A model generated the notes under the pieces. That model was not told where the DNA came from. It worked only from the letters and a program-made list of their open reading frames with translations, and did not search any database. The position numbers were made by a program, and so were the translations under genes. From assembly GCA_002118135.1 (NCBI GenBank), contig BDIU01000131.1, forward strand, positions 62,001 through 126,000: a DNA stretch of 64,000 nt, written 5' to 3'. Numbering within the stretch: position 1 is the stretch's first letter; every line of letters starts with the position of its first letter. Positions 1 through 64,000 of this stretch are shown piece after piece. The stretch comes from Trebouxia sp. TZW2008 (Eukaryota > Chlorophyta > Trebouxiophyceae > Trebouxiales > Trebouxiaceae).

Positions 1-834
1 TGGGCATAAGAGTATCTGTGACACCACTTACACCTGAGCTGATGCATGTGCCGCACAATTCTGCACAGAACATAGAGTTTACAGTTTCTGTTGCTGCTGT
101 GTATGCTGTATCAGCTGCTGCAACATCCCACCAGATTGCCACCAAAAGTTGCCTTTCTGCATTTCTGATGCAATGGCAGTTTCAGATGTGCTGCAGTTGT
201 TTTGCCGCAGTAGAGACTACGGTCCATGCGCTTGACATTGAGGCTCATGTCACTGACATCAAAACCTCTGCAAGCAATAAATGCATCAAAGGCAGGTCTA
301 CAACGCTAGCACAGTGAACGATTTATCCTCAGACAAGATGGGAGCTGGGCTTTCTGCTGCTGTTTGTTATACTATATTTCTGTAACTGATTGACTCTCCA
401 AGCTATGATCTGGGCGTAATCTAGCTCTACATTGTTCGTGATTTGTAGCCCGGCGTCATGGCATCTCACTGATCTTCAAAACTTTGGCTGACGTCAAAAT
501 AGTAGCCTCCAATGTCAGCAAAGCTTGGTGGCACCTGCATAACAGTAAAACAGCTTGTTGAAAGAACTTCACATTGCACTGATCCTGCTGGCAGTCTGCG
601 TCACACTCTCACATGCTATAACACAAGCAAAACAAAAACATGTCACAGCATACAATCATGCAAAAGCTATGGTATATGGTCATGTTGAATGCATGCAGAG
701 CATTGCTGCACAACAGCACTTTCAAGCTAGACATGTCCTCGTCAACAAGAACGTGAAGGCATACAAGCTGACTACTTCACAAGAGCAATCAAAATTGGTG
801 CAACCTTTACCGGCGTGAAAGGCACAGCGAGCTT
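1..834. other. 3' flank of the coiled-coil gene, no gene seen
   Basis: No exon with convincing splice signals or recognisable protein is visible. The open frames here are short and of ordinary TGCA-rich non-coding composition. A minus-strand TGTAA (plus-strand TTACA, 79-83) is the nearest green-algal-type poly(A) signal to the stop at 835. It lies about 750 bases away, so it is only a weak candidate. Confidence 0.4.
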
Positions 835-3800
835 TCAGCGTTTAGCTCCCACCGGCGTCTGCACGTTCGCGGCCTTGGCGTCGAACTCAGTGCCGGTGTT
901 GTCAGCGTTCACTTCGGGTGTTTTCAAAGCTGGCGACTCGGCAGGCAGCACAGCCTCTGACTTCGGCTTTTTGGCTTTGCCCTGTGAGCTTTGTGCAGCG
1001 CTAGCTTTCACTTTTTTGCCGGCTTTTGCACCAGGCTTGCCGGCTTTCGCAGCAAGCTTTGGTCCATCCTGCTTGCCGAAGCCTTGAGACTTGCCACCAC
1101 CGCCAGCAGCCTGTACACAGATAGCAAGCTGTTAGCCAAGTCATACTTGCTTTCACCACACTGCTATACGAAAAGACAACAGTGCAGATTAGCTTGCCTT
1201 ACACAGCAAAGAAACACTTGGTCAACACATGATGATTTTGGAGTCACACGCTGAGAGCATACAAGGTTTGTCATGGCTTCACGTTGTTGTGTCAAGCTGC
1301 TTGAGTGGTGATATCTTGCCCAGCTTAAAGATCTTTTGACAAGATACAACAAAACAGTCAAGACGTACGACAAGCATTCTCAATCAACACATGAACAGCA
1401 CAGATATAAATGTATGTGTCCAGGGAAAAGTGAAGAAAATAGTAGAACAGTCGAGGAACCTGTATGATCAGCACAATGAAAGCACAGGTGATTGTCTACA
1501 CGCAGATGTCTCACCTTGCTCTTCATAGCCTCATACTGTTGCGTCAAGCTGCTCAAGCGATTCTCTGCTGCCTGGCGAGCGCTGACTTCTGCATCTTGGA
1601 CCTCTGCCAGCTGCAGCTGCAGTTTGGAAACCACATCTTCTGCATCAATTCTTGCTGTGCGCTCCTCTTCCAGATTCTTCCTTGCCCTGCGTGGACAATA
1701 TGTCATCCAGACAAAAATCATACTAATAGCACTGAAGATAAGATGAACATCGAGACCAGAGACATTGACAGTAGGGCTGGCATATACAACATTTCCCAGT
1801 ATCAGATGCGTATATACGCAGTATAATACGCCGTATGATACGCTTTTGTCTACTCATACAAACCGTAGAAGGGGTCAAGTACAGCCAAAATGGCCTCATG
1901 TACGGCGTATTATACGCTGTATTTCTGCGGCTACGTAGAACCAGACAAAGCGCAGATGCCAGCCCTAATTGACAGTGACAGTGACAACAATGGCAATCAT
2001 CACAGTAGTTGATAGTAAGGTCGACAATCTAGAACAGGTGCTCGATGTGTGTAGCTCGAGTCCTTTCTTGCCGGAGCTGCTTGTTTTGAGCAGAACGGTA
2101 CAGGCTGTTGATGTTCACTGTTGCTCTGCAGGATATGACCCTGTTGCAAACATAATCAGTGTACTGTATGTGCCTTGTAGATTGATTTGTAAGTGCTGAT
2201 GCCTGTGTTGCTTGGAGCTACGCACCTTCAGACGATACTCAGGCAAGCTGCTTGGAAAGCAGGTACATTTGCTGCTCATATCTTAAAGCTGAAAACAACA
2301 ATGGCGTAAGTGAAAGGCATGTCGGATGCCAAGTTTATCATTGACTATCAGCTGCATGAACAAATTGGCATCCAACCTGCTTTCCTGCTACGCCAGTGTT
2401 AGCTTCAGCTCAAGCACATCAGCTGTAGTACAAATGCCCAAGAACTGTTCTACTGCTGATCATGACCAGAAAAATAGAAACATTATAGTATATTCACATG
2501 TATGACGCTTTCCAGCAAAGATGCTAGGAGTGTGGCATCATATTGTACCAGCGGTAGAACAAACACCTGTGCCTCACACTCAGCACCTGTTCTGGAAAGC
2601 ATCACATATGTTTATATATTGAAATGTATCTATTCTTTTGTGCTCTACCTCTGCAGCTTCCTGGATGGGTTGGTGAGTGGTGAGTCAGTGTGTTGACCCT
2701 GCTATACAAATGTTGCTCTGATTGTCATTGGTCATTTGGCATTGTGTGGGTGTTACCTTTCTGCAGCTTCTTGTGCATCTGCCATATCGTTCTGCACCAA
2801 CTCAATCGCGCTGTGTAGCTTCTCCACAGCTGCTAGGGCATCATCTCTGTCAAACGCGACAGCCTGCAGCTCCTGCTGAGCCTACACAGCACAGCATGAC
2901 ATTCATGATTCAATTCAAAATGGTGGATTGAAACTCAGACTGCAAAATTAGCTCTAGGAACACTGCTGCCAGGGCTTTATCTCTGTCAAAAGCAACAGTT
3001 TGCAGCTCCTGCTGAGCCTACACAGCAATCTCCAACATTCAACCAAAATTGGTGAATTGAAAAACAGACTGCTAGCTTAGCTTGAGAATCACAATTGCCA
3101 GGGCTTAATATCTGTCAAAACTGACGGTGAGCAGCAGCAGTGACACAAAGTAGGTCAGAGTGCCAAAAAAGAATTGTGGCTGCGACAAGGCCCATGAAAG
3201 CAAAAATGCAGAGACTGCACAGCGTAGCAGCCACTGTCTTGATCGTGCTAAAGCACCAGCATTGAGACTTAGTGTTCTTCTGACTCGACAATTAGTATCG
3301 TGCTCAAGCGTAAGTTAGCCTTTGAACCCACAGATGCTGCAGAGCAGAGCTGTGGGTTCAAAGGCTAACTTAGTTGACGTAAGCATGGCAGAGCTTAAAT
3401 TAGCAGCAGGGACGCAAGCAGCACAGCATGAAAAGGTTTGAAGAGCAAAACAGAGCCTGGCTACAATGAGCAGGGCATTGTAGGGCTGGGCAGTGCAGGC
3501 AGAGCAAGGCACGGCAAGCTGAGGCATTTTGCAGCGAAGCAAGTCAGTGCGGTGCAGGGCAGGACAGAGCAGAGCAAGGCAGGGCGGGGCATCATTTGAG
3601 CAGGCAGAACAGGCAAGACGGGCAGGGCAGGGCAGGGCAGGGCAGGGCAGAGCAGGGCAGGGCGGGGCAGAACAGGCAAGGCGTAAAGGGCAGGGCAGGG
3701 CAGGGCAAGGCGATTTCATTACCTTTTTGACTTCTTGTTGAGTGTTGACACTTATTGATTGGGCACTACAGGCAGGACAGGGCAGGGCAGCACTGTACAA

Positions 3801-6350
3801 TGCATTGAAGGGTAGGATAATGCAGAGCAGTCCCATTACCTTGTCAGATTCTTGCTGAGCATTGAAGACCTGCTGGCTCAACTCACTGCACTGCGTCTTC
3901 ATCAAGGCAAGGCATCATGGACCAGGACAGTGCAGGGTAGGGCATGTTTTGACAGGGCAAGGCAGATTATGACAGGGCAGGGCGAGGCACTTCGTGGCCT
4001 GGCAGGGCACAAATGGCAGGGCAGGGCAGGGCAGTTTCAATACCTTGTCAGCTTCTTGCTGTGCGTTGAAGACCTGCTGGTTCAGCTCGTTGCGTTGCTT
4101 GTCTAAGTCTCCTGTGAGTGACTTGTTCTTCTGCTCTAGCTGTGCCTGGATGCGCTTCAAGTTGTCTGCTGTCTTCTGAATCTGCATGTGCACAAAATAT
4201 GTCTCGAAATGTGCATAGATTCAGAATCTCATGTTGAAGACCTGCTGGCTCAGCTCGTTGCGCTGTTTCTGGATGTCCCCTGTCAGCGACTTGTTCTTCT
4301 GCTCTAGTTGTGCTTGGATGCGCTTCAGATGGTCTGCTGTCTTCAATTTTGCATGTGCACAAAAATTTTGCACTTGTTGACATGCGCATCAGCTCAACCT
4401 GTTATAATGACGGCGTTTGAAAGCAGCTCTTTGCTTGCTGCACGACAAAACAAGATATAGCTGCTCATGCACTGAGCAGACAGCAACGGCTTCTACAGAT
4501 GAATTAGACAGAAGAGTCAGACAAATACAATAGGGTTGATAGAGTCTCCTAAATACAACACCCTAGACTTTTGACAGAGTTGACAAATTCCAGAGCAACT
4601 TGACATGCATTGACTGTCAGCCTGAAAAGCATTAAGGCGTACCTGGTCTGACCTAGACTGCTCATGCTCCAGTTGATCTCCAACTGATTCATGCTCACCC
4701 CACAGAAAGGCCCGATGACGCTTATGACAGGATCACACGCGCTACGCTCTGACACAAACTCTTTACTCCAACATTTGAGTTGATGACATTGAGGCGTACC
4801 TGGTTGGACCTAGATTGCTCCTGCTCCAGCTGATCTCCCACTGACTCATACTCACCCCTCAGATATGCCACCTGCTCCTTCAACTCAGCACCTGCACATT
4901 GCATGATCATGATCTCCATGTTTCATCAGTATGCCGTTTGACTTCCAACAGCAAGCATCAGACTATCAAAAATAATATTAGGTAAAGTGGGTTCCTAAGA
5001 ACAGATGATGATGTGAGTCCATGGCATTCAATCAAACAACTTGCATTTGCAACTTCAAAATTTGCTGTGAGAATGAGTGACATGAGCTTGAAAGTTGCAA
5101 AGAGTTTCATGCAGTGGACCTGAGGTCCTCTTGTCGCTGAGCTGCTTATTGGCGCTTGCACACGCAAGCCTTGCATGACCAATTCATGCAGTACGGCTTC
5201 AGGCAAACGCACAACATCGCAGCAACACATTGTCTAAGTCAGAAAGATTAGAGACCACAAATGTCATTGCAAGCATCAGAGTGTACCTGAGGTCCTCTCC
5301 TTGCTCAGCTGCTCATTGGCACTTGCAAGGCTTGAGTTGATCTCAGACAGCTGAGTCTTGAGCTGCTCAGCTTCCTGCCTGGCTGCAGTGCTAGTCAGCA
5401 CCTGAAAGCACACGAAATCTATGTCAAGCATTGCAAATGCACTGCACAGAAAGGATCTTGAGGTCTTTGAGCCCGCTGATTGGGCCCATTGCACCTGGCA
5501 TCAAAGAAAGCTAAACCCTTTACTCATGTTAACTCAGCGTGTTCACAGACAAGTTAGTTTTGAGCTGCTCAGCTTCCTGCCTGGCTGCTGTGCTAGTCAC
5601 CACCTGAAGAAGAACAGGAAATGTCAAGCTTAAAAAACATGCACAGCAACAGGAAAAATCTGTGGGTCTCTGAATTAGCTGACCAGGCATCACTGCATTT
5701 GGTGTGACAGATGGTTGCAATGGTTTGGCTCTACAAACAGCTTGATAAGTAACTGTGCTTGACTGTTTGTTCTTCCTGCTTGGTTGGATTGGACTGGGGC
5801 TTCACTGTTTGTTCTTCCTGGTTGCTTGATATGGAATGAGAAATCAATCAGGTAACAGTGGCAGAAAAGAATGACCACTCTCAGCTTTTAATCATGTGTT
5901 GAATAACATGCAGAATGATTACAGCACCACATGGGTTCAGGCAGATCAGGTTTTAGTCCAAATTTGCTGGCGCATCTTACATCTCAAGTCATGCCTACTG
6001 AAATCGCCCTGCTACAGCACTCACATTGGGCCTAGTTCCCCAAGCACCCTCAATTCAGCAAGATTGAGAGTACTCAGGAAGTTGAATTTTGACGAGAAGC
6101 AGAGAGCAGGAAGATGTAGTGAGTCAGTTTGACCCAGAAGTGCAGACTTGAGAAACGATAAAAAAGAAGGGAAAGTAGAACTCGCCTCTGAGTCAAGCCT
6201 CTTCTGAGTCTCCTCAGATGTCTTCCTCAGCGCAGCCACCTCTGAGCGCAGATTCTGTGACTCGGCCTGAGTCGCCTCAAGGTCTGTCTTGAGTCTGTCC
6301 ACCTCGCCTGCTCTGGCCACAAGCTCAGCTGCCATCACTTGCATCTGGCT
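835..6350 (-). CDS. Coiled-coil protein with basic Ala/Lys-rich tail; separate gene or 3' continuation of the locus at 8.1-21.7 kb
   Basis: Seven exons join with matching phases: 6350-6186, 5401-5287, 4891-4800, 4181-4044, 2881-2757, 1680-1515, 1110-835 (about 358 residues, stop TGA at 835-837). The first six exons encode uninterrupted heptad-type coiled coil, for example around KERTSGAELKEQVAYLRGEY and EAAERKNLEEERTARI, where both junctions are restored across introns. The last exon is different: Gly/Lys/Ala-rich, low-complexity and basic (KAGKPGAKAGKKVKASAAQ), so probably a disordered nucleic-acid-binding or anchoring tail. The donor after the first exon is GC rather than GT (6185-6184, context GAG|GCGAGT). 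It is the only site that keeps phase. No start codon with a good donor was found between 6.35 and 8.1 kb. The first exon enters in phase 0, exactly as the exon ending at 8752 leaves. I therefore infer an alternative 3' half of the upstream gene, but two genes remain possible. Function unknown. Confidence 0.65.
1262..1310 (-). repeat. Decayed copy of the 3' end of exon 1680-1515
   Basis: The minus strand repeats the SSLTQQYEAMKSK coding end of the exon (here SLTQQREAMTN), about 235 bases downstream of it inside the next intron. It has mismatches and no usable donor. It is part of the locus-wide set of exon echoes. Confidence 0.6.
1772..1967. mobile_element. hAT-type MITE, 196 bp, with intact 8-bp target site duplication
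   Basis: Seen directly: perfect 12-bp terminal inverted repeats, TAGGGCTGGCAT at 1772-1783 and its reverse complement at 1956-1967. They are flanked by the identical 8-mer ATTGACAG at 1764-1771 and 1968-1975. Inside lies a second, longer palindrome: TATAATACGCCGTA near 1821-1834 and its complement near 1901-1915. An 8-bp duplication with a TAGGG-type terminus is characteristic of the hAT superfamily. There is no coding capacity, so the element is non-autonomous. It lies in the intron between exons 2881-2757 and 1680-1515. The intact duplication suggests a fairly recent insertion. Confidence 0.85.
2640..3140 (-). repeat. Exon echoes of 2881-2757 on both sides of the exon
   Basis: The 5' part of the exon (AQQELQ, DRDDALAAV) recurs upstream at 2958-3026, still preceded by an acceptor-like TGTAG, and again, weaker, at 3090-3140. 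The 3' edge of the exon with its donor recurs downstream near 2645-2665. Spacing of the upstream copies is about 120-145 bases. The copies carry stops or lost splice sites and are best read as decayed tandem duplications. Confidence 0.65.
3480..4036. repeat. (GGGCA)n pentanucleotide array interleaved with exon echoes
   Basis: Long runs of the pentamer GGGCA (C-rich on the coding strand) occupy about 3480-3720, 3770-3800 and 3935-4036. Between them lie decayed copies of the 3' end of exon 4181-4044 with its donor, at about 3835-3905 (SQQVFNAQQESDK) and 3712-3755 (TQQEVKK). Each is followed by pentamer sequence. The true exon has the same arrangement (donor, then pentamers), so exon edge and pentamer array seem to have been duplicated as one unit. 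Confidence 0.75.
4225..4345 (-). repeat. Nearly complete decayed copy of exon 4181-4044
   Basis: The minus strand encodes a close relative of the true exon (LKRIQAQLEQKNKSLTGD is shared) but lacks a donor at the corresponding end and runs into non-homologous sequence. It lies immediately upstream of the true exon. It could be used as an exon only with a different donor; I read it as a pseudo-exon. Confidence 0.6.
4630..4703 (-). repeat. Decayed copy of the 3' half of exon 4891-4800
   Basis: Plus-strand text at 4638-4703 matches 4796-4860 with scattered substitutions, including the donor region (gcgtac before ctggt). It lies in the downstream intron, about 160 bases from the original. Confidence 0.6.
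5115..5604 (-). repeat. Echoes of both edges of exon 5401-5287
   Basis: The 5' edge (TSTAARQEAEQLKT with acceptor) is repeated at 5555-5604. The 3' edge with donor is repeated at 5115-5172. The original exon lies between them. Neither copy forms a complete exon. Confidence 0.65.
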
Positions 6351-6464
6351 CTGCAAAATTGCAACACAGAGATGCTGACCATTGTTCTTTGTTTTTTGTC
6401 TTCTCTGATTTGTTTTTGCTGTTTTCTTTGCAACAGCAAGTCAAAGATGATATTGTGTGCCATG

Positions 6465-6725
6465 AGTATATCCACCTCGCCTGCCTGTGCCACAAGCTCT
6501 GCCGCCAAGAATTGCATCTGACTCTGCAGGAATGCAAGCAAAAGATATGGAAAACCACAGCAAATGTATACTGACTGGTTTCAGAGGAAACCTCTGGGTC
6601 TGGAAAAGATGAAATGCAAAATTCAGATGCAGGCAAAAACTTGTCAGCTGGTGCCAAGAGAGGCAACTTGCAGGCCTTTTCTGCCTGCCCCTTTCAAAAG
6701 CTCAGCTGCCATCGTTTGAATCTGA
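6465..6725 (-). repeat. Two decayed copies of the 5' end of exon 6350-6186
   Basis: The region coding AAELVARAGEVD, with its acceptor, recurs at 6465-6535 (AAELVAQAGEVD) and more weakly at 6690-6725. Spacing is about 185-190 bases, upstream of the true exon. Confidence 0.65.
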
Positions 6726-7483
6726 CATGGTAATTGTTCCACAGCAAGATCAGAACGCTGGACAGCAGGCTGCTGCTGGTTTTCACATTGAGCATTTGGC
6801 TGTGCAGAAGAGCCTCAGCAAGAAGAGCAAGCAGGAGACAAGTTCAGATTTAGAGGACATAAGGGAAAGCATTTGCACGCAGTATTTGTTCACTGTCACC
6901 CTGCATGATCTTGCCATGAGAAGAGCAAGAGAACATGCGACACACCCATCCCCAGAGCCTGACAGATGTAGGTTGACAGTATGCGGTCTTTTCTCTGACA
7001 TCATAAGACAGCCAGAGTGCAAAGCAGATGAAGCGCGCTCATTCCTGATTGTCACACAGGCAGTAGGAGTGCCACAGAAGAAGAAATGCATGCAAAATTT
7101 GGCAAGGCAGGGGGGGAAAGTATCAGTGTGATGTGGCATGATCACATGTGTGAATGAGGGAGCAGCCTGAAACAGGTGAGGAACCAGTTTGCTCATTCCT
7201 GCTTACAGCAAAGGGGTAACTATTTCAACAGCAGATAAGCTGTGCTTTGCAGCATAGGCCAGCTTCAAATTCATCACAGGCAGTATGGTCTGATGGACTG
7301 CTACTACATGGTCGTGCCTACTGCTTTCTACATCTTGATCTTGCTGATTATATCTTCTGCCTACCTGGTAGTTTGCTAAAAGGGGCAAAACATCTAAGCA
7401 AGGGCTGAGACTGATTGCTTTCTTGCCACAACCCTGTACCTAGCCCAGAACCCAAACGAGGATCTTGCTTGATTTGACTACAC

Positions 7484-8060
7484 TTATCTGCTCATCTGAC
7501 TGAAGCTTGGCTGCTACCAGAAACATCCGCTCATTGGACTACACTATGTAAAAGTGGCTGTATAATACACTGCTGTGATCTGACTCTGCATATCAACATT
7601 TTGATTTGCTAGTACAGCTCAGGCTTGATCAAGAAATCTGCACATTGTACAAATGCAAAGTTCCCTGGTACTACAGCTGCATGTCAGCTCTTCATGCTTG
7701 TACATCTTGAATGTAACGATTGAAATCTGCTCATCTGACTATGTACTGCAAAAGTGGCTATCTACTACAGCTGCTGTGGTCTGACTCTGAATCTCAGCAT
7801 GTCTTGACTGCTAGTACAGCTCGGGATTAATCAACAACATCTGCTCATGCCAGGAATGCAAAGCTCCCCACTACTACAGCTGGAAGTCAGCCCTTCTCAC
7901 TGCTTCTACAAGTTGGGCTGGATATTCAGATTTGCTCATCTGATCCAAGCAAATCGAAAAGGCAAAAAATGCAAAAAAGGCTATCTACTGCAACAGCTCT
8001 GATCTAACTTTTCTGCATAATGCTAACTGCAAATACAGCTTTAGCGTGCTGTTTCACTCA
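7484..8060. repeat. Tandem repeat of about 225 bp, two full copies and a partial third
   Basis: The order of motifs CTGCTCATCTGAC, AAAAGTGGCT, CTGCTGTG(A/G)TCTGACTCTG, GCTAGTACAGCTC and ACTACAGCTG is repeated from about 7484 and again from about 7722. A shortened third copy begins about 7935. The block follows the AT-hook stop codon. It has no recognisable coding content and no match to the adjacent exons, so unlike the other local repeats it is not obviously an exon echo. Confidence 0.7.
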
Positions 8061-8138
8061 TACAGTGGGCAGAAGCCGACGATGTTGTGATGTGGTTATG
8101 CGCATAGCCAATTGCTAGTGCTGCAAAAACATGCTGCT

Positions 8139-8345
8139 TCACTCAGGCAATGGGTTCTTTCTGGGGCGGCCCCTCTTCTTCTTTGGTGCATCAGGGTCAA
8201 CTGCTTTCTTCGTCCTCTTCTTGGGAGGATCAACAGCAGTTGGTGCATCAGACTCAAGCATGAGGGTGGCGCTATTGGCTGTCTTGACTTTTCTAGTTGG
8301 AGTCTTTTTCTTGGTTTGGGTCTCAGCAAGAACGCCTTGAATTTC
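8139..8345 (-). other. AT-hook last exon (possible alternative terminal exon)
   Basis: After the acceptor at 8346 the frame runs 68 codons to TGA. It contains two basic clusters (PPKKRTKKA and KKKRGRPRK). The second has the AT-hook core GRP flanked by Arg/Lys, which binds the minor groove of AT-rich DNA. A decayed copy of its 5' edge lies at about 8395-8450. Because the exon before it ends in phase 0, skipping this exon would join cleanly to the block at 6350, so two different C-termini are possible from one locus. Confidence 0.65.
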
Positions 8346-11300
8346 CTGAAACAGATGACAAACCAGACGTCATGGCGTTGTGTCAGAAGACTAGGGGGAT
8401 GCATCAGGGGGCTAGTCTCATGCCACAATGCCATGCTGTCTTGAATGCCCTGTGTCAGAACGGTTGCTTTCACAAAACATGATTTTTGGAGGGAAATGGG
8501 GCCGATGCAAAAGAGGGGGTTGTTGGCGCGGGGGGAAGGGGTGGGCAAGGGGTGGGCAAGGGTGAGGGGGCTGCAGACGGGGGGGGGGGCAGGGCTGGGG
8601 AAAACACCAATTTGACCCTGTTACGCTCAGCGTCCGGAGCCTCTCTACTTATATTTGACCTGAGATCAGCAGCTGCATCAACAACTCAAGGGGGAAAGGT
8701 GAGAAAGGGCATCGGGTTGGGGAGGGTGGGTGTTTGCATTGCAAAGCTCACCTCCACTGACTTGACTTTGTTTCTCTCCGCTTCCAAGGCCTCTTTAGTC
8801 AGATTCAGCTCTGTGTCAGCAGCTGCCCGCTCAGCTGCTGCTGCCTCAGCATCCTTCTGAGCCTTGAGTGCCATCTCGGCTGTCTGCTCCTTCAATCGCG
8901 TCATGGCTTCCCTCATAGTGACGCGCTCTTTGCCCATCTGCAGAAACAGCTTGTCTTGTGAGTCAGAACAGAGCAACACAACATACAGTACCATTTGCCA
9001 AGACGACCACTTCCTCGCTGATATCATGAGCATTCTGACAGCAAGAAACACAGTTCAGCCCAAATGTTAGGCTGTGTCTGTCTGCTCTGCTTCACCCTAG
9101 TCATGGCTTCCCTTATAGTGACGCGCTCTCCTTGCCCATCTGTGGCAATAGTTGATATCAGTCATACTGAGAGAGAGTGCTTTGCAGTACAGCAGTTTCA
9201 ACAGTCACAACATGAGCTTGTGAAGAGAGTTGTACTATCCAGCACACACGCTAGGTTGTGGTTGTCTGCTCCTTCAGCCTAGTTGTAGAATCCTTGTAGA
9301 ATCCTTGATGGTGATGCGCACCTTGCCCATCTGCAGCAACAGCTTCCCATGTGAGTCATCATAGCTCTGTGTCAGCAGCTGCTGGCTCAGCTGCCGCTGC
9401 CTCGACGTCCGTCTGAGCTGTGAGCGCCATCTTGGCCGTCTGCTCTTTCAATTGAGTCATAGCTTCAATAATGCTGACGCGCTCCTTGTGCATCTGCAAT
9501 GGCAATGTCTCAAACTGAAAAGTGTTGAGGGAGATGATTATAGTGTGTTTACATTCAATGTACTTTCAGAGACCCAACAGGGGGGCCACAGGACACAGTT
9601 GGAAATGTACCAAAGACCCAGTGTAGGCCCATACTGACTGTCTCTACTGTAGCTGGTTATCACAAAGTCACAGCAAAATTCATGACACGCTTATGTTTTG
9701 AGTCTAAACGCTGAGTAGTGGCTTTGACAAAGAGCGCGTTACAGAGCGCCTTGGCTACACATGCTGGGTGTGCATGGCCCAACAAACACAAAGTCAGCCG
9801 TGTGTCAAGCTGGCATCTTGATGTCACATACAATGCCACCAGTGAGTGAACCTGAGCATTAAACATTGCTGGTGGCTATGCTTATGAGATCACGAATAAT
9901 TGGCTTGATGACGCAATGGCTTTGTGAACAGATTTGCTGAGCCCGGCAACATGCTTTACGGAAGCAGCACTCAACATTGTGGAGCTGACTTTCTGACTGA
10001 GCTGAACATCAGCTCATACACAACTCTTATATGGGCATGGTAGTCACGTACTGGTGGTGAAGTTTTGTCATGCCGATCAAAACAATCCATGCATTGTATC
10101 TGAGACATTCACTCCTTTGGCAGATGGTGCAATAGGTCTTGTGAATCAGTTGCTAAAGATCATTGCCAAGCAACAAGTAGGGCTTAGAAGAAAGTCGGTC
10201 AAGGTGCCTATCTCAGCATGACCTGTTCGTCAACTGCATGAGCAAAATGCACTCAGCTGTCAAACTCTGGGGAGCTTTGATGAGTGGCACCTCTGCACAG
10301 CTAATTGAGCTACACCAACTGGCAAGTAATGTGCAGACCCACCATTCCAATGTCAATCACAGCTGTTGTGATGCTGGAGTGATTGATCATAGAGTAGGAA
10401 CGTGCAGACCCACCGTCTGAATGTTGGTGTCCTGTGTCTGAAGGTTCTTCTTGACTTCCTCAAGTTCCTGCTCCAGGGTCTTGGAGCTGCCTGTGAGCTC
10501 CTTGATCTGCTCGTCCTGCTCCTCCAAAGTCTGCAGAATGACATTCAAACGTCAGCACATCAAGTCTGCGCCCTGCGCAGCAGAATTTGTGACATTTCCG
10601 AAGCCTCAGCTCAGACCTTTGGCAAATCAGATGCATGAATGGTTGGCACAATGCAAACACGTTTCTCAGACTGCTCCTGTGTGATGAGACAGTTTCCCTC
10701 TGCATCCCAACTTGCTGTGCAACAGCACAAGACAAACTCCTGGTGGTGGCCACATCACCGAAAGACAAGTACCGTCAAGCAAGCTCAGGGACAAGCAGCT
10801 TTGGCAACCAGGTTGTGCACCTGTGTCAGTCCCTGTTTCTCTGTGTCAAGAGTTGTGCGGCTGTCCAGAGCCGCCTGTAGCTCGCCCTTCAGAAGCTCGC
10901 TGTCGTTGCCGAGGCGTTCGGCGAACTCCTGCTGCTTGGCAAGCGCGTCGTTCGCCTCCTTCAGCAGTCGCTGCAGCTCCTTGGTCTCGGCAGCTGCGGC
11001 CCACCTGGCGGCCTTCTCGGCTTCAGTAGCTTCCGCCGAAGCGGCGGCCTCCTTCCTCATCGCCTCGGTCTGCACTTGACACAGCATGCTTGCAAAGACG
11101 GCATGACCTACTCTTTCTGTATGATTGTCTGCCACGATGATTGTACAAGAAATTTCAAAGCAAGGCTGTCAACAAGCACAAGCTTGCAGTGTTGCTCCTT
11201 CAAGGTGTCCAAGGTATGAAAAGGCTAGGCCGCCTCATGAGTCAGACCCACATACTACAGCATTCTCCATGACTGCTTGCTGGTGCGACATTGGTGCACA

Positions 11301-14300
11301 AAGCAGTGCAGCTGGCTGATACAGCACAAGGTGCAAGCAGATTTTTCAAATGTTGGCAGCCTTGTACCATTCAAAGGAAGCACAGCTCACACACCTTCTG
11401 CCTTTCAGCCTGAAGAGACTTTTCGACAAGGGCTCTCTCAGCCTCAGTGGCCTTGGCCTTCTCCTGCTCAAGCTGCACCTGCTTCTCTGCACTTGCATTA
11501 GCAGCGCTGATTTCCTGCTTCAGTTTGGCTGCCAGACTTTGCTCCTTCTCCACTGCTTCCTGAGTCTTCTGAACCTACACAGCAGCACAGCAGAGGTTTA
11601 TTGATGTGCCTTCCATGAACCCTTTGGGCAGGCGCTTTGCACCTGCATCCCACTGTCAAACACACTTGCTGGCATGCCTTGGTAGCACTTTAGCGCGCTC
11701 TGATTGGCAGCAGTGATCTCCTTCTTGAGCTTAACTGCAAGGCTTTGCTCTTTCTGCAATGCCTTGTGAGCGTTTTGCGCCTACACCACAACATGATAGA
11801 AGCAGACAAGCATGCCTGTTCTGAGTTTCTCGTGCATGAGTCTCACTGGAAGTCTCAAGCACAGGAAACCCAGAGGCAGGCAAGCTTGTCAGCTTCTGTC
11901 ACGTCGGCGTGCAGGCGAACAATCTCAGAAAACCGTCATCTATCTTCCTTGTCCTAATAACATCATTTTTCAGGAGTAGTTTTGATGTAAGCACTTCCTA
12001 CCGCCCTCTGTGATTTCTTCAGCTAGCTGCCAACATGAGACACATTTGCAAGAAAACTTCAGTTGCGCAAGCAAGTGAGATGCAGATGACGGTATGCCTG
12101 TAAAGCAACTTGTGTAAGCAGAGCAGCGCAGTGTAGCAGACAGTGAGGGGAAATGTGATCTCCTTGCTGACCAAATGCGTGAGAAAGACATTGCTGTCCA
12201 AAATTGCTTTGTCCCCCAATGTCATGGTCCTAGATGCAGCTCAGTACAGACGAGCAGCAGATGTTGAATTTCAGAGGCGCAAAACTCACCACATGAATCA
12301 GCTGTCATAACAGCTGCTTCACCTGTGTCAGAACAGGAAAGCAATGAAACAAGTGTTTTGAGCTCAGCTCTGAATTGAGCATCCAAATGAATTGTCAAGC
12401 AACAGACTTCTTGCTGTCGTTACGAGCACGTTGCAAAACTGAGCTTCACAATTCAAATGCTGCCCGCCCACCTTTTGCTTGAGTTTGCTGACTGCTGAGC
12501 GCTCTGCGCCAAGCTCTGGGCGTAGCATCAGAAGAATCTGCCAAGTTTTATTTGTCTTGCTTTCTACACTGTTGCTCAGATGCTACCAGCTCACCTTTTG
12601 CTTGAGCTCGCTGACTGCTGAGCGCTCTGAGATGAGCTCTGAGTTGAGCTGGCCCTCGATCTCCTCCTTGTCTTGCTTCTGGCGGAACAGAGCCACACCT
12701 AGGCCACCAGCCAAAGTCAACAAAAGACCAACCTGCAAGAACAAAATCAAGTGCTATTGTTACTTCCTGTGTTTTTGTAGGCAATGTTTGCGCTTGCAGC
12801 AAACACTGCGTCTGCCATCAAAAATCTGGGCAGTTCCTTGTCTTGCTTCTGACAGAACAAAGCCGCACCCAACCCACCAGCCAAAGCCACTGGAGGACCA
12901 ACCTGCACAGGGCGCAGACACCACTCTCAGAGTTGCCTCATGTCCATAGCCTTGCATCACGCCTAACACATGCAGTCAACACCGTCTACATTGTCCGGCA
13001 TTTCTCAGATCTACAGCAAGGATGTGGAATGCAGTCTGACTTTGTTGCTTATCGTGAGTGCACTGTTGACAGAACAAAGCCACACTCAGGCCACCAGCCA
13101 GAGCAACCAAAAGACCAACCTGCACAAGACACATCAGATGCTGTCAAGATTGCCAACATTTTGTCTGCAAATCACAAGTGGGCTCCCAGCATGACAGATG
13201 CTGCCTGACTTTGTTGCAATTCATGGGTATGTTGCTTCTGACAGAACAGTGCAGCATCCAGGCTAAAGCTACCAAATGACCAACCTGCAGGGCATATTAG
13301 GCAATCTCTATGTTCACAGCTTATGAACTTGCACAACAGATAACACACACAGATCCAATCTTTGTACAGGTCTTGCATGGCACAAAGTGCGGTGTACAGA
13401 CTGCCTGCATTCTCTGCGTCCAACAGTCTGCAGGACAAACAAAATCTGCCTGAGTCTGTGGCATTTCATGATGTGTGTAATGCACAGCTGTTGCATTCAA
13501 CTGCCATTTGACGCTTGTCATGGGTTTGCACCAGGCACAGCAGACGCTACCTGGAACTGGTACAATTCATGATTCTGGACAAAGCATGACAGATCTTGCA
13601 GACACTGCCTGGCCAATCTTGCATATGATAGGCTTGCGCCAGGCACAACACAGATGCATTTACTGCAGTCATTGAGAGTGCAGATGCTATTGAGCAGCAA
13701 AGACACTGCTGCAACTTTGACCACAACACTCATATGTGATGCACATGAGATGTCAGAATTTGTCTTGCTTCCTTTGCAGGTCACAAGCCTGCACTGAGCA
13801 TAGGATATGCTGTCATGATTGCAAATATGTGCTTGGCAGGTCATGCCTGGCACAGCAGAGGCTGTCACAATTGCCTGTGCTCAAATGTAAATCAGACGTT
13901 TGCACTGAACACAATGCATGTTACTTGTTGGCTACTGCAGTGTATAGTAGAGCAAAGTGCCTGTCAGCAACAAAGTAACTGACGCAACTTGCACAGCACC
14001 TTTTATGCCTAGTGCACAGTAGACGCTATGGAAGCTGCCTGAGCTTCTTTGCGGCTCACAAGCTTGCATAAGACATACAAATAGCTTGCATTTTTGCACC
14101 TTACAAGTCTGACCAGGCACAGTGCATGCTGTCAAGATGGCTTGACAGTATGCTATGTTGCAATTGTTCACAGTGGGCGCAGTCAGCTCTTTGCAGGGTC
14201 ATGTTTGCACCACCTTGCAGGGACAGCATATCACAGCTAGTCAGAGGTTGCCATGAGCTGTGCTGCCCGAGACTTTCCAAAATAGTAGGCGGCGCCAAGA

Positions 14301-17300
14301 GTCTCCCGAAGCCTTAGATGATTTTGGTCTTATGTCTTTTTGTCGCCTTTTCTTTCTTGACTCACGCTGAAGTATACAGCTGAGAGTGCTTACCAGTGGT
14401 CCTGAGGAGGACTTCTGTGGAGCTTGCTGTGGTGGAGTTTGGACAATGACTTGAGGAGCAGCTGCAGGTGCAGGTGCCTGCAGTGCCTGCTGGGGTTCTG
14501 CAGTGAGCTCTGGTGCCTGCATCAATTTTGACCAACTTCAACAATTCAACGCTGACTGAAATGCAGTGGCTGCTGTGCCTGCTGGGGCTCTGCAGTCATC
14601 TGTGGTGCATCAAGCAGAGGGGAATGCAAATTTGAATTTATAAATGCAAAGCGCCATGCCTGCTGTGCCTGCTGCGTCGGAATGCAAATTGTTTGGCATT
14701 GGTCTTTGATCTCGGCATCAGGCTGATGCAAACATCATTTCATCAGGATCAGGCGTACTCAAGTCATGACATACAGAAAAGAAGCCGCCACAAGCTGTGT
14801 GTACCTGCTTGGCAGCTTCTGCTGCTAGCCTGGCCTGTTCCTCTTGCTCTTGAGCAATGCGCGCCATCTTGTCTTGAGCCTCGCGCAGAGTGGCAAGTGC
14901 TGTGGCAGCTTCTGCCTGGGCTTTGCCCCGTTCCTCTTCAGCAGCCCTTGCTGCTGCCTCAGCCTGCTGTGCCTGCTCAGCCAGCTGCTGTGCCTGCACA
15001 CACGCACAGACGGTCAAATATGGTTGGTGAAGCTAGGTGCTTGTGTGAAATCTTGACTGGAGTTTCACAGAGAATGGCAAGTGCAGTGCCAGATCCGACT
15101 CCTCTTCAGCAGCCCTTGCTGCTGCCTCTGCCTGCTGTGCCTGCTCAGCCAGTTGCTGTGCCTGCACACATGCACAGACATGTGCTTGTAGATGATACAA
15201 GTTCTGAGCATGTCAGCAAAACATTGCTCTGCAGCTGCCGCAGGCTGATGCATGCTGACAAATCTTTGATCTAGCAATAGGGACGGGTGAATTAGGCTGA
15301 ATAAATTTTAAAAAGCCAGTAACAGAAGAGTCAGGTCATGGGTGCTCAGTGAAACCAAGCAGCTGATCTGACACAGCTGACAACACCCATGACCAGCTCA
15401 ACAAGCACTGTGAGCATTTCATCACATGGCGTGTTGTAGTGCACCACAAGACGGTGTCGTACCTGTTGCTTAGTAACTTCAGCTGCCTGCTTGGCCTGTT
15501 GCTCTTGCTCTTGGGCAATCTTGGCTGCAGCAGCACGGGCCTCCTGCAGGGTGGAAGCTGCCTCCTTTTCTGCCTTGGCAACTGCCTCAGCAGCTTCTGC
15601 CTGGGCTCTGGCGCGTTGCTCTTCAGCAGCCTTGGCTGCTGCCTCTGCTTGGCGAGCAAGCTCAGTCTGCTGCTGTGCCTGAATACATGCCCAAACATCA
15701 GACCAAGTGGCAATCAGGCAGTGATACAATTCAAGATGTCAACACACCAGAATATGTACCAAGCTGGGCCTGCTGAGCCTGTCTAGCATATGTCTAGAAT
15801 AAAAAAAATAACTGAAGACCAGAATGCTGACAACGCACAACCATGAAACCACAACACTGCTCTGTATTGGAGTGTGACGCATTGGCATGCTTCCTTCCTG
15901 GGATGTGATCAGCAACATCAGGGCTCTGCAGGGCTTCCTGATACACGTGACACTGCCAAGTATCATCTTTTGGGTGAAACGACATGTTTGTAGTGCACTC
16001 GTCCATGATTCAGTGTGCAATGGTGCAAAATTCGACTCTGTGGACAGGCTTGTGTGATGTGTCACTGACTGGCAGCTGCACAAACCTGGCACAGAGGCAT
16101 ACAGTGGAGCTGCTCAGCATCGGCCCATACCTGCTTCTGAGCAGCTTCTGCTGCCAAGCTTGCCCGTTCCTCTTGCTCTTGAGCCATCTTGGAGACCCTG
16201 GCCTGAGCTTGTTCCAGTGTGGCTGCTGCCTCCTTCTCTGCCTTGGAAACTGCCGCAGAAGCTTCGGCCTGGGCCCTAGCCCGTTCCTCTTGAGCTGCCT
16301 TGTTAGCTGCTTCAGCCTGCTTGGCCTCCTCAGCTTGTTGTTCAGCCTGCAGGTCGTGAAATGTGTCTCAACTCTTGCCAAGCTCTGCAGCAGAGAATGT
16401 CATAAGCAAACAAAGTTGGCATCATGTGCTGCTCAGCAGAAAGAAAGCTAAATTTTAAATGCTCCTTGCGCCTGAGGCATCCCTTGCTGCTTGGCAGCAT
16501 TTGCAGCCTGCTCCACCACATATGGCTATACTAGGGGCCAAGTCAAAACCAAACCACACACCAGAACAGCTTCATGCTTTGAGGCATAGCCCATACCTTG
16601 GCAGCCTGCTTGTTCAATTCACACAAAGATCGCCAAAACCCCAAAATGCTGTACTGCACTCAAGGAATCACCTGTTGTTTGGCAGCGTCTGCAGCCTGCT
16701 TCACCAACTCATTAACCAAATATGGCAATACCAGACGCAAAGTTGAAAACAAAACCAGAAACCATAAGATCTTCATGCACCTGATGCAATGGCCCATTGT
16801 TTGGTTGCTGTGTTTTCAGACTGCACAGAGATTGCCATAAACATGCATGAGCTACATCACCATGCTGCACTGCACCCAAGGCATCACCTGTTGCTTGGCA
16901 GCATCTGCAGCTTGCTTACTCTGTTGCTCCCTTCTGCCGTGCAATGCCAGCAGCCTCGTCAAATGCAAGATCAGATGTTCCCAGCTGCAACAGGCGGAAA
17001 GTACAACCCAGAAACGTCAAGAACCAGAAACACTCGTTGCCTTTCTAGGCATTACCTGTTGCTTTGCAGCATCTGCAGCTTGCTTAGTCAGCTGCTCCTG
17101 CTCCTGTGCTATGCTGGCAGCCTTAGCACGGGCCTCCTGTAAGGTAGCAGCTGCCTGCTCCTCTGCCTTAGAAAGTGCTGCAGCAGCTTCTGCCTCGGCC
17201 TTGGCTCTGTTGTCCTCAGCTGCCTTGGCAGCTGCCTCAGCCTGGCGTGCCTGCTCGGCCAGCTGCTGTGCCTATACATAAGCACAGACATTTGCTTGTG

Positions 17301-20300
17301 ACTGATGCAGGAGAGGCCTCCAGCTGTACAACTCATGGACAGTTTGTTGAGCGCACCAAAGCCAACTGAAGCTAAACGAAGCTAATTGCAGTAACACAAG
17401 GTCAATGCCGCATGGAGGGGGACATCTTGTATTGAGCCTGGCTGCTGAACATAGTGAGAAGGAAGTGCAGTGCCAAGGCAACAAAATCCATTGTGTGAGA
17501 GCAAGCAAGAGTGATGGCGGGCCATATTGTCCTACCTGCTGCTTGGCATCTGCTGCTGCTTGGCTGGCCCGTCCCTCTTGCTCTTGAGCAATCTTGGCTG
17601 CTTCAGCTTGAGCCTTCTCAAGAGTTGAGGCTGCTTCTTTTTGTGCCCTTTCAAGTGCTGCAGAGGCCTCAGCTTGGGCCTGTGCCCGCTCCTCTTCAGC
17701 AGCCTTTGCTGTTGCTTCAGCTTGGCGAGCCTGTTCAGCTAGCTGTTGTGCCTGCAGAACATATACCATTGCAGTCAGCTTGCGTCAAGTCCAATCAGGT
17801 GAGGTCAAACCAACGCAGCCCAGCACAGAACCTGCAGCTAGCTCCATGGTCAAATCTGACAGCGCAGCATGACTCCGCCCATTCCAGCCCAGCAGAAATT
17901 GTCGTAAGCGCATAGCAGCACGGAGCAATGCAAGCATAATCGTGTGGAGCTGGACAGTATGCTGCAAATGAAAGCAACAAACTAGCTACCTTTTGTGATC
18001 TGGCTCGCAAGAAGTAAAGACATCAATGAGCAGAAGGTTTGAGTGTTTTAAGGTTCATTTGCATTGATAGCTCAAGCAGACCTATTTGTACTGCTTGGTT
18101 GCTGCTGTATGCACCTAGCTGAGTCACGCAACCTCACTAAAAAGCATAAACATGATGTTCACAATGGCGCGATGATCTTAACCCTGCTTGTTGACGAGAC
18201 AAGCCTGCCTGGCAAGATAGGACTTGCGCCGTATACGCCTAGCAACCTGTACTAGAAAGCGTAGTGATTACCTTATTGATAATTGATGTTGTCATTGTTA
18301 TGAATATCATTATTATTCATGTGTTTGTTGGCATCTTCAGCTGCCTGTTTAGCCTGCTGCTGCTGCTGCTCTTGAGCCATCTCGGCTGCCTGATTGCGGG
18401 TCATGCAAGACACTGTTTTTGGAGACACATACAGAGAGCCATGATTCCTCACCTGTTTGTTGGCGGCTTCAGCTGCTTGCTTGGCCTGCTGCTGTTGCTC
18501 CTGGGCAATCTGGGCTGCAGCAGCACGCGCTTCCTGCAGAGTGGAAGCTGCCTCCTTTTGTGCCTTTTCAAGTGCTGCAGAGGCTTCTGCTTGGGCCTTG
18601 GCCTGCTGCTCTTCAGCTGCCTTTGCTGTTGCTTCAGCTTGGCGAGCCTGCTCAGCTAGCTGCTGTGCCTGCAGGAGCATACCAGATTGTGGTTAGCTGA
18701 GTCAAACAAAGTTGGACAGGACTATTTGCTGAGATCATGGGCTCTTGAAGCTGGCTGGCAGGAACAAAGGCACCCCGTGAATACCATGCATACCTTTTGC
18801 AACTGCCCAACCTTGGCGAGAAGGGGTCGAGTGCTTGAAGCTGGACAGGAGGCGTGAAGACAGACAACTAATTCTCCAAGTCCAAAAAGTGCTCAAAAAC
18901 TGGTCAAGAGCTGCAGCTACTAATACAGCATGGCAAGGCAATAACAAAAAGGCAAGACCTTGGAACATCACGCATGAAGGCCAACAGAGCAGCCTGTGAA
19001 CCCTCACTTGCTTGTTGGCGGCTTCAGCTGCCTGCTTGGCCTGCTGCTCTTGCTCCTGAGCCATCTTGGCTGCTTTGTCTTGAGCCTGCTGCAGAGTGGC
19101 AGCTGCCTCCTTCTCTGCCTTGGCAAGTGCAGCAGAAGCTTCAGCACGTTCCTGCTCAGCTGCCTTGGCAGCAGCCTCAGCCTGGCGAGTCTGCTCAGCT
19201 TGCTGCTCGGCCTGCAGACAAGAAGTCACAATAATTGCTCAACTTGCATGCACATGTATGTACAATAGCTCCTTGGCATGCACACATGCATGGACACTGA
19301 CTGCTTGGCTTGGACATGTGCATCGCCAATTGCTGCTTGACCTGCACACATGCACAGGAAAGAGCTGCTTGGCATGTACACAAGAACACACAATTGCTGC
19401 TCTGCTCGCACACAAGCACTGATTATTGCTGCTTTTTATTAATGAGCAGGAGGAGTGCCAACTTGCCTACAAACATAAACTGACAGCAACTGCTGTGCCT
19501 GGCACAGATGCACACCTACAGGTGAGTGCTGTTGCCGAGGCAGCATGTGCTGCAATGCGCAACAATCCCTGACTTTTTATGCTGTGACATTGATGGTCGG
19601 CTGCTGTGAGTGCTCTGCCGCAGTACATTCAATACACATGAAGCCGCTCTGGGGTTGTGCGTGTCTGCAAGCGTGGCTGAAGGACTGTGGCAGAGCAAAC
19701 ACGGCAACCGACAACCAATGCTACAGCACTCAAAGTCAAGACATGTTGCTCAACCTGGCACATGCAGCACCAAAGTGAGGGTGCTTGCTTGCTTGCAAGT
19801 CTGCCAGAAGCAGTGCACGATAGTCAGATGTGGGCATGACATGGAACACCAAAGTCAAAATGAGGGTCACTACTTCTGTCATCTTTGCACAAAGCGGGAC
19901 TTCATCTCACAGAAGCCGCGAGAACATCATGCTCAGTTGCAGGGTTGTGAGGCTGTCTGTCTTGGTGCTGCATGATGACTGATGTTGTTATGTGCCTAGG
20001 CTCACCTGCTGCTTGGCAGCTTCTGCTGCTTGTTTAGCCTGTTCCAGCTGCTGCTCAGCCATCCTGCCAGCCTTAGCCTGGGCCTCTTGTAGAGTGGCAG
20101 CTGCCTCCTTTTCTGCCTTTGCAAGTGCTGCTGACACCTCAGCTTGAGCGTCAGCTAGCGCCTTAGCTCTCTGGTCTGCTGCTGCCTTGACTGCGTCTTG
20201 TGCTTCCTATCAAGGAGCAGACAAGTCTGAGTTTCTGTTGCAGAGCAGGACAGTGTTTGGTATAATGCAAGGTGTCTGTCTTTGCCTCGGACACCTCAGC

Positions 20301-21709
20301 TTGAGCATCTGCTAGCGCCTCAGCTCCCTGGTGGGCTGCTGCCTTGGTTGCATTTGGAGCTCCTTGTGCAAATGCTTCAAAGCTCCAGCATGGTTCAGCA
20401 TCAGGGTTACATCAATCTGGCAAGAGCAACATTTACCAGGCTTGGTCTGGACATCAAACATGTATAGCTGGCAAAACAAATGGGTGTCACAACATGTGAC
20501 ATGACAGCATATAATCAACTACCTTCTCAAGCCTCTGTGCAGTTGCCTTCTGCTCCTCCAAGGCTTTTCTGGAGGCTTCCAGCTGCTCTTGCAAGCGCTC
20601 AAGTCCCTCTGCTTGCTCTGCCTGTTGCTTGGCTGCGAGAGCTTGTTGAACCTCTGGCCCTTGCCGCCTGTTGAAGCCATTGCTCTGTAAACGCAAACGA
20701 CACAGGTTCAGGAGACTTGTTGAGATTGGTTCAGCACATTCTGTTGGGGGGGCCTCAAGCCCCTCTGCCTGCTGCTTCGCTGCAAGAGCTTGTTGAATCT
20801 CTGGGCCTTATCGCCTGTTGAAGCCATTGCTCTGCACATGCAAGAATCATCAGGAAAAGATCAGGAAAAGATTCGTTGCTGAATGAGGTCAACACTGGAT
20901 GAATCTGCATGTCCACAACTGCTAGCAAGGTCAGGTGCTAACTTGGTGTGAGGTGTGCTCAGCCTGTTGCTTTGCTGCCAGAGCTTCTTGAACCTCTGAC
21001 CTTGCCGCTTGTTGAGGCCACTGTCATGTAGCAGGCAAGCACGATCAGGAAAAGATTGTTAGCTGCATGAGGTCAACACTGGATGAATCTGAAAGGCCTA
21101 CAAGGCATCCAGCCCATAGGTGAAAGTCTACCTGCTTGTGACTGTCAATATGGCCTGGTTGCCATTGTGGATTTGTACTAAAAGGTTCAAATACCCATTG
21201 TCTTGTTTGCTACACCTACTATCGCCTTTTTTAACTGCAAAAAACAAGATAAGAAGGCAACAAATCGTCACATGCAATGCATTTGAAACAATATGCAAGC
21301 CGTGGCGCAGAATGACCATGAATATTCCCACACATCTCAGCGCTTGCACCTGTAGAATATGGGCACTTTTGCTTGGCTGTTGGCAGCTTTTCCTGGCACT
21401 TGGACTGTCAATTGGGCATATTTGACTAGCTTGGCATAGCATGTAGACTTCAAAGTCATGCTAGGCTGGCAGCCCATCTTGCTGCCATTTCAGCATGACA
21501 GGTAGTGACAAGCCATGCACACGCTGTCAGGTGACGTGGGGGGCGGATTGGCGCCTTACCCTGTTTCTAGGTTGCAGCTCTGGTAGCAATGCCTGACCAT
21601 CCTTGCGACGTGACTGTATCAGTTGCTGAAGCTCTGCTTCAATGTCCCTGGACTGCGTGCTGAGTGAGGCACTTGTCATGAATCTGGCTTCTGCGTTGGA
21701 AGGGGCCAT
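8139..21709 (-). CDS. Large coiled-coil membrane protein with C-terminal AT-hook (MFP1-like architecture)
   Basis: Seventeen exons, all separated by phase-0 introns: 21709-21560, 20684-20523, 20206-20006, 19211-19008, 18668-18453, 17751-17536, 17271-17056, 16346-16131, 15678-15463, 14993-14805, 14516-14394, 12732-12595, 11574-11395, 11069-10821, 10530-10414, 8937-8752, 8345-8139 (about 1,061 residues). Order of parts: a short Ser-rich N-terminus; roughly 610 residues of Ala/Glu/Gln coiled coil; a Pro-rich linker (residues about 663-703); one hydrophobic helix (VGLLLTLAGGLGVALF); about 270 residues of further coiled coil; and a Lys-rich tail with the AT-hook core RGRP in KKKRGRPRKNPLPE. One membrane helix, a long coiled coil and C-terminal DNA binding recall plant MAR-binding filament-like protein MFP1 (thylakoid/nucleoid or nuclear-matrix associated). 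That is an analogy from architecture, not proven homology. The exact use of minor exons between 11.6 and 12.5 kb is uncertain. Confidence 0.75.
9085..9496 (-). repeat. Three decayed tandem copies of exon 8937-8752
   Basis: The exon start (MGKERVTMREAMTRLKEQ) with acceptor recurs with edges near 9140, 9335 and 9494, spaced about 160-205 bases. The outermost copy (9365-9494) is the longest. It reads open for 44 codons (MHKERVSIIEAMTQLKEQ...) and then hits TGA with no donor. Confidence 0.75.
11643..11780 (-). repeat. Copy of exon 11574-11395, possibly still used as an exon
   Basis: The first part encodes QKEQSLAVKLKKEITAAN, closely matching EKEQSLAAKLKQEISAAN in the true exon. It then diverges, but the frame stays open for 46 codons between a plausible acceptor (11781) and donor (11642), both phase 0. 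Inclusion would insert 46 residues into the coiled coil. The divergent second half argues for a decayed copy. Confidence 0.45.
12472..13290 (-). repeat. Echo array of the transmembrane exon 12732-12595
   Basis: The acceptor plus the hydrophobic start of the exon is repeated at 12841-12905, 13066-13116 and 13237-13285, spaced about 170-210 bases. The 3' edge with donor is repeated at 12472-12537, which stays open (22 codons, phase 0 at both ends) and might be a real mini-exon. Some upstream copies could still encode a short hydrophobic segment, but none has a matching donor. Confidence 0.7.
13530..14200. repeat. Degenerate tandem array in the intron before the transmembrane exon
   Basis: The modules (C)CAGGCACAG and GCTGTCA(A/T)GATTGC-like recur near 13545, 13640, 13810, 13845, 14110 and 14130, spaced about 90-190 bases. 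The same modules follow the clear echo copies at 13117-13160. I read this as the older, further decayed end of the transmembrane-exon array. Confidence 0.45.
14560..14690 (-). repeat. Two decayed copies of the 5' edge of the Pro-rich exon 14516-14394
   Basis: CTGCTGTGCCTGCTGGGG(C)TCTGCAGT-type sequence at 14565-14622, and a shorter version at 14655-14682, copy 14478-14516. Both lie upstream of the original exon. Confidence 0.55.
15085..15176 (-). repeat. Internally deleted copy of exon 14993-14805
   Basis: The 5' edge of the exon with acceptor (AQQLAEQAQQAEAAARAAEE) is copied intact. About 45 bases are then missing relative to the original, and weaker similarity continues to 15065. A deletion of this kind shows that the copy is decaying without coding constraint. 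Confidence 0.65.
15766..15788 (-). repeat. Short member of dispersed intronic repeat family (members also at 27.58 and 52.26 kb)
   Basis: The minus strand carries GCTAGACAGGCTCAGCAGGC, identical to 27576-27595 apart from strand. Weaker similarity extends about 20-25 bases on each side. The element lies in an intron of the coiled-coil gene. Confidence 0.55.
16465..16970 (-). repeat. Three decayed copies of the 3' edge of exon 17271-17056
   Basis: The block CACCTGTTGCTTGGCAGC(A/G)TCTGCAGC, that is donor plus the AADAAKQQ coding end, recurs at about 16476, 16668 and 16885 with the true copy at 17050. Spacing is about 165-210 bases. The copy nearest the exon is longest, reaching the AxxIAQ region. 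Confidence 0.7.
18325..18405 (-). repeat. Pseudo-exon copied from exon 18668-18453, donor destroyed
   Basis: The last 22-23 codons of the exon (AQEQQQQQAKQAAEDANK) are repeated just downstream with an acceptor-like AG. The CAG|GTGAGG donor has become CACATGAA. It is a clear case of an exon copy that cannot splice. Confidence 0.65.
19215..19435. repeat. Short-period array derived from the exon edge at 19211
   Basis: About six copies of a 40-55 base unit built on (T)TGCTGCT(T/C)G(G/A)CCTGCACACA, which resembles the acceptor/5' edge of exon 19211-19008. All are degenerate. Confidence 0.45.
20284..21035 (-). repeat. Echoes of exons 20206-20006 and 20684-20523
   Basis: 20284-20360 copies the 5' part of the 67-codon exon. 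20745-20835 and 20950-21030 copy the 5' part of the 54-codon exon (GFNRRQG, QQALAAKQQAE). The spacing of the latter two is about 200 bases. Frames are broken in all three. Confidence 0.65.
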
Positions 21710-23811
21710 GACCTGTGGTCAAACCGACTGTTTTGAGCTCTTGCCGTAGGTTCATGATAAAAGGTATCGGCACCGCCGCTGACATGACGTACAAGCTCAG
21801 TATGCAGCATAGGGTAGATCATTGCCAATGCCTAAGGTCAATTCTGGCGGTAAACGAACGTACCAGCGCAGCGCTCGCAAACATCGCGCATACTGATCGC
21901 AAGACATTCTGTTTGAATGAAGTCTTTCGATTGTCAGCATCCGCGCCAGAGCAGCGGATCACAAGTCTGCCGCTGTCCCGCGGTTGCTGTCCGGCGCGAT
22001 ATGCTACGCATCTTCGACTTCCGAACACCTCTCTTGAGTGTCGCTGCTTTAGAAGTGAGCAAGATCCAGGCACCACCGCCGACGCCATGCCGATTGTTGC
22101 CGTCTCCAAGCAAAGCAGAAATGGATCGACTGCAAAGCCTTTTATCGAAAAGCAGAGGACATAGGTAGAAAATTTGGTTTCCCTCTCGGTCAACTACTTT
22201 TGGTTTCCGGGACCTTTGACAACGACGATGCTTTGACTGGCTTGCATTGTTGAAGCTCTGCTGCATCGCTGTCAGCCACGGTCCTCGTATGACACGATGT
22301 CTTCAGGACATGGACGTATTTTCTGTCAGCAAGTCTGCACTGGTACAGTACTGCATCCACTGTCTGAGCTGCTTGTCTGCGAGTTCCACGTTGGGCCAAG
22401 CAACGCGCCTTTGACGTCTCAGATGGTTCTCCACAGTACTGTCCTCGCGCGTTGCAAGCCTGGAAGCATTTGCTGTTGCAGCCTTTGCGTGAAAAAGTGA
22501 GACAGGTGCTGTGCAAGTGCCTGCTGGCTTTGCTTGTCACTAAACAAGGTCATCAAGCCAGCGCATTGTATGCGAGACAGTCACCTACTCTTCGTGTCAT
22601 CAGTGACGAGCAAATGTGAGCTTCTGATCACTCTGTGTACTTGCTGCTCACTGCAAAATCAACTAAGGGCAAAGGCTTTCAAGCTGTCAGGAACCAAGTT
22701 GACAGGATTTACTGCATGCCTGTAGTACTGCAAGTGCATAGCTCGCCAAAAAGACTTTCACAAAGCCTTAGCTTTCTCTGCAGCCAATTCTGCACATGCA
22801 GCCTCTTGCAGGTGCAGCAAAGTGGTGACAGATCACAAGCTAAATCTGTAGAGCTGAACCAGGAACACTTTGAGCAGCAATTTGGGGGAAATTGTGGGGC
22901 ATTAGGTGTGAGTTGCGTATCAAAGTCATCTGATGCTCTCATACCCAAGAGACGACACTTGAGTCTCATACCCATCTCCTCTAAACAGCTGTACTACTTG
23001 GCATACCTACAGCAGACGACATGAGTAAAGGCAGTTAGTTTCTCAAAGCCAGAGCAGTTTTCAGACTTATTGTTGAGCTGAAATCTTTACAGCTGCAACC
23101 TGTGCATAAGTAGAAGATCTTTGTACTTGATGCAAATGTTGCAGCTGTAAAGCTTTTTTGCTCTCCAGGCTGCGTCTGCTCCCAGAGGCTCCTGTCGTGA
23201 TGCATAACAACATAGCCTTCTGTTCCCTTTGTGTTTGTTGGTTAAGCCAGAACGCTGCTCCACACTGCAAGACAATGTCATGCTGCAAGTGTTGGCAAGA
23301 ACATCCCGCATCTTTATCTTACACAAATGGCTCTGCTGCTGCAACTTTTCTGAGCAGGCTGAGCATGATGCTTTGCATTGCTCGTGCAAAGGCAATTAAT
23401 TAGGCAGTCTATACCAATAAAACACCATCTGACTTGATCAGTAGGATCAGTAGTTAGCAGCTCTACATGCACAATAAAACTGGCCACAGCAACACACACC
23501 TGACAAGACAGAAGCAAAGCACTATGCAGGCTAGCTACTTGATATTAGGCTGAACTAAAAACGTCTTGGGAAGCTATGTGCATCAAGTCCTGATTGACAA
23601 TGGCTCTACTAGTACTGTGATATTCTACATGAAGGAACATAGACTGATGTTGATGTTGCTCCCAAAACTTCATATGCTGTGCTGTGCCATGTGAGAGCAC
23701 TTTCAGTTGTCTCCGAATCGCAAATGTTGCTGATTTGGCACAGTCTGACTTTTCTACACCAGCGAGCATGGTCTACCATTAGAATGATGCAAATCCAGGC
23801 TCCCATGACTA
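21710..23811. other. Intergenic region upstream of the coiled-coil gene; no gene recognised
   Basis: It lies between the start codon at 21709 and the 3' end of the SURNod19-type gene. The part nearest the start (21.7-22.3 kb) is richer in CpG, as expected for a promoter and 5' leader. Open frames of about 120-150 codons on both strands overlap each other there and resemble no known protein. Nothing else is supportable. Confidence 0.4.
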
Positions 23812-23862
23812 TGCTGCGGTTTGCCCTGGATTAGCATTTTGCTGTGACTGCATCAGAGATGT
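23812..23862 (-). repeat. Copy of the terminal coding end of exon 24154-23928, beyond the stop codon
   Basis: Plus-strand TGCTGCGGTTTGCCCTGGAT and the following TTGCTGTGACTGCATCAGA repeat 23931-23980. The copy lies 3' of the stop, so duplications of exon edges also occurred at the end of the gene. Confidence 0.6.
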
Positions 23863-23927
23863 GTCCTTATGGCACTGTTTCGACACTGCTGTGAATATGA
23901 AGGATTGACAACTCTGATGCTTGATGA

Positions 23928-26900
23928 TTATGCTGCGCTTTGCCCTGAGGCAGCGTTTGCTGTGACTGCATCAGATTGCTTCAGAGGCTGATAGTGCCTA
24001 GCTTTCCTCCAGCGCTCAAAGACCACTCCAGCTGCAATGCCGACAATCAAGGCGCCTCCAAACACAATGGGAAGGACAGCTGTGCTGGATGTCAAAGTTG
24101 TTCTGGGTCGCAAGTCTTGAGGATCTTCTGTAACATCAATACCTTGTGCATCTCCTGCACACGACAATCACTATGACTCATGCTGCACATAAGTACAATC
24201 ACACATCACAGTGTGAATGCTGTCAAGCCACCCGTCACCTCTAGTATGGGGCCAAGCTGACACAACACATGGCAACGTGTGTGGCCATAGATCATCCGAT
24301 GCTGCACCAGATTTATGTTATGATGCACTGACCGTCGACGTACGCTGTCTTGAGTCAAGCGATGTCACGCAACAGTAACGCAAGCAGTGGTGCTTGAACA
24401 GAAAGAGAGCGTGACATAATGCCAGAGGACTTGAGCCACTCAGGGAACCTTTTCACATGCTGCTGCATGTATGTGCAGCGGTATTTGGCATCAGCTGTGC
24501 AGTAGCTGGAAAGAGTCTTACCAGGCTCTGCTTGTAATTCTGCATCGCCATCTGCCACAGCACCAAAGCCTTCAACATAGAAGCCAAAAGCTGTGCCTTG
24601 ATGATGTTGATAGTCAGGGCCAAATGCCAGATCTGCAAGAAAAGACAGTCCATGTTTTGGCCAGCCAAACAGTCTGATTGCATGTGTAACTTACACAGTG
24701 TAAGAGCCTCATTAAACACCACCAAAGCCTTAAACATAAAAGCAAAAAGTTCCTTGATGATGTTGATGGTCAGGGCCAAACGCCAAATCTGCAACACAAG
24801 ACAGTCCCTGTTGTGGTCATGTAACAAGTCTGATCATGTGTGTCAAAACCTCATCAAACGGCACCAAAGCCTTCAACATGAAAGCCAAAGGATGTTCCCT
24901 GATGGTGCTGATAATCAGGCCCAAATACCAGATTTGCAGCAACAGCACAGTAGTGTAAAACACACTGGATTTGAACCGACAACAATGCTACCTCAAGGAC
25001 CCAAACTTGAGGTCTTAGCACCTTCCTACATGGCGCAATGTCCAGAGCTAAGTGACAACACGCTACAGTTTGGTCCCAGGACTGTGTAACAGAGTAATAT
25101 CCTGAAATCCAGAAAGTAGCGTGTTGCCACTGAAGTCTGCACAATAGGCCATGTACAAAGGTGCTGAGCCAGCGCAGCACAGCTGACAGTGATGACAACT
25201 TGGCTGAGATCAGATGCAAACAACTTGCCTGCTGAGGCATTGGATGGCTTGCAGTCTGTACCATAAGACATCAACCGCCAGATCTGTGTGCCCATCAAAT
25301 TGCTTGCATGCTGACTTGCGCATGATTGCATGCACACTAGTACATTACAATATGAGAACAGGACTGAGATTTCAAGTTTGCAGTGCTTGCCAGTGGCGGT
25401 AGAACGGAGCCTGTCACACATTCCTCTTGCTCGAATAGGCTGTTGGTCTGAAACAAGGTGAAAGTGAGGCAGGCTGTCCTATGCTAGACAATGGCAAACA
25501 TTGCAATCACTACAGCATGGCATCTCCAATCTCTGCTGAAATAACCTGTCTCGGGAATGTGCTGTACTTTTCTGCCATAAATTGAACCTTGCCATACTGT
25601 AACACCCCAGAAGGGATTTGTTTCCTCAACCTTGCTCATGTACACATGATTAGCATCAAGCTGAGACAACAGCTAAGCCACACACATCAAGCACACCTGC
25701 CAGGAAGTGTAGAAATCATTGCGATTGTGCTGAGCCTGGAGTGAAGCAAGCTGTGCTTGTTGCACCTGTGACTATTAGACGTGATCAAATGCACGGAGGC
25801 ATGATGCCTTGCCAAGTGACTTCAGCAGTACATAGTTTGAGACTTCTGTCACAAGACCCTGGAGCACTATCAGCTAGAGGCTGCAATTAGTCACTCAGGT
25901 TCTGGCTACAGAAGCCAAAATGAATATGCTATGTGACTGCATTCCAGAAGGCATCGCATGTCTGCCCACTTTGAACAAGTCTGACATCTTGGAGATGAAC
26001 GAGCCAGTCATATGGTCTGCACTGGCGAAAGGATTTGCAGCTGTCATCTGTAGACGACCACATGCACGGCACATGTGAAATTCATGGCATGGTCTGAAGA
26101 CTCAAAGTGCATGAGACAGATGAAACGCTTCTCAACCACAAATGCTAAAGGCACCCTACACATGACAGCATAGCAGTGTCAGTGCAGTGTCTGACAGTGC
26201 TGGCTTACCTGCTTGTTTTGAGGCAAAGCCAGGACAGCTGGTGTCAAAATCGACCAGGTCCAGGAAAAATAAAGCCATCACACCAAAATGACTTTGGGAG
26301 ACGTCATACACAGACTCGATGGTAACATTGGTTCCTGGCAAGATCTGCTTGGGTGGCGAAAAGGCTGCCCTTGACATAGCGACCAGGTAGCCATCTTCGT
26401 CGCCGACAGCAGCACGGTCTGAGACGCCGTACGTCGGACACGAGCTGCATAGCTCTTCGCCATTGTCCTGATTGATCAAACGGAGGCATTGTCCACCAAT
26501 ATGTTGGTGACCTAGGCAGCGTAATAGTCCGAAGCTGCTGGTTTGGGGGCATTGCGCGTCCATAGGGCCTGACTGAAGGACCTTACCAGTCCGCGAGTCT
26601 GCCTGCTGGACCAAGTCATATTCGATGGAGCCATTGACAGCATCCATCATAAAGGAACTGACAGGAACTACAGTCATGTTTGGCTCCAACACCCTGCACA
26701 GCATGAACGCAACTCTCACGAACACTATCTTTGTTGACAGATCTACCTGGTGCAGTGTCCAAAGCATGAAGCAGTGCTTTATTTGCAGGAAGGACACACT
26801 GCATGCAATGCGTCTCTTCATGCATGCAGGTTACCAATAGGTGATTGCAGTTGCTGTTGGTCTACTGATATTGGTGTACATATGTGAGAGCAACATATTG

Positions 26901-29900
26901 CATGTGTACACATGAACAAGGACACACCAGTAAGGCCAGTAATGTTACCTGTAAAGCGACGTCAGACTGCAGATGATATGTGTTGAATATGCTGCTTGCT
27001 CCGCTTGATTGGCAAAGCAAAATTTACACAGAAAGCAAGTGAGACTTGCATGAAAGCATACATGAGAGGGCAGTCAAATATCAGACCTGTAAGTAACGTT
27101 GAACTGAAGATGGTAGATATTGACGTTGCTGCTTGGCTCGCTTGATGGGCACAGACTATCAGAGCAGCAGTCACCACCACCGTGCCTGCCTTTCAGAGCA
27201 TGCCGTTGGTCTTCTTCTCGGCACCAGCACTCAATGCACTGGGGCACATCTGCTGGTGCTACACCCAGGGTGTTGATCACATGGATGTTGACTAGCCTGC
27301 AACACCAATCAGAAGGACACTTTGTCATCATTGACATCAGGGACAGCTAATACAGAACGGCCAAGCAAACATGCTAATAACACTTGCTAAGCTAACTCTG
27401 AATACAAAAGTTGGGGATGCGCAATCAATTCGAGGACGTATGTCAGGTGGTCTAGAGTTGCCCGCAAATTTGTCAGCAGCTTGTCCTGTAGCTTCAGGGC
27501 TTACAAAATTATGTTGCATGAGGACTTGCCAAGGGGCCAGCTTGCATTCATTCATGTTTTTCATTCTAAACAAGTGCTAGACAGGCTCAGCAGGCGCAGC
27601 TAGGTGCGTACTGGAGCAATCAGTCTCCTGTCTCCAACCAGTTTGATCTTGTGCTATCCTAAACCAATTGTGCTGAGCATGTAGGGAGGTGAAGTCTCTG
27701 TACACTTTTGTCTGCCAAATGTCCCTGGGTGTGCCCCTAGCCTTTGTACCTGGTGGTTGCCCCAACATACACTCAAAAGGCAATTTGTACCGTGCATCAG
27801 CTTGCACGAAGGTGGTAAAGCTCTGAGCAGCAATGGCGTTGCAAATACATCCAACATCACATGCCCTTTCGTCCAAAATAATTTGCATACAAGGACGGTA
27901 AGATTCAATACGTCTGTAAAATCATGGCTGCTCAGGACTTCCAGCTGCGTGCAAGCTGAATTCAGGGCATTGATGCTCAGCCAACAACACAGCGCAGCTC
28001 AGAACATTGTCAGTTGCAGACAGCTTAAGATCTACTAAATTTGACTCAACACATTTGCTGAGGCGTACATTGTTTGCTGTCCACGTCACAGGACATCAAC
28101 AAACTCAGGGCACTGATGATGGCTTCCCACAAACACAGTCCATGTTCAGTCTCAATACGCAGCACTTGCTGAACTGCTGACACTTGTCGCACGCACAGTC
28201 AACATTCATTGCACTGTTGACAGTTGCACACACACACAGGAACGTGAAGCAAACTCTTCCTGCAAGCGGAAGGTTGAGGTCATGAATCTGCGGGTTGGAT
28301 TGAGTTACCTCAAGTCTTACATTCACCTGTCCATGTCAAGCACAAAGACCGTTGAGTGCAATATAAAAAGGCTCAGTAATGGGTGGGGTGTCATGATCCA
28401 CTGCTGTCAGATACACATAGCGCAGATGACCATTTCCATGCAAAAGATGTGAAGGACTGATACCAAAACCTCAAGTCAAACTAATGCATCGGGCACTCAC
28501 CTGTCCATGTCAGGAACGAAATCAGAGCCATTGACTACAATGTAGTAAGGGTCAGGCAGGGGTGGGGTGTCATGACCCCCCCGGAACTCTGCCCCCTCCC
28601 CAGTGATCAGGTTTGAGGGCCCAAAGATATGATGAAGGTACAGCTGCACACACAGGCATTGATTTAGTTACCGCGGAGCAGTCACTTGAACCATAGTCAC
28701 ATTGTAGTAAAGCTCAGGTAGGACAGGGGTGTGATGGGCCCTTCTCCCCTTGCCTTTCCTCCTGCAGGGGAGGGGTTCTGGCCTCTCTGCATCAAGTGGT
28801 GCAATCTGAGGGACCAAAGATGTGATGAAGGTACAGCTGCACACACATACACATCATTCATGTACCTGGATGTGATCACAGGTTATGTACACATTGTGAC
28901 ACACAATGTGTGTGAGATTCACAATATGCATCTTTTAACGTGCTGTGTCTGCTCACGACTGCAGCACACATGCAGTCTTCAACACGCGTTCCAAGCAGAA
29001 CATAATCAAGAAACAAAGAGGATGCTGTGCAACAAAAACAGACATGTGTAGAGAATGGTATACAACTTGATGCTGGTACGAGCCAAGATATGATTGTTCT
29101 TATGATGCACACAGAATGATAAGCTTGACACAAAGAAGGCGGTTCACTCAAGGCAGCCTGGCAGAAAAGGACTGAAGGCAAAAGCAAGCAGCTTCTGTAC
29201 TGATATAACGTGGCATTCGCATCAGAATTACTTGTTTGATCAATACTACTGTTGTACCTATTGGCATGATCATCAGATCAAGTCAACATGATCAGTATTG
29301 TTGGTGTGATTATGACAAATGTAATGGATGTTGATTGACATCCACTCACAGATTAAATTTCTGTCTGTTTTGTTTGCAAGTGTCATGGTGAACATGACTG
29401 TTATTGTAGAGGCTACCAGCATTGTAAATAATGTCGTGGCGTTTGTGAATGAGAAGCATACCTCTGATAAAGGGACTTGGCGATTGCTGTCACCCACGAT
29501 TGCTAGGGTCTGTTTGGTGACACCAACCTTGACACCTTCAGGGAATGGGTTTGGCAGAACATAAAATGCATCCTCAACCTGCAACAGTGTACAGGAATTG
29601 TTAGTTTGTAAAAACATAATGCCTATGATGCCCTTGTGCTCAAGGCACCATCTTCAGCAGAGTCCAAGCAAGGGCAAACAATGCACTTGATCAAAAACTG
29701 TGCTGTTGTGAGTTTTGTCTTCATGCAGGGCTGTTCTCACCTGCCCTGGCCTAAGGGCCATTGGAGGACTGTAACACGCCCTAGTTACTAATGCTCCATC
29801 CTCAACAGGATCCAAGCAATGTCCAACACCGTCTCTGATCAAGGATTCAAAATTCTCCTCCCTGTGATGTCCATGCTCTTGCTGCACATCCTCTGCATGA

Positions 29901-30948
29901 AAAACTTTCTACAACTCACGCTGGAGTCACTGACTTTTCTGTCAGAAATTTGACAAACCCACATTTTGATGTGACATGTTGCAAATGTGACTGTACGTTT
30001 TTGATAGCTGTCTTGATTGCGCACCCATGTCATGATCTGTGCCCCTCATGCTTTGCCTGTACATTGGCTGCAGTGAATATTTGCTGTCAATGTACTCTGT
30101 CTGTACAATGCCCTTATGTGACCATGCATGGACCCTTATTATTCAGCAATCTTAGGGCTGTTGTTCTGGACGTACTGAAACTGCTGATGTGGTGTCCTTG
30201 TGCAAGCAAGCATGCTTTGCAAGTACTGGAATGTTTATGCAGTGATGCTGACATATTTTGCGCTTGGTGTTGTAGCTTTGTAGCTGCCAAATAAGAGCTG
30301 AGAGTGGCATGCTTCTGATTATACATGCAATGCTACTGCTGAAGTGCTTGTTTTCAACCCTTCAGCTAGATAGCTGTTGCACAGCAGCAACAAAAGCATG
30401 CCTGGACTATGAGCACAAGAGCATGAGTTGTGTGAAACATACCTGTTGTCTCATCGCTGGGAGTGACTGAAACAGCAAACAGAGATCCTTCAGCACACTG
30501 TTGATCCAAGCTCGACGTGAAGAAGAAAGTGCCGGTGTAGTTCAGCTCGACAGCGTGTGGACTGTCTGTGGCTTTCGCTAACACCACTCCGTTTGGTGCA
30601 AGTGCACAGCTGCGCTTCGGCACCGTTACGACGTTCCGCTGATCACCCTCCCAAGCAAAGACCTGTGACGTCAGGCTGTACATGGAAAACTGCGCGTGCT
30701 CACAGCTGTGCCTTACAGCAGCCTGTTTGCCTTACCAGACGATCACCCACGACCGCATTCAAGTCTTCGAAGCTGCCTGCTTGCGTCCAGCCCAGTTCAC
30801 CTCCGATACGGATATCGCGTCCTTGAGTGGGGATGACAGCGATACAGCTGAGCAGAACCAGCAGCAGATTTGGGAAGTTGCCGCAGCTGCTGCGACGTTG
30901 CAACCTGGCACCGCAGCAGCTGCATGTGCCTTGAAGCGAAGCATGCAT
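23928..30948 (-). CDS. Secreted/type I membrane protein: copper-less phytocyanin-like domain fused to a SURNod19 domain
   Basis: Eleven exons in consistent phase: 30948-30736, 30662-30443, 29892-29741, 29578-29462, 28643-28501, 27296-27087, 26693-26209, 26047-25938, 25672-25546, 24632-24522, 24154-23928 (about 704 residues). A signal peptide (core NLLLVLLSCIAVIPTQG) is followed by a phytocyanin-like domain, residues about 47-140 (GGELGWTQAGSFEDLNAVVG). Copper ligands appear lost: RNVV where HNV is usual and QC where HC is usual, as in early-nodulin-like proteins. Residues about 196-535 match the SURNod19 family (stress up-regulated Nod 19): LYLHHI, LVNIHVINTLGV, CIECWC, DGYLVAMS, SHFGVMALFFLD. 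A unique lumenal stretch follows, then a single membrane helix (VLPIVFGGALIVGIAAGVVF) and a short basic tail. Many N-glycosylation sequons suggest the secretory route. The biochemical role of SURNod19 proteins is not known. The exon 26047-25938 donor is weak. Confidence 0.78.
24705..24933 (-). repeat. Two decayed copies of exon 24632-24522
   Basis: The LAFGPDYQHHQGTAFGFYVE coding sequence recurs at 24705-24789 and 24851-24933 with substitutions and in-frame stops (for example YV followed by a stop in the nearer copy). Spacing is about 145-155 bases, upstream of the true exon. Confidence 0.75.
24965..25051 (-). pseudogene. tRNA-Leu(CAA)-like degenerate sequence
   Basis: On the minus strand a B-box-like GGTTCAAATCC lies at 24977-24967. 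Upstream of it at the right distance is CTCAAGT, like the anticodon loop of tRNA-Leu(CAA), preceded by a weak D-arm. The acceptor and T stems do not pair well, so it is at most a tRNA pseudogene or tRNA-derived repeat. It sits next to an exon echo in an intron. Confidence 0.4.
26948..27040 (-). repeat. Decayed copy of the 3' edge of exon 27296-27087
   Basis: Sequence matching the NVNIYHLQFNVTY coding end and its donor recurs about 130 bases downstream with substitutions that break the frame. The upper copy is the one that keeps a SURNod19-compatible protein and phase. Confidence 0.6.
27576..27720. repeat. Member of dispersed intronic repeat family (full-length type)
   Basis: About 140 bases align with 52257-52395. 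They share GCTAG(A/G)CAGGCTCAGCAGGC, AGCAATCA, TCTCCAACCA, GAT.ATGTGCT and a common end near CACTTTT. The element lies in the intron between exons 28643-28501 and 27296-27087. No terminal inverted repeats, A tail or coding capacity were seen. Confidence 0.6.
28330..28830 (-). repeat. Echoes of both edges of exon 28643-28501
   Basis: The 3' edge (GHDTPPLPDPYYIVVNG and donor) recurs at 28330-28415. The 5' edge (LYLHHIFGPS with acceptor) recurs at 28790-28830, with further similarity down to about 28690. Both copies have stops. Confidence 0.7.
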
Positions 30949-31669
30949 AGCTCTCGTGGCTACTAACAGATCGAGATCTACTGCATCGCGATCTCAAGTG
31001 CACAGCGTCAGAACCCGCTTCCGATACCGCAGCAGCTTGTTGCCTTCCTCGTGACATGCCGGGTGAGCGCGACAACATTACCTAACATCGAACTCGACAG
31101 AGCCTTGCGGAAGGTTGACCTGGAGGGCTTTTTCGCAACAGCCCCTGCATCAGCCTGCGACCCCATCCCTACCCCACACCCCCTCCCCCTTGCTTTCCTA
31201 AACACTGCGATCTGAATGAGCACTGACAGCAGCCAGCATGCATTTGGCCACCATCAATTGCAAAGTCAGGACATGATCGATTGAATGCACCCATTACAGC
31301 TTGCCAGAAACCACAATATTCCTGAGGAGGACCTCCTCAAGACCACCTGGTGATTGCCAGGCCTGTTGTGCAGCACAGTACCTATAATCTGTAGCTTTAT
31401 TCCAGCCAGGCATCGCGCTGAAAAGCCATTGCTGTAACGGATCTGCGGAAAGCTCCTGCATAAGCTGCAAACGCCCTAAATACAGAATCTGTATTTAGCA
31501 TCTGATGCAGAAGCATCAGCAGCAGCAACTGCAGACTACATTCTGTGCAAAGCTATGCATGTGCAGCGTTTTGGTCACTTTCACACTAGGGATGAATGCT
31601 TTCGAAGATGTTCTGATGTATGAGTGCTCATTGAGTCTGGAGCTGCCTGGAAGGCTGATTTTTGCATTG
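30949..31669. other. Intergenic: promoter side of the SURNod19-type gene and 3' flank of the aminotransferase
   Basis: No exon is recognised. A C-rich stretch lies at about 31137-31195. The region should contain the promoter for the gene starting at 30948, but no specific element can be named. Confidence 0.35.
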
Positions 31670-31674
31670 TTACA
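31670..31674 (-). terminator. Poly(A) signal TGTAA for the aminotransferase gene
   Basis: TTACA on the plus strand (TGTAA on the coding strand) lies 89 bases beyond the stop at 31763. The spacing is typical of the green-algal polyadenylation signal. Confidence 0.55.
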
Positions 31675-31762
31675 TTTGGCTTGATTGCATACGCCCCCCA
31701 AGATTATAGTGATAGATCTACAAAAATTTGTTCTATTCTAGATGACTGAAGAATCCAATCAG

Positions 31763-34700
31763 TCAAGGGTAGTTGACCCGTGATTCATTTGTGTTCTGGG
31801 TCTTAGGTTGGCTCTTGCTGTAGTTCTGCTCTGCCAGGCCCTGTCTGAAGGCGGTCAACACCAGCTCGACATTGGCTGCTGTGGCATTGTAACCCATGAG
31901 ACCAACACGCCACACTTGACCAGCGCTAGGGCCTAGACCTGCAGATAACAAGAACACAACATCTTGATACAGCAACAATTAATGGCAAGGGTATTCTTGT
32001 TGGACAGACAACCTCAGCTCGACATTAGCTCCTGTTGCATTGCGATTCATGAGACATTTCATGAGACCAGCACGCCACACTTGACCAGCGCTAGGGCTTA
32101 GACCTGCAGATAACAAGAAGGCAACACTTGATACAACAACACTCAATGGCAAGGGCATCTTCTTGGACAGACAATATCAGCTCAACATTGGCTGCTGTTG
32201 CATACATCAAGCCAACACGCCACACTTGACCAGCGCTAGGGCCCAGCAGTGCAGCTAGCAATAATCAGACCTACCACGGGTGCTGCTGTTTACAGTGTGA
32301 GTGTTCCTGTACATAGCAACTGCCAGGCATGGTATGAGTGCTGCAGATCGGTTTGAGGCAACAATTCCAGGCTGCACCTTCTCATACTCCTGATGGCAAA
32401 GACTTTTCTTGCCAACTTGAATGATGCTGCCACAAATGACACCTGATCTTGGCAACGTGTCACAACTGGCATGTTAGTGCAGATGACAGAATCTGCAGTC
32501 GAGAATCGAATGCATAATGCATACTGCTCATGTCTTGTGCCTCTTGTTATGCGCAAGACTTTAAGTCACTGACAATGAAAGCTGAGATCATTTAGTTATT
32601 GCTATGTGAGCACAGCTGTTGTCATGCAGTGTCTGAGCACATGCTTGTAATGCTGAAGTATGCCCTGAAAACAGTCATGATGCTTCCAGTTGAATATGTA
32701 TGTCAACAGTCACAGTGTTAGCGCAAAGGCTGATACCTGCTGAAATCTCAAGGCTGAACTTATCCATGGCAAACTTGATGAGTTTGGGACCATCGATGCC
32801 CTCTGGAACCCTGATGGTGTTGACGGTAATTAGCCTGTCATTTGGGTCTGTCACGTAGGGTTCAAGCCCTATCTCGCTCAGGCCCACCCATAGATACTTG
32901 CCAAGCTGAGTGTGTCGCTTCCACATGGCGTCCAAACCTTGCTCTGCCACAATGGCTAGGGCTTCCCGCATCCCATACCTGCAATCATGGGTTGAACTAT
33001 CGGATGCTGAGCATGCATCAAACAATCTGGCTGCAAACACTGTCTGGTTCTGCACATCTGACCAGCCCTGCTGTCATCACAGGCTGTACAGCATTGTAAC
33101 GCATCGTAGCGTATGGTTTGTGTACATGATTCAGTATATACAGCACACATACTTATTGCACATCTCAATGACACACATTGTCAACAATCGCATGCCTTAT
33201 TCTAACAGAATGTCAATGATATATCCAGGGGATACATTTGTATTTTTATCCGTCTTTGGAGTCACCACCAACTGCCATACCATCCCAATCGGTCACCCAC
33301 CAGATTCATATCTATACATGAGGTAGAGACATGTTTCTTGCTGTGTACTCACCACATGTCCACTTCAATGGAAATAGATCTAATGTTGTCTACTCACCAC
33401 GGTCGACACAGGTTCAGTACAATGGTACCAGGGCTTGCAGGGCTTGCAATTGCTGTACCAAGCCCAGTAGTCTTTCACCACATGTATGTCCAGGCGTGTC
33501 TACCCATGAGGTAGACACACAATTGCTGTTGTCCACTCAACAGGTGGAAGAGATAGGGCCAGCGCAGTTGTTTACTCGTCAGGTAGACACAGCTCTAATG
33601 TTGTCTACTCACCAAGTAGACACAGGTCCAGTGTGGTGGTACCAGCGCTTGCCATACCAGCCCCAGTAGTCTCCCACCAGATTCATGTCCAAGTTGTAGG
33701 TGGCCACCTTGGACTTGCGCCCCTTCAGCTTCTTCATCGCCCGCTCACTCATGAAGAAGGGCGCGGCACCTGCAGACAAAGGTGCCTTTGAGACAACAGC
33801 TTGAGGTTCACCACTCAGGGTTCAGGATCAGTGTTGTATGCGGCTTCCTGCATCTTACTCCCCTTCAGCTTCTGCATCGCCTGCTCACGCATGAACAAGG
33901 GCACAGCATTTGCACACAGATATGACTTTCATGCATTACATACATGTATCAGAAGTTGTGTATCACGCAGCTTGACAGACTGAAATATATTTTGATGTGA
34001 TTCTACATCTTGACATTGACAATCAACAAGAAAGAGTCTTTTGCAGCAGCCGCAGCAGGGGGGATGCTGACACCTGCAGAAGTCAGCCTGGAGGAGCGCT
34101 GAGGCACTTTAGAGAGCGATCCGCTCTCTGTTCATTAGCACAAAAAGGGAACCCGCAAATGTTGATTCCTTGTTGGGTCGAGACATCAAAGTCAGCATGT
34201 AAACCACTCCCCATGTATCAGTGAAAGAACCACCCGCACAGCACTCAGATGGAGCAAACAACCAAGTCAAGTCGCCAATCAGGCATCAACAGCCATCCAA
34301 AACTTGCCTGGAGGAGCACTGAGGCACTTCTGAGAGCCGGAGTACATGCAGTCTACTCCCCATGCATCAGCAAAGAAAGGGACCCCGCCCAGACTGCATA
34401 CGGTGTCCACAATCAACAAGGTGCCATGCTTGTGACACAAGTCTCCCAATTCGGCCAAACTCTGATGCACACCAGTGCTGCTCTCTCCCTGCAATGCAAC
34501 AGCTAAGTTTAGTCATGCGCAGTTTGGTAGGTCAACTACATTCCCTGTGCTGCTGAGTATACACAACCAGAAGGGCGCTGTGCTTGTGACACAGCTCCCC
34601 AAGTCCTGGTAAGCTCTGATGCACTCCAGTGCTGCGTTCACCCTGTGAAACAACAGAGGTCTTTAGTGAAACATGTGCTCAATCTTGCCATATGTGCATA

Positions 34701-37531
34701 CTCAGCAGCACACTGTGCTTGTGACACAAATCGCCAAGCCCTGCTAAGCTTTGATGCACACCAGTACTGCTCTCTCCCTGCAATGCGACGGACAAATATA
34801 GCTGTTGGCAACTGCTCCGTGCACAAGAATGGCCCATTACGTGTCTCCGATCAGCAAAGCATCATGCTTGTGACACAAGTCTTCCAATCCGGCTAAGCTC
34901 TGATGGATTCCAGTGCTGCTCTCACTCTGCGAATCAGGAATCACTTGAGTCCATCGCAATTGCTTAGTCATCTACATGCCCTGTGCTGGTCAAAGTTTGT
35001 GATGCAATGGGAAAGAAGGTTGACTAAGCCAACATTGGAGCAGTGTAGCTGACTTATGTTCAGCTCTTAGAGCAACGGAGCTTGTTGGGGCCAGGACGGG
35101 CTGGGGGGAGGGGTCAGCAGGGGTCAGGGGATTGGGGCTATGGGGTCACAAGGGAAACAGGGGTGGCTGACCTGACATAGAAACAGTGCAGCTGGCTTGT
35201 GCTGCTCCAATGTTGCCTTTATGTCATCCAGCTTCACAGCAGCTGCTGGTGGGGACTCTATGTTGATCACCTTACCTGCACATTGTAAAAATCATGTAGC
35301 AGCTACAGTCACTCTGACAGTTACATTTGAGCAAAAATATGGTGTTGTTTGGAGCAGCTGCTGGTGGGGACTCTATATTCATCACCTTGCCTGCGCAACG
35401 TGCATGCCAATTCTTGACAAGCTCTTGTTATAAGGACAGTCAAGATGAGGACGTTCTTACTGTATCATGCAGTTCAGGAGAGGTCAGTGCATGGTGACTG
35501 CATAGTACTTGTTTGTAAGAACACTCAGGGTACGACACAGAATTATTTAGGGCTTGACCTGAATTCTGCCTGCAAATGCAGTATTTGCAGACCTGTATAC
35601 ACGGTCATTTTCAGGAGAAACAATTGTTTTGAGCTTTTGAGAGCTAGGTGCATGTATGGAACCTTACATATATTGAAGATTCCAACCAAAAGTTGTTGCA
35701 GGGACTGAAAACCTTCAAGAATCACTCCAATTGACTGACATCAAGAGATGTATTGGGGCAAATGAGCACCAAATACATAGTTATTGCATCAAACCCCCTC
35801 ATGCTTGCTAGCCTGGCTCCAACAGCAAGAGAGAACAATTGTGCACTTGTCAACAAATCATTGTCATTATGCTGCCAAACACAGATTACTGACCCACCGG
35901 CTTAGTCAACTGAGTCAGCAGGGGTGCTGCAGGGGCGCTGCAGGGGTTCTGCAGCAGTTCTGCAGAGTTTCTGCAGCAGTTCTGCACGTAAATCAATACT
36001 GCATAGTTCTGCTAGGTCAGTGCAGGGATTTGGCAAGTGCCTTGCAGAAAGTTCTGCAATTCTGCCTGCAACATTCTGCACGGGGGTAATTCTGCCTGCG
36101 CTGTACCCTGAGAACACTTGGAACCAGATGCATCTGTTGAATGAAGAGAATACTGCACAGTTGACTGGCTGTAAGAGATCTTTGAAGAACATGAGTATTT
36201 GCTCAAATGCAAGGAAGCAGGGCTTTCAGAGTGTAGAGCTATCCTACAGCAACGTTGATGGCCAGCAAACTGGTGTGCAGATTCTTCTATCAGGAGGGTT
36301 TGCGTGGAGAAGTTGAGCAAGACCTAGTATGGTAAGACATACCTCCATATCTCTCAGACAAGTCACAGACACGCTGTCCCCAGATTCCAGAAGTGGCCAC
36401 CGCTATGCTCTCTCCTGGCTCAATGCAATTTGCAATGGCTGCTTCCATGCCAGCATGCCCTGTGCCACTCACCTGAAATGAAGAAAAATAATGTGCCTTT
36501 CAGATATATGAAGAAGAAACGAAAGAAGAAGAAGTGGTGATGACAAGAGAAGACGAGTGTGGTGAAGAAGAGGAGGGACCAGAATGACTGGCTTGCCCTG
36601 TGCCGCTCACCTGCATCAACACATTGCGACATCTGAGTGTGCATGAAACCATGAGCATGGTCTGAAGAAGAAGTGAGACAAAATGTACATAGAACATGCT
36701 GAATGAAGAGTTACCTGCAGAAGCAGAGGAGGGACATATTGCGATTTGCAGAATTCATGCAAGCTCATGCGAGAAAGCTCATATCTTGATGCTTAATACC
36801 AATGATTGTCACACAGTGGTTCGAGCTATGCTCGCGTGATGCAAACATTGAGACTTTTTCAAACGTGAAATCAACATGCATTGTGTCGGAGTGAGGCTCT
36901 GAACAGTCCACGACTTGATGCAGACACATGATCTGCAGCAAGACCTACAACATGACAGCACCAACAGAGCCAGCACCAAAAGCATGTATTGTGAGAGAGT
37001 CTGATTAGCATGCAGCTTCATGTCAAGAGGCTTGTTTCCAGCAGCACGTATTGTGAGGTAGCCTCGGTCACAGTATTGTGCAGGACCGTATAGGAGGCTG
37101 TACATAGGTAGGAGATGTTTTGAGTTTTGTTGTACCAGCAGCACGTATTGTGAGGTAGTCTGGAACAGGTAGCGCAAGCCCTGTTGAATCTCATCCATGA
37201 TGGCAAGGAACGGGGGATGCAAGTGGCCTAGCAGGGGAAGGGCTTGAGCTGTAAGGACCCTGGGATGAGCGTTGGTGGGACCAGGTCCCATCAGCGTTCT
37301 AGTTGGCACCTGCGTGCCAGAGATGCCAGGTTTGCTGAGCGTGAGATGGCCATGTGGCAGCTCAAGCCTTGGTGGGGACTGCTTCAAAGCTAGCGGGATC
37401 AGTCCACTAGATCGCGAGGTGGAATTCGATACCTTGAGCGGCGAAGGGCTGGCTCTGTCTTTCTCAGAGATCTTGTGCACGGTCTCGCCTTGCCGCTGGC
37501 TATATTCGCTGTTGTCTACAGGTTGAGCCAT
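31763..37531 (-). CDS. AGXT: Alanine/serine-glyoxylate aminotransferase (PLP class V)
   Basis: Seven exons: 37531-37136, 36472-36343, 35275-35172, 34488-34308, 33769-33613, 32978-32737, 31938-31763 (about 461 residues). From residue about 79 the protein follows the family closely: [70 protein letters not shown] (the Lys forms the PLP Schiff base), [36 protein letters not shown]. It transfers the amino group of alanine or serine to glyoxylate, making glycine in photorespiration. A Ser/Lys/Pro-rich extension of about 78 residues precedes the conserved part, and the C-terminus (NESRVNYP) has no PTS1-type signal. I therefore infer a mitochondrial rather than peroxisomal location. The donor after 34308 is GC (CCAG|GCAAGT). 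The in-frame TTG further upstream is not a start; ATG at 37531 is chosen. Confidence 0.93.
32012..32255 (-). repeat. Two decayed copies of the 5' edge of the last aminotransferase exon
   Basis: CACGCCACACTTGACCAGCG, followed by CTAGGGC, is perfectly conserved in the exon (31906-31932) and in copies ending near 32105 and 32250. Spacing is about 155-165 bases. The copies have frameshifts further in. Confidence 0.8.
33335..33612 (-). repeat. Echo array of the 3' edge of aminotransferase exon 33769-33613
   Basis: A longer copy at 33395-33490 repeats the [17 protein letters not shown] region with errors. Shorter fragments (GTAGACAC, GTCTACTCACCA) recur at about 33340, 33385, 33500, 33530, 33575 and 33600. 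The donor with its flanking GTAGACA is thus repeated about six times. Confidence 0.65.
33850..33912 (-). repeat. Decayed copy of the 5' edge of aminotransferase exon 33769-33613
   Basis: CCCCTTCAGCTTCTGCATCG and CCTGCTCACGCATGAACAAGG repeat 33720-33762, coding [11 protein letters not shown], with acceptor remnants. Confidence 0.6.
34063..34935 (-). repeat. Echoes of aminotransferase exon 34488-34308: one 3' copy, three 5' copies
   Basis: The 3' edge (KCLSAPP) is copied at about 34085-34120. The 5' edge ([21 protein letters not shown] with acceptor) is copied at 34565-34640, 34705-34780 and 34860-34930. With the true exon this makes four units spaced about 145-150 bases. Substitutions accumulate and none has a donor. 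Confidence 0.8.
35350..35398 (-). repeat. Decayed copy of the 5' edge of aminotransferase exon 35275-35172
   Basis: GCAGCTGCTGGTGGGGACTC followed by TATATTCATCACCTTGCCTG closely matches 35239-35278, including the acceptor. Confidence 0.7.
36969..37062 (-). repeat. Two copies of the 3' edge of aminotransferase exon 37531-37136
   Basis: CAGCACGTATTGTGAGGTAG at 37040-37060 repeats 37137-37156 exactly. A weaker copy lies at 36969-37000. In both the GTAC donor has changed. Confidence 0.65.
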
Positions 37532-38668
37532 CGTGCTTTTCTGTTCTGGTACGGAATGAGATCTGAACAATGTCCTCAAGACTGCTGCTCAGCACTGCAA
37601 GAAAGATCACATTGCTTAGGCAAGTATATCTGCGATTGACGCATCCGCCAACACCTGCCCGCATGCACTGCATGCAGATGTGCACTGATCAGTTGAACGA
37701 TAGCAATCACCTGCAGCGACTGCCCAGCGCAAGCTCTTAGTTGGCTGCGATTGATTAATCGAGCTATGCAGGTCTTTGACTTCGCTGCAACATATTGTCT
37801 GTGCCTGTCTGGAGCGGTGTTGGCATCAGTCATGGTTAAAAGCCAGCCTGGCATCACGTGACATCTTGGGATTCGCTGGCTGCTTTTTTGCGACTTTCAA
37901 GAGCAAGGCACAACAACCATCACGTTTGAGGTGCCTTCAAAACATTTTCATTAGCGTCCCAGCCTGAGTGCAGCCTGTGCTAACAGCAGACATTCGATGC
38001 AAAATTTGCATCAAAACATGCGCAATGCTGCGTAGTTTTGTCTCTTGACCTCAGCATTCCATGGCATGACCTGTCTACCACTGACCACTTCAAATGCCCA
38101 TCCTCCTTTGCTGGATGTAGGGGCCTGCAAACGGTATGGCTTGCGCACAAGGCAAGACTACCAAATTGCATGCATGCAACGATTCATATTCTGCCCAAAT
38201 TTCGATGCTGAAACCGTCTCTTGTCCCGACGTTGTCTGCTGCAGAGCCTTTAATGCACGGCGCTGAGGTTCTTACGTTTTGGACGTTGCTTTGACTTATG
38301 TCTGCTCGTCAGCACAAAGGCCTTCAAGGCCTCGCGGTCGTCCTTGACGAGCTTTGAGATCTACCCATAACTGTCGAGGCGAAGGTGCGACAGCTGCACT
38401 GCTGAGGCTGTTGAGTGGAGCTCCCTCTGCATTCCTTTTTTCACAAGTCCGCGAGGAGGCTGAGGTTGTTTGAGACTCCGGTTGTCTCGCCATAGGTACA
38501 GTCCTCAAAGCTCATGTGCAGACCTGCTTCTGTTGTGACACCAGCTTTTGTGGGTCAAACACAAGGGACGACTCAGTGTTTGTGCTCAGGATGCAGCACC
38601 TTCAGTCCCTGGTTACAAAGTCCTGTTCGTTTGAAGTCCTCATGACCAGATAGCTTGACAGCACCCCA
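37532..38668. promoter_or_regulatory. Divergent intergenic region between the aminotransferase and the GT61 gene
   Basis: The two start codons face away from each other across 1.1 kb. No exon is recognised, although 5' untranslated exons are possible. The region must contain both promoters; no specific element can be identified by eye. Confidence 0.45.
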
Positions 38669-40318
38669 ATGCCAAGGACCCCAAAGGCCTTTCAGCGTCA
38701 AGTCAACGGCGCCTTACTGCTGAAGGCACTTGCAGTAGCTGCTGTGCTTGCCATCTGCCTGCTGGCTGCAACACGCTCAAGCTCAGCCCGTACACAAGCC
38801 TCAACATATGCTGACACCCAGATCAGCAAGTTGCAACCAGAAATCACATCCCACAGCCAAGGCATCAACGCCGAAACTGGAGTCAAACCAGATGAGCCAA
38901 CCACAGGAGAGATCTTTGACGCTGTAGCTGTCACTCAGAATTCAAAAGCCCTTGAGCAAGGCGACGCAAAAACTGCAGCGCTACAAACCGACACAAAAGA
39001 AGTTAGCAGACAAGCTGATGAGTTTAAAGCGGCAGAGGTTTCCCTCCAAGCAGAGTTGGAGGCTGAGCGGATGCTGATTTCCCGCCAAGCTGGCTTCGTT
39101 CAGAATCTAGTGTACTTCAATGACCCAGATGTGATGGCAGAGCTCGGTTGCCCAGAAATGGACTTTTCAGAAATACCCAGAAACTACACTTGCTTTTATC
39201 AAGATCCCAACACAAGGTATAAGAGGATCGCAAAAGATTGGCGGGATGAGGACACTGGGTGTGCAGCTGTCTTTCGCCCTTTGCCAGCTGATTTTGGACG
39301 GCCTTGGTGCGTTCAAAATACACCAGCCATTAACAGCAAAGTCGAGAATGCTTTACAAAAGGTGCATGCTTCACAGACGCTACATCTGGGGAAGACTTTG
39401 TTGGTTGGTATGCTATCTGGCCCAAACCCCACGCATCAGCTCAACATCCATTTCTACAATATTTACTCATGGATGAAGGAGAATCAAATCCAAATGGGCG
39501 ATTTGGAGCTGGTTGTGGATTGTCAGGAACCTGCAAGGTGTATGGGCCCTTATGGGACTGGGTTGGCCAGGGCTTTTGGCACTCTTAGGCTTTTGCCTCA
39601 ACTGCCCGCAGTGACCATGTTTGATCAGGTGACGTTTTCCATGCCTGTAGGGTTTCCTTTCGATATCCACAAGTATGAGCTAGATAAAACCCTAGATTGC
39701 AAGTTTCTAGAGCTGACTTGGGCTGTCAAGCAGCACTATGGCATAGACCCTATGCAAAATGCTGACCCTAAGCGAATTATACTAGCTACCAGGAAACCTG
39801 ACGAAAGTCGTGCGCTGAGCAATGCTGCAGAGTTGCAAACCGCACTTCAAGCAAATGGCTTCAATGTCAGCACCATCACATTTGGCGAGCTGACATTCAA
39901 GCAGCAGTTGCTTGCAGTTTCTAATGCAGCTGTGCTTGTTGGAGTGACAGGTTCTGATCTGATGAATCTTGTGTTTCTGCCAATTTCTGGGTCCATAGTC
40001 GAAATTTTCCCTGTGGCTCAAGGTCAGCAGGTTTTCACCCCTGAGTTATGGAATCTTGCTCACATGGTGGGTAAGAATCATCTCAAGTATGTGTCCCCAT
40101 ACAATAGTACGTTGATGAAAGACTCAGAGGGGAATGTGATAGGAGATAAACCAGTGCATCAAACTAAAGCAACTGATGTGCATGTGCCTGGTCTTGTTGC
40201 TTTAATTCAGGCAGCAGCTTTGGCAGCAAATGCAGACAATGTTGTGTGGAACAGAATGTCTATAGAGCCCCATTCTAGTGGAAAAGGCATCAAATGTTGG
40301 GACAGGACTATTACATGA
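38669..40318 (+). CDS. GT61-family glycosyltransferase, type II Golgi membrane protein, intronless
   Basis: A single open frame of 549 codons, complete from ATG to TGA. A short cytosolic N-terminus is followed by a signal-anchor helix at residues about 15-35 (ALLLKALAVAAVLAICLLAA), then a stem region with coiled-coil tendency to about residue 130. The catalytic region shows the GT61/DUF563 pattern: a Cys-containing N-terminal part, RRIILATRKPDES-like phosphate/nucleotide-binding turn (here KRIILATRKPDE) and the closing block VLVGVTGSDLMNLVFLP at about 418-435. Family members transfer xylose, arabinose or GlcNAc to glycans in the Golgi/ER. The usual HGAxLxN has Thr in place of His here, so the donor or activity may differ. 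It is the only intronless gene in the window, which may indicate a retrocopy origin. Confidence 0.85.
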   Translation: MPRTPKAFQRQVNGALLLKALAVAAVLAICLLAATRSSSARTQASTYADTQISKLQPEITSHSQGINAETGVKPDEPTTGEIFDAVAVTQNSKALEQGDAKTAALQTDTKEVSRQADEFKAAEVSLQAELEAERMLISRQAGFVQNLVYFNDPDVMAELGCPEMDFSEIPRNYTCFYQDPNTRYKRIAKDWRDEDTGCAAVFRPLPADFGRPWCVQNTPAINSKVENALQKVHASQTLHLGKTLLVGMLSGPNPTHQLNIHFYNIYSWMKENQIQMGDLELVVDCQEPARCMGPYGTGLARAFGTLRLLPQLPAVTMFDQVTFSMPVGFPFDIHKYELDKTLDCKFLELTWAVKQHYGIDPMQNADPKRIILATRKPDESRALSNAAELQTALQANGFNVSTITFGELTFKQQLLAVSNAAVLVGVTGSDLMNLVFLPISGSIVEIFPVAQGQQVFTPELWNLAHMVGKNHLKYVSPYNSTLMKDSEGNVIGDKPVHQTKATDVHVPGLVALIQAAALAANADNVVWNRMSIEPHSSGKGIKCWDRTIT

Positions 40319-40488
40319 CACATTTTTGCTCTGTGATGTGGTGTATGAAGCTATGAGTTAAGAAATTGACCTCAGTTGCAGTGCGTTAGTGAGCACGGTA
40401 CAAAAACTGTGTGCAGCATCATGTCGTGACCTCATTTGATCTGCACCACGTGCTCCAAATGCAACGTGATTGTGCTCTTCATGTGCGC

Positions 40489-40499
40489 TTACACTGTAA
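40489..40499. terminator. Overlapping convergent poly(A) signals (TTACACTGTAA)
   Basis: TGTAA at 40495-40499 lies 177 bases after the stop of the GT61 gene. TTACA at 40489-40493 is the same signal read on the minus strand, 509 bases after the stop of the convergent Cys-rich gene at 41002. The two form a near-palindrome separated by one base and could serve both transcripts. Confidence 0.5.
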
Positions 40500-41001
40500 T
40501 TTATTATACATAACCGTCTGGGGCCATCCAGGCCTTGGTAGACTTGAACCTTCAAACGGCTAAGCCTTGCAATCAGTAATGGCCGTGACAACACAAACTG
40601 CAACTTCGCAGCCAGTTGTGCGGCTTGCCTCGACCTCACAACTCAAACATGCACAAAGGGATGCCTTGCATTTTGAAAATGTTCCAAACATTGCTAATAT
40701 GATGCTAACAGGTGTGGTCTGACCAAAGTTCAGCTAGGCTGCAACCCAGATTTGCCTAACAACCAAACAACACAGAATCTGGAAAGATGAGCAGCTGCTC
40801 TGCCCAACTCCTGAAGGTCGATACACAAGGCATACTCAGGATCAACTGGCCGAAATGCTCTACAAATCAACACTAATGCAGGCTTGAGACCTTTGCAATC
40901 TGCAGATCTCCCTGTCAGCTGTCTCAAACGGGGGCGTTTCAGGGTCCGGGTTTTCCACTGTCATAACCCTAACAAAATCACCCCTCTGTACTTCCCATAC
41001 T

Positions 41002-44000
41002 TCAGATGCGCGCCTTGGCCAGTGACAAGAACTTGTTCAGTAGCAAGGGAGGCAGTCCTTGAGGCTCCAAAGCAGCGCACAGCCAGTCCAACTGCAACCA
41101 CTGTAAGTCAGGGAGGCTGGTCACCCTCTGACTGCGCAAGTAGTCTGACACCGCTCCAACAGCTTCCTGCCCAGCTGCTGACTCGAACACATCCTTCACC
41201 AGGCGGGCAACTGCACAACAGATGCAGAGTGTCAGCTTGAGCTGAGAGAACTGTTTGGGGAGCATTTGAGGCTAGAAGACAGCTGCTGCAGATTCGGCCC
41301 AGCTACAGACACGGCCACCTTCTTCGCCAAGCGGGCAACTGCACAGCACAGTCAGGGTGTCATTGCCTCCCGATGTTTTGAATACAATCTGGGACTGACA
41401 AAGTAAAGCCTTGGTGCAGCAAAGCCAATCCAGCTGCAACCACTGTAAATCAGGGAGGCTGGTCACCCTCTGACTGCGCAAGTAGTCTGACATTGCTCCA
41501 ATGGCTTCCTGCCCAGCTGCTGACTCAAACACATCTTTCACCAGGCGAGCAACTGAATGATAAATAACAAAGTCACTTCAATGCAAAGACTGAACCTGAC
41601 TGCGCAAGTAGTCTGACACCGCTCCAACAGCTTCCTGTTAGCTGCTGGCTCAAAACGTGTCTTTCACCAGGCGAGCACAGTCCTTGACTCAGCTGCAAAG
41701 TAGTACGTATGTTGTGTCCAGCAGTATCCAGGCCAATGCATCAATACGCATGTCTCAAGTTTCACAGCAGCACTGATGACTGATTGGCTTTGTTCAGCCA
41801 CACTCCAGCCTGAGCACAGGGACAACCTGCCTGAGAGCTTACGAAACAGGCATTGGGATTGACACGCTGCCTCCCAGAGCAGTGCAACTCTGCAGCTTTA
41901 CTAAGACCAGAAGCAGACAACATGAAAATTGTGACTTTGATCCAAATCGCTTTTTAATTCTGCCTCCAAAGCACCAAACACGCACTTGACTCTTCAGATT
42001 GTTGAGTGTGCCGGTCGTGTGCAAAGCATGCTTTGAACTCAATTATTAGAGGGGGCAGGGCCTGTTCACCTTCAGGGGGAAGGGCAGGGGCAGGTTTGTC
42101 AAGGGCCCTAGCTGCCATGGAAGGGGACAAGGGACCCAGGGGGCCTCCCCCTGGCACCCCCCCAAGACCCAGGGGCATACCCCCTCCAGACAACAAGTCA
42201 GGCAGAGGGCTGTTGCGGGCAGGCCCTTGCCCTGATGTGTCCACGGGGGCACTTGCAGGGTGGCCCTGCAGAACAAAATGGCTATGTTGGTGAAGAAGCA
42301 GAAGACCAGCTCCACTTTTATCCCAGACTTAATTCTTACATGAGCCAGTGAATACTGAATGATTAAGAAAATCCTCCTAGGGCTGTGGTGTCTGCAAGCC
42401 ACACGTGTTTTGCAGATGTCATGAGCATGCCAGATGCTTACATGACAGGGCACCAGTGACTCCAGTATAGACTGCACGCACACTGAGATGCATGAACAAA
42501 GACAGGACTGGATGAACAAAGGCACCACCAGAAGATCAATCACAGCATGCAAAATCAAGGAAGCACTGCACTCAAGGCCAAGAGGGAGACACAACGCCAT
42601 TGAACAAAAGCAATAAACCAAACCCCAAAAGACACGTTAAAGAAGTCTCAACAGAATTCCAAAGAGATACAATCGACACTTAAAAATTTGTGTCAAACAC
42701 CACATCAATGGCAATTGTCACCTTCAGCAATGCAACTTGGGCTCTGATATCAGCTGGCAGCCTTTTCAGCTCTCTGTACTTTCTCTTCCCTGAGTCGCCT
42801 GCACACATATACAGGCATCTTCATCCGAGTGCCCTGTCCAAGATGTTGAACAGAAATTAGCAAGCCACCTAGCAGGAGAGCAGGGTGATTCAAGAGCAAC
42901 TGTCAGTAAGGCTTACTGTTGAGCATGTCTGGGCCTGGCTGCATGTCTGGAGTGCCAGCAGGGGAGGCAATACCAATATTGCCGAACCAACCCATGGCAT
43001 TCAACTGCCCGTGACGAGCCTACAGCATTGTGTCACAAATCAATCATTCTGCCAATGCATGAAATGATCAAGTAAACACGCAGTCAGCTTCTGGATCATG
43101 TAAGCAACGGATCAAAGGTTCTTCCCTTGCACTGGCAACCCTTGCACTGGCAACCCTTGCACTGGCAAGGGAAGCAAAACCAATATTGCCAAATCAACCC
43201 ATGGCATTCAGTTGTCCATGGCAAGCCTGTTACATTGTGCAATCAATCAAGGGTTCTGTCTGTGGGTTGTGATCAACCAGTCATTACACAGTTGATCTGT
43301 AATCCTTGAATGAGCAGTCTGCAAGACAAGCAGGTATGCATTGACCAATCAAGAATGCATTGGTCAGCTGTGAATGCAGGTTTTTGCCAGTGATCAGGCC
43401 TAACTGTGTTGTGCTGGTGGCATGAAATGAGCTGGGGCATTTGCTGTACCTGCGTTCTCTGAGCGTAAGATGATCTACTGTCTGCATCCCCTTCTACCCA
43501 CTTGCCAGCTCCTGGACACCTACATTGCATTAGTCATGTGTAAGGTATGAACTCTAAATGTGAACCATGTAGCATGAGATCATGGAATCAGCGGAGTGCA
43601 TGTGTTTCAGGTACAGTAATGTCTCGCTATGATGACTGCACTGGTCACCAGGAAAAATGTCCTTACATCGAGTTGTCTGTACTCAGAAGCACCATTGTAG
43701 TCAGAATGCATTGCTTGGTTCCCAGTTGCATTTTTCCTTGCGTCAAGAATGTCCTTATATCAAGTTTCCTGACATCAAAAGATGGCTGCACTGGTCCTGC
43801 ATGCAGGTTTTGACCTCAACCCGAGGCAGATGCAGAATTTTGGGATCCAGAAAGCCAGCAAGGGCGTGCTGGGCAGAATACTCCAGTCCCAGCCAGCATT
43901 GCTGTTATGAGTGTGTTGAGCAGTCAAACACGCATTTACATGCATGTACAGAAAGATTGATCAATGACCTGTTTGAAGAATGTCAAGCGCTTGCTAGCGT

Positions 44001-47000
44001 GTGCAAATATCATTCAGGCATGCACTGATACTCCACTCATGCCCTCATTCATTGATTTATTCGACAAGTCATGCGCGTTCAATGGCATGTCCATGCAGCT
44101 TGCACGGGGCGCTCACCGGCACGTGCAGATGTCACAGTTGAACCTGACTCGAACAGCTGAAGAAGAATCAATCAAGGAAGGCCATGATGCCTGAATGCTG
44201 CAGAGGGATGATTGATTCATGCACTCACACCTACTTACCGCTCACACACTCTCTCAGCATTCAAGTTATGCATCTGTGATAATTACTCAATGACGCATCT
44301 GTACAGACTTCAAAAGGTGCTCACCGGCACGCGCAGATGTCGCACTTGAACCTGACTTGACACAGCTGAAACTGCAGATTGGGATCATTGAGCGCCATGA
44401 TGTCTGAATTCTCCTTGCAGAGAGGACAGTTGCGGCAAGGCGGAGTCTTCTCTCTGCACTGACATTTCCTGAGATGCAGCCTGCAGAGCACAAATCCGCT
44501 GTGGTACCAACTGTGTCAAGGCAGGTGGGCTTTTTGTGGTACTGCAGTCCAATTGGCAATGCAGATGAGCAATCAACCTGTGGGTTGTGCAAGGTATGCA
44601 AGCAAATGACCCCATATCCGACCAGTCGGATACAGTCGGAAAGTTGCTGAAGTGGCTCATGAAGTATGAGTGCTGCATGACAAAAATGCGTGGGCGCCCG
44701 TAGTGCTTGGCAGTGACAGCTTTGTGGACATTTATGATTTTACCAAAACATGAACACTAGCCATTTACGACATCCTGACAGCAGCAGGTGCAGCTTTGTC
44801 TTGATGATAACCTGTTGCCATCAACATCAACTTTGGTAGACAAGCCATCCCTGACAGTGTAGACATGACTGCAGTAGGGGCAGGTTTCCTCAGGGGCTGC
44901 TGTGCGCTTGCGCTTCACCCCCCTGGGCCCCATCTGGGGGTCTGGGGCGCGGGGCACGCTGACACTGCTGGTGCGCATCTTCAGTTCCCGAGTCACTACC
45001 TCGACTGCTGCTGCAGACCTGCAACAAAATTTTGGCTTGATCACTTTCTTTGAGTGCAGAAGTGATTGAGTGATCATTGCACGTTGGACTCTCCCGCCCC
45101 CTTCCGGCCCTCTACCTCTGAAGGAGATTTGGCGCACAGGGTACATTGACACTGCTAGTGCGCATCTTCAGTTCCCTGGTCACTACCTCAACAGCTGCCG
45201 CAGACCTGCACCAGAATCTTGGCTTGATCGCTATCTTTGAGTGCAAAAGTTATTGAGTGATCATTGCACATTGGGGTCTTTCCCTCCCCCCCTGGGACCC
45301 ATCTGGGGGTCTGGGGCGCGGAGAACGCTGACACTGCTGGTGCACATCTTCAGTTCCCTGGTAACTACCTCACTACCTCAACTGCTGCCGCAGACATGCA
45401 ACAGCATTTGATTGGTCACTGTATTTGACTGCAGCAGCAGGTGAGTAGCCATTGCACGTTAGGGTCCCTCCCCCGCCCCCCCGCTCCGCCCTCTGACTCT
45501 GAAGGGCGTGGGGGTCGCGGGGCGCACTGACACTGCTGGTGCGCATCTTCAATTCCCTGGTCACTACCTCAACCGCTGCTGCGGACCTGCATGATCACTT
45601 GCTTGATGACTGCAGCTCGCATGCACGCCGCCCCAAAGACCTATGTGGGGTCTCTGCAGATGCATTGAGTGGTTACTGTGACTTGGGTCTGACATCCCCT
45701 CCTTTCCTCCTGCCGAACCCATCTAGGGCCATGTGGGGCATGGCTAATGCTGTCAGTAATATCTTCAAAAGCCGGCTCATGACCTCAACAACAGCTGCAG
45801 AGCTTAAAAACCCATGCATCCTGCCCCAAGGGACCCATCTGAGGGTCTGCAAGGATGGCGGGGGGAAAGCAAAGAAATGGAGGCTTCGTCGCAAATTCAA
45901 CAGCATTACATTTGCATTCAGTTTTCATTGCAGCAGCGCTTCATGGACTGCAGGAGCCCCTTCTGAGCCCCCTTTTCGAGCGTGTAGATGTGCCGAGCTG
46001 CCTCGTACAACGCCGCTTATGCCGACTGAAGTCACAAGTCTGTTGCTGCACAGTGGACGCATTGCTTGACAAAAGTTTGCCAAGAGCTTTCATGACTCAC
46101 CTGTAGAAAGCTTCTTTGGTGGTGCGTAGGTTGTCCTGAGCCTCTTTGAGCTCGCCAACCCGGCTCTTCCAGCTCTTCTGCTTCTCAATGCTGGCTTGGT
46201 CTGCCCTGTATGCATCCCTTGCCAATGCCCTTGCAGCATCCACCTGCCACACAAAAGTTGCACAGTTTGTGTGCTTGTCCCAACATTGACCTTGCTGCTG
46301 CAAAGTTGCTGCTGTGGAGTCCTGCCATTGTGCGTCAGTTGTTGTAGGCCTGTATGTACGCCTTGCCAGTGCCCTTGCTGCAACCTCCTGCCACACACTC
46401 ACAGCAGGCATCAGACTTCAGCACCGTAGTGCGTGACAACCGTTGCAGCACTAAAAGCAGCACTGAGCAGAGCTTTTTCCTGCTGCTTCTCAACGTTGGC
46501 TTGGTGCGCCCTGTATGCATCCCTTGCCAGTGCCCTTGCTGCAATCTCCTGCCATACACCCACTGCAGGCATCAGGCTTCAGCACCCATGGTGCATGACA
46601 GTTACTGCAGCACTGAAAGCAGCACTGAGCAGAGCTTGTCCCTGCTGCTTCTCAATGTTGGCTGGGTCTGCCCTGTATGCACCCCTTGGAGATAAATTTG
46701 CTGCATCCACCTGCCACAAAAGTTGACACAGATTCTGCATAGTGCTTGTTGAGCAGGGGCCATGGGTCTACCCCACGTGAAAGTACTGAAATGACAATGA
46801 ATTGCAGAGATGAAAGCTGAGCAATTGCAAACAAAGCCCATCCAAGTCAAGCCTGGCATTGACAGACACAAGCAACACTGGCTGCAACAAGAAAGACCTC
46901 AGCATAGATAAATGTTCACAGGATGATCTGTTGCATCATGACCAGCATCTTTATCGCTTGTGTGCCGTTAATTAAGCCCAACTCGAGGAAAGAGGGACCC

Positions 47001-49237
47001 ATGAGAGTGAGAGCTATCCTGAGACTGACACTATTGCTACAGAGCAAATCATTAGCACAAGGCAAGATTCACAGCAAACCTCTTGGGATTGCGGCTATGC
47101 ATGATCTAAAGATACAGCATCTAGCTGACTATAACTCCAAGCTGTCAAAGCTGTGACAGTAGCTGCTGCACCATGGTAGCAAAAGTGATCGTGAACAGGT
47201 CTGATACAACCTTGCACTAGACCTGCTGAGAGCCACAATGGACACCATGATAATGCACTTACTGCCACAAATTTGACAGACATCAAGCTTAATGTTGAGT
47301 GAGCCTGCATGTTCACCTCAGACGCACCCAGCACTGATGTGCTGGACCATCGAATCATTCACTCTTATTGTCATCACTGCCATCATGACTAGACCCAATA
47401 ATCTGATCATTGAGTTTGTCCACATCATCACAATCTCGATCATTGTGGCCACATTGACTGTGATTTCTGCCTAGCAAAACAGAATGTAAGCCACACACAT
47501 CCAGCACGTGTACTGGCAAGCACGAAGGTTATTTGGTTCATGGTCACAGTGACACACAGCACATGTGCTAGAGTAGGCACCCAGCGTCCAGGCGCACCCA
47601 GCACAAAATATAGGGTTATTGTTATTGCCACTAGCTGACCTGCTTGAGGTAGTCCTTGGCTTTGTGATGCGCGTCTGAAGCCTCACTGAGGGACTGCTGC
47701 AGGGTTGCGTGCCACTGATGCAACTCCTCTTGTGACATGGCAGCATACTGGGCAGCCAAGCTGCTCTCGACCTCTGCTATGATACTCTGCCTGCGCATGA
47801 CGTCACAAAGAGCTGTAAGGACACTGTTGTATACAAGATATCTGGCCTGCAAGCCTGAAGTCACAGCATGAGCGTCCAAGCTGCCCTGAACCTCTGCTGT
47901 CATGCTCTGTCTGCAGGTCAAAGCACAAACACGTGTTGTGATGCTGTTACAGGATGCATCAGTCGAGAGAGGCAATTGCTGGTTGACACATCCCAGTCTG
48001 CGCTTATGCCATGTCACAGCAAGACAAGGCGCAAGCGCTTCTGTGCTTTGTTTGATGCTCGGCTGGTGTGCAGAGGCAAAAAGCTTGGCTGCACTGCTTG
48101 ACTCCTTCACTTACCGAGTATTTGGCAAACAGAACGCAGGAACAGACAACACAGCACAGCGCATGATACACACCAAAGAAAACAAAGAAAAACATTTGAG
48201 ACTTTCTGTCATGATGGGGACATGCGATACAGCAAATGTCATTAGGTGGCACACAAGCTAGTGAATCTGGCCTAGCAGTAGTCGTGTTTCATCTGATAGC
48301 ATACTATTCACAGCACTGTACCTGCTAGCGCCCATCTTGTCACCATTGTTGGGATCATCAGCTTGCAGGCTGTTTGCATGATGCAGCTCCGCCAACTCGT
48401 TGGACAGAGAGTAGTCTGCAGCAGCACATGAGTCAAGCTTGAGGTCTTGCTCATTTGCGCATGCAATCATGAGCATATGTCATGTGTTTGAAGAGAGATT
48501 AACCAGTCAGATCAGGCAAAGGTAGATGGCATGGCGGATCCAGCAGCAGAAGAACTTAGGATGCAGCAAGGTCAGCAGTTGTTCAAAGCAGCAATGTGGG
48601 CGCACAGAAAATGCATGCGCTCCCAGGAGAACCATGCATTCTGCACAGCAGCACTGCATTCTGTCTGATCACACATGCACAGCTTCACAGGACAGGCGCA
48701 CATTGGCTTAGGCCCTTACTGGTCATGAGCATTTGCCAACAATGCTGCATTCATGCACAGAGCAGTGTGACAAGTCAGAACAAATTGAGTAATTACCGTG
48801 ACTGTGGTTGGCGGTGCCAAAGTCAGCAAAGGTTGGATGCTGGGCAGCCTGCAGACCAACAGCATTTTCAGCAATCACAGTCAAGCAATGCCAGGACTAC
48901 ATTGCTGTTACTTTTTGGTTTCCAATGTGGCCGTCACAACAGCGCAGTGGCCCACTGCATACATTCAATGGAACAAGTGATGAAGTCAGCTCAATGTCCT
49001 GTGTCCATACTGTGGGTCATTGCAGGCTTTTGAAACTGCACTGAACTAAGCAGTTTGCATGCAAATGACTTTGCACGAGCTGCTGTAACAGCAGCAGCAG
49101 TGACGCAATTGTGTGTATATGGCACAGCTGTTGTGAAGTTTTGGGGCGTGAATGGTGGTCAACCTGCAAGCTCTGTGGAGGCTGACCAACATGCTGCATG
49201 CTGTCCAAGCCGGCTTCACTGAGGGAGAAAATGCTTG
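41002..49237 (-). CDS. Unrecognised nuclear Cys-rich (putative zinc-binding) protein, 5' end not defined
   Basis: Twelve exons in consistent phase: about 49237-49164, 48848-48797, 48415-48322, 47790-47640, 46243-46101, 45018-44812, 44480-44325, 43519-43450, 43019-42917, 42798-42722, 42265-42070, 41210-41002 (about 510 residues visible). Parts in order: a Gln/Ser-rich N-terminus; two coiled-coil exons (QSIIAEVESSLAAQYAAMSQ and ARALARDAYRADQASIEKQK); a basic stretch with nuclear-signal look (RGVKRKR); a Cys cluster spanning three exons (CPYC, CQC, CRNCPLC, CDICACRCP) likely to bind zinc; a Gly/Pro-rich linker; and a helical C-terminal domain (VKDVFESAAGQEAVGAVSDY, LQWLQLDWLC). I do not recognise the family. 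Coiled coil plus zinc cluster plus NLS suggests a chromatin or transcription factor, which is inference only. A possible first exon (MSGQKKKSAH) at 49932-49902 does not match in phase. Confidence 0.7.
41285..41676 (-). repeat. Three copies of the last exon (41210-41002) of the Cys-rich gene, one almost intact
   Basis: Copies with acceptor lie at 41338-41285 (short), 41552-41424 (about 128 bases, 43 codons nearly identical: VKDVFESAAGQEAIGAMSDY, LQWLQLDWLC) and 41676-41596 (decayed). The middle copy has an open frame that runs on to a stop near 41272, so it could act as an alternative last exon with a different tail. Confidence 0.75.
43165..43262 (-). repeat. Decayed copy of the 5' half of exon 43019-42917
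   Basis: The coding text for GQLNAMGWFGNIG recurs as a damaged version with acceptor remnant, about 215 bases upstream. A triplicated 12-mer (CTTGCACTGGCA) lies beside it at 43127-43165. Confidence 0.65.
43610..43815. repeat. Dispersed repeat, possibly a pogo/Tc1-like MITE remnant (second member at 56.04 kb)
   Basis: ATGACTGCACTGGT(C/G)A, CAGGAAA and (G)(T/C)CCTTACAT are shared with 56070-56110. The start TACAGTAATGTCTCGCTATGA and internal ATCGAGTT / ATCAAGTTTCCTGACATC modules are reminiscent of pogo-type termini flanked by TA. No matching terminal repeat was found, so the class is uncertain. Confidence 0.35.
44107..44175 (-). repeat. Decayed copy of the 3' edge of exon 44480-44325
   Basis: GGCGCTCACCGGCACGTGCA, then GATGTCACAGTTGAACCTGA, repeats 44318-44362 including the donor, about 215 bases downstream. 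A Cys codon of the CDICAC motif is altered. Confidence 0.7.
44615..44632. repeat. Perfect 8-bp inverted repeat with 2-bp spacer
   Basis: TATCCGAC-CA-GTCGGATA, followed by a further CAGTCGGA. It lies in an intron of the Cys-rich gene. It could be a protein-binding site or a small hairpin; no function is assigned. Confidence 0.4.
45119..45805 (-). repeat. Four extra copies of the 5' part of exon 45018-44812 at about 190-bp period
   Basis: Acceptor-side edges lie at 45018 (true exon), 45205, 45395, 45586 and 45803, so spacing is 187, 190, 191 and 217 bases. Three copies keep AAAVEVVTRELKM and SSVS almost unchanged. The 45586 copy keeps an acceptor and a long open frame into a Gly-rich stretch. 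The 45395 copy carries a small internal duplication. The outermost is most decayed. This is the cleanest exon array in the window. Confidence 0.85.
46345..46718 (-). repeat. Three decayed copies of the 5' part of exon 46243-46101
   Basis: The segment coding ARALARDAYRADQASIEKQ recurs with acceptor-like ends near 46393, 46552 and 46716, spaced about 150-165 bases. The middle copy is the most complete; a Gly/Asp codon insertion marks the outer one. Confidence 0.75.
47862..47922 (-). repeat. Decayed copy of the 5' edge of exon 47790-47640
   Basis: QSMTAEVQGSLDAHA-type coding text with an acceptor repeats QSIIAEVESSLAAQYA about 130 bases upstream. Confidence 0.65.
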
Positions 49238-49239
49238 CA

Positions 49240-50181
49240 GGCCAACAACTGCTTGGAGAGGAAGGCACTAAAGCGTGCTTGACCTAACAACTTGAACTTG
49301 CTGCACCTCCTGCAAAAGCAGCATAGATCTGAAGCATAAGACGACCTTGGCGGGGTCGAACCCCTCTCAAAGCAAGCGCAGGCATCTTGAACAGGCAGAG
49401 CAAGGTTACCGTTCAAGGACTAACAGTCAGTTGACTAGCGGCATGTACAAGAAAACAGGGCGAAGCTGGGCAAAGTCTGACCAAGACAGGGCAACGTCAG
49501 CGCGATATCTTCAACCTTTCAGGACGGCTCGAGTCGCATTGCACACGCAAGCAAGCGTGTAAGACTCGCAGACTCACTTCGCGAGGTGCTTGACCAGTGA
49601 TCACGCGAAGGTTGCAAGCTGGGCTTGAGGAAGGCAAAAGGGCAACTTTTGAGAGGAACCAACTTCACCCCAGCCTCAACTGCACCCGTGCAAGGACGCC
49701 CGTGAAGCAAACTGTCCTCAGCTGTCCCTGGCGAAGCTCACGTTCAACTGGCACGATTGCCGCAGCGTTTCTGGCAAAACGCGAGAAAGCAAAGCAAGCC
49801 CAGGTCAGGCCAGTACCGCTCCCAGGGACACAGCGGCCAGATTCGCTCTTGACCAGAATCCCCGCGATGCGTTGTAACGTAAGCCGTCTGACGCAGATTA
49901 CCATGAGCGCTCTTCTTCTTTTGCCCGCTCATCTGAGCTGAGGCAGACTGCACGGATGAATTTGAGGTCACTCGCATGAAACGGTGCTGGCATGGACACT
50001 GTTGAAGTGCCAAAGTCAGAAGTGACAGCCTTTTGTGAAGCTTCTGAATCGGTGATCAGTGACGAAGCTTCAGGCATTTGCTGTTAATGGTAATTTTGGA
50101 CATGGTGGGTTGCCTGCAGACCAGCTGGTCTTGGTGGCGTTCGTTTAACAACAGAATGGCACTGAGTGCAAGATCAGTAAC
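49240..50181. other. Upstream region of the Cys-rich gene; first exon probably here but not defined
   Basis: 49.3-50.0 kb is richer in CpG than its surroundings and should contain the promoter, the 5' leader and one or more first exons of the minus-strand gene. Candidates are an ATG at 49932 with donor at 49901, and an open stretch around 49320-49240. None joins with consistent phase. Confidence 0.35.
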
Positions 50182-50186
50182 TTACA
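50182..50186 (-). terminator. Candidate poly(A) signal TGTAA for POP1
   Basis: Plus-strand TTACA, 341 bases beyond the POP1 stop codon at 50527. It is the first TGTAA found downstream. Confidence 0.35.
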
Positions 50187-50526
50187 CGATGCATCAAATT
50201 TTGTCACACATTAGCGATCATCATCAATAGCGATCATACTTGTGTTGCGCCGTGGCACAAATAATTCGGTTGTCACACATCAGATGAACACGCATGATCA
50301 TCTCATGCATGACCACCCTTGCTATGCAGTCTAGCTTTGCTCCTGTCAATCATGTTCTGAATCTACACTAGCTGCAGAATACATGTGACCAAAGCTGTGA
50401 GCCATATAATCAAAGCAGAACATCTGCTGCACACAGACACTAAGCAGTACTGCACTAAATGTTTCAGTCCTGGGCTGCCTCTGCAATCAGAGGCTCACGG
50501 CGTGAACCTTTCATTTCTTGTTTTTG

Positions 50527-51050
50527 CTAAAAGATATGCTGCCATGACTTGCGTACAACTGGATACAGAGCTGCCTTACAGGACCTAGTTGAGCCACTAT
50601 TCAAGACATACGCCACAATGCCGTGATGGGAATGCCTAATCAACTTCGCTGTCACTTGCTGGGCATACAAATCTTTCAGGGCAGACAGACTGCAAAGAGC
50701 CCTAGGGCCTGCCCCACCTGACAAGCCCCTTATCACACCTGAGGTCACATAGCCCATGACTGTACTTGCCTGTTTACTAATAGCAGGGTCCTGCATGTCA
50801 TCATCATCAGCACCTCTGACTGAGTCACTGCTGTGATCAAGACCTTCCTCTACTTCAGCATCAAATTCAACAGCCTCATTGTTATCATCAGAGTCCATTG
50901 CAGTTGCCATTGGGTCAAGCTCTGCTATTGCAGCTGAGTCATGAGCGCTCTTTGCAGAGTCTGCATGAACAATTGCTGTGGGGTGTTGGGCAACATGATG
51001 TTCAGCCAGCAGGTGTGACTCATTATTGCGATTGCCATAATCAGCATCAT

Positions 51051-51093
<43 letters not shown>

Positions 51094-54000
51094 GACGACA
51101 GTTGATGTTTTTGCTGTGACCTGCCCTGGCCCTATGTTCAGCCCAGCATTCAGCTTTGGTCTTTTGGCTGGACTTCTCTGCGATGCAGCTGTGGGGTGCC
51201 TGATCTGGTGATAGTCTTTGCCGTGCTGAGTAGGGTCGGCCTCCATCTGCAGTGTTTGGGCCGTCATCATTGGCTGATCCTCTTCTGCTATGTCAGCTTC
51301 AGGCAGCATCTCAAGATCTGATGCTTCTTCACTACCAATGGGCACTGGCATATGTGTAGAGGCTGTTGCTGTTTGTTTGGGGTGTGTGCACAGCCCAGAC
51401 TGCTGATACACAGGGATGACAGCAGCAGGATTGCTGGCTGCAACTGACGGTACATGCTGCTCAGCTGAATGAGACACGTGTTGGGGCATTCCCATATTGC
51501 TATGCGCCAGAAGTGCAGCGCCGGCAGTAGGTTCTCCCTTCCCTAGCATTTGTAGCCTCACGGGCACAAGGCACTTGCTCAGGGCTACTGGGGCCTGCCC
51601 TGAGGGGGCTGTTGGGAACAGCCCGGAAGGGGCTGCTTGGGATAGCCCTCTTGCTTCACCAAGCTTGATTAGGGACCCTCCAGCTTCCTGAGAGTACCTC
51701 AACCCTGATGATGCTTGGCCATGCAAGGCACGGCGTGATGCGGCTTCAGTCATTGCAACCCACCAACCTGCAGACCCATTCGATGCTTGCAGACATTCTT
51801 TTGCCTGAGCTTTTGTTGTAGCAAAGCAGTGTGCACACAAAGTCTGAGGGCAAATGCATTCATGCTACATGAAATTGCTGATCTGTACAGCACTCTGACA
51901 CATACAGGAGCTTGCCAAGGCTGTAGCATTCCTGACTATGTCACACTATGCCTTACGGCGTAAGGCCTGTAGCAGTTACCATACAGTGGCACATGTCAGT
52001 CTGTCTGACTGTGTGTCACTAGACGAGCGTTACGAGACGCGTACGCTCGGGTACCAAGTCCCTGCTGTGATCTTGACAAAAACGATCGTGTTGTATCTTA
52101 CACAGCCACTCTTGGAAATACTGCCAAACCACTACAAAGGCAGCACTGCCATGCTGCTGACTTCCGCCTGTAATGAACAGGATGGTGCTTCTGTGCACAT
52201 TTGGATGCACAAGGTGTCATACACCTGTAGACATTGTTCACTCATTATGCAAGTGGGCTAGGCAGGCTCAGCAGGCCCCACTAGATACGCACAGAAGCAA
52301 TCAACTGTCTCCAACCATCTCGATCATGTGCTGACCTAGACCATTTGTATTGAATGTGGACTGCAGAAGGTAGTGCACTTTTCATGCATATGCACAAGGA
52401 ATTGCGGTTGTAATGCATCATTGAACGACATTTGCTCCTTGAATGCACAAGCTTCTTGTCCAGCAGCCACAGCCGTGATGCCCCTGAAGTGCTCCTGTGA
52501 TACACAGCAGAGTGCCTCTGTGCTTTTCTTGCAAAGTAGCCAATTGTCTGGCTGCAATCTGTGAACCATGTAACATGCAACAGTGTAGGTGTGCAAGATA
52601 GCACGCACTCTCGTGAGCAAAACTGAGTGGTGTGAACGGAATCAGTGCAGGCAGTGGAGATCATGATACTTGCACAGACTAGGCCACTTGACTTTGTTGG
52701 ACGCCCCACCAGCAGGACACTGTACCCCGTGGCTGCCACGTGCGCCCTGAGGGTCGCGAAGAGTCTGAGCCAACCCTGTTGTGTGTGGCCGCAGCTGACG
52801 CAAAGTGCTTTTACATCACGTCTTGTGGAACTGGGGCGGCCCAACATGTTTGAGATTCTGGCATAATGCAAGACAAGACCACTGAAGATTTATGAGCCAG
52901 AGAGTAGATTTAGCACCTGGCGGCAGAAGGCCATGACTGATCTGCTGGGATTCATCAGCACCGCTGACCGCCACTGGCTGCCTGACAATTGCGGCATCAG
53001 CTTTACGGACTTCTTCTTCTTCTTCTTCTTCATGTGACTTTGCTTCAGTACCAGACAGGTTTGGGGGGGCACCAACAACCGCCTCCAGGGCATTGGCAGG
53101 AACTCCCCCTGGTGCATCTCTGGCAACTGCCCCTAGGGCATGTCTGGGAGGTGCCTCAGCGTGGACCTGCCTCAGCTGCTGCCAACATGAGGGGCTGTTG
53201 GGTGCAGGCCTTCTCTTGCCCTTTGGCTTTTTCTTCATTTCAGCTTCCTGCAGGATAAATGTGAGAGATGAGCGTAGCATCCTGCACAGCAAGCATTTGG
53301 TGCTTCAGCTGCCGGACTGGTGCAGTACAACTTGATAACTTTGGTTTCCATTGGGTCATTGGCAATACTTTTTCTTTATACTGCTCACTAGAAGTTCAAT
53401 CTTTTGCCAGATCCACAAGAGCTTCTGCTTGCACTGGCAAGCCACTTCAGGTGTTTGCTGTCTGAACATTTTTAACAGCAAACACAACATTTCATTTGGT
53501 ACATGATAGGCGATGCCCATTTGCTGCAACTGCCACTCCAGCTACGGAGTCATTGATTTGATTGCGGCTAGGGAAGGAAGAGCAGGAACAGACTCACATG
53601 CTCAGCAGCCAGCTGGTGGGCCAAGTCAGCAGCAGCCTGGCAGTTGGGGTGGTCCTGGGGGAAGAGGGGGTGGGCTCCCTGCTGGCACACCCAACCCCAC
53701 TCCCTCTGCCCCACTGCCTTCCCACCCCTGCAAGGCAGAAGAAGAAGTGTGGATCAAGAAGAGGCAGGTTGCAACAAGCCTGTGATATCTGGGAATTATT
53801 CTGATCAAAAAGTGGGTCAAAATGTGCTTCTTGTGTAAAGAGCGTAAACAGTAAATATGAGGAGCAGACAAAAGTACAAAATTGCTGCTTGCGTTTGCTG
53901 GGGAACAGAAAGACCTTGTTCAGGCACAAAAAACAAATATGTTATTGATAGCATCCCCATACCTACGATATCTACATTCCTACATATCAGGGCCTGCCAG

Positions 54001-57000
54001 AATGGAGCAACTTAATGAGCTGGGATGACAAGGGCTGAGCCAAAAAGCTGAGGGCGCTTCCCAGAACTGTCCTTGCTAGAGAGCATGCCTAAACAGGCAC
54101 CTTGACGCAGCCATAGAACCCAATATGGTATACGGTGATCCCATGACTGTATAGCATGGCTTGCCAGAAAGATTTGAGATGACAAGGCTGAGATGATAAG
54201 GGAACAGTCGTAGGGCTGGGGGCGCTTCCCAGCAAGCCCTGCCAAACAAATAAAATTGCACAGAGACCCTGAGACAGCCGTACAAAACCTAAGAGATTAG
54301 CAACAGTCCCGTACCTGTATATCAAGGCTTGCCAAAAGGGATTGACCCAATGAGCTGGAATGACAAGAGACCAGCCACAGGCCTGAGGGCGCTTTCTGGA
54401 AATGCCCTTGCGGATGAGCATGACTGGGCATGAGTTTGAGTAAGCGCCCTGCATAGCATGCCCAGCATGCTTGTGTTGCCCAACTTGAGACCATTGACAA
54501 AAGGTAAGACAACATGTATCTGATACAAGGGCTTACATCTCACAGGCTGCCTCAAAGTCGCATATGAACGCCAAAGTGTCTGTATATTGATACGTGTAAT
54601 CCTGTTCAAGATACACAAGGTACAGCCCGTGATGCATAAGTGATGCTTTGACACAGACGCACTTTTGCCTGGTGAAGACTTGACCATTGCACTGTATATG
54701 TTCCACGGGAAATGGTGCTCAATCAAGTGCATACAATGACTCATATTGCAATGGCTCAGTCATGTATAACTTGTGTTCTATATGACTCATCAAGTGAGGT
54801 CAATGAAAGTGCATGATGTCACCTGGAGCCTGCTTGGGATTTTGATGTGTGTGTCTGTCTTTGCGTCACTGCTGGCCATGCCGCTGTCCTCTTCTTCTCC
54901 TGTGCCTTGCCATTCAGGCTCCAAGCCATTGCGGCCTTTGTCTTCTTCATCAGATGCAAGGTGCATCTCGGCTAGCCTTGCTCGCTGTCTCAGAGCGCTA
55001 AGTTGAGACTCAGGCAAGGGCGGGAGAATTCTACGCTCATGCATAGCCTGCATATCGTACCATATATCACAATCATACTTTATTTCACCTTATCTCTATG
55101 GCTAGGGTGTTGAGCAGTTTAAAATTGTCTCACCAACTGCAGTCACTTTCACACTGACTACATGGCATGTTTTGTAATGGAAACCTTATGATGGTCTGCT
55201 ATGCTTAGACCACTTTGCTTCACAAGTGAAATAACCAAGTACAAAGCTGCCGTCATAATTCTGTTGACAAAGGGCTAAACTGGCACATACTCACAATACC
55301 TGAAGTCATGCAGAGCCTGGGCTACATTGATATTGCTGAGTGTGAACTACCATTATTACTATTGCCTTACCTGCCATTCAGAAGTGGGCTGCCCAGTTGA
55401 AACCTGAGATGGAGCATCCAGGTTTTGATGATGCTCAGGCTGGGCTGACTTGGGTTCTGCCAGGGTTTGTGCGCCCTGCCACAGGGCCTGAGCTGACCCT
55501 AGCAGGGCAGGGCAGGGCTGCACGGTTCGCAGGGCTTTCACAGCTGCCCCCCTAACTTCTGTCAAAACACAGCACAAGTGAGCAGCATTGCTAAAGAGAA
55601 ACCAAGGATCTGCAGTGCATGACAGCTTTGACATCTCACACCCCGGGCACAAAGAATTCATGCCCTCAGACCCCAGGGAGTCTTGTGCTCAATATGCTAT
55701 CACGTTCCAGCAATATGTCACCCAAGCGCGAAGATACGGTTTCACAGCAGCAATAGACATCGAATTCCAGTGAAGGCACTTCAAAATTGGGGGCTCGTAA
55801 CGCGTTACATAAACAACACACAGCATGCAACAAACAAGAATAAGCAGGTTGTGGGTTCACGTCAAACACCAACATCAGATTTGCAAAACCAGACTAGTGA
55901 CAATCACCTGATGACAAAGAATGCTGAGACCGTCTTTGACTGTCGTCACGCTTGAGCCGAGGGTCTGCCACCTCCAACCCTATGGCAAACCCGTCTGGCA
56001 GAACCTGTGCCGCCACACCACCTGCACATCCCAAGACTTACAAGCTTGGTACAGCACTTGTTCTTTATCATGACTGCACTGGTGAGCAGGAAAGGTGCCC
56101 TTACATTTGCTGGTCCGTGTCAGAAGTGTCACTTCGCAATCGTGCTGCCTTGCTATCAGAATAGTATCTGGTCAATTGTTCTGACATTACAAACTTCACT
56201 GTAGGGCATTGCCACAAGAACAGCGCGAAGTCAAGCGTCTTGCTATTGGGAACTTCACTATGTAAGGCATGTCTATCAGACACAGCTGGCTTGGTGAACG
56301 GCAACAACAACGCTGAGCTGTGGTTGAAGCACAAGCGCAGTAGAAGAACCAAAACCCGTGTCTTCAAGATACAGGTCTTGGGTGATTATGCTTCTACCCT
56401 ACTTGTTGAGGATTGAGTTTGCTATCTGAGCTATCCAACATGTATTACAAACAAGCCAAGGTGCAAGGAGCTCATGAGTCTCTGCGCCTCTCTGCTTACC
56501 TGTAGACTTGATGTGACTCCAGACTGCTTCAGCGGAGAGTTTGTGATCCCCAGCACACGTGAATGCAGAAGAAGAGGGAACAGCATATAGGGCATCAGCA
56601 AGGGCTGCATCGGCTCCTGGCCCTTGCAACTCTAATCGCCTCAGACTTGACATCCTGAACAATAAGCAAAGCTAGATGCAACATGAATTCCGACAAGCAG
56701 AAGCACATCAGTTTACGTGCTGATGACAATGAAGACAAAGGTGACTGACAAGAAGAAGAAGATCATGACTATGCTGCTGCCGGTGATGATGACGAAGCAG
56801 CGGAGCACAATCTGCCTGTGCCTGTGCCTTTGACTATCAACAAGGCTCATTGCACAACTCAAAGCAGACAGTGGTGTCCCTTAAGGGTAATGGATCACAC
56901 AGTAAAGGGTGGGATCCAAGGGGTAAAAGGTTGGGTCTGAAATGTAAGGGGTGGGGGTCAAGGGGTAAGGGGTGGGGATCCAGTGGTAAGGGGAAGGACA

Positions 57001-59528
57001 TGAAGGGGTTGGGGTGTCTTTTGCTGCAATCAATTGAAGCAGGCTGTCATCTTGCCGACCCAAAGTAATGCAGTAGTTGATCAACAGTGAAACTCACCTG
57101 GAGACACAAGTCACACCCATTTTGCTAGCAAATTCCTGTAGGGTCTGCCACGCCTCCTGTGCTGCAGATGGATGCACCCACATCAGCATGTGCAGGGTTG
57201 GCGAATCTGCTGCCAGGGTTCCTGGCACTGCTGCCTTAGGGCTTGACTGTTGCTGCAGCATTTGGCTAGGGTTTGCAGCAGCTTGAGATCCCACCCCATG
57301 TGATGTGTGACCATCTCCCTGGCTGACAGTTGCTGCTGCAGGGTCGTCTAATTGGCTGAGGGTTTCTGCACGGGTGACAAGGGTGACTGGGCAAATTGGC
57401 CGCTGGGGTTTTGACCCTGGATGATGTAGCATGAGGCAGGTCTCTGAAGGGCTGCACCAGGAATCTGAATGCGTTCCTAGTGAGTCATCGATGTCACTGC
57501 AGCAGCAGCTGCTGTGAGTCTCACTATGCTGAAATGCACACGCTCAGTCAAGTACGCATGGCATCCCGGAGGAAGAAGCACAATAACAAAAACAGTTACA
57601 CATTTCAGCTAACATGCTAGGTGTATGTCCCCCAAGTCCTGTCTCACCAAAGCAGGACAAAAGGCAAATAAAATAAACGTATGCCAGTATTGCAAATAAA
57701 TCCTTTGTGAGTAGAGGCAGCTCAAGCTTTCAAAGAGGATCCTGCAGCTGATAACTCATGTCAACAAGATTGATGCTCATGCAATGACATTTGCCTTTGA
57801 TGAAAGCAAAACTGTCTGTTGGAACACAAAATACTGGCAATGGTGAGTGGCATGCATGCTCACCACCTTGTGATATTGAATGCACATCTCATGATCACCC
57901 TAGAATTGCCCACGGGGTCTGTTCCTTGCTCAGCTGCGATAAGCTTGCCGATTCAACACTCTACACAAAACGTATGCCAATGACTCGTGCAAAAGTCAGT
58001 GCTAAAACTCCTGAAGGCGCTCCTGCTGCCTGATTATCTGCACACTGAAGTCTTGCATTGAGTCATGCATGATCAAGCATTTGTCATACCTGACCTGCTG
58101 GAGAAGCTGCAGAAGCTGCTGCTTGCTGCCTGACAGCTGTATTGGGCAGCTGTAGGATGAGTCATGCATGACAAAGCCGGTCTTGAGGGCATGTAGGAGT
58201 GCCCTGCTGCCAAGGCCTTCACCGACAGCCCCTTCTGCAAGCGCATGGCCCCATCTGCATCAACACAAACATGTATGAAATGGTTTTTCTTCTTGTGAAC
58301 TTTTCGAAAGATATGAAAGGAAAAAACAAAAACAAATCACAGTGACACAAGTGACAAGCAGACTATCAGTAGGAACAGTAGAGGTAATGTTAACAGTCCC
58401 TTCTGCAAATGCATGACCCCACCTGCAATAATGTAACATACATCACATGGGCAGTAGCAAAGAAAACATCAATAGCAACAGTAAGAGTGATGACAGCGGT
58501 GAGAAGGGCAGAACTGACAACACTACGATTTTGTTTTGGTAAACATACATAAGCATAGCTGTTATGATAACATAGGCGCATCAACAAGTGCCTACAGTCT
58601 GCATGTAAGTGGGCATGGCTGCAGGATTTGATAGCGCGATTTGGGCAAGGCGGGCTGCTGGATACTTGGCAGCAACAGCAAGGGTTCCAGCATAGCCAAT
58701 GACCTATTCACCATCTGCATGCGCTTTGCATGCCAGATGTGGGTTTCCAGTTTCCTTGGACCTAGGGTCTTGGCTTCTGAAGTAGACCCTAGCAGATCCT
58801 GGCAGCAGCTCTGTTCACAGGCTGTCTGCAGCAGGGCAGGGCGTCGCCGCATGGCCCTGTTTGTGGGGCGGGGCGCTTGCAGCTGCCCCTGCCCCTGCCC
58901 GTCCTGCACCAAGGAGAAGAAGAGTCATTTAAGCCAGAGAACAGTGCCCAGCAAGCCCTGGCAGGGCAGGGCAGGGCATCACCACGCAGCCCTGATTGGC
59001 ATGTAGTTGCTTGCACAGTTCCTTCACAATGCTCAAGCATGTCATGATCTTCTTCTGCCTCTTCATTCAGATGCATGATGCGGTATGGCAAAATGTAATT
59101 GACGATCTAAAGATGAGAGACAATCACCTGGAGAGATTTTGCATGTGCGAAGGAGCCATGTGCTTCCTGAAGCTTCTTGTTAGGTCTGCGTCTGTGCTTG
59201 TAAGGATTATGACTGGTTGCTCGCCTGCATGCCAAGCAGAAATTAGCCAACTCGTGCCTTCTTGCGCGACACCGGTCCATTGCGAGTGCAACTAGTTCAG
59301 TTACCTGCGTAGGTGTCGAGGCAGGGCTGCAATCCCAAATTTGGTATCATTCGCCGGGTCTTGTATAGCTGAGCACAGTGCTGCAATCTGCAATCAAGGA
59401 TGACTGAGGTCCAACGTCTGCTATACGATTTCAGAGGATGTTGCATTGCAAGCTTTGTTCACCTCAGCCTGCCGTGCATCGGCAAATTTGGAGACTTCGA
59501 GCACTCTTGGCAGTTCTTCTGCTGCCAT
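50527..59528 (-). CDS. POP1: Ribonuclease P/MRP protein subunit POP1
   Basis: Fourteen exons: 59528-59463, 59387-59305, 59224-59128, 58903-58704, 58254-58090, 57523-57098, 56654-56500, 56021-55908, 55558-55371, 55047-54823, 54448-54315, 53727-53598, 53247-52917, 51843-50527 (about 1,200 residues). N-terminal POP1 motifs are unmistakable: SKFADARQAE, ALPRHLRRRATSHNPYKHRR, KLETHIWHAKRMQMVNRWGH and SRALLHALKTGFVMHDSSY. The POPLD domain follows (PQACGWSLVIPAHWVNPFWQ then GGKAVGQREWGWV). The C-terminal domain (VMGYVTSGVIRGLSGGAGPR ... HHGIVAYVLNSGS) ends the protein. POP1 is the scaffold protein of nuclear RNase P (pre-tRNA 5' processing) and RNase MRP (pre-rRNA processing). Between POPLD and the C-terminal domain lies a disordered insert of about 430 residues with poly-Glu, poly-Ala and acidic runs, which makes the protein longer than plant relatives. 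The junction between the last two exons is uncertain (phase mismatch with the best sites). Confidence 0.93.
51054..51092. repeat. (CAG)13 trinucleotide run coding poly-Ala in POP1
   Basis: Thirteen perfect CAG units. On the coding strand they are read as alanine codons (GCT frame) within the disordered insert. A likely length-variable site. Confidence 0.9.
52257..52395. repeat. Member of dispersed intronic repeat family (with 27.58 and 15.77 kb)
   Basis: Aligns with 27576-27720 over about 140 bases. It lies in the POP1 intron between exons 53247-52917 and 51843-50527. Confidence 0.6.
53011..53031. repeat. (TTC)7 run coding poly-Glu in POP1
   Basis: Seven TTC units, read as GAA on the coding strand, give seven Glu after KSHE in exon 53247-52917. 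Confidence 0.85.
54000..54245 (-). repeat. Two decayed copies of the 3' part of POP1 exon 54448-54315
   Basis: The GWSLVIPAHWVNPFWQAL coding block recurs at about 54150-54240 and 54005-54075 with substitutions. The donor ACAG|GTACGG is lost in both (ACAGTCATGG and GTAGGAATG). Spacing is about 145-150 bases. Confidence 0.75.
56040..56290. repeat. Second member of the possible pogo-like dispersed repeat
   Basis: Shares the ATGACTGCACTGGT, CAGGAAA and CCTTACAT blocks with 43633-43668. Internal modules (AACTTCACT, TTGCTAT(C/T)) are repeated two to three times. It lies in a POP1 intron. Confidence 0.35.
56880..57010. repeat. G-rich degenerate minisatellite
   Basis: Variants of GGGGTAAGGGGTGGGGATC recur about five to six times at 19-27 base spacing in the POP1 intron between exons 57523-57098 and 56654-56500. 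The G-run spacing is compatible with G-quadruplex formation on the plus strand. Confidence 0.7.
58395..58430 (-). repeat. Decayed copy of the 5' edge of POP1 exon 58254-58090
   Basis: CCCTTCTGCAAATGCATGACCCCACCTGCA matches 58230-58258 with few changes, including the acceptor. Confidence 0.6.
58935..59005 (-). repeat. Decayed copy of an internal/5' part of POP1 exon 58903-58704
   Basis: GGCAGGGCAGGGCAGGGCAT, then CACCACGCAGCCCTG, resembles the coding block around NRAMRRRPALL at 58833-58862. It lies just upstream in the intron. Confidence 0.5.
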
Positions 59529-59887
59529 GGTTGTCACCTGACAAGATGTAACCCGTGACTGTCACGACAGCAGGGAGGACAGCTCAACGCGATGCTTTGA
59601 CATACACTGAAGCATCCAGACCATCCTTGCAGATGCTTTGTCGCATGCGATGCCGAACAGGCAACTGCATGTAGCGAAAGTGACTGGTTTCGGAGCGAGC
59701 CCGCGACCCAAAAGCTGGTGCTGACTGAAGTTACTCTGACCGTCGCGTTGAGTCACTGGTCGTCGGCTGGTATCTGGCGTACGCATGTTGGTCTTGGTCG
59801 TCTGAAGTTTGCGTGTGACGGCCTCACTCTTCTCGCGGCCTTCCTGCCGCTGGCTGCCTGAGCGTTGCTACCTGTTGTGAGCTATCT
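59529..59887. promoter_or_regulatory. Compact divergent promoter between POP1 and the basic disordered protein gene
   Basis: The two start codons (59528 minus, 59888 plus) are separated by only 359 bases, which must contain both promoters and leaders. It is visibly CpG-richer than the flanking introns. No TATA box or named element is claimed. Confidence 0.55.
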
Positions 59888-62553
59888 ATGGGCTTGTTTG
59901 CAAAAAGGAGTAAGAGTGACGCTGTCGAGGCGATAGACCCTGTCGACACAGCCGAGGCAGACGAGCAGCAGCCAGCAGTGAGTCCAAATGCCCGCAGCCG
60001 AGGCCTTCTGCGGAAGCGCAGCAAGAACGAGGCACGGTTTGCATGACAATGACATAACGCCCGCTGCGCCTCGCTGCGCCAGGCATATCAGCAGCAAAGC
60101 ATGCAAGTGCTCGTTGGCGCAGGATGTGCTCAACGGACACGAGCCGGCACTAGAAGCAGACTCTGCAAATCAGACCAAAAAGAAGGGGTGGCTAGGCCGA
60201 AAGTCTAAGGTAAACTTACGGTATTGCTATTTGCATGGGCCCTATGTCAAGCACAGCTGCATTTAAGAAGCTTATGCTCACATGCCCTGGCAGCCATTAG
60301 TCAGCTTACCTTGCTTGACATTGCAGTCAACTGCTTGGTAAGCAAAGCTGCACTGTTTGGCAAAATAGCAGCAGACCAGAAGCATCAAGATTTCAGTCAA
60401 CTGCTTGGCAGGCAAAGCAGCACTGTTTGGTCTAAAGCAGCAGCAGACCAGAACCATCAAAGCCAGCTCATGCTCATGTCGCTCTTGGATGCCTTGTGCA
60501 CCAATTCATCGTGTGTCACCGCTGTCAGTCGCACATGCATGACGAAGGCATGCAGTTGCAGAACAGGCGGCTTTCTGGAGTGGTTGTCAAGCCTGCTTAG
60601 ACAGAACTGTACAGATGCATGTCAATTCAGATCCATCTACACTGCTGTCTGTGTCAACTCAAATCCATCTGCTTTACACTGAGGATAGTGGCACTTCAGC
60701 GCATAACGTTGCACCTAGCCTTGGGGCTCAGACCCAATGCAGCTGAGCCTTGCCAGCATTGAGGCCTTTCAGATGCTAAAGCTGCAAAGCCTGCTGTCCA
60801 TGTTGCAAGTTCTTGCACAATGGACACATTGCGCATTTGGCAGCATGCCAAATTTGCTGTGCAATGTGCACGTCAACAGGCGCATGTAACAGTCTGGAGT
60901 CAATCTTATGACGCAAATGAAGATCCTCCCCAAGACCTGCAAAAGTCGCTTGTCTTGACTAACTCTTGACCCTACATGGTCTCAAGTCTTGCATTGCTCC
61001 TCAATCTTTTGCCTGATTGCTTTCTACAGGAAGAAGTTGCCCCTTCTGTGCCTCGTCAAAGCAACAGCATATTATCAGGAATCCACCAGCATCTACAAAA
61101 TTTGCTGTTATTTTGCGTGCAAGAGAATGCACAAACTTCTCACATTTCTGAACTAGCTGTTTGATGGTTGTCTCTCTTTGCAGGAGGCAGCTGCTCCCCC
61201 TGTACCACCTCAAAGCAATGGCAGGATATCAGAAGATAAGGCAACAACCCAATCAAAGGGTGACAAACGCAACTGGATAGGCCGCAAGTCTAAGGTGAGT
61301 CATCAGCATGTCACTGGTCAGTCAATGTGCATGCATTTTGAATTTGAATGTCCTGCTCAATACAGTGTCAGGCAAATCACTTGAACACACAAAAGTTGTC
61401 TATGCCGTCAGTTATTACGCTGCACACCTAGCTTTTTATGCTGCTGTGCCTAATGGAAAGCAAGCATGACTTGGTCTTCAGTGCAGTTTTGTCCATACAA
61501 GCACAGGAGAATGTCCAATTTCTGCTGCAGCTTAAGAGTCATGCACAAGGGACGTGCATAGAATGAATCTTAGATTAATGGACGGCTGAAGTGCTGGTGT
61601 ACAGCAATGCTTCAACTTGAAAGCGAAGTATGGGACTCGTCATGCAGGATTCTGGCAGTGAAGACAGCACATCCATCACTCCAGCTGAAATTGTGGCGCC
61701 AAAACCGCCCCCTCGTGTGCGCACGCCAGAGGAAGTTGCCGCCGGATTAGAGCGGCAAAAGGCGGCAGTGGATGCAATCCGAAATACGCCAGAGAAGCGC
61801 GCTGCCACTCGTGCTGCGGCGCCAATTGAAATTCCCTCCACAACCATCGCAGCTGGCGTCAGCACAGCGCCGGTGGATACCAGTGGCGCCAACAGGCCTT
61901 TGGCGCCAGCCAGTTCTGGCGGGAAACTCAAGGGCATGTTCAAAGGCAAGGTGCCCAGCGTGCCAGGGTTCAAATCCAAGCGTGCTACAGCTGTGGCCGG
62001 CGAGGGAGCGGTGGTCAGCTCAGCTCCTGTAGAAGTCGCTTCTGACACCACCTCCTTGCCAGCAACTGACAACAGCCAAGGCAGCGGTGGTGCCACTGCC
62101 AGCACTTCGAATCCAGCGGTGGCGCCAGAGCGTTCAAAGTCTGGCGGGAGGTTCTCAGGCATGTTCAAGCGCAATTCTGGCAAAGCAAAGAAGAGCAAGG
62201 GCAAGGCCAGTCCTGGGGTAACTAATGATGTGCCAGATGAGGTTGAGTTGACTGATCAGGTTGACAATGTGCGTTTGAGCGAAGAGCCCGTATTGGCGGG
62301 AGAACCTACCAAGCAGTACCCAGAAGGGGTGCATCAAGTGCCAGCTCAGCAGTTCCCACCATCAGCTCTGTCATCAGGTAATCAAGCTCCTTGCACTGCC
62401 AAAAACTTCTTCAATTTGTACGCACCCCCGGGGCTGCTCCAACAAATGCAGTTTTGCCCAAAGCCCTTGCAAGACCAGGTGTGGAGCCAGATGCAAATGA
62501 TCAGACCGTCTGGTTCAACAGAGCAATTGTTCGCAAGCGAGGCAGTCCAATAA
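59888..62553 (+). CDS. Unrecognised basic disordered protein with repeated GLFxxKSK-like motif
   Basis: Four exons: 59888-59977, 60123-60209, 61184-61294, 61648-62553 (about 397 residues, stop TAA), all junctions phase 0. There is no globular domain. A short motif of Gly, a hydrophobic pair and a basic KxK-type end recurs: GLFAKRSK, GWLGRKSK, NWIGRKSK, GMFKGK...GFKSK and GMFKRNSGKAKKSKGK. Between them the sequence is Ala/Pro/Ser/Thr-rich. Such hydrophobic-plus-basic repeats could bind membranes or nucleic acids; this is inference. An alternative donor at 62378 (TCAG|GTAATC) leaves in phase 1 and would join exactly to the exon at 63269, giving a longer protein. TGTAA 26 bases after the stop supports use of the short form. 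No family recognised. Confidence 0.65.
60325..60465. repeat. Tandem duplication of about 75-80 bp in the second intron
   Basis: CAGTCAACTGCTTGG(T/C)A(A/G)GCAAAGC(T/A)GCACTGTTTGG and AGCAGCAGACCAGAA(G/C)CATCAA occur twice in tandem. Origin is unclear; similarity to a neighbouring exon is weak. Confidence 0.8.
61019..61085 (+). repeat. Decayed copy of the 5' edge of exon 61184-61294
   Basis: An acceptor (TTTCTACAG) followed by EEVAPSVPRQSN mirrors the true acceptor (CTTTGCAG) followed by EAAAPPVPPQSN, about 155 bases upstream. No donor follows. Confidence 0.7.
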
Positions 62554-62578
62554 GTCACATTTGGCTTTCTGTGTTGAC

Positions 62579-62583
62579 TGTAA
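62579..62583 (+). terminator. Poly(A) signal TGTAA
   Basis: TGTAA lies 26 bases after the stop codon at 62551-62553, consistent with a 3' end for the short form of the basic protein gene. Confidence 0.5.
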
Positions 62584-62693
62584 ATGCCTAGTCACGTGTT
62601 GTGTCATCAGCAGGAAACCAGAAGCAAGCTGCATAAATCATAGCTGTCTCCCAACTTGCTTGCTGTGGAGGCAGAACAGGTTCTAAGTTGCGC

Positions 62694-62850
62694 AAACATA
62701 GAAAATAAAAATCAAACATAGAAAATCAAATTTAGAAAACAAAAATAAAATAAAGACCAAGCATTTGAAAGCAAACTCAATAAAAATCAAAGCTAATAAA
62801 AATCGAACTTAGAAAATATAAAAGTAGATCAAACTTTAAATTATATGGCT
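62694..62850. repeat. A-rich degenerate repeat
   Basis: Variants of AAAATCAAACATAGAAAAT / AATAAAAATC recur with strong A bias on the plus strand. It is the most AT-rich stretch of the window and contains no coding sequence. Confidence 0.7.
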
Positions 62851-63268
62851 GACCTGCAGAGCTACCTACTTTGGTCCAGTGAACCCGACAATGATTGCTG
62901 CTCTTGATTTTGCAGTCATGTGAGCACAGCTTCTGGTTCTACAAGCAGACCAGTACAGCTGGTCTGCAATTGCTCCATTTTAGTTGCAGTCAACCTGCTA
63001 CTGGTTGCTGCTGTCTACCTGGCGTTTGTTTTGGCATAGCTTTTGACTCAATCACTGTCTCAATTGGGTTCAGCCGGACGGTCTGCAGGTGCGCCGGTTG
63101 ATCGGCAATCAACTTGCTGACTAACAATGCGATTAAGCATTACCTGCTTTTCACTCACCCTCAAATGTTGGTGAAGGTACCATCACACATTGTTTGTAAG
63201 TAGTAATGAGGTACTGATGTAGACATGATGATACCTAGCTTGCAACTGACAGTCGAACACTGATGCAG

Positions 63269-63535
63269 GCATCATCACACAGGAGTACTCTCCTGTACTG
63301 CCCCACACAGCACGCAGCAGTCAACACAGCAGCAGCGGCTTTGCACAGTCACACCGCAGCAGTCAGCCTGATAGCGGCTTCGCACAGTCACACCGCAGCA
63401 CTCAAGGCTTCGCACCATCATACCAGAATCAGAATGACAGGGGTTCAGAAGCTGATTACTACCAGGGAGCTGGGAGAAGCTATGAGTCAGCAGGCGTGGC
63501 GGGAAGGAGCAGCAATGGATATGCCCATCCAGCAG
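63269..63535 (+). CDS. Low-complexity Ser/Gln/Gly/Tyr-rich exon (partial gene)
   Basis: An 88-codon open stretch between acceptor GATGCAG (63268) and donor CAG|GTGAAA (63535), phase 1 at both ends. It encodes a prion-like disordered segment with an internal repeat: SGFAQSHRSSQPD, SGFAQSHRSTQ, GFAPSYQNQ, then YYQGAGRSYES. The two SGFAQSHRS units correspond to a 39-base tandem DNA repeat. It is either the continuation of the gene at 59888 through the phase-1 donor at 62378, or an exon of another gene that extends past the window. Composition resembles RNA-granule proteins, but no domain is present. Confidence 0.55.
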
Positions 63536-64000
63536 GTGAAATTGTATATCACAGCTCTTTGTGTCATACACAAATGCAACCGCTACCTCAGTGCTCAGCG
63601 TGAAAGATGCTGAATGCAATGGTTGTCGGCATAGAAAATCGCTCAAGTTTGCTGTCCAGTGTGAAACATATGCATGAATTGCAACAACAAGCATTTGCGC
63701 ATGATGTTTGGCATGCACCAGCCAATGTGTCATAAAGCCAAAAGCTGAGGCTTGGTGTGTATGACATTAGGCTTTTTGCCAGGCTGGGTCTGCAAAAACG
63801 TCATGCCAGGGGTAGCAGAGAGTGCTATGACTTCTATTGATTTCCTACCTGTGTGACGTGTGCCTGAAGCTAGGCAGCAAAGGATTCAAACATAACAACT
63901 GATGGCGTGTGGTGTTGTTCTCTTGTCTGCATGTAAGCCTTGCTGCTGGTCTCCTCATGTAACAAAGTTACGTCTTAGATCTAGAAAATAGCAGGTTAGT
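63536..64000. other. End of window: probable intron or flank
   Basis: No exon with a recognisable protein or good splice sites is visible after 63535. Confidence 0.35.

Follow-up and report, generated by a model that had tools for sequence, protein, structure and literature searches.

Short local duplications and partial copies of exon edges in the introns of Trebouxia sp. TZW2008

The growth of introns is often ascribed to transposons. The window considered here, a stretch of 64,000 nucleotides from the green alga Trebouxia sp. TZW2008, raises the question of how introns come to contain partial copies of the edges of neighbouring exons, and whether the copying is tied to splice junctions. 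An earlier note on this DNA had described such arrays and attributed them to a local duplication process; the observation is partly confirmed by our analysis and the interpretation partly supported. A local copy can be detected for about a quarter of the tiles sampled, which provides a readable record of intron growth. Exon edges can serve as clocks in this record because one copy is constrained and the other mostly free, and intron lengthening, the rate of spare splice sites and the origin of new exons thereby become testable. Both the size of the step and the exon-bounded nature of the similarity represent specific, checkable puzzles.

Extent and position of the local arrays

To the window we added 22 further stretches, for a total of 282 kb of a 68.5-Mb nuclear genome, and overlapping pairs (E ≤ 1e-4, spacing ≤ 1 kb) were clustered, the best of each cluster counting as one independent array. 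Of the 2343 120-base tiles in this sample, 567 had a direct partner within 1 kb and 28 had one at 3-4 kb, while the partner rate in a simulated genome free of duplication was 0.000-0.002. The arrays are genuine and far in excess of chance. Pairs within 1 kb comprised 339 direct and 21 inverted cases, a ratio on which an inverted-repeat origin was rejected. The 141 independent arrays have a median spacing of 167 bases (≤ 250 in 122), local direct copies mostly lie about 75-220 bases apart, and the distances between tile partners have a density mode at 160-180 and drop at 220 bases from 475 to 190 per 100 bases. This mode is compatible with a link to nucleosomes. Within the window there are 38 independent local arrays, where about 25 had been noted, including all five that had been named (8.81-9.50, 16.48-16.92, 34.40-34.99, 44.92-45.61 and 46.18-46.74 kb); the spacing of 115-220 bases described as frequent holds for 27 of the 38.

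Only 2 of the 141 arrays match elsewhere in the 282-kb sample; the arrays are thus local and do not represent a dispersed element. Genome searches with three arrays as queries each returned the query's own locus only, and a dispersed transposon or introner family was rejected on both grounds. As far as tested, this agrees with the earlier view that local duplication leaves exon pieces in introns and that no ordinary transposon or introner family is involved. No known RNA family reached its gathering score in the window or the ten loci searched. Plant-type domains, such as SURNod19, are present in the sample.

The arrays are not confined to genes. Tile partner rates were 0.18 in deep introns, 0.20 in intergenic DNA, 0.34 at acceptor edges and 0.32 at donor edges. 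Less than 10% predicted exon content was found in 43 of the 141 arrays, an upper bound because the exon model truncates aminotransferase exon 4, with which at least two of the 43 (34403-34988 and 34086-34337) are in contact. Examples from the window, all unstranded, include an array at 7525..7943 (no predicted exon, period 200; genome search, own locus only), the previously named array at 16475..16917, which has a period of 188 and no predicted exon of 40 bases or more, and a plain non-coding tandem pair at 60320..60460 (period 70, 87% identical). Median spacing was 133 in arrays lacking a predicted exon and 173.5 in mostly exonic ones. Arrays at exon edges are real, as previously described, and are not exclusive to such edges. 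The proposal that the process starts at splice junctions is not supported, as arrays also occur in non-coding DNA and Pfam-verified kinase exons have copies at about the same rate (6/21) as non-coding DNA (76/300). Six verified kinase exons have partners, and in these the 5' part is copied on the upstream side and the 3' part on the downstream side.

An excess at exons is seen when predicted exons are used, and is limited by their derivation from a self-trained model. Arrays more than 60% exonic numbered 70 of 141 versus 44 ± 5 under random shift, simulations of unbiased duplication yielded 18-24 mostly exonic arrays of about 92-100, and 48 of 114 long predicted exons had a partner. The exon model found far fewer exons in simulated genomes, and later simulations were scored with true labels. 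Edges alone gave little signal under random shift (64/141 versus 56.5 ± 4.4), with acceptors at 47 and donors at 34 versus 38.2 for each, and both kinds were touched by 17 of 141 arrays versus 19.9. Edge contact was 1.13 times the shift null, where simulation gives 0.72-0.82. Given the excess of exonic arrays and of edge contact over both shift and simulation, an exon bias is possible.

Introns with array sequence have a median length of 459 bases (n = 125) versus 280.5 in those without (n = 314). The difference is a correlation, and a long intron also offers arrays more space. The sample contains many short introns. The 554-codon open reading frame at 38.65-40.32 kb is without any pair, as had been reported for the intronless GT61 gene.

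State of the exon-edge copies

One case is a serine/alanine-glyoxylate aminotransferase gene on the reverse strand. Its exon 4 (34282..34488, 3' end approximate, acceptor edge 34488) is the source of three upstream partial copies, and Aminotran_5 positions 146-207 map to contig 96306-96494, or window 34306-34494, in this exon. The copies lie at 34558..34642 (acceptor plus about 28 codons, edge 34642) and 34694..34777 (edge 34777), both with approximate lower ends, and at 34841..34988 (with flank, edge 34926). The last, most distant copy is the one most similar to the exon in both head (0.83) and flank (0.76). Decay of similarity with distance, as had been claimed, was rejected: among 98 anchor segments copied at more than one distance, which are adjacent and thus non-independent, similarity was higher for the nearest copy in 47 and for the farthest copy in 51. 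In exon 3 (35172..35275), the acceptor edge at 35238-35282 is copied at 35353-35397 (45 bases, 91% identical). Exon 5 (33613..33769) has a head copy upstream at 33833-33929 and a tail copy downstream at 33376-33492, and the last exon (31778..31938) has upstream head copies between 32009 and 32264 with a period of about 153. The protein joined from seven exons aligns with PDB 2huf over 365 residues (405 bits) with no copy included, and the exon copies appear to be surplus to it.

The window has other arrays on the reverse strand. The modelled exon and edge at 44812..45018 is the source of three upstream head copies (45116..45612; edges 45205, 45395 and 45586; spacing 187-191), of which, as read from the sequence, the middle copy lacks the AG and contains a frame-shifting insertion; a genome search with 45100-45620 found its own locus only. 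A further head-copy array occupies 46175..46737 (period about 161). At 8807..9498, a coiled-coil exon (8752-8937) is accompanied by partial copies at 9078-9142, 9302-9358 and 9363-9498. A very similar edge pair at 14932..15179 (80 bases, 96% identical, spacing 168) encloses an 88-base spacer only weakly similar to its neighbours. The exon pair at 4065..4364, whose members are 168 bases apart and differ chiefly at third codon positions (4, 1, 10), perhaps represents two working exons.

Of the 60 copies of exon edges, 48 retain a scoring splice site and the AG or GT is missing in 11, close to the 22% predicted from drift of about 11.5% at two bases. A second splice site was not enriched (25/60 versus 29.5 expected), so that by this measure the edge copies are not whole-exon copies with both sites; the earlier statement that copies keep the splice edge and lose the other site is upheld. 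In the 48 arrays whose copy is not predicted as exonic, mismatches with the exon by codon position were 0.13/0.112/0.228, and in-frame stops in these copies numbered 8 versus 12.1 under neutrality. The 12 copies predicted as exons, a biased set, contained no stops versus 4.1 expected. Gaps not divisible by three numbered 61 over the 60 aligned edge blocks, intronic parts counted. These changes fit decaying copies facing a constrained exon.

It would be rather improbable, in our estimation, that many copies are working exons produced by tandem exon duplication for alternative splicing or protein repeats, with exons and splice signals staying alike as introns diverge. The similarity profile of exon plus splice signal is as expected for this explanation, and the stop-free predicted exons agree with it. 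So do pairs that differ mainly at third positions, namely the window pair at 19003 (6, 5, 22) and the pairs at 6789 of locus L014 (1, 0, 8) and 9610 of L009 (1, 0, 7). A coiled-coil gene at 14.8-20.2 kb is composed of such similar exons in the exon model, and two kinase copies differ mostly by synonymous changes (11 to 3 in L032, 10 to 2 in L034). Against it stand the partial nature of most edge copies without second-site excess, the near-neutral codon pattern in 48 of 60, the frame-disrupting gaps and the copy-free match of the aminotransferase to its structure. The kinase copies also seem surplus to the protein, as they repeat catalytic (-loop) segments that are single-copy, and the L032 copy of 90% identity has altered residues in two short motifs, which we take to be DFG and APE. 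It is plausible, on the basis of sequence patterns, that the minority of copies with codon-type constraint could act as a source of new exons.

Block ends and the origin of the copies

The earlier description of copies as exon edge plus adjoining intron is accurate for the exon edge and less so for the intron, since no more than 20 intronic bases are included in 41 of 60 edge blocks. The median shared block extends 12 bases into the intron and 67 into the exon, and 34 of 49 blocks stay within 20 intronic bases versus 20-34% in simulations. Simulated plain tandem duplication with decay reached 37-44 bases, and none of three simulated indel rates yielded 12. As unbiased duplication with decay leaves the block ends at splice sites unexplained, an exon-bounded step seems to exist, and in our judgement later conversion is likelier than copying as its nature.

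Three arrays were tested for relatedness of head and flank, and the two conflicted in two of them. At L046, a kinase locus, the nearer copy matches the exon at 0.93 in the head and 0.50 in the flank (random 0.47), whereas the farther copy has a flank of 0.89 and a lower head of 0.77. An insert beside the acceptor of the nearer copy accounts for part of its low flank value, and further upstream this copy resembles the others by eye. In the 45-kb array the best head match (0.89) and the poorest flank match (0.49) belong to one and the same copy; the aminotransferase array agrees in head and flank, and the conversion reading draws on the two mosaic arrays. The 33 edge-limited arrays have little flank similarity left (z 1.1 to 1.8 per window past 20 bases), and the evidence for an old tandem origin is accordingly not firm in their case. 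Longer-reaching edge arrays retain flank similarity. For 24 high-identity pairs with spacers of at least 40 bases, three of which should be discounted as outer pairs of shorter-period arrays, spacer similarity above chance was 153 score units versus 1746 for tandem units, and 8 of the 24 spacers matched a neighbour at p ≤ 0.01. This supersedes a test anchored too strictly (6/29 pairs at p ≤ 0.025). An alignment over at least 0.85 of the unit was obtained for 27 of the 54 non-coding pairs, 18 of the 28 mixed pairs and 12 of the 73 mostly exonic ones.

The explanation that we prefer, at about even odds, is that short local duplications arise pervasively and pass through a filter of selection, and that exon-edge copies are later overwritten from the exon. 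Sequence-unspecific direct duplication, perhaps by replication slippage or template switching, would act in introns, in intergenic DNA and across exon edges, and the observed step is preferentially about 75-220 bases, with its mode at 160-180. Duplications within exons would be purged by selection. Those spanning an acceptor or donor would be tolerated, since splicing can still use the outer, original site, and would leave a spare exon head upstream or a spare tail downstream. The spare piece has one splice site, with its partner site at chance level, and drifts on average; as the true exon stays constant, exon and spare piece would remain similar longer than the surrounding introns. The exonic part may sometimes be refreshed, either by renewed copying or by conversion from the exon, as the flanks diverge past recognition. 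More tentatively, exon edges may be copied or recopied as exon-bounded blocks into the adjoining intron by a local copying or conversion process limited to the splice edge, with spare heads and tails changing in concert with the exon, introns turning over and a step near nucleosome-repeat length.

Copying that itself recognises or ends at splice junctions, inserting an exon head or tail with its splice signal into the neighbouring intron and leaving unrelated spacers, appears unlikely. The 12-base intron reach missed by all three indel rates, the low spacer similarity and the above-chance number of mostly exonic arrays speak for it, whereas the arrays without predicted exon, partly of shorter spacing, the lack of clear excess at verified exons and the flank and spacer matches retained in some arrays speak against it. 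We know of no enzyme that copies splice-edge-limited exon pieces into introns. Plain neutral tandem duplication with a selection filter and slower exon-side decay, with neither conversion nor an exon-bounded step, accounts for direction, one-sided splice sites and codon pattern, and the half of non-coding pairs aligned across most of the unit agrees with it. It is already strained and we consider it distinctly improbable, as its simulated intron reach is too long, its exonic arrays too few, and its prediction of head-flank agreement contrary to two of three arrays. The birth of new introns from a duplicated exon segment containing AGGT would suit the right-sized local duplications and many short introns; it requires a donor aligned with an acceptor, seen in 0 of 187 edge mappings, and was rejected as exceedingly improbable, with the proviso that older cases may escape detection.

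Relation to known systems

Internal gene or tandem exon duplication (Ivanov and Pervouchine 2018, PMC6071210; 2022, PMC9013439; Gao and Lynch 2009, as cited in PMC4974935) likewise involves local direct duplication of exon plus adjoining intron within a gene. Unlike it, the edge copies here are mostly partial, without second-site excess and drifting on average, and the arrays sit among similar ones in non-coding DNA. Introners and intron-creating transposons (PMC9860276) also place repetitive sequence in introns; the present arrays differ in being local and containing exon sequence, with no dispersed family found. Published duplication-based intron gain shares a short tandem duplication touching exon/intron structure, and the paper describing it also notes an 83-bp duplication within an intron. 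The present arrays differ in the absence of donor-acceptor alignment, and no new intron is shown here.

Minisatellite-like tandem repeats are direct repeats that undergo conversion. The arrays resemble them in being direct repeats and in the conflict between head and flank, which is as conversion would give. They differ in having few, diverged copies, units mostly of 75-220 bases and similarity anchored on exons.

Sampling and exon annotation

The source genome comprises 68.5 Mb in 527 contigs, of which the window covers 64 kb. We added 22 stretches, of which 21 measured 10 kb and the other 8.1 kb, to reach a combined sample of 282 kb. One stretch of 266 bases (L018) was dropped, and a further 21 short stretches were taken around protein-kinase exons. 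Contigs and positions were chosen by us, without machine randomisation, mostly by contig number and with the sequence unseen beforehand. A gene model self-trained on the 282-kb sample gave 396 exons of at least 40 bases and a median intron of 323, with a splice consensus at the fourth training round of CAG/GTGAGC (donor) and TTTGCAG/G (acceptor). This model fuses neighbouring genes, cuts an intronless ORF into four pieces, possibly calls copies exons, and retains just 16 bases of exon 4 of an aminotransferase gene; because of such shortening, at least two arrays classed as non-coding contact a true exon.

Two exon anchors are independent of this model. The serine/alanine-glyoxylate aminotransferase gene, joined from seven ORF-chosen exons, aligns with PDB 2huf over 365 residues (405 bits) and matches Aminotran_5 (4.4e-35); the adjoining gene carries a SURNod19 domain at 26159-26830 (8.3e-17). 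The second anchor is a set of 21 verified kinase exons, taken in Pfam search rank order with an open frame of at most 140 residues required.

Abundance, spacing and local origin of the arrays

The earlier note had described introns holding decayed tandem copies of exon edges. We term a cluster of short local direct copies an array, and a partial repeat of an exon head (acceptor side) or tail (donor side) in the adjoining intron an edge copy. Self-comparison of the window gave 95 pairs and recovered all five arrays that the note had cited as examples. Across the 282 kb, pairs at most 1 kb apart numbered 339 direct versus 21 inverted, and 567 of 2343 tiles of 120 bases had a direct partner 40-1000 bases away, with 28 having one at 3-4 kb. 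Tile-partner density peaked at 160-180 bases and dropped by more than half beyond 220. Taking the best pair per overlapping cluster as an independent array, we obtained 141 arrays with a median spacing of 167 (interquartile range 121-206). The proposed frequent spacing of 115-220 bp was borne out in 86 of the 141 and in 27 of the 38 within the window, and the intronless ORF at 38.65-40.32 kb, putatively labelled GT61, is free of any pair, as had been stated. Two of the 141 arrays matched elsewhere in the sample, and three queried against the genome, in a search that skips very common words, matched their own locus alone. For the arrays tested, these comparisons speak against a dispersed element, in agreement with the earlier view that they are not ordinary transposons or introners.

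The proposed link with exon edges fared less evenly. Tiles had partners at rates of 0.34 at acceptors, 0.32 at donors, 0.24 in pure exon, 0.20 in intergenic DNA and 0.18 in deep intron, and 48 of 114 long predicted exons had one. More than 60% exonic content was found in 70 of 141 arrays, versus 44 +- 5 when positions were randomly shifted, simulations giving 18-24 of about 92-100; contact with an exon edge was found in 64, versus 56.5 +- 4.4 under the shift null (1.13x; simulation 0.72-0.82x). Among verified kinase exons, 6 of 21 had copies (L032, L034 and L035 in the first 14; L043, L045 and L046 in the next seven) versus 76 of 300 among 340-base segments lacking a predicted exon, a comparison in which equal rates could mask up to a twofold excess, as a non-exon segment is scored as either pair member and an exon mainly as source. 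In the aminotransferase gene, copies adjoin at least four exons (3, 4, 5 and 7). We conclude that the duplication process is general. There may also be a moderate excess at exons, which we regard as unproven since the self-trained exons show it and the verified ones do not clearly do so.

Similarity at the splice site and the state of the copies

If plain tandem duplication decayed in place, similarity would be expected to run on into the intron, and this is not what was observed. Edge blocks in 49 arrays reach a median of 12 bases into the intron and 67 into the exon, and in a slightly wider selection the intron side is at most 20 bases in 41 of 60. Simulated blocks, with exons under constraint and detection unchanged, reached 37-44 bases, with 20-34% at 20 or fewer, even when the indel rate was raised to nearly five times that measured. 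Flank identity 20-40 bases away was 0.52 versus 0.45 in matched controls and 0.65-0.70 in simulation. Across the full set, faint flank similarity can be followed out to 100 bases (z 2.5-3.6 for positions past 20 bases); among the 33 edge-limited arrays by themselves, it barely exceeds control (z 1.1-1.8). Pairs aligned across the whole unit made up 27 of 54 non-coding versus 12 of 73 mostly exonic ones.

Among copies from the 60 edge arrays whose source sits on the side expected, 48 kept a scoring splice site and 11 had lost the AG or GT, with no enrichment of the other splice site near the block end (25 observed, 29.5 expected). The 48 copies not predicted exonic differ from the exon at rates of 0.13, 0.112 and 0.228 at codon positions 1, 2 and 3, in agreement with expectation if the exon is constrained and the copy free, namely a third-position rate up to twice as high, and carry 8 in-frame stops (12.1 expected); the 12 predicted exonic carry none (4.1 expected). 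Of the codon changes in thirteen kinase copies, 74 are synonymous and 83 non-synonymous, with 51, 47 and 97 by position, and two of the 13 copies are mostly synonymous. From this codon pattern, the copies therefore drift on average. Some individual pairs have a strong third-position bias, and some copies may be present or former exons. The L032 kinase exon is flanked upstream by copies of its head and downstream by copies of its tail (848-945 and 970-1152); one, at 90%, has 11 synonymous and 3 non-synonymous changes, two of the latter at seemingly essential residues.

Mosaic arrays and a proposed origin of the edge copies

The claim that copies decay with distance failed: in 98 anchor segments, which include neighbours and are not independent, the nearest copy was the more similar in 47 and the farthest in 51. 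Head and flank conflicted in two of three arrays tested. In L046, a kinase locus, the nearer copy has a head at 0.93 to the exon and a 70-base flank at 0.50 (random 0.47), and the farther copy a flank at 0.89 and a head at 0.77; an insert beside the acceptor forms part of the nearer copy's poor flank, and by eye likeness returns farther upstream. In the 45-kb array (source exon 44812-45018, minus strand; three upstream head copies within 45116-45612), the farthest copy has the best head (0.89) and worst flank (0.49), and the nearest the best flank (0.87). In the aminotransferase array (exon 4, 34282-34488, minus strand; three upstream partial copies to 34988), head and flank are concordant, the farthest copy being closest in both. 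Such conflict is the pattern that exchange between copies would leave.

We propose that short local duplication, which occurs throughout the sampled DNA, is followed by selection that would purge exon-breaking duplications, as arrangement and gene structure suggest, so that spare exon edges would remain in introns, where their exonic part may be refreshed from the exon. We infer refreshment because blocks look younger than their own flanks and because of the two mosaic arrays. Alternatively, and with lower probability, copying itself may honour exon edges, the reading closest to the earlier note. In a small open-licence search, titles and abstract openings on exon duplication, intron gain and introners (PMC6071210, PMC9013439, PMC4974935 and PMC9860276 among them) described no exon-bounded copies of this kind, which leaves their absence unproven.

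Repeats of other kinds also occur. A coiled-coil gene (14800-20210) has eight predicted exons of 189-216 bases forming repeats of 63-72 residues; the pairs examined differ mostly at third codon positions, as in ordinary retained exon duplication. A predicted coding segment in another stretch (L019, 2105-2707), with spacings in multiples of 30 bases (120, 180, 240, 420, 450 and more), reflects repetition within the protein, not a copied exon edge. Short dispersed pairs, unlike the local arrays, lie at 27571-27671/52250-52348 and, inverted, at 15758-15816/27547-27605; they are perhaps an old mobile element. A minisatellite with a 32-base unit occupies 19251-19434, and a GGGCA-rich repeat (3557-3712) lies within a region of diverged copies 69 bases apart. 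Finally, in a POP1-like gene exon (50530-51864; POP1_C, 1.1e-07), a CAG run at 51042-51092 forms a polyalanine run in the ORF.
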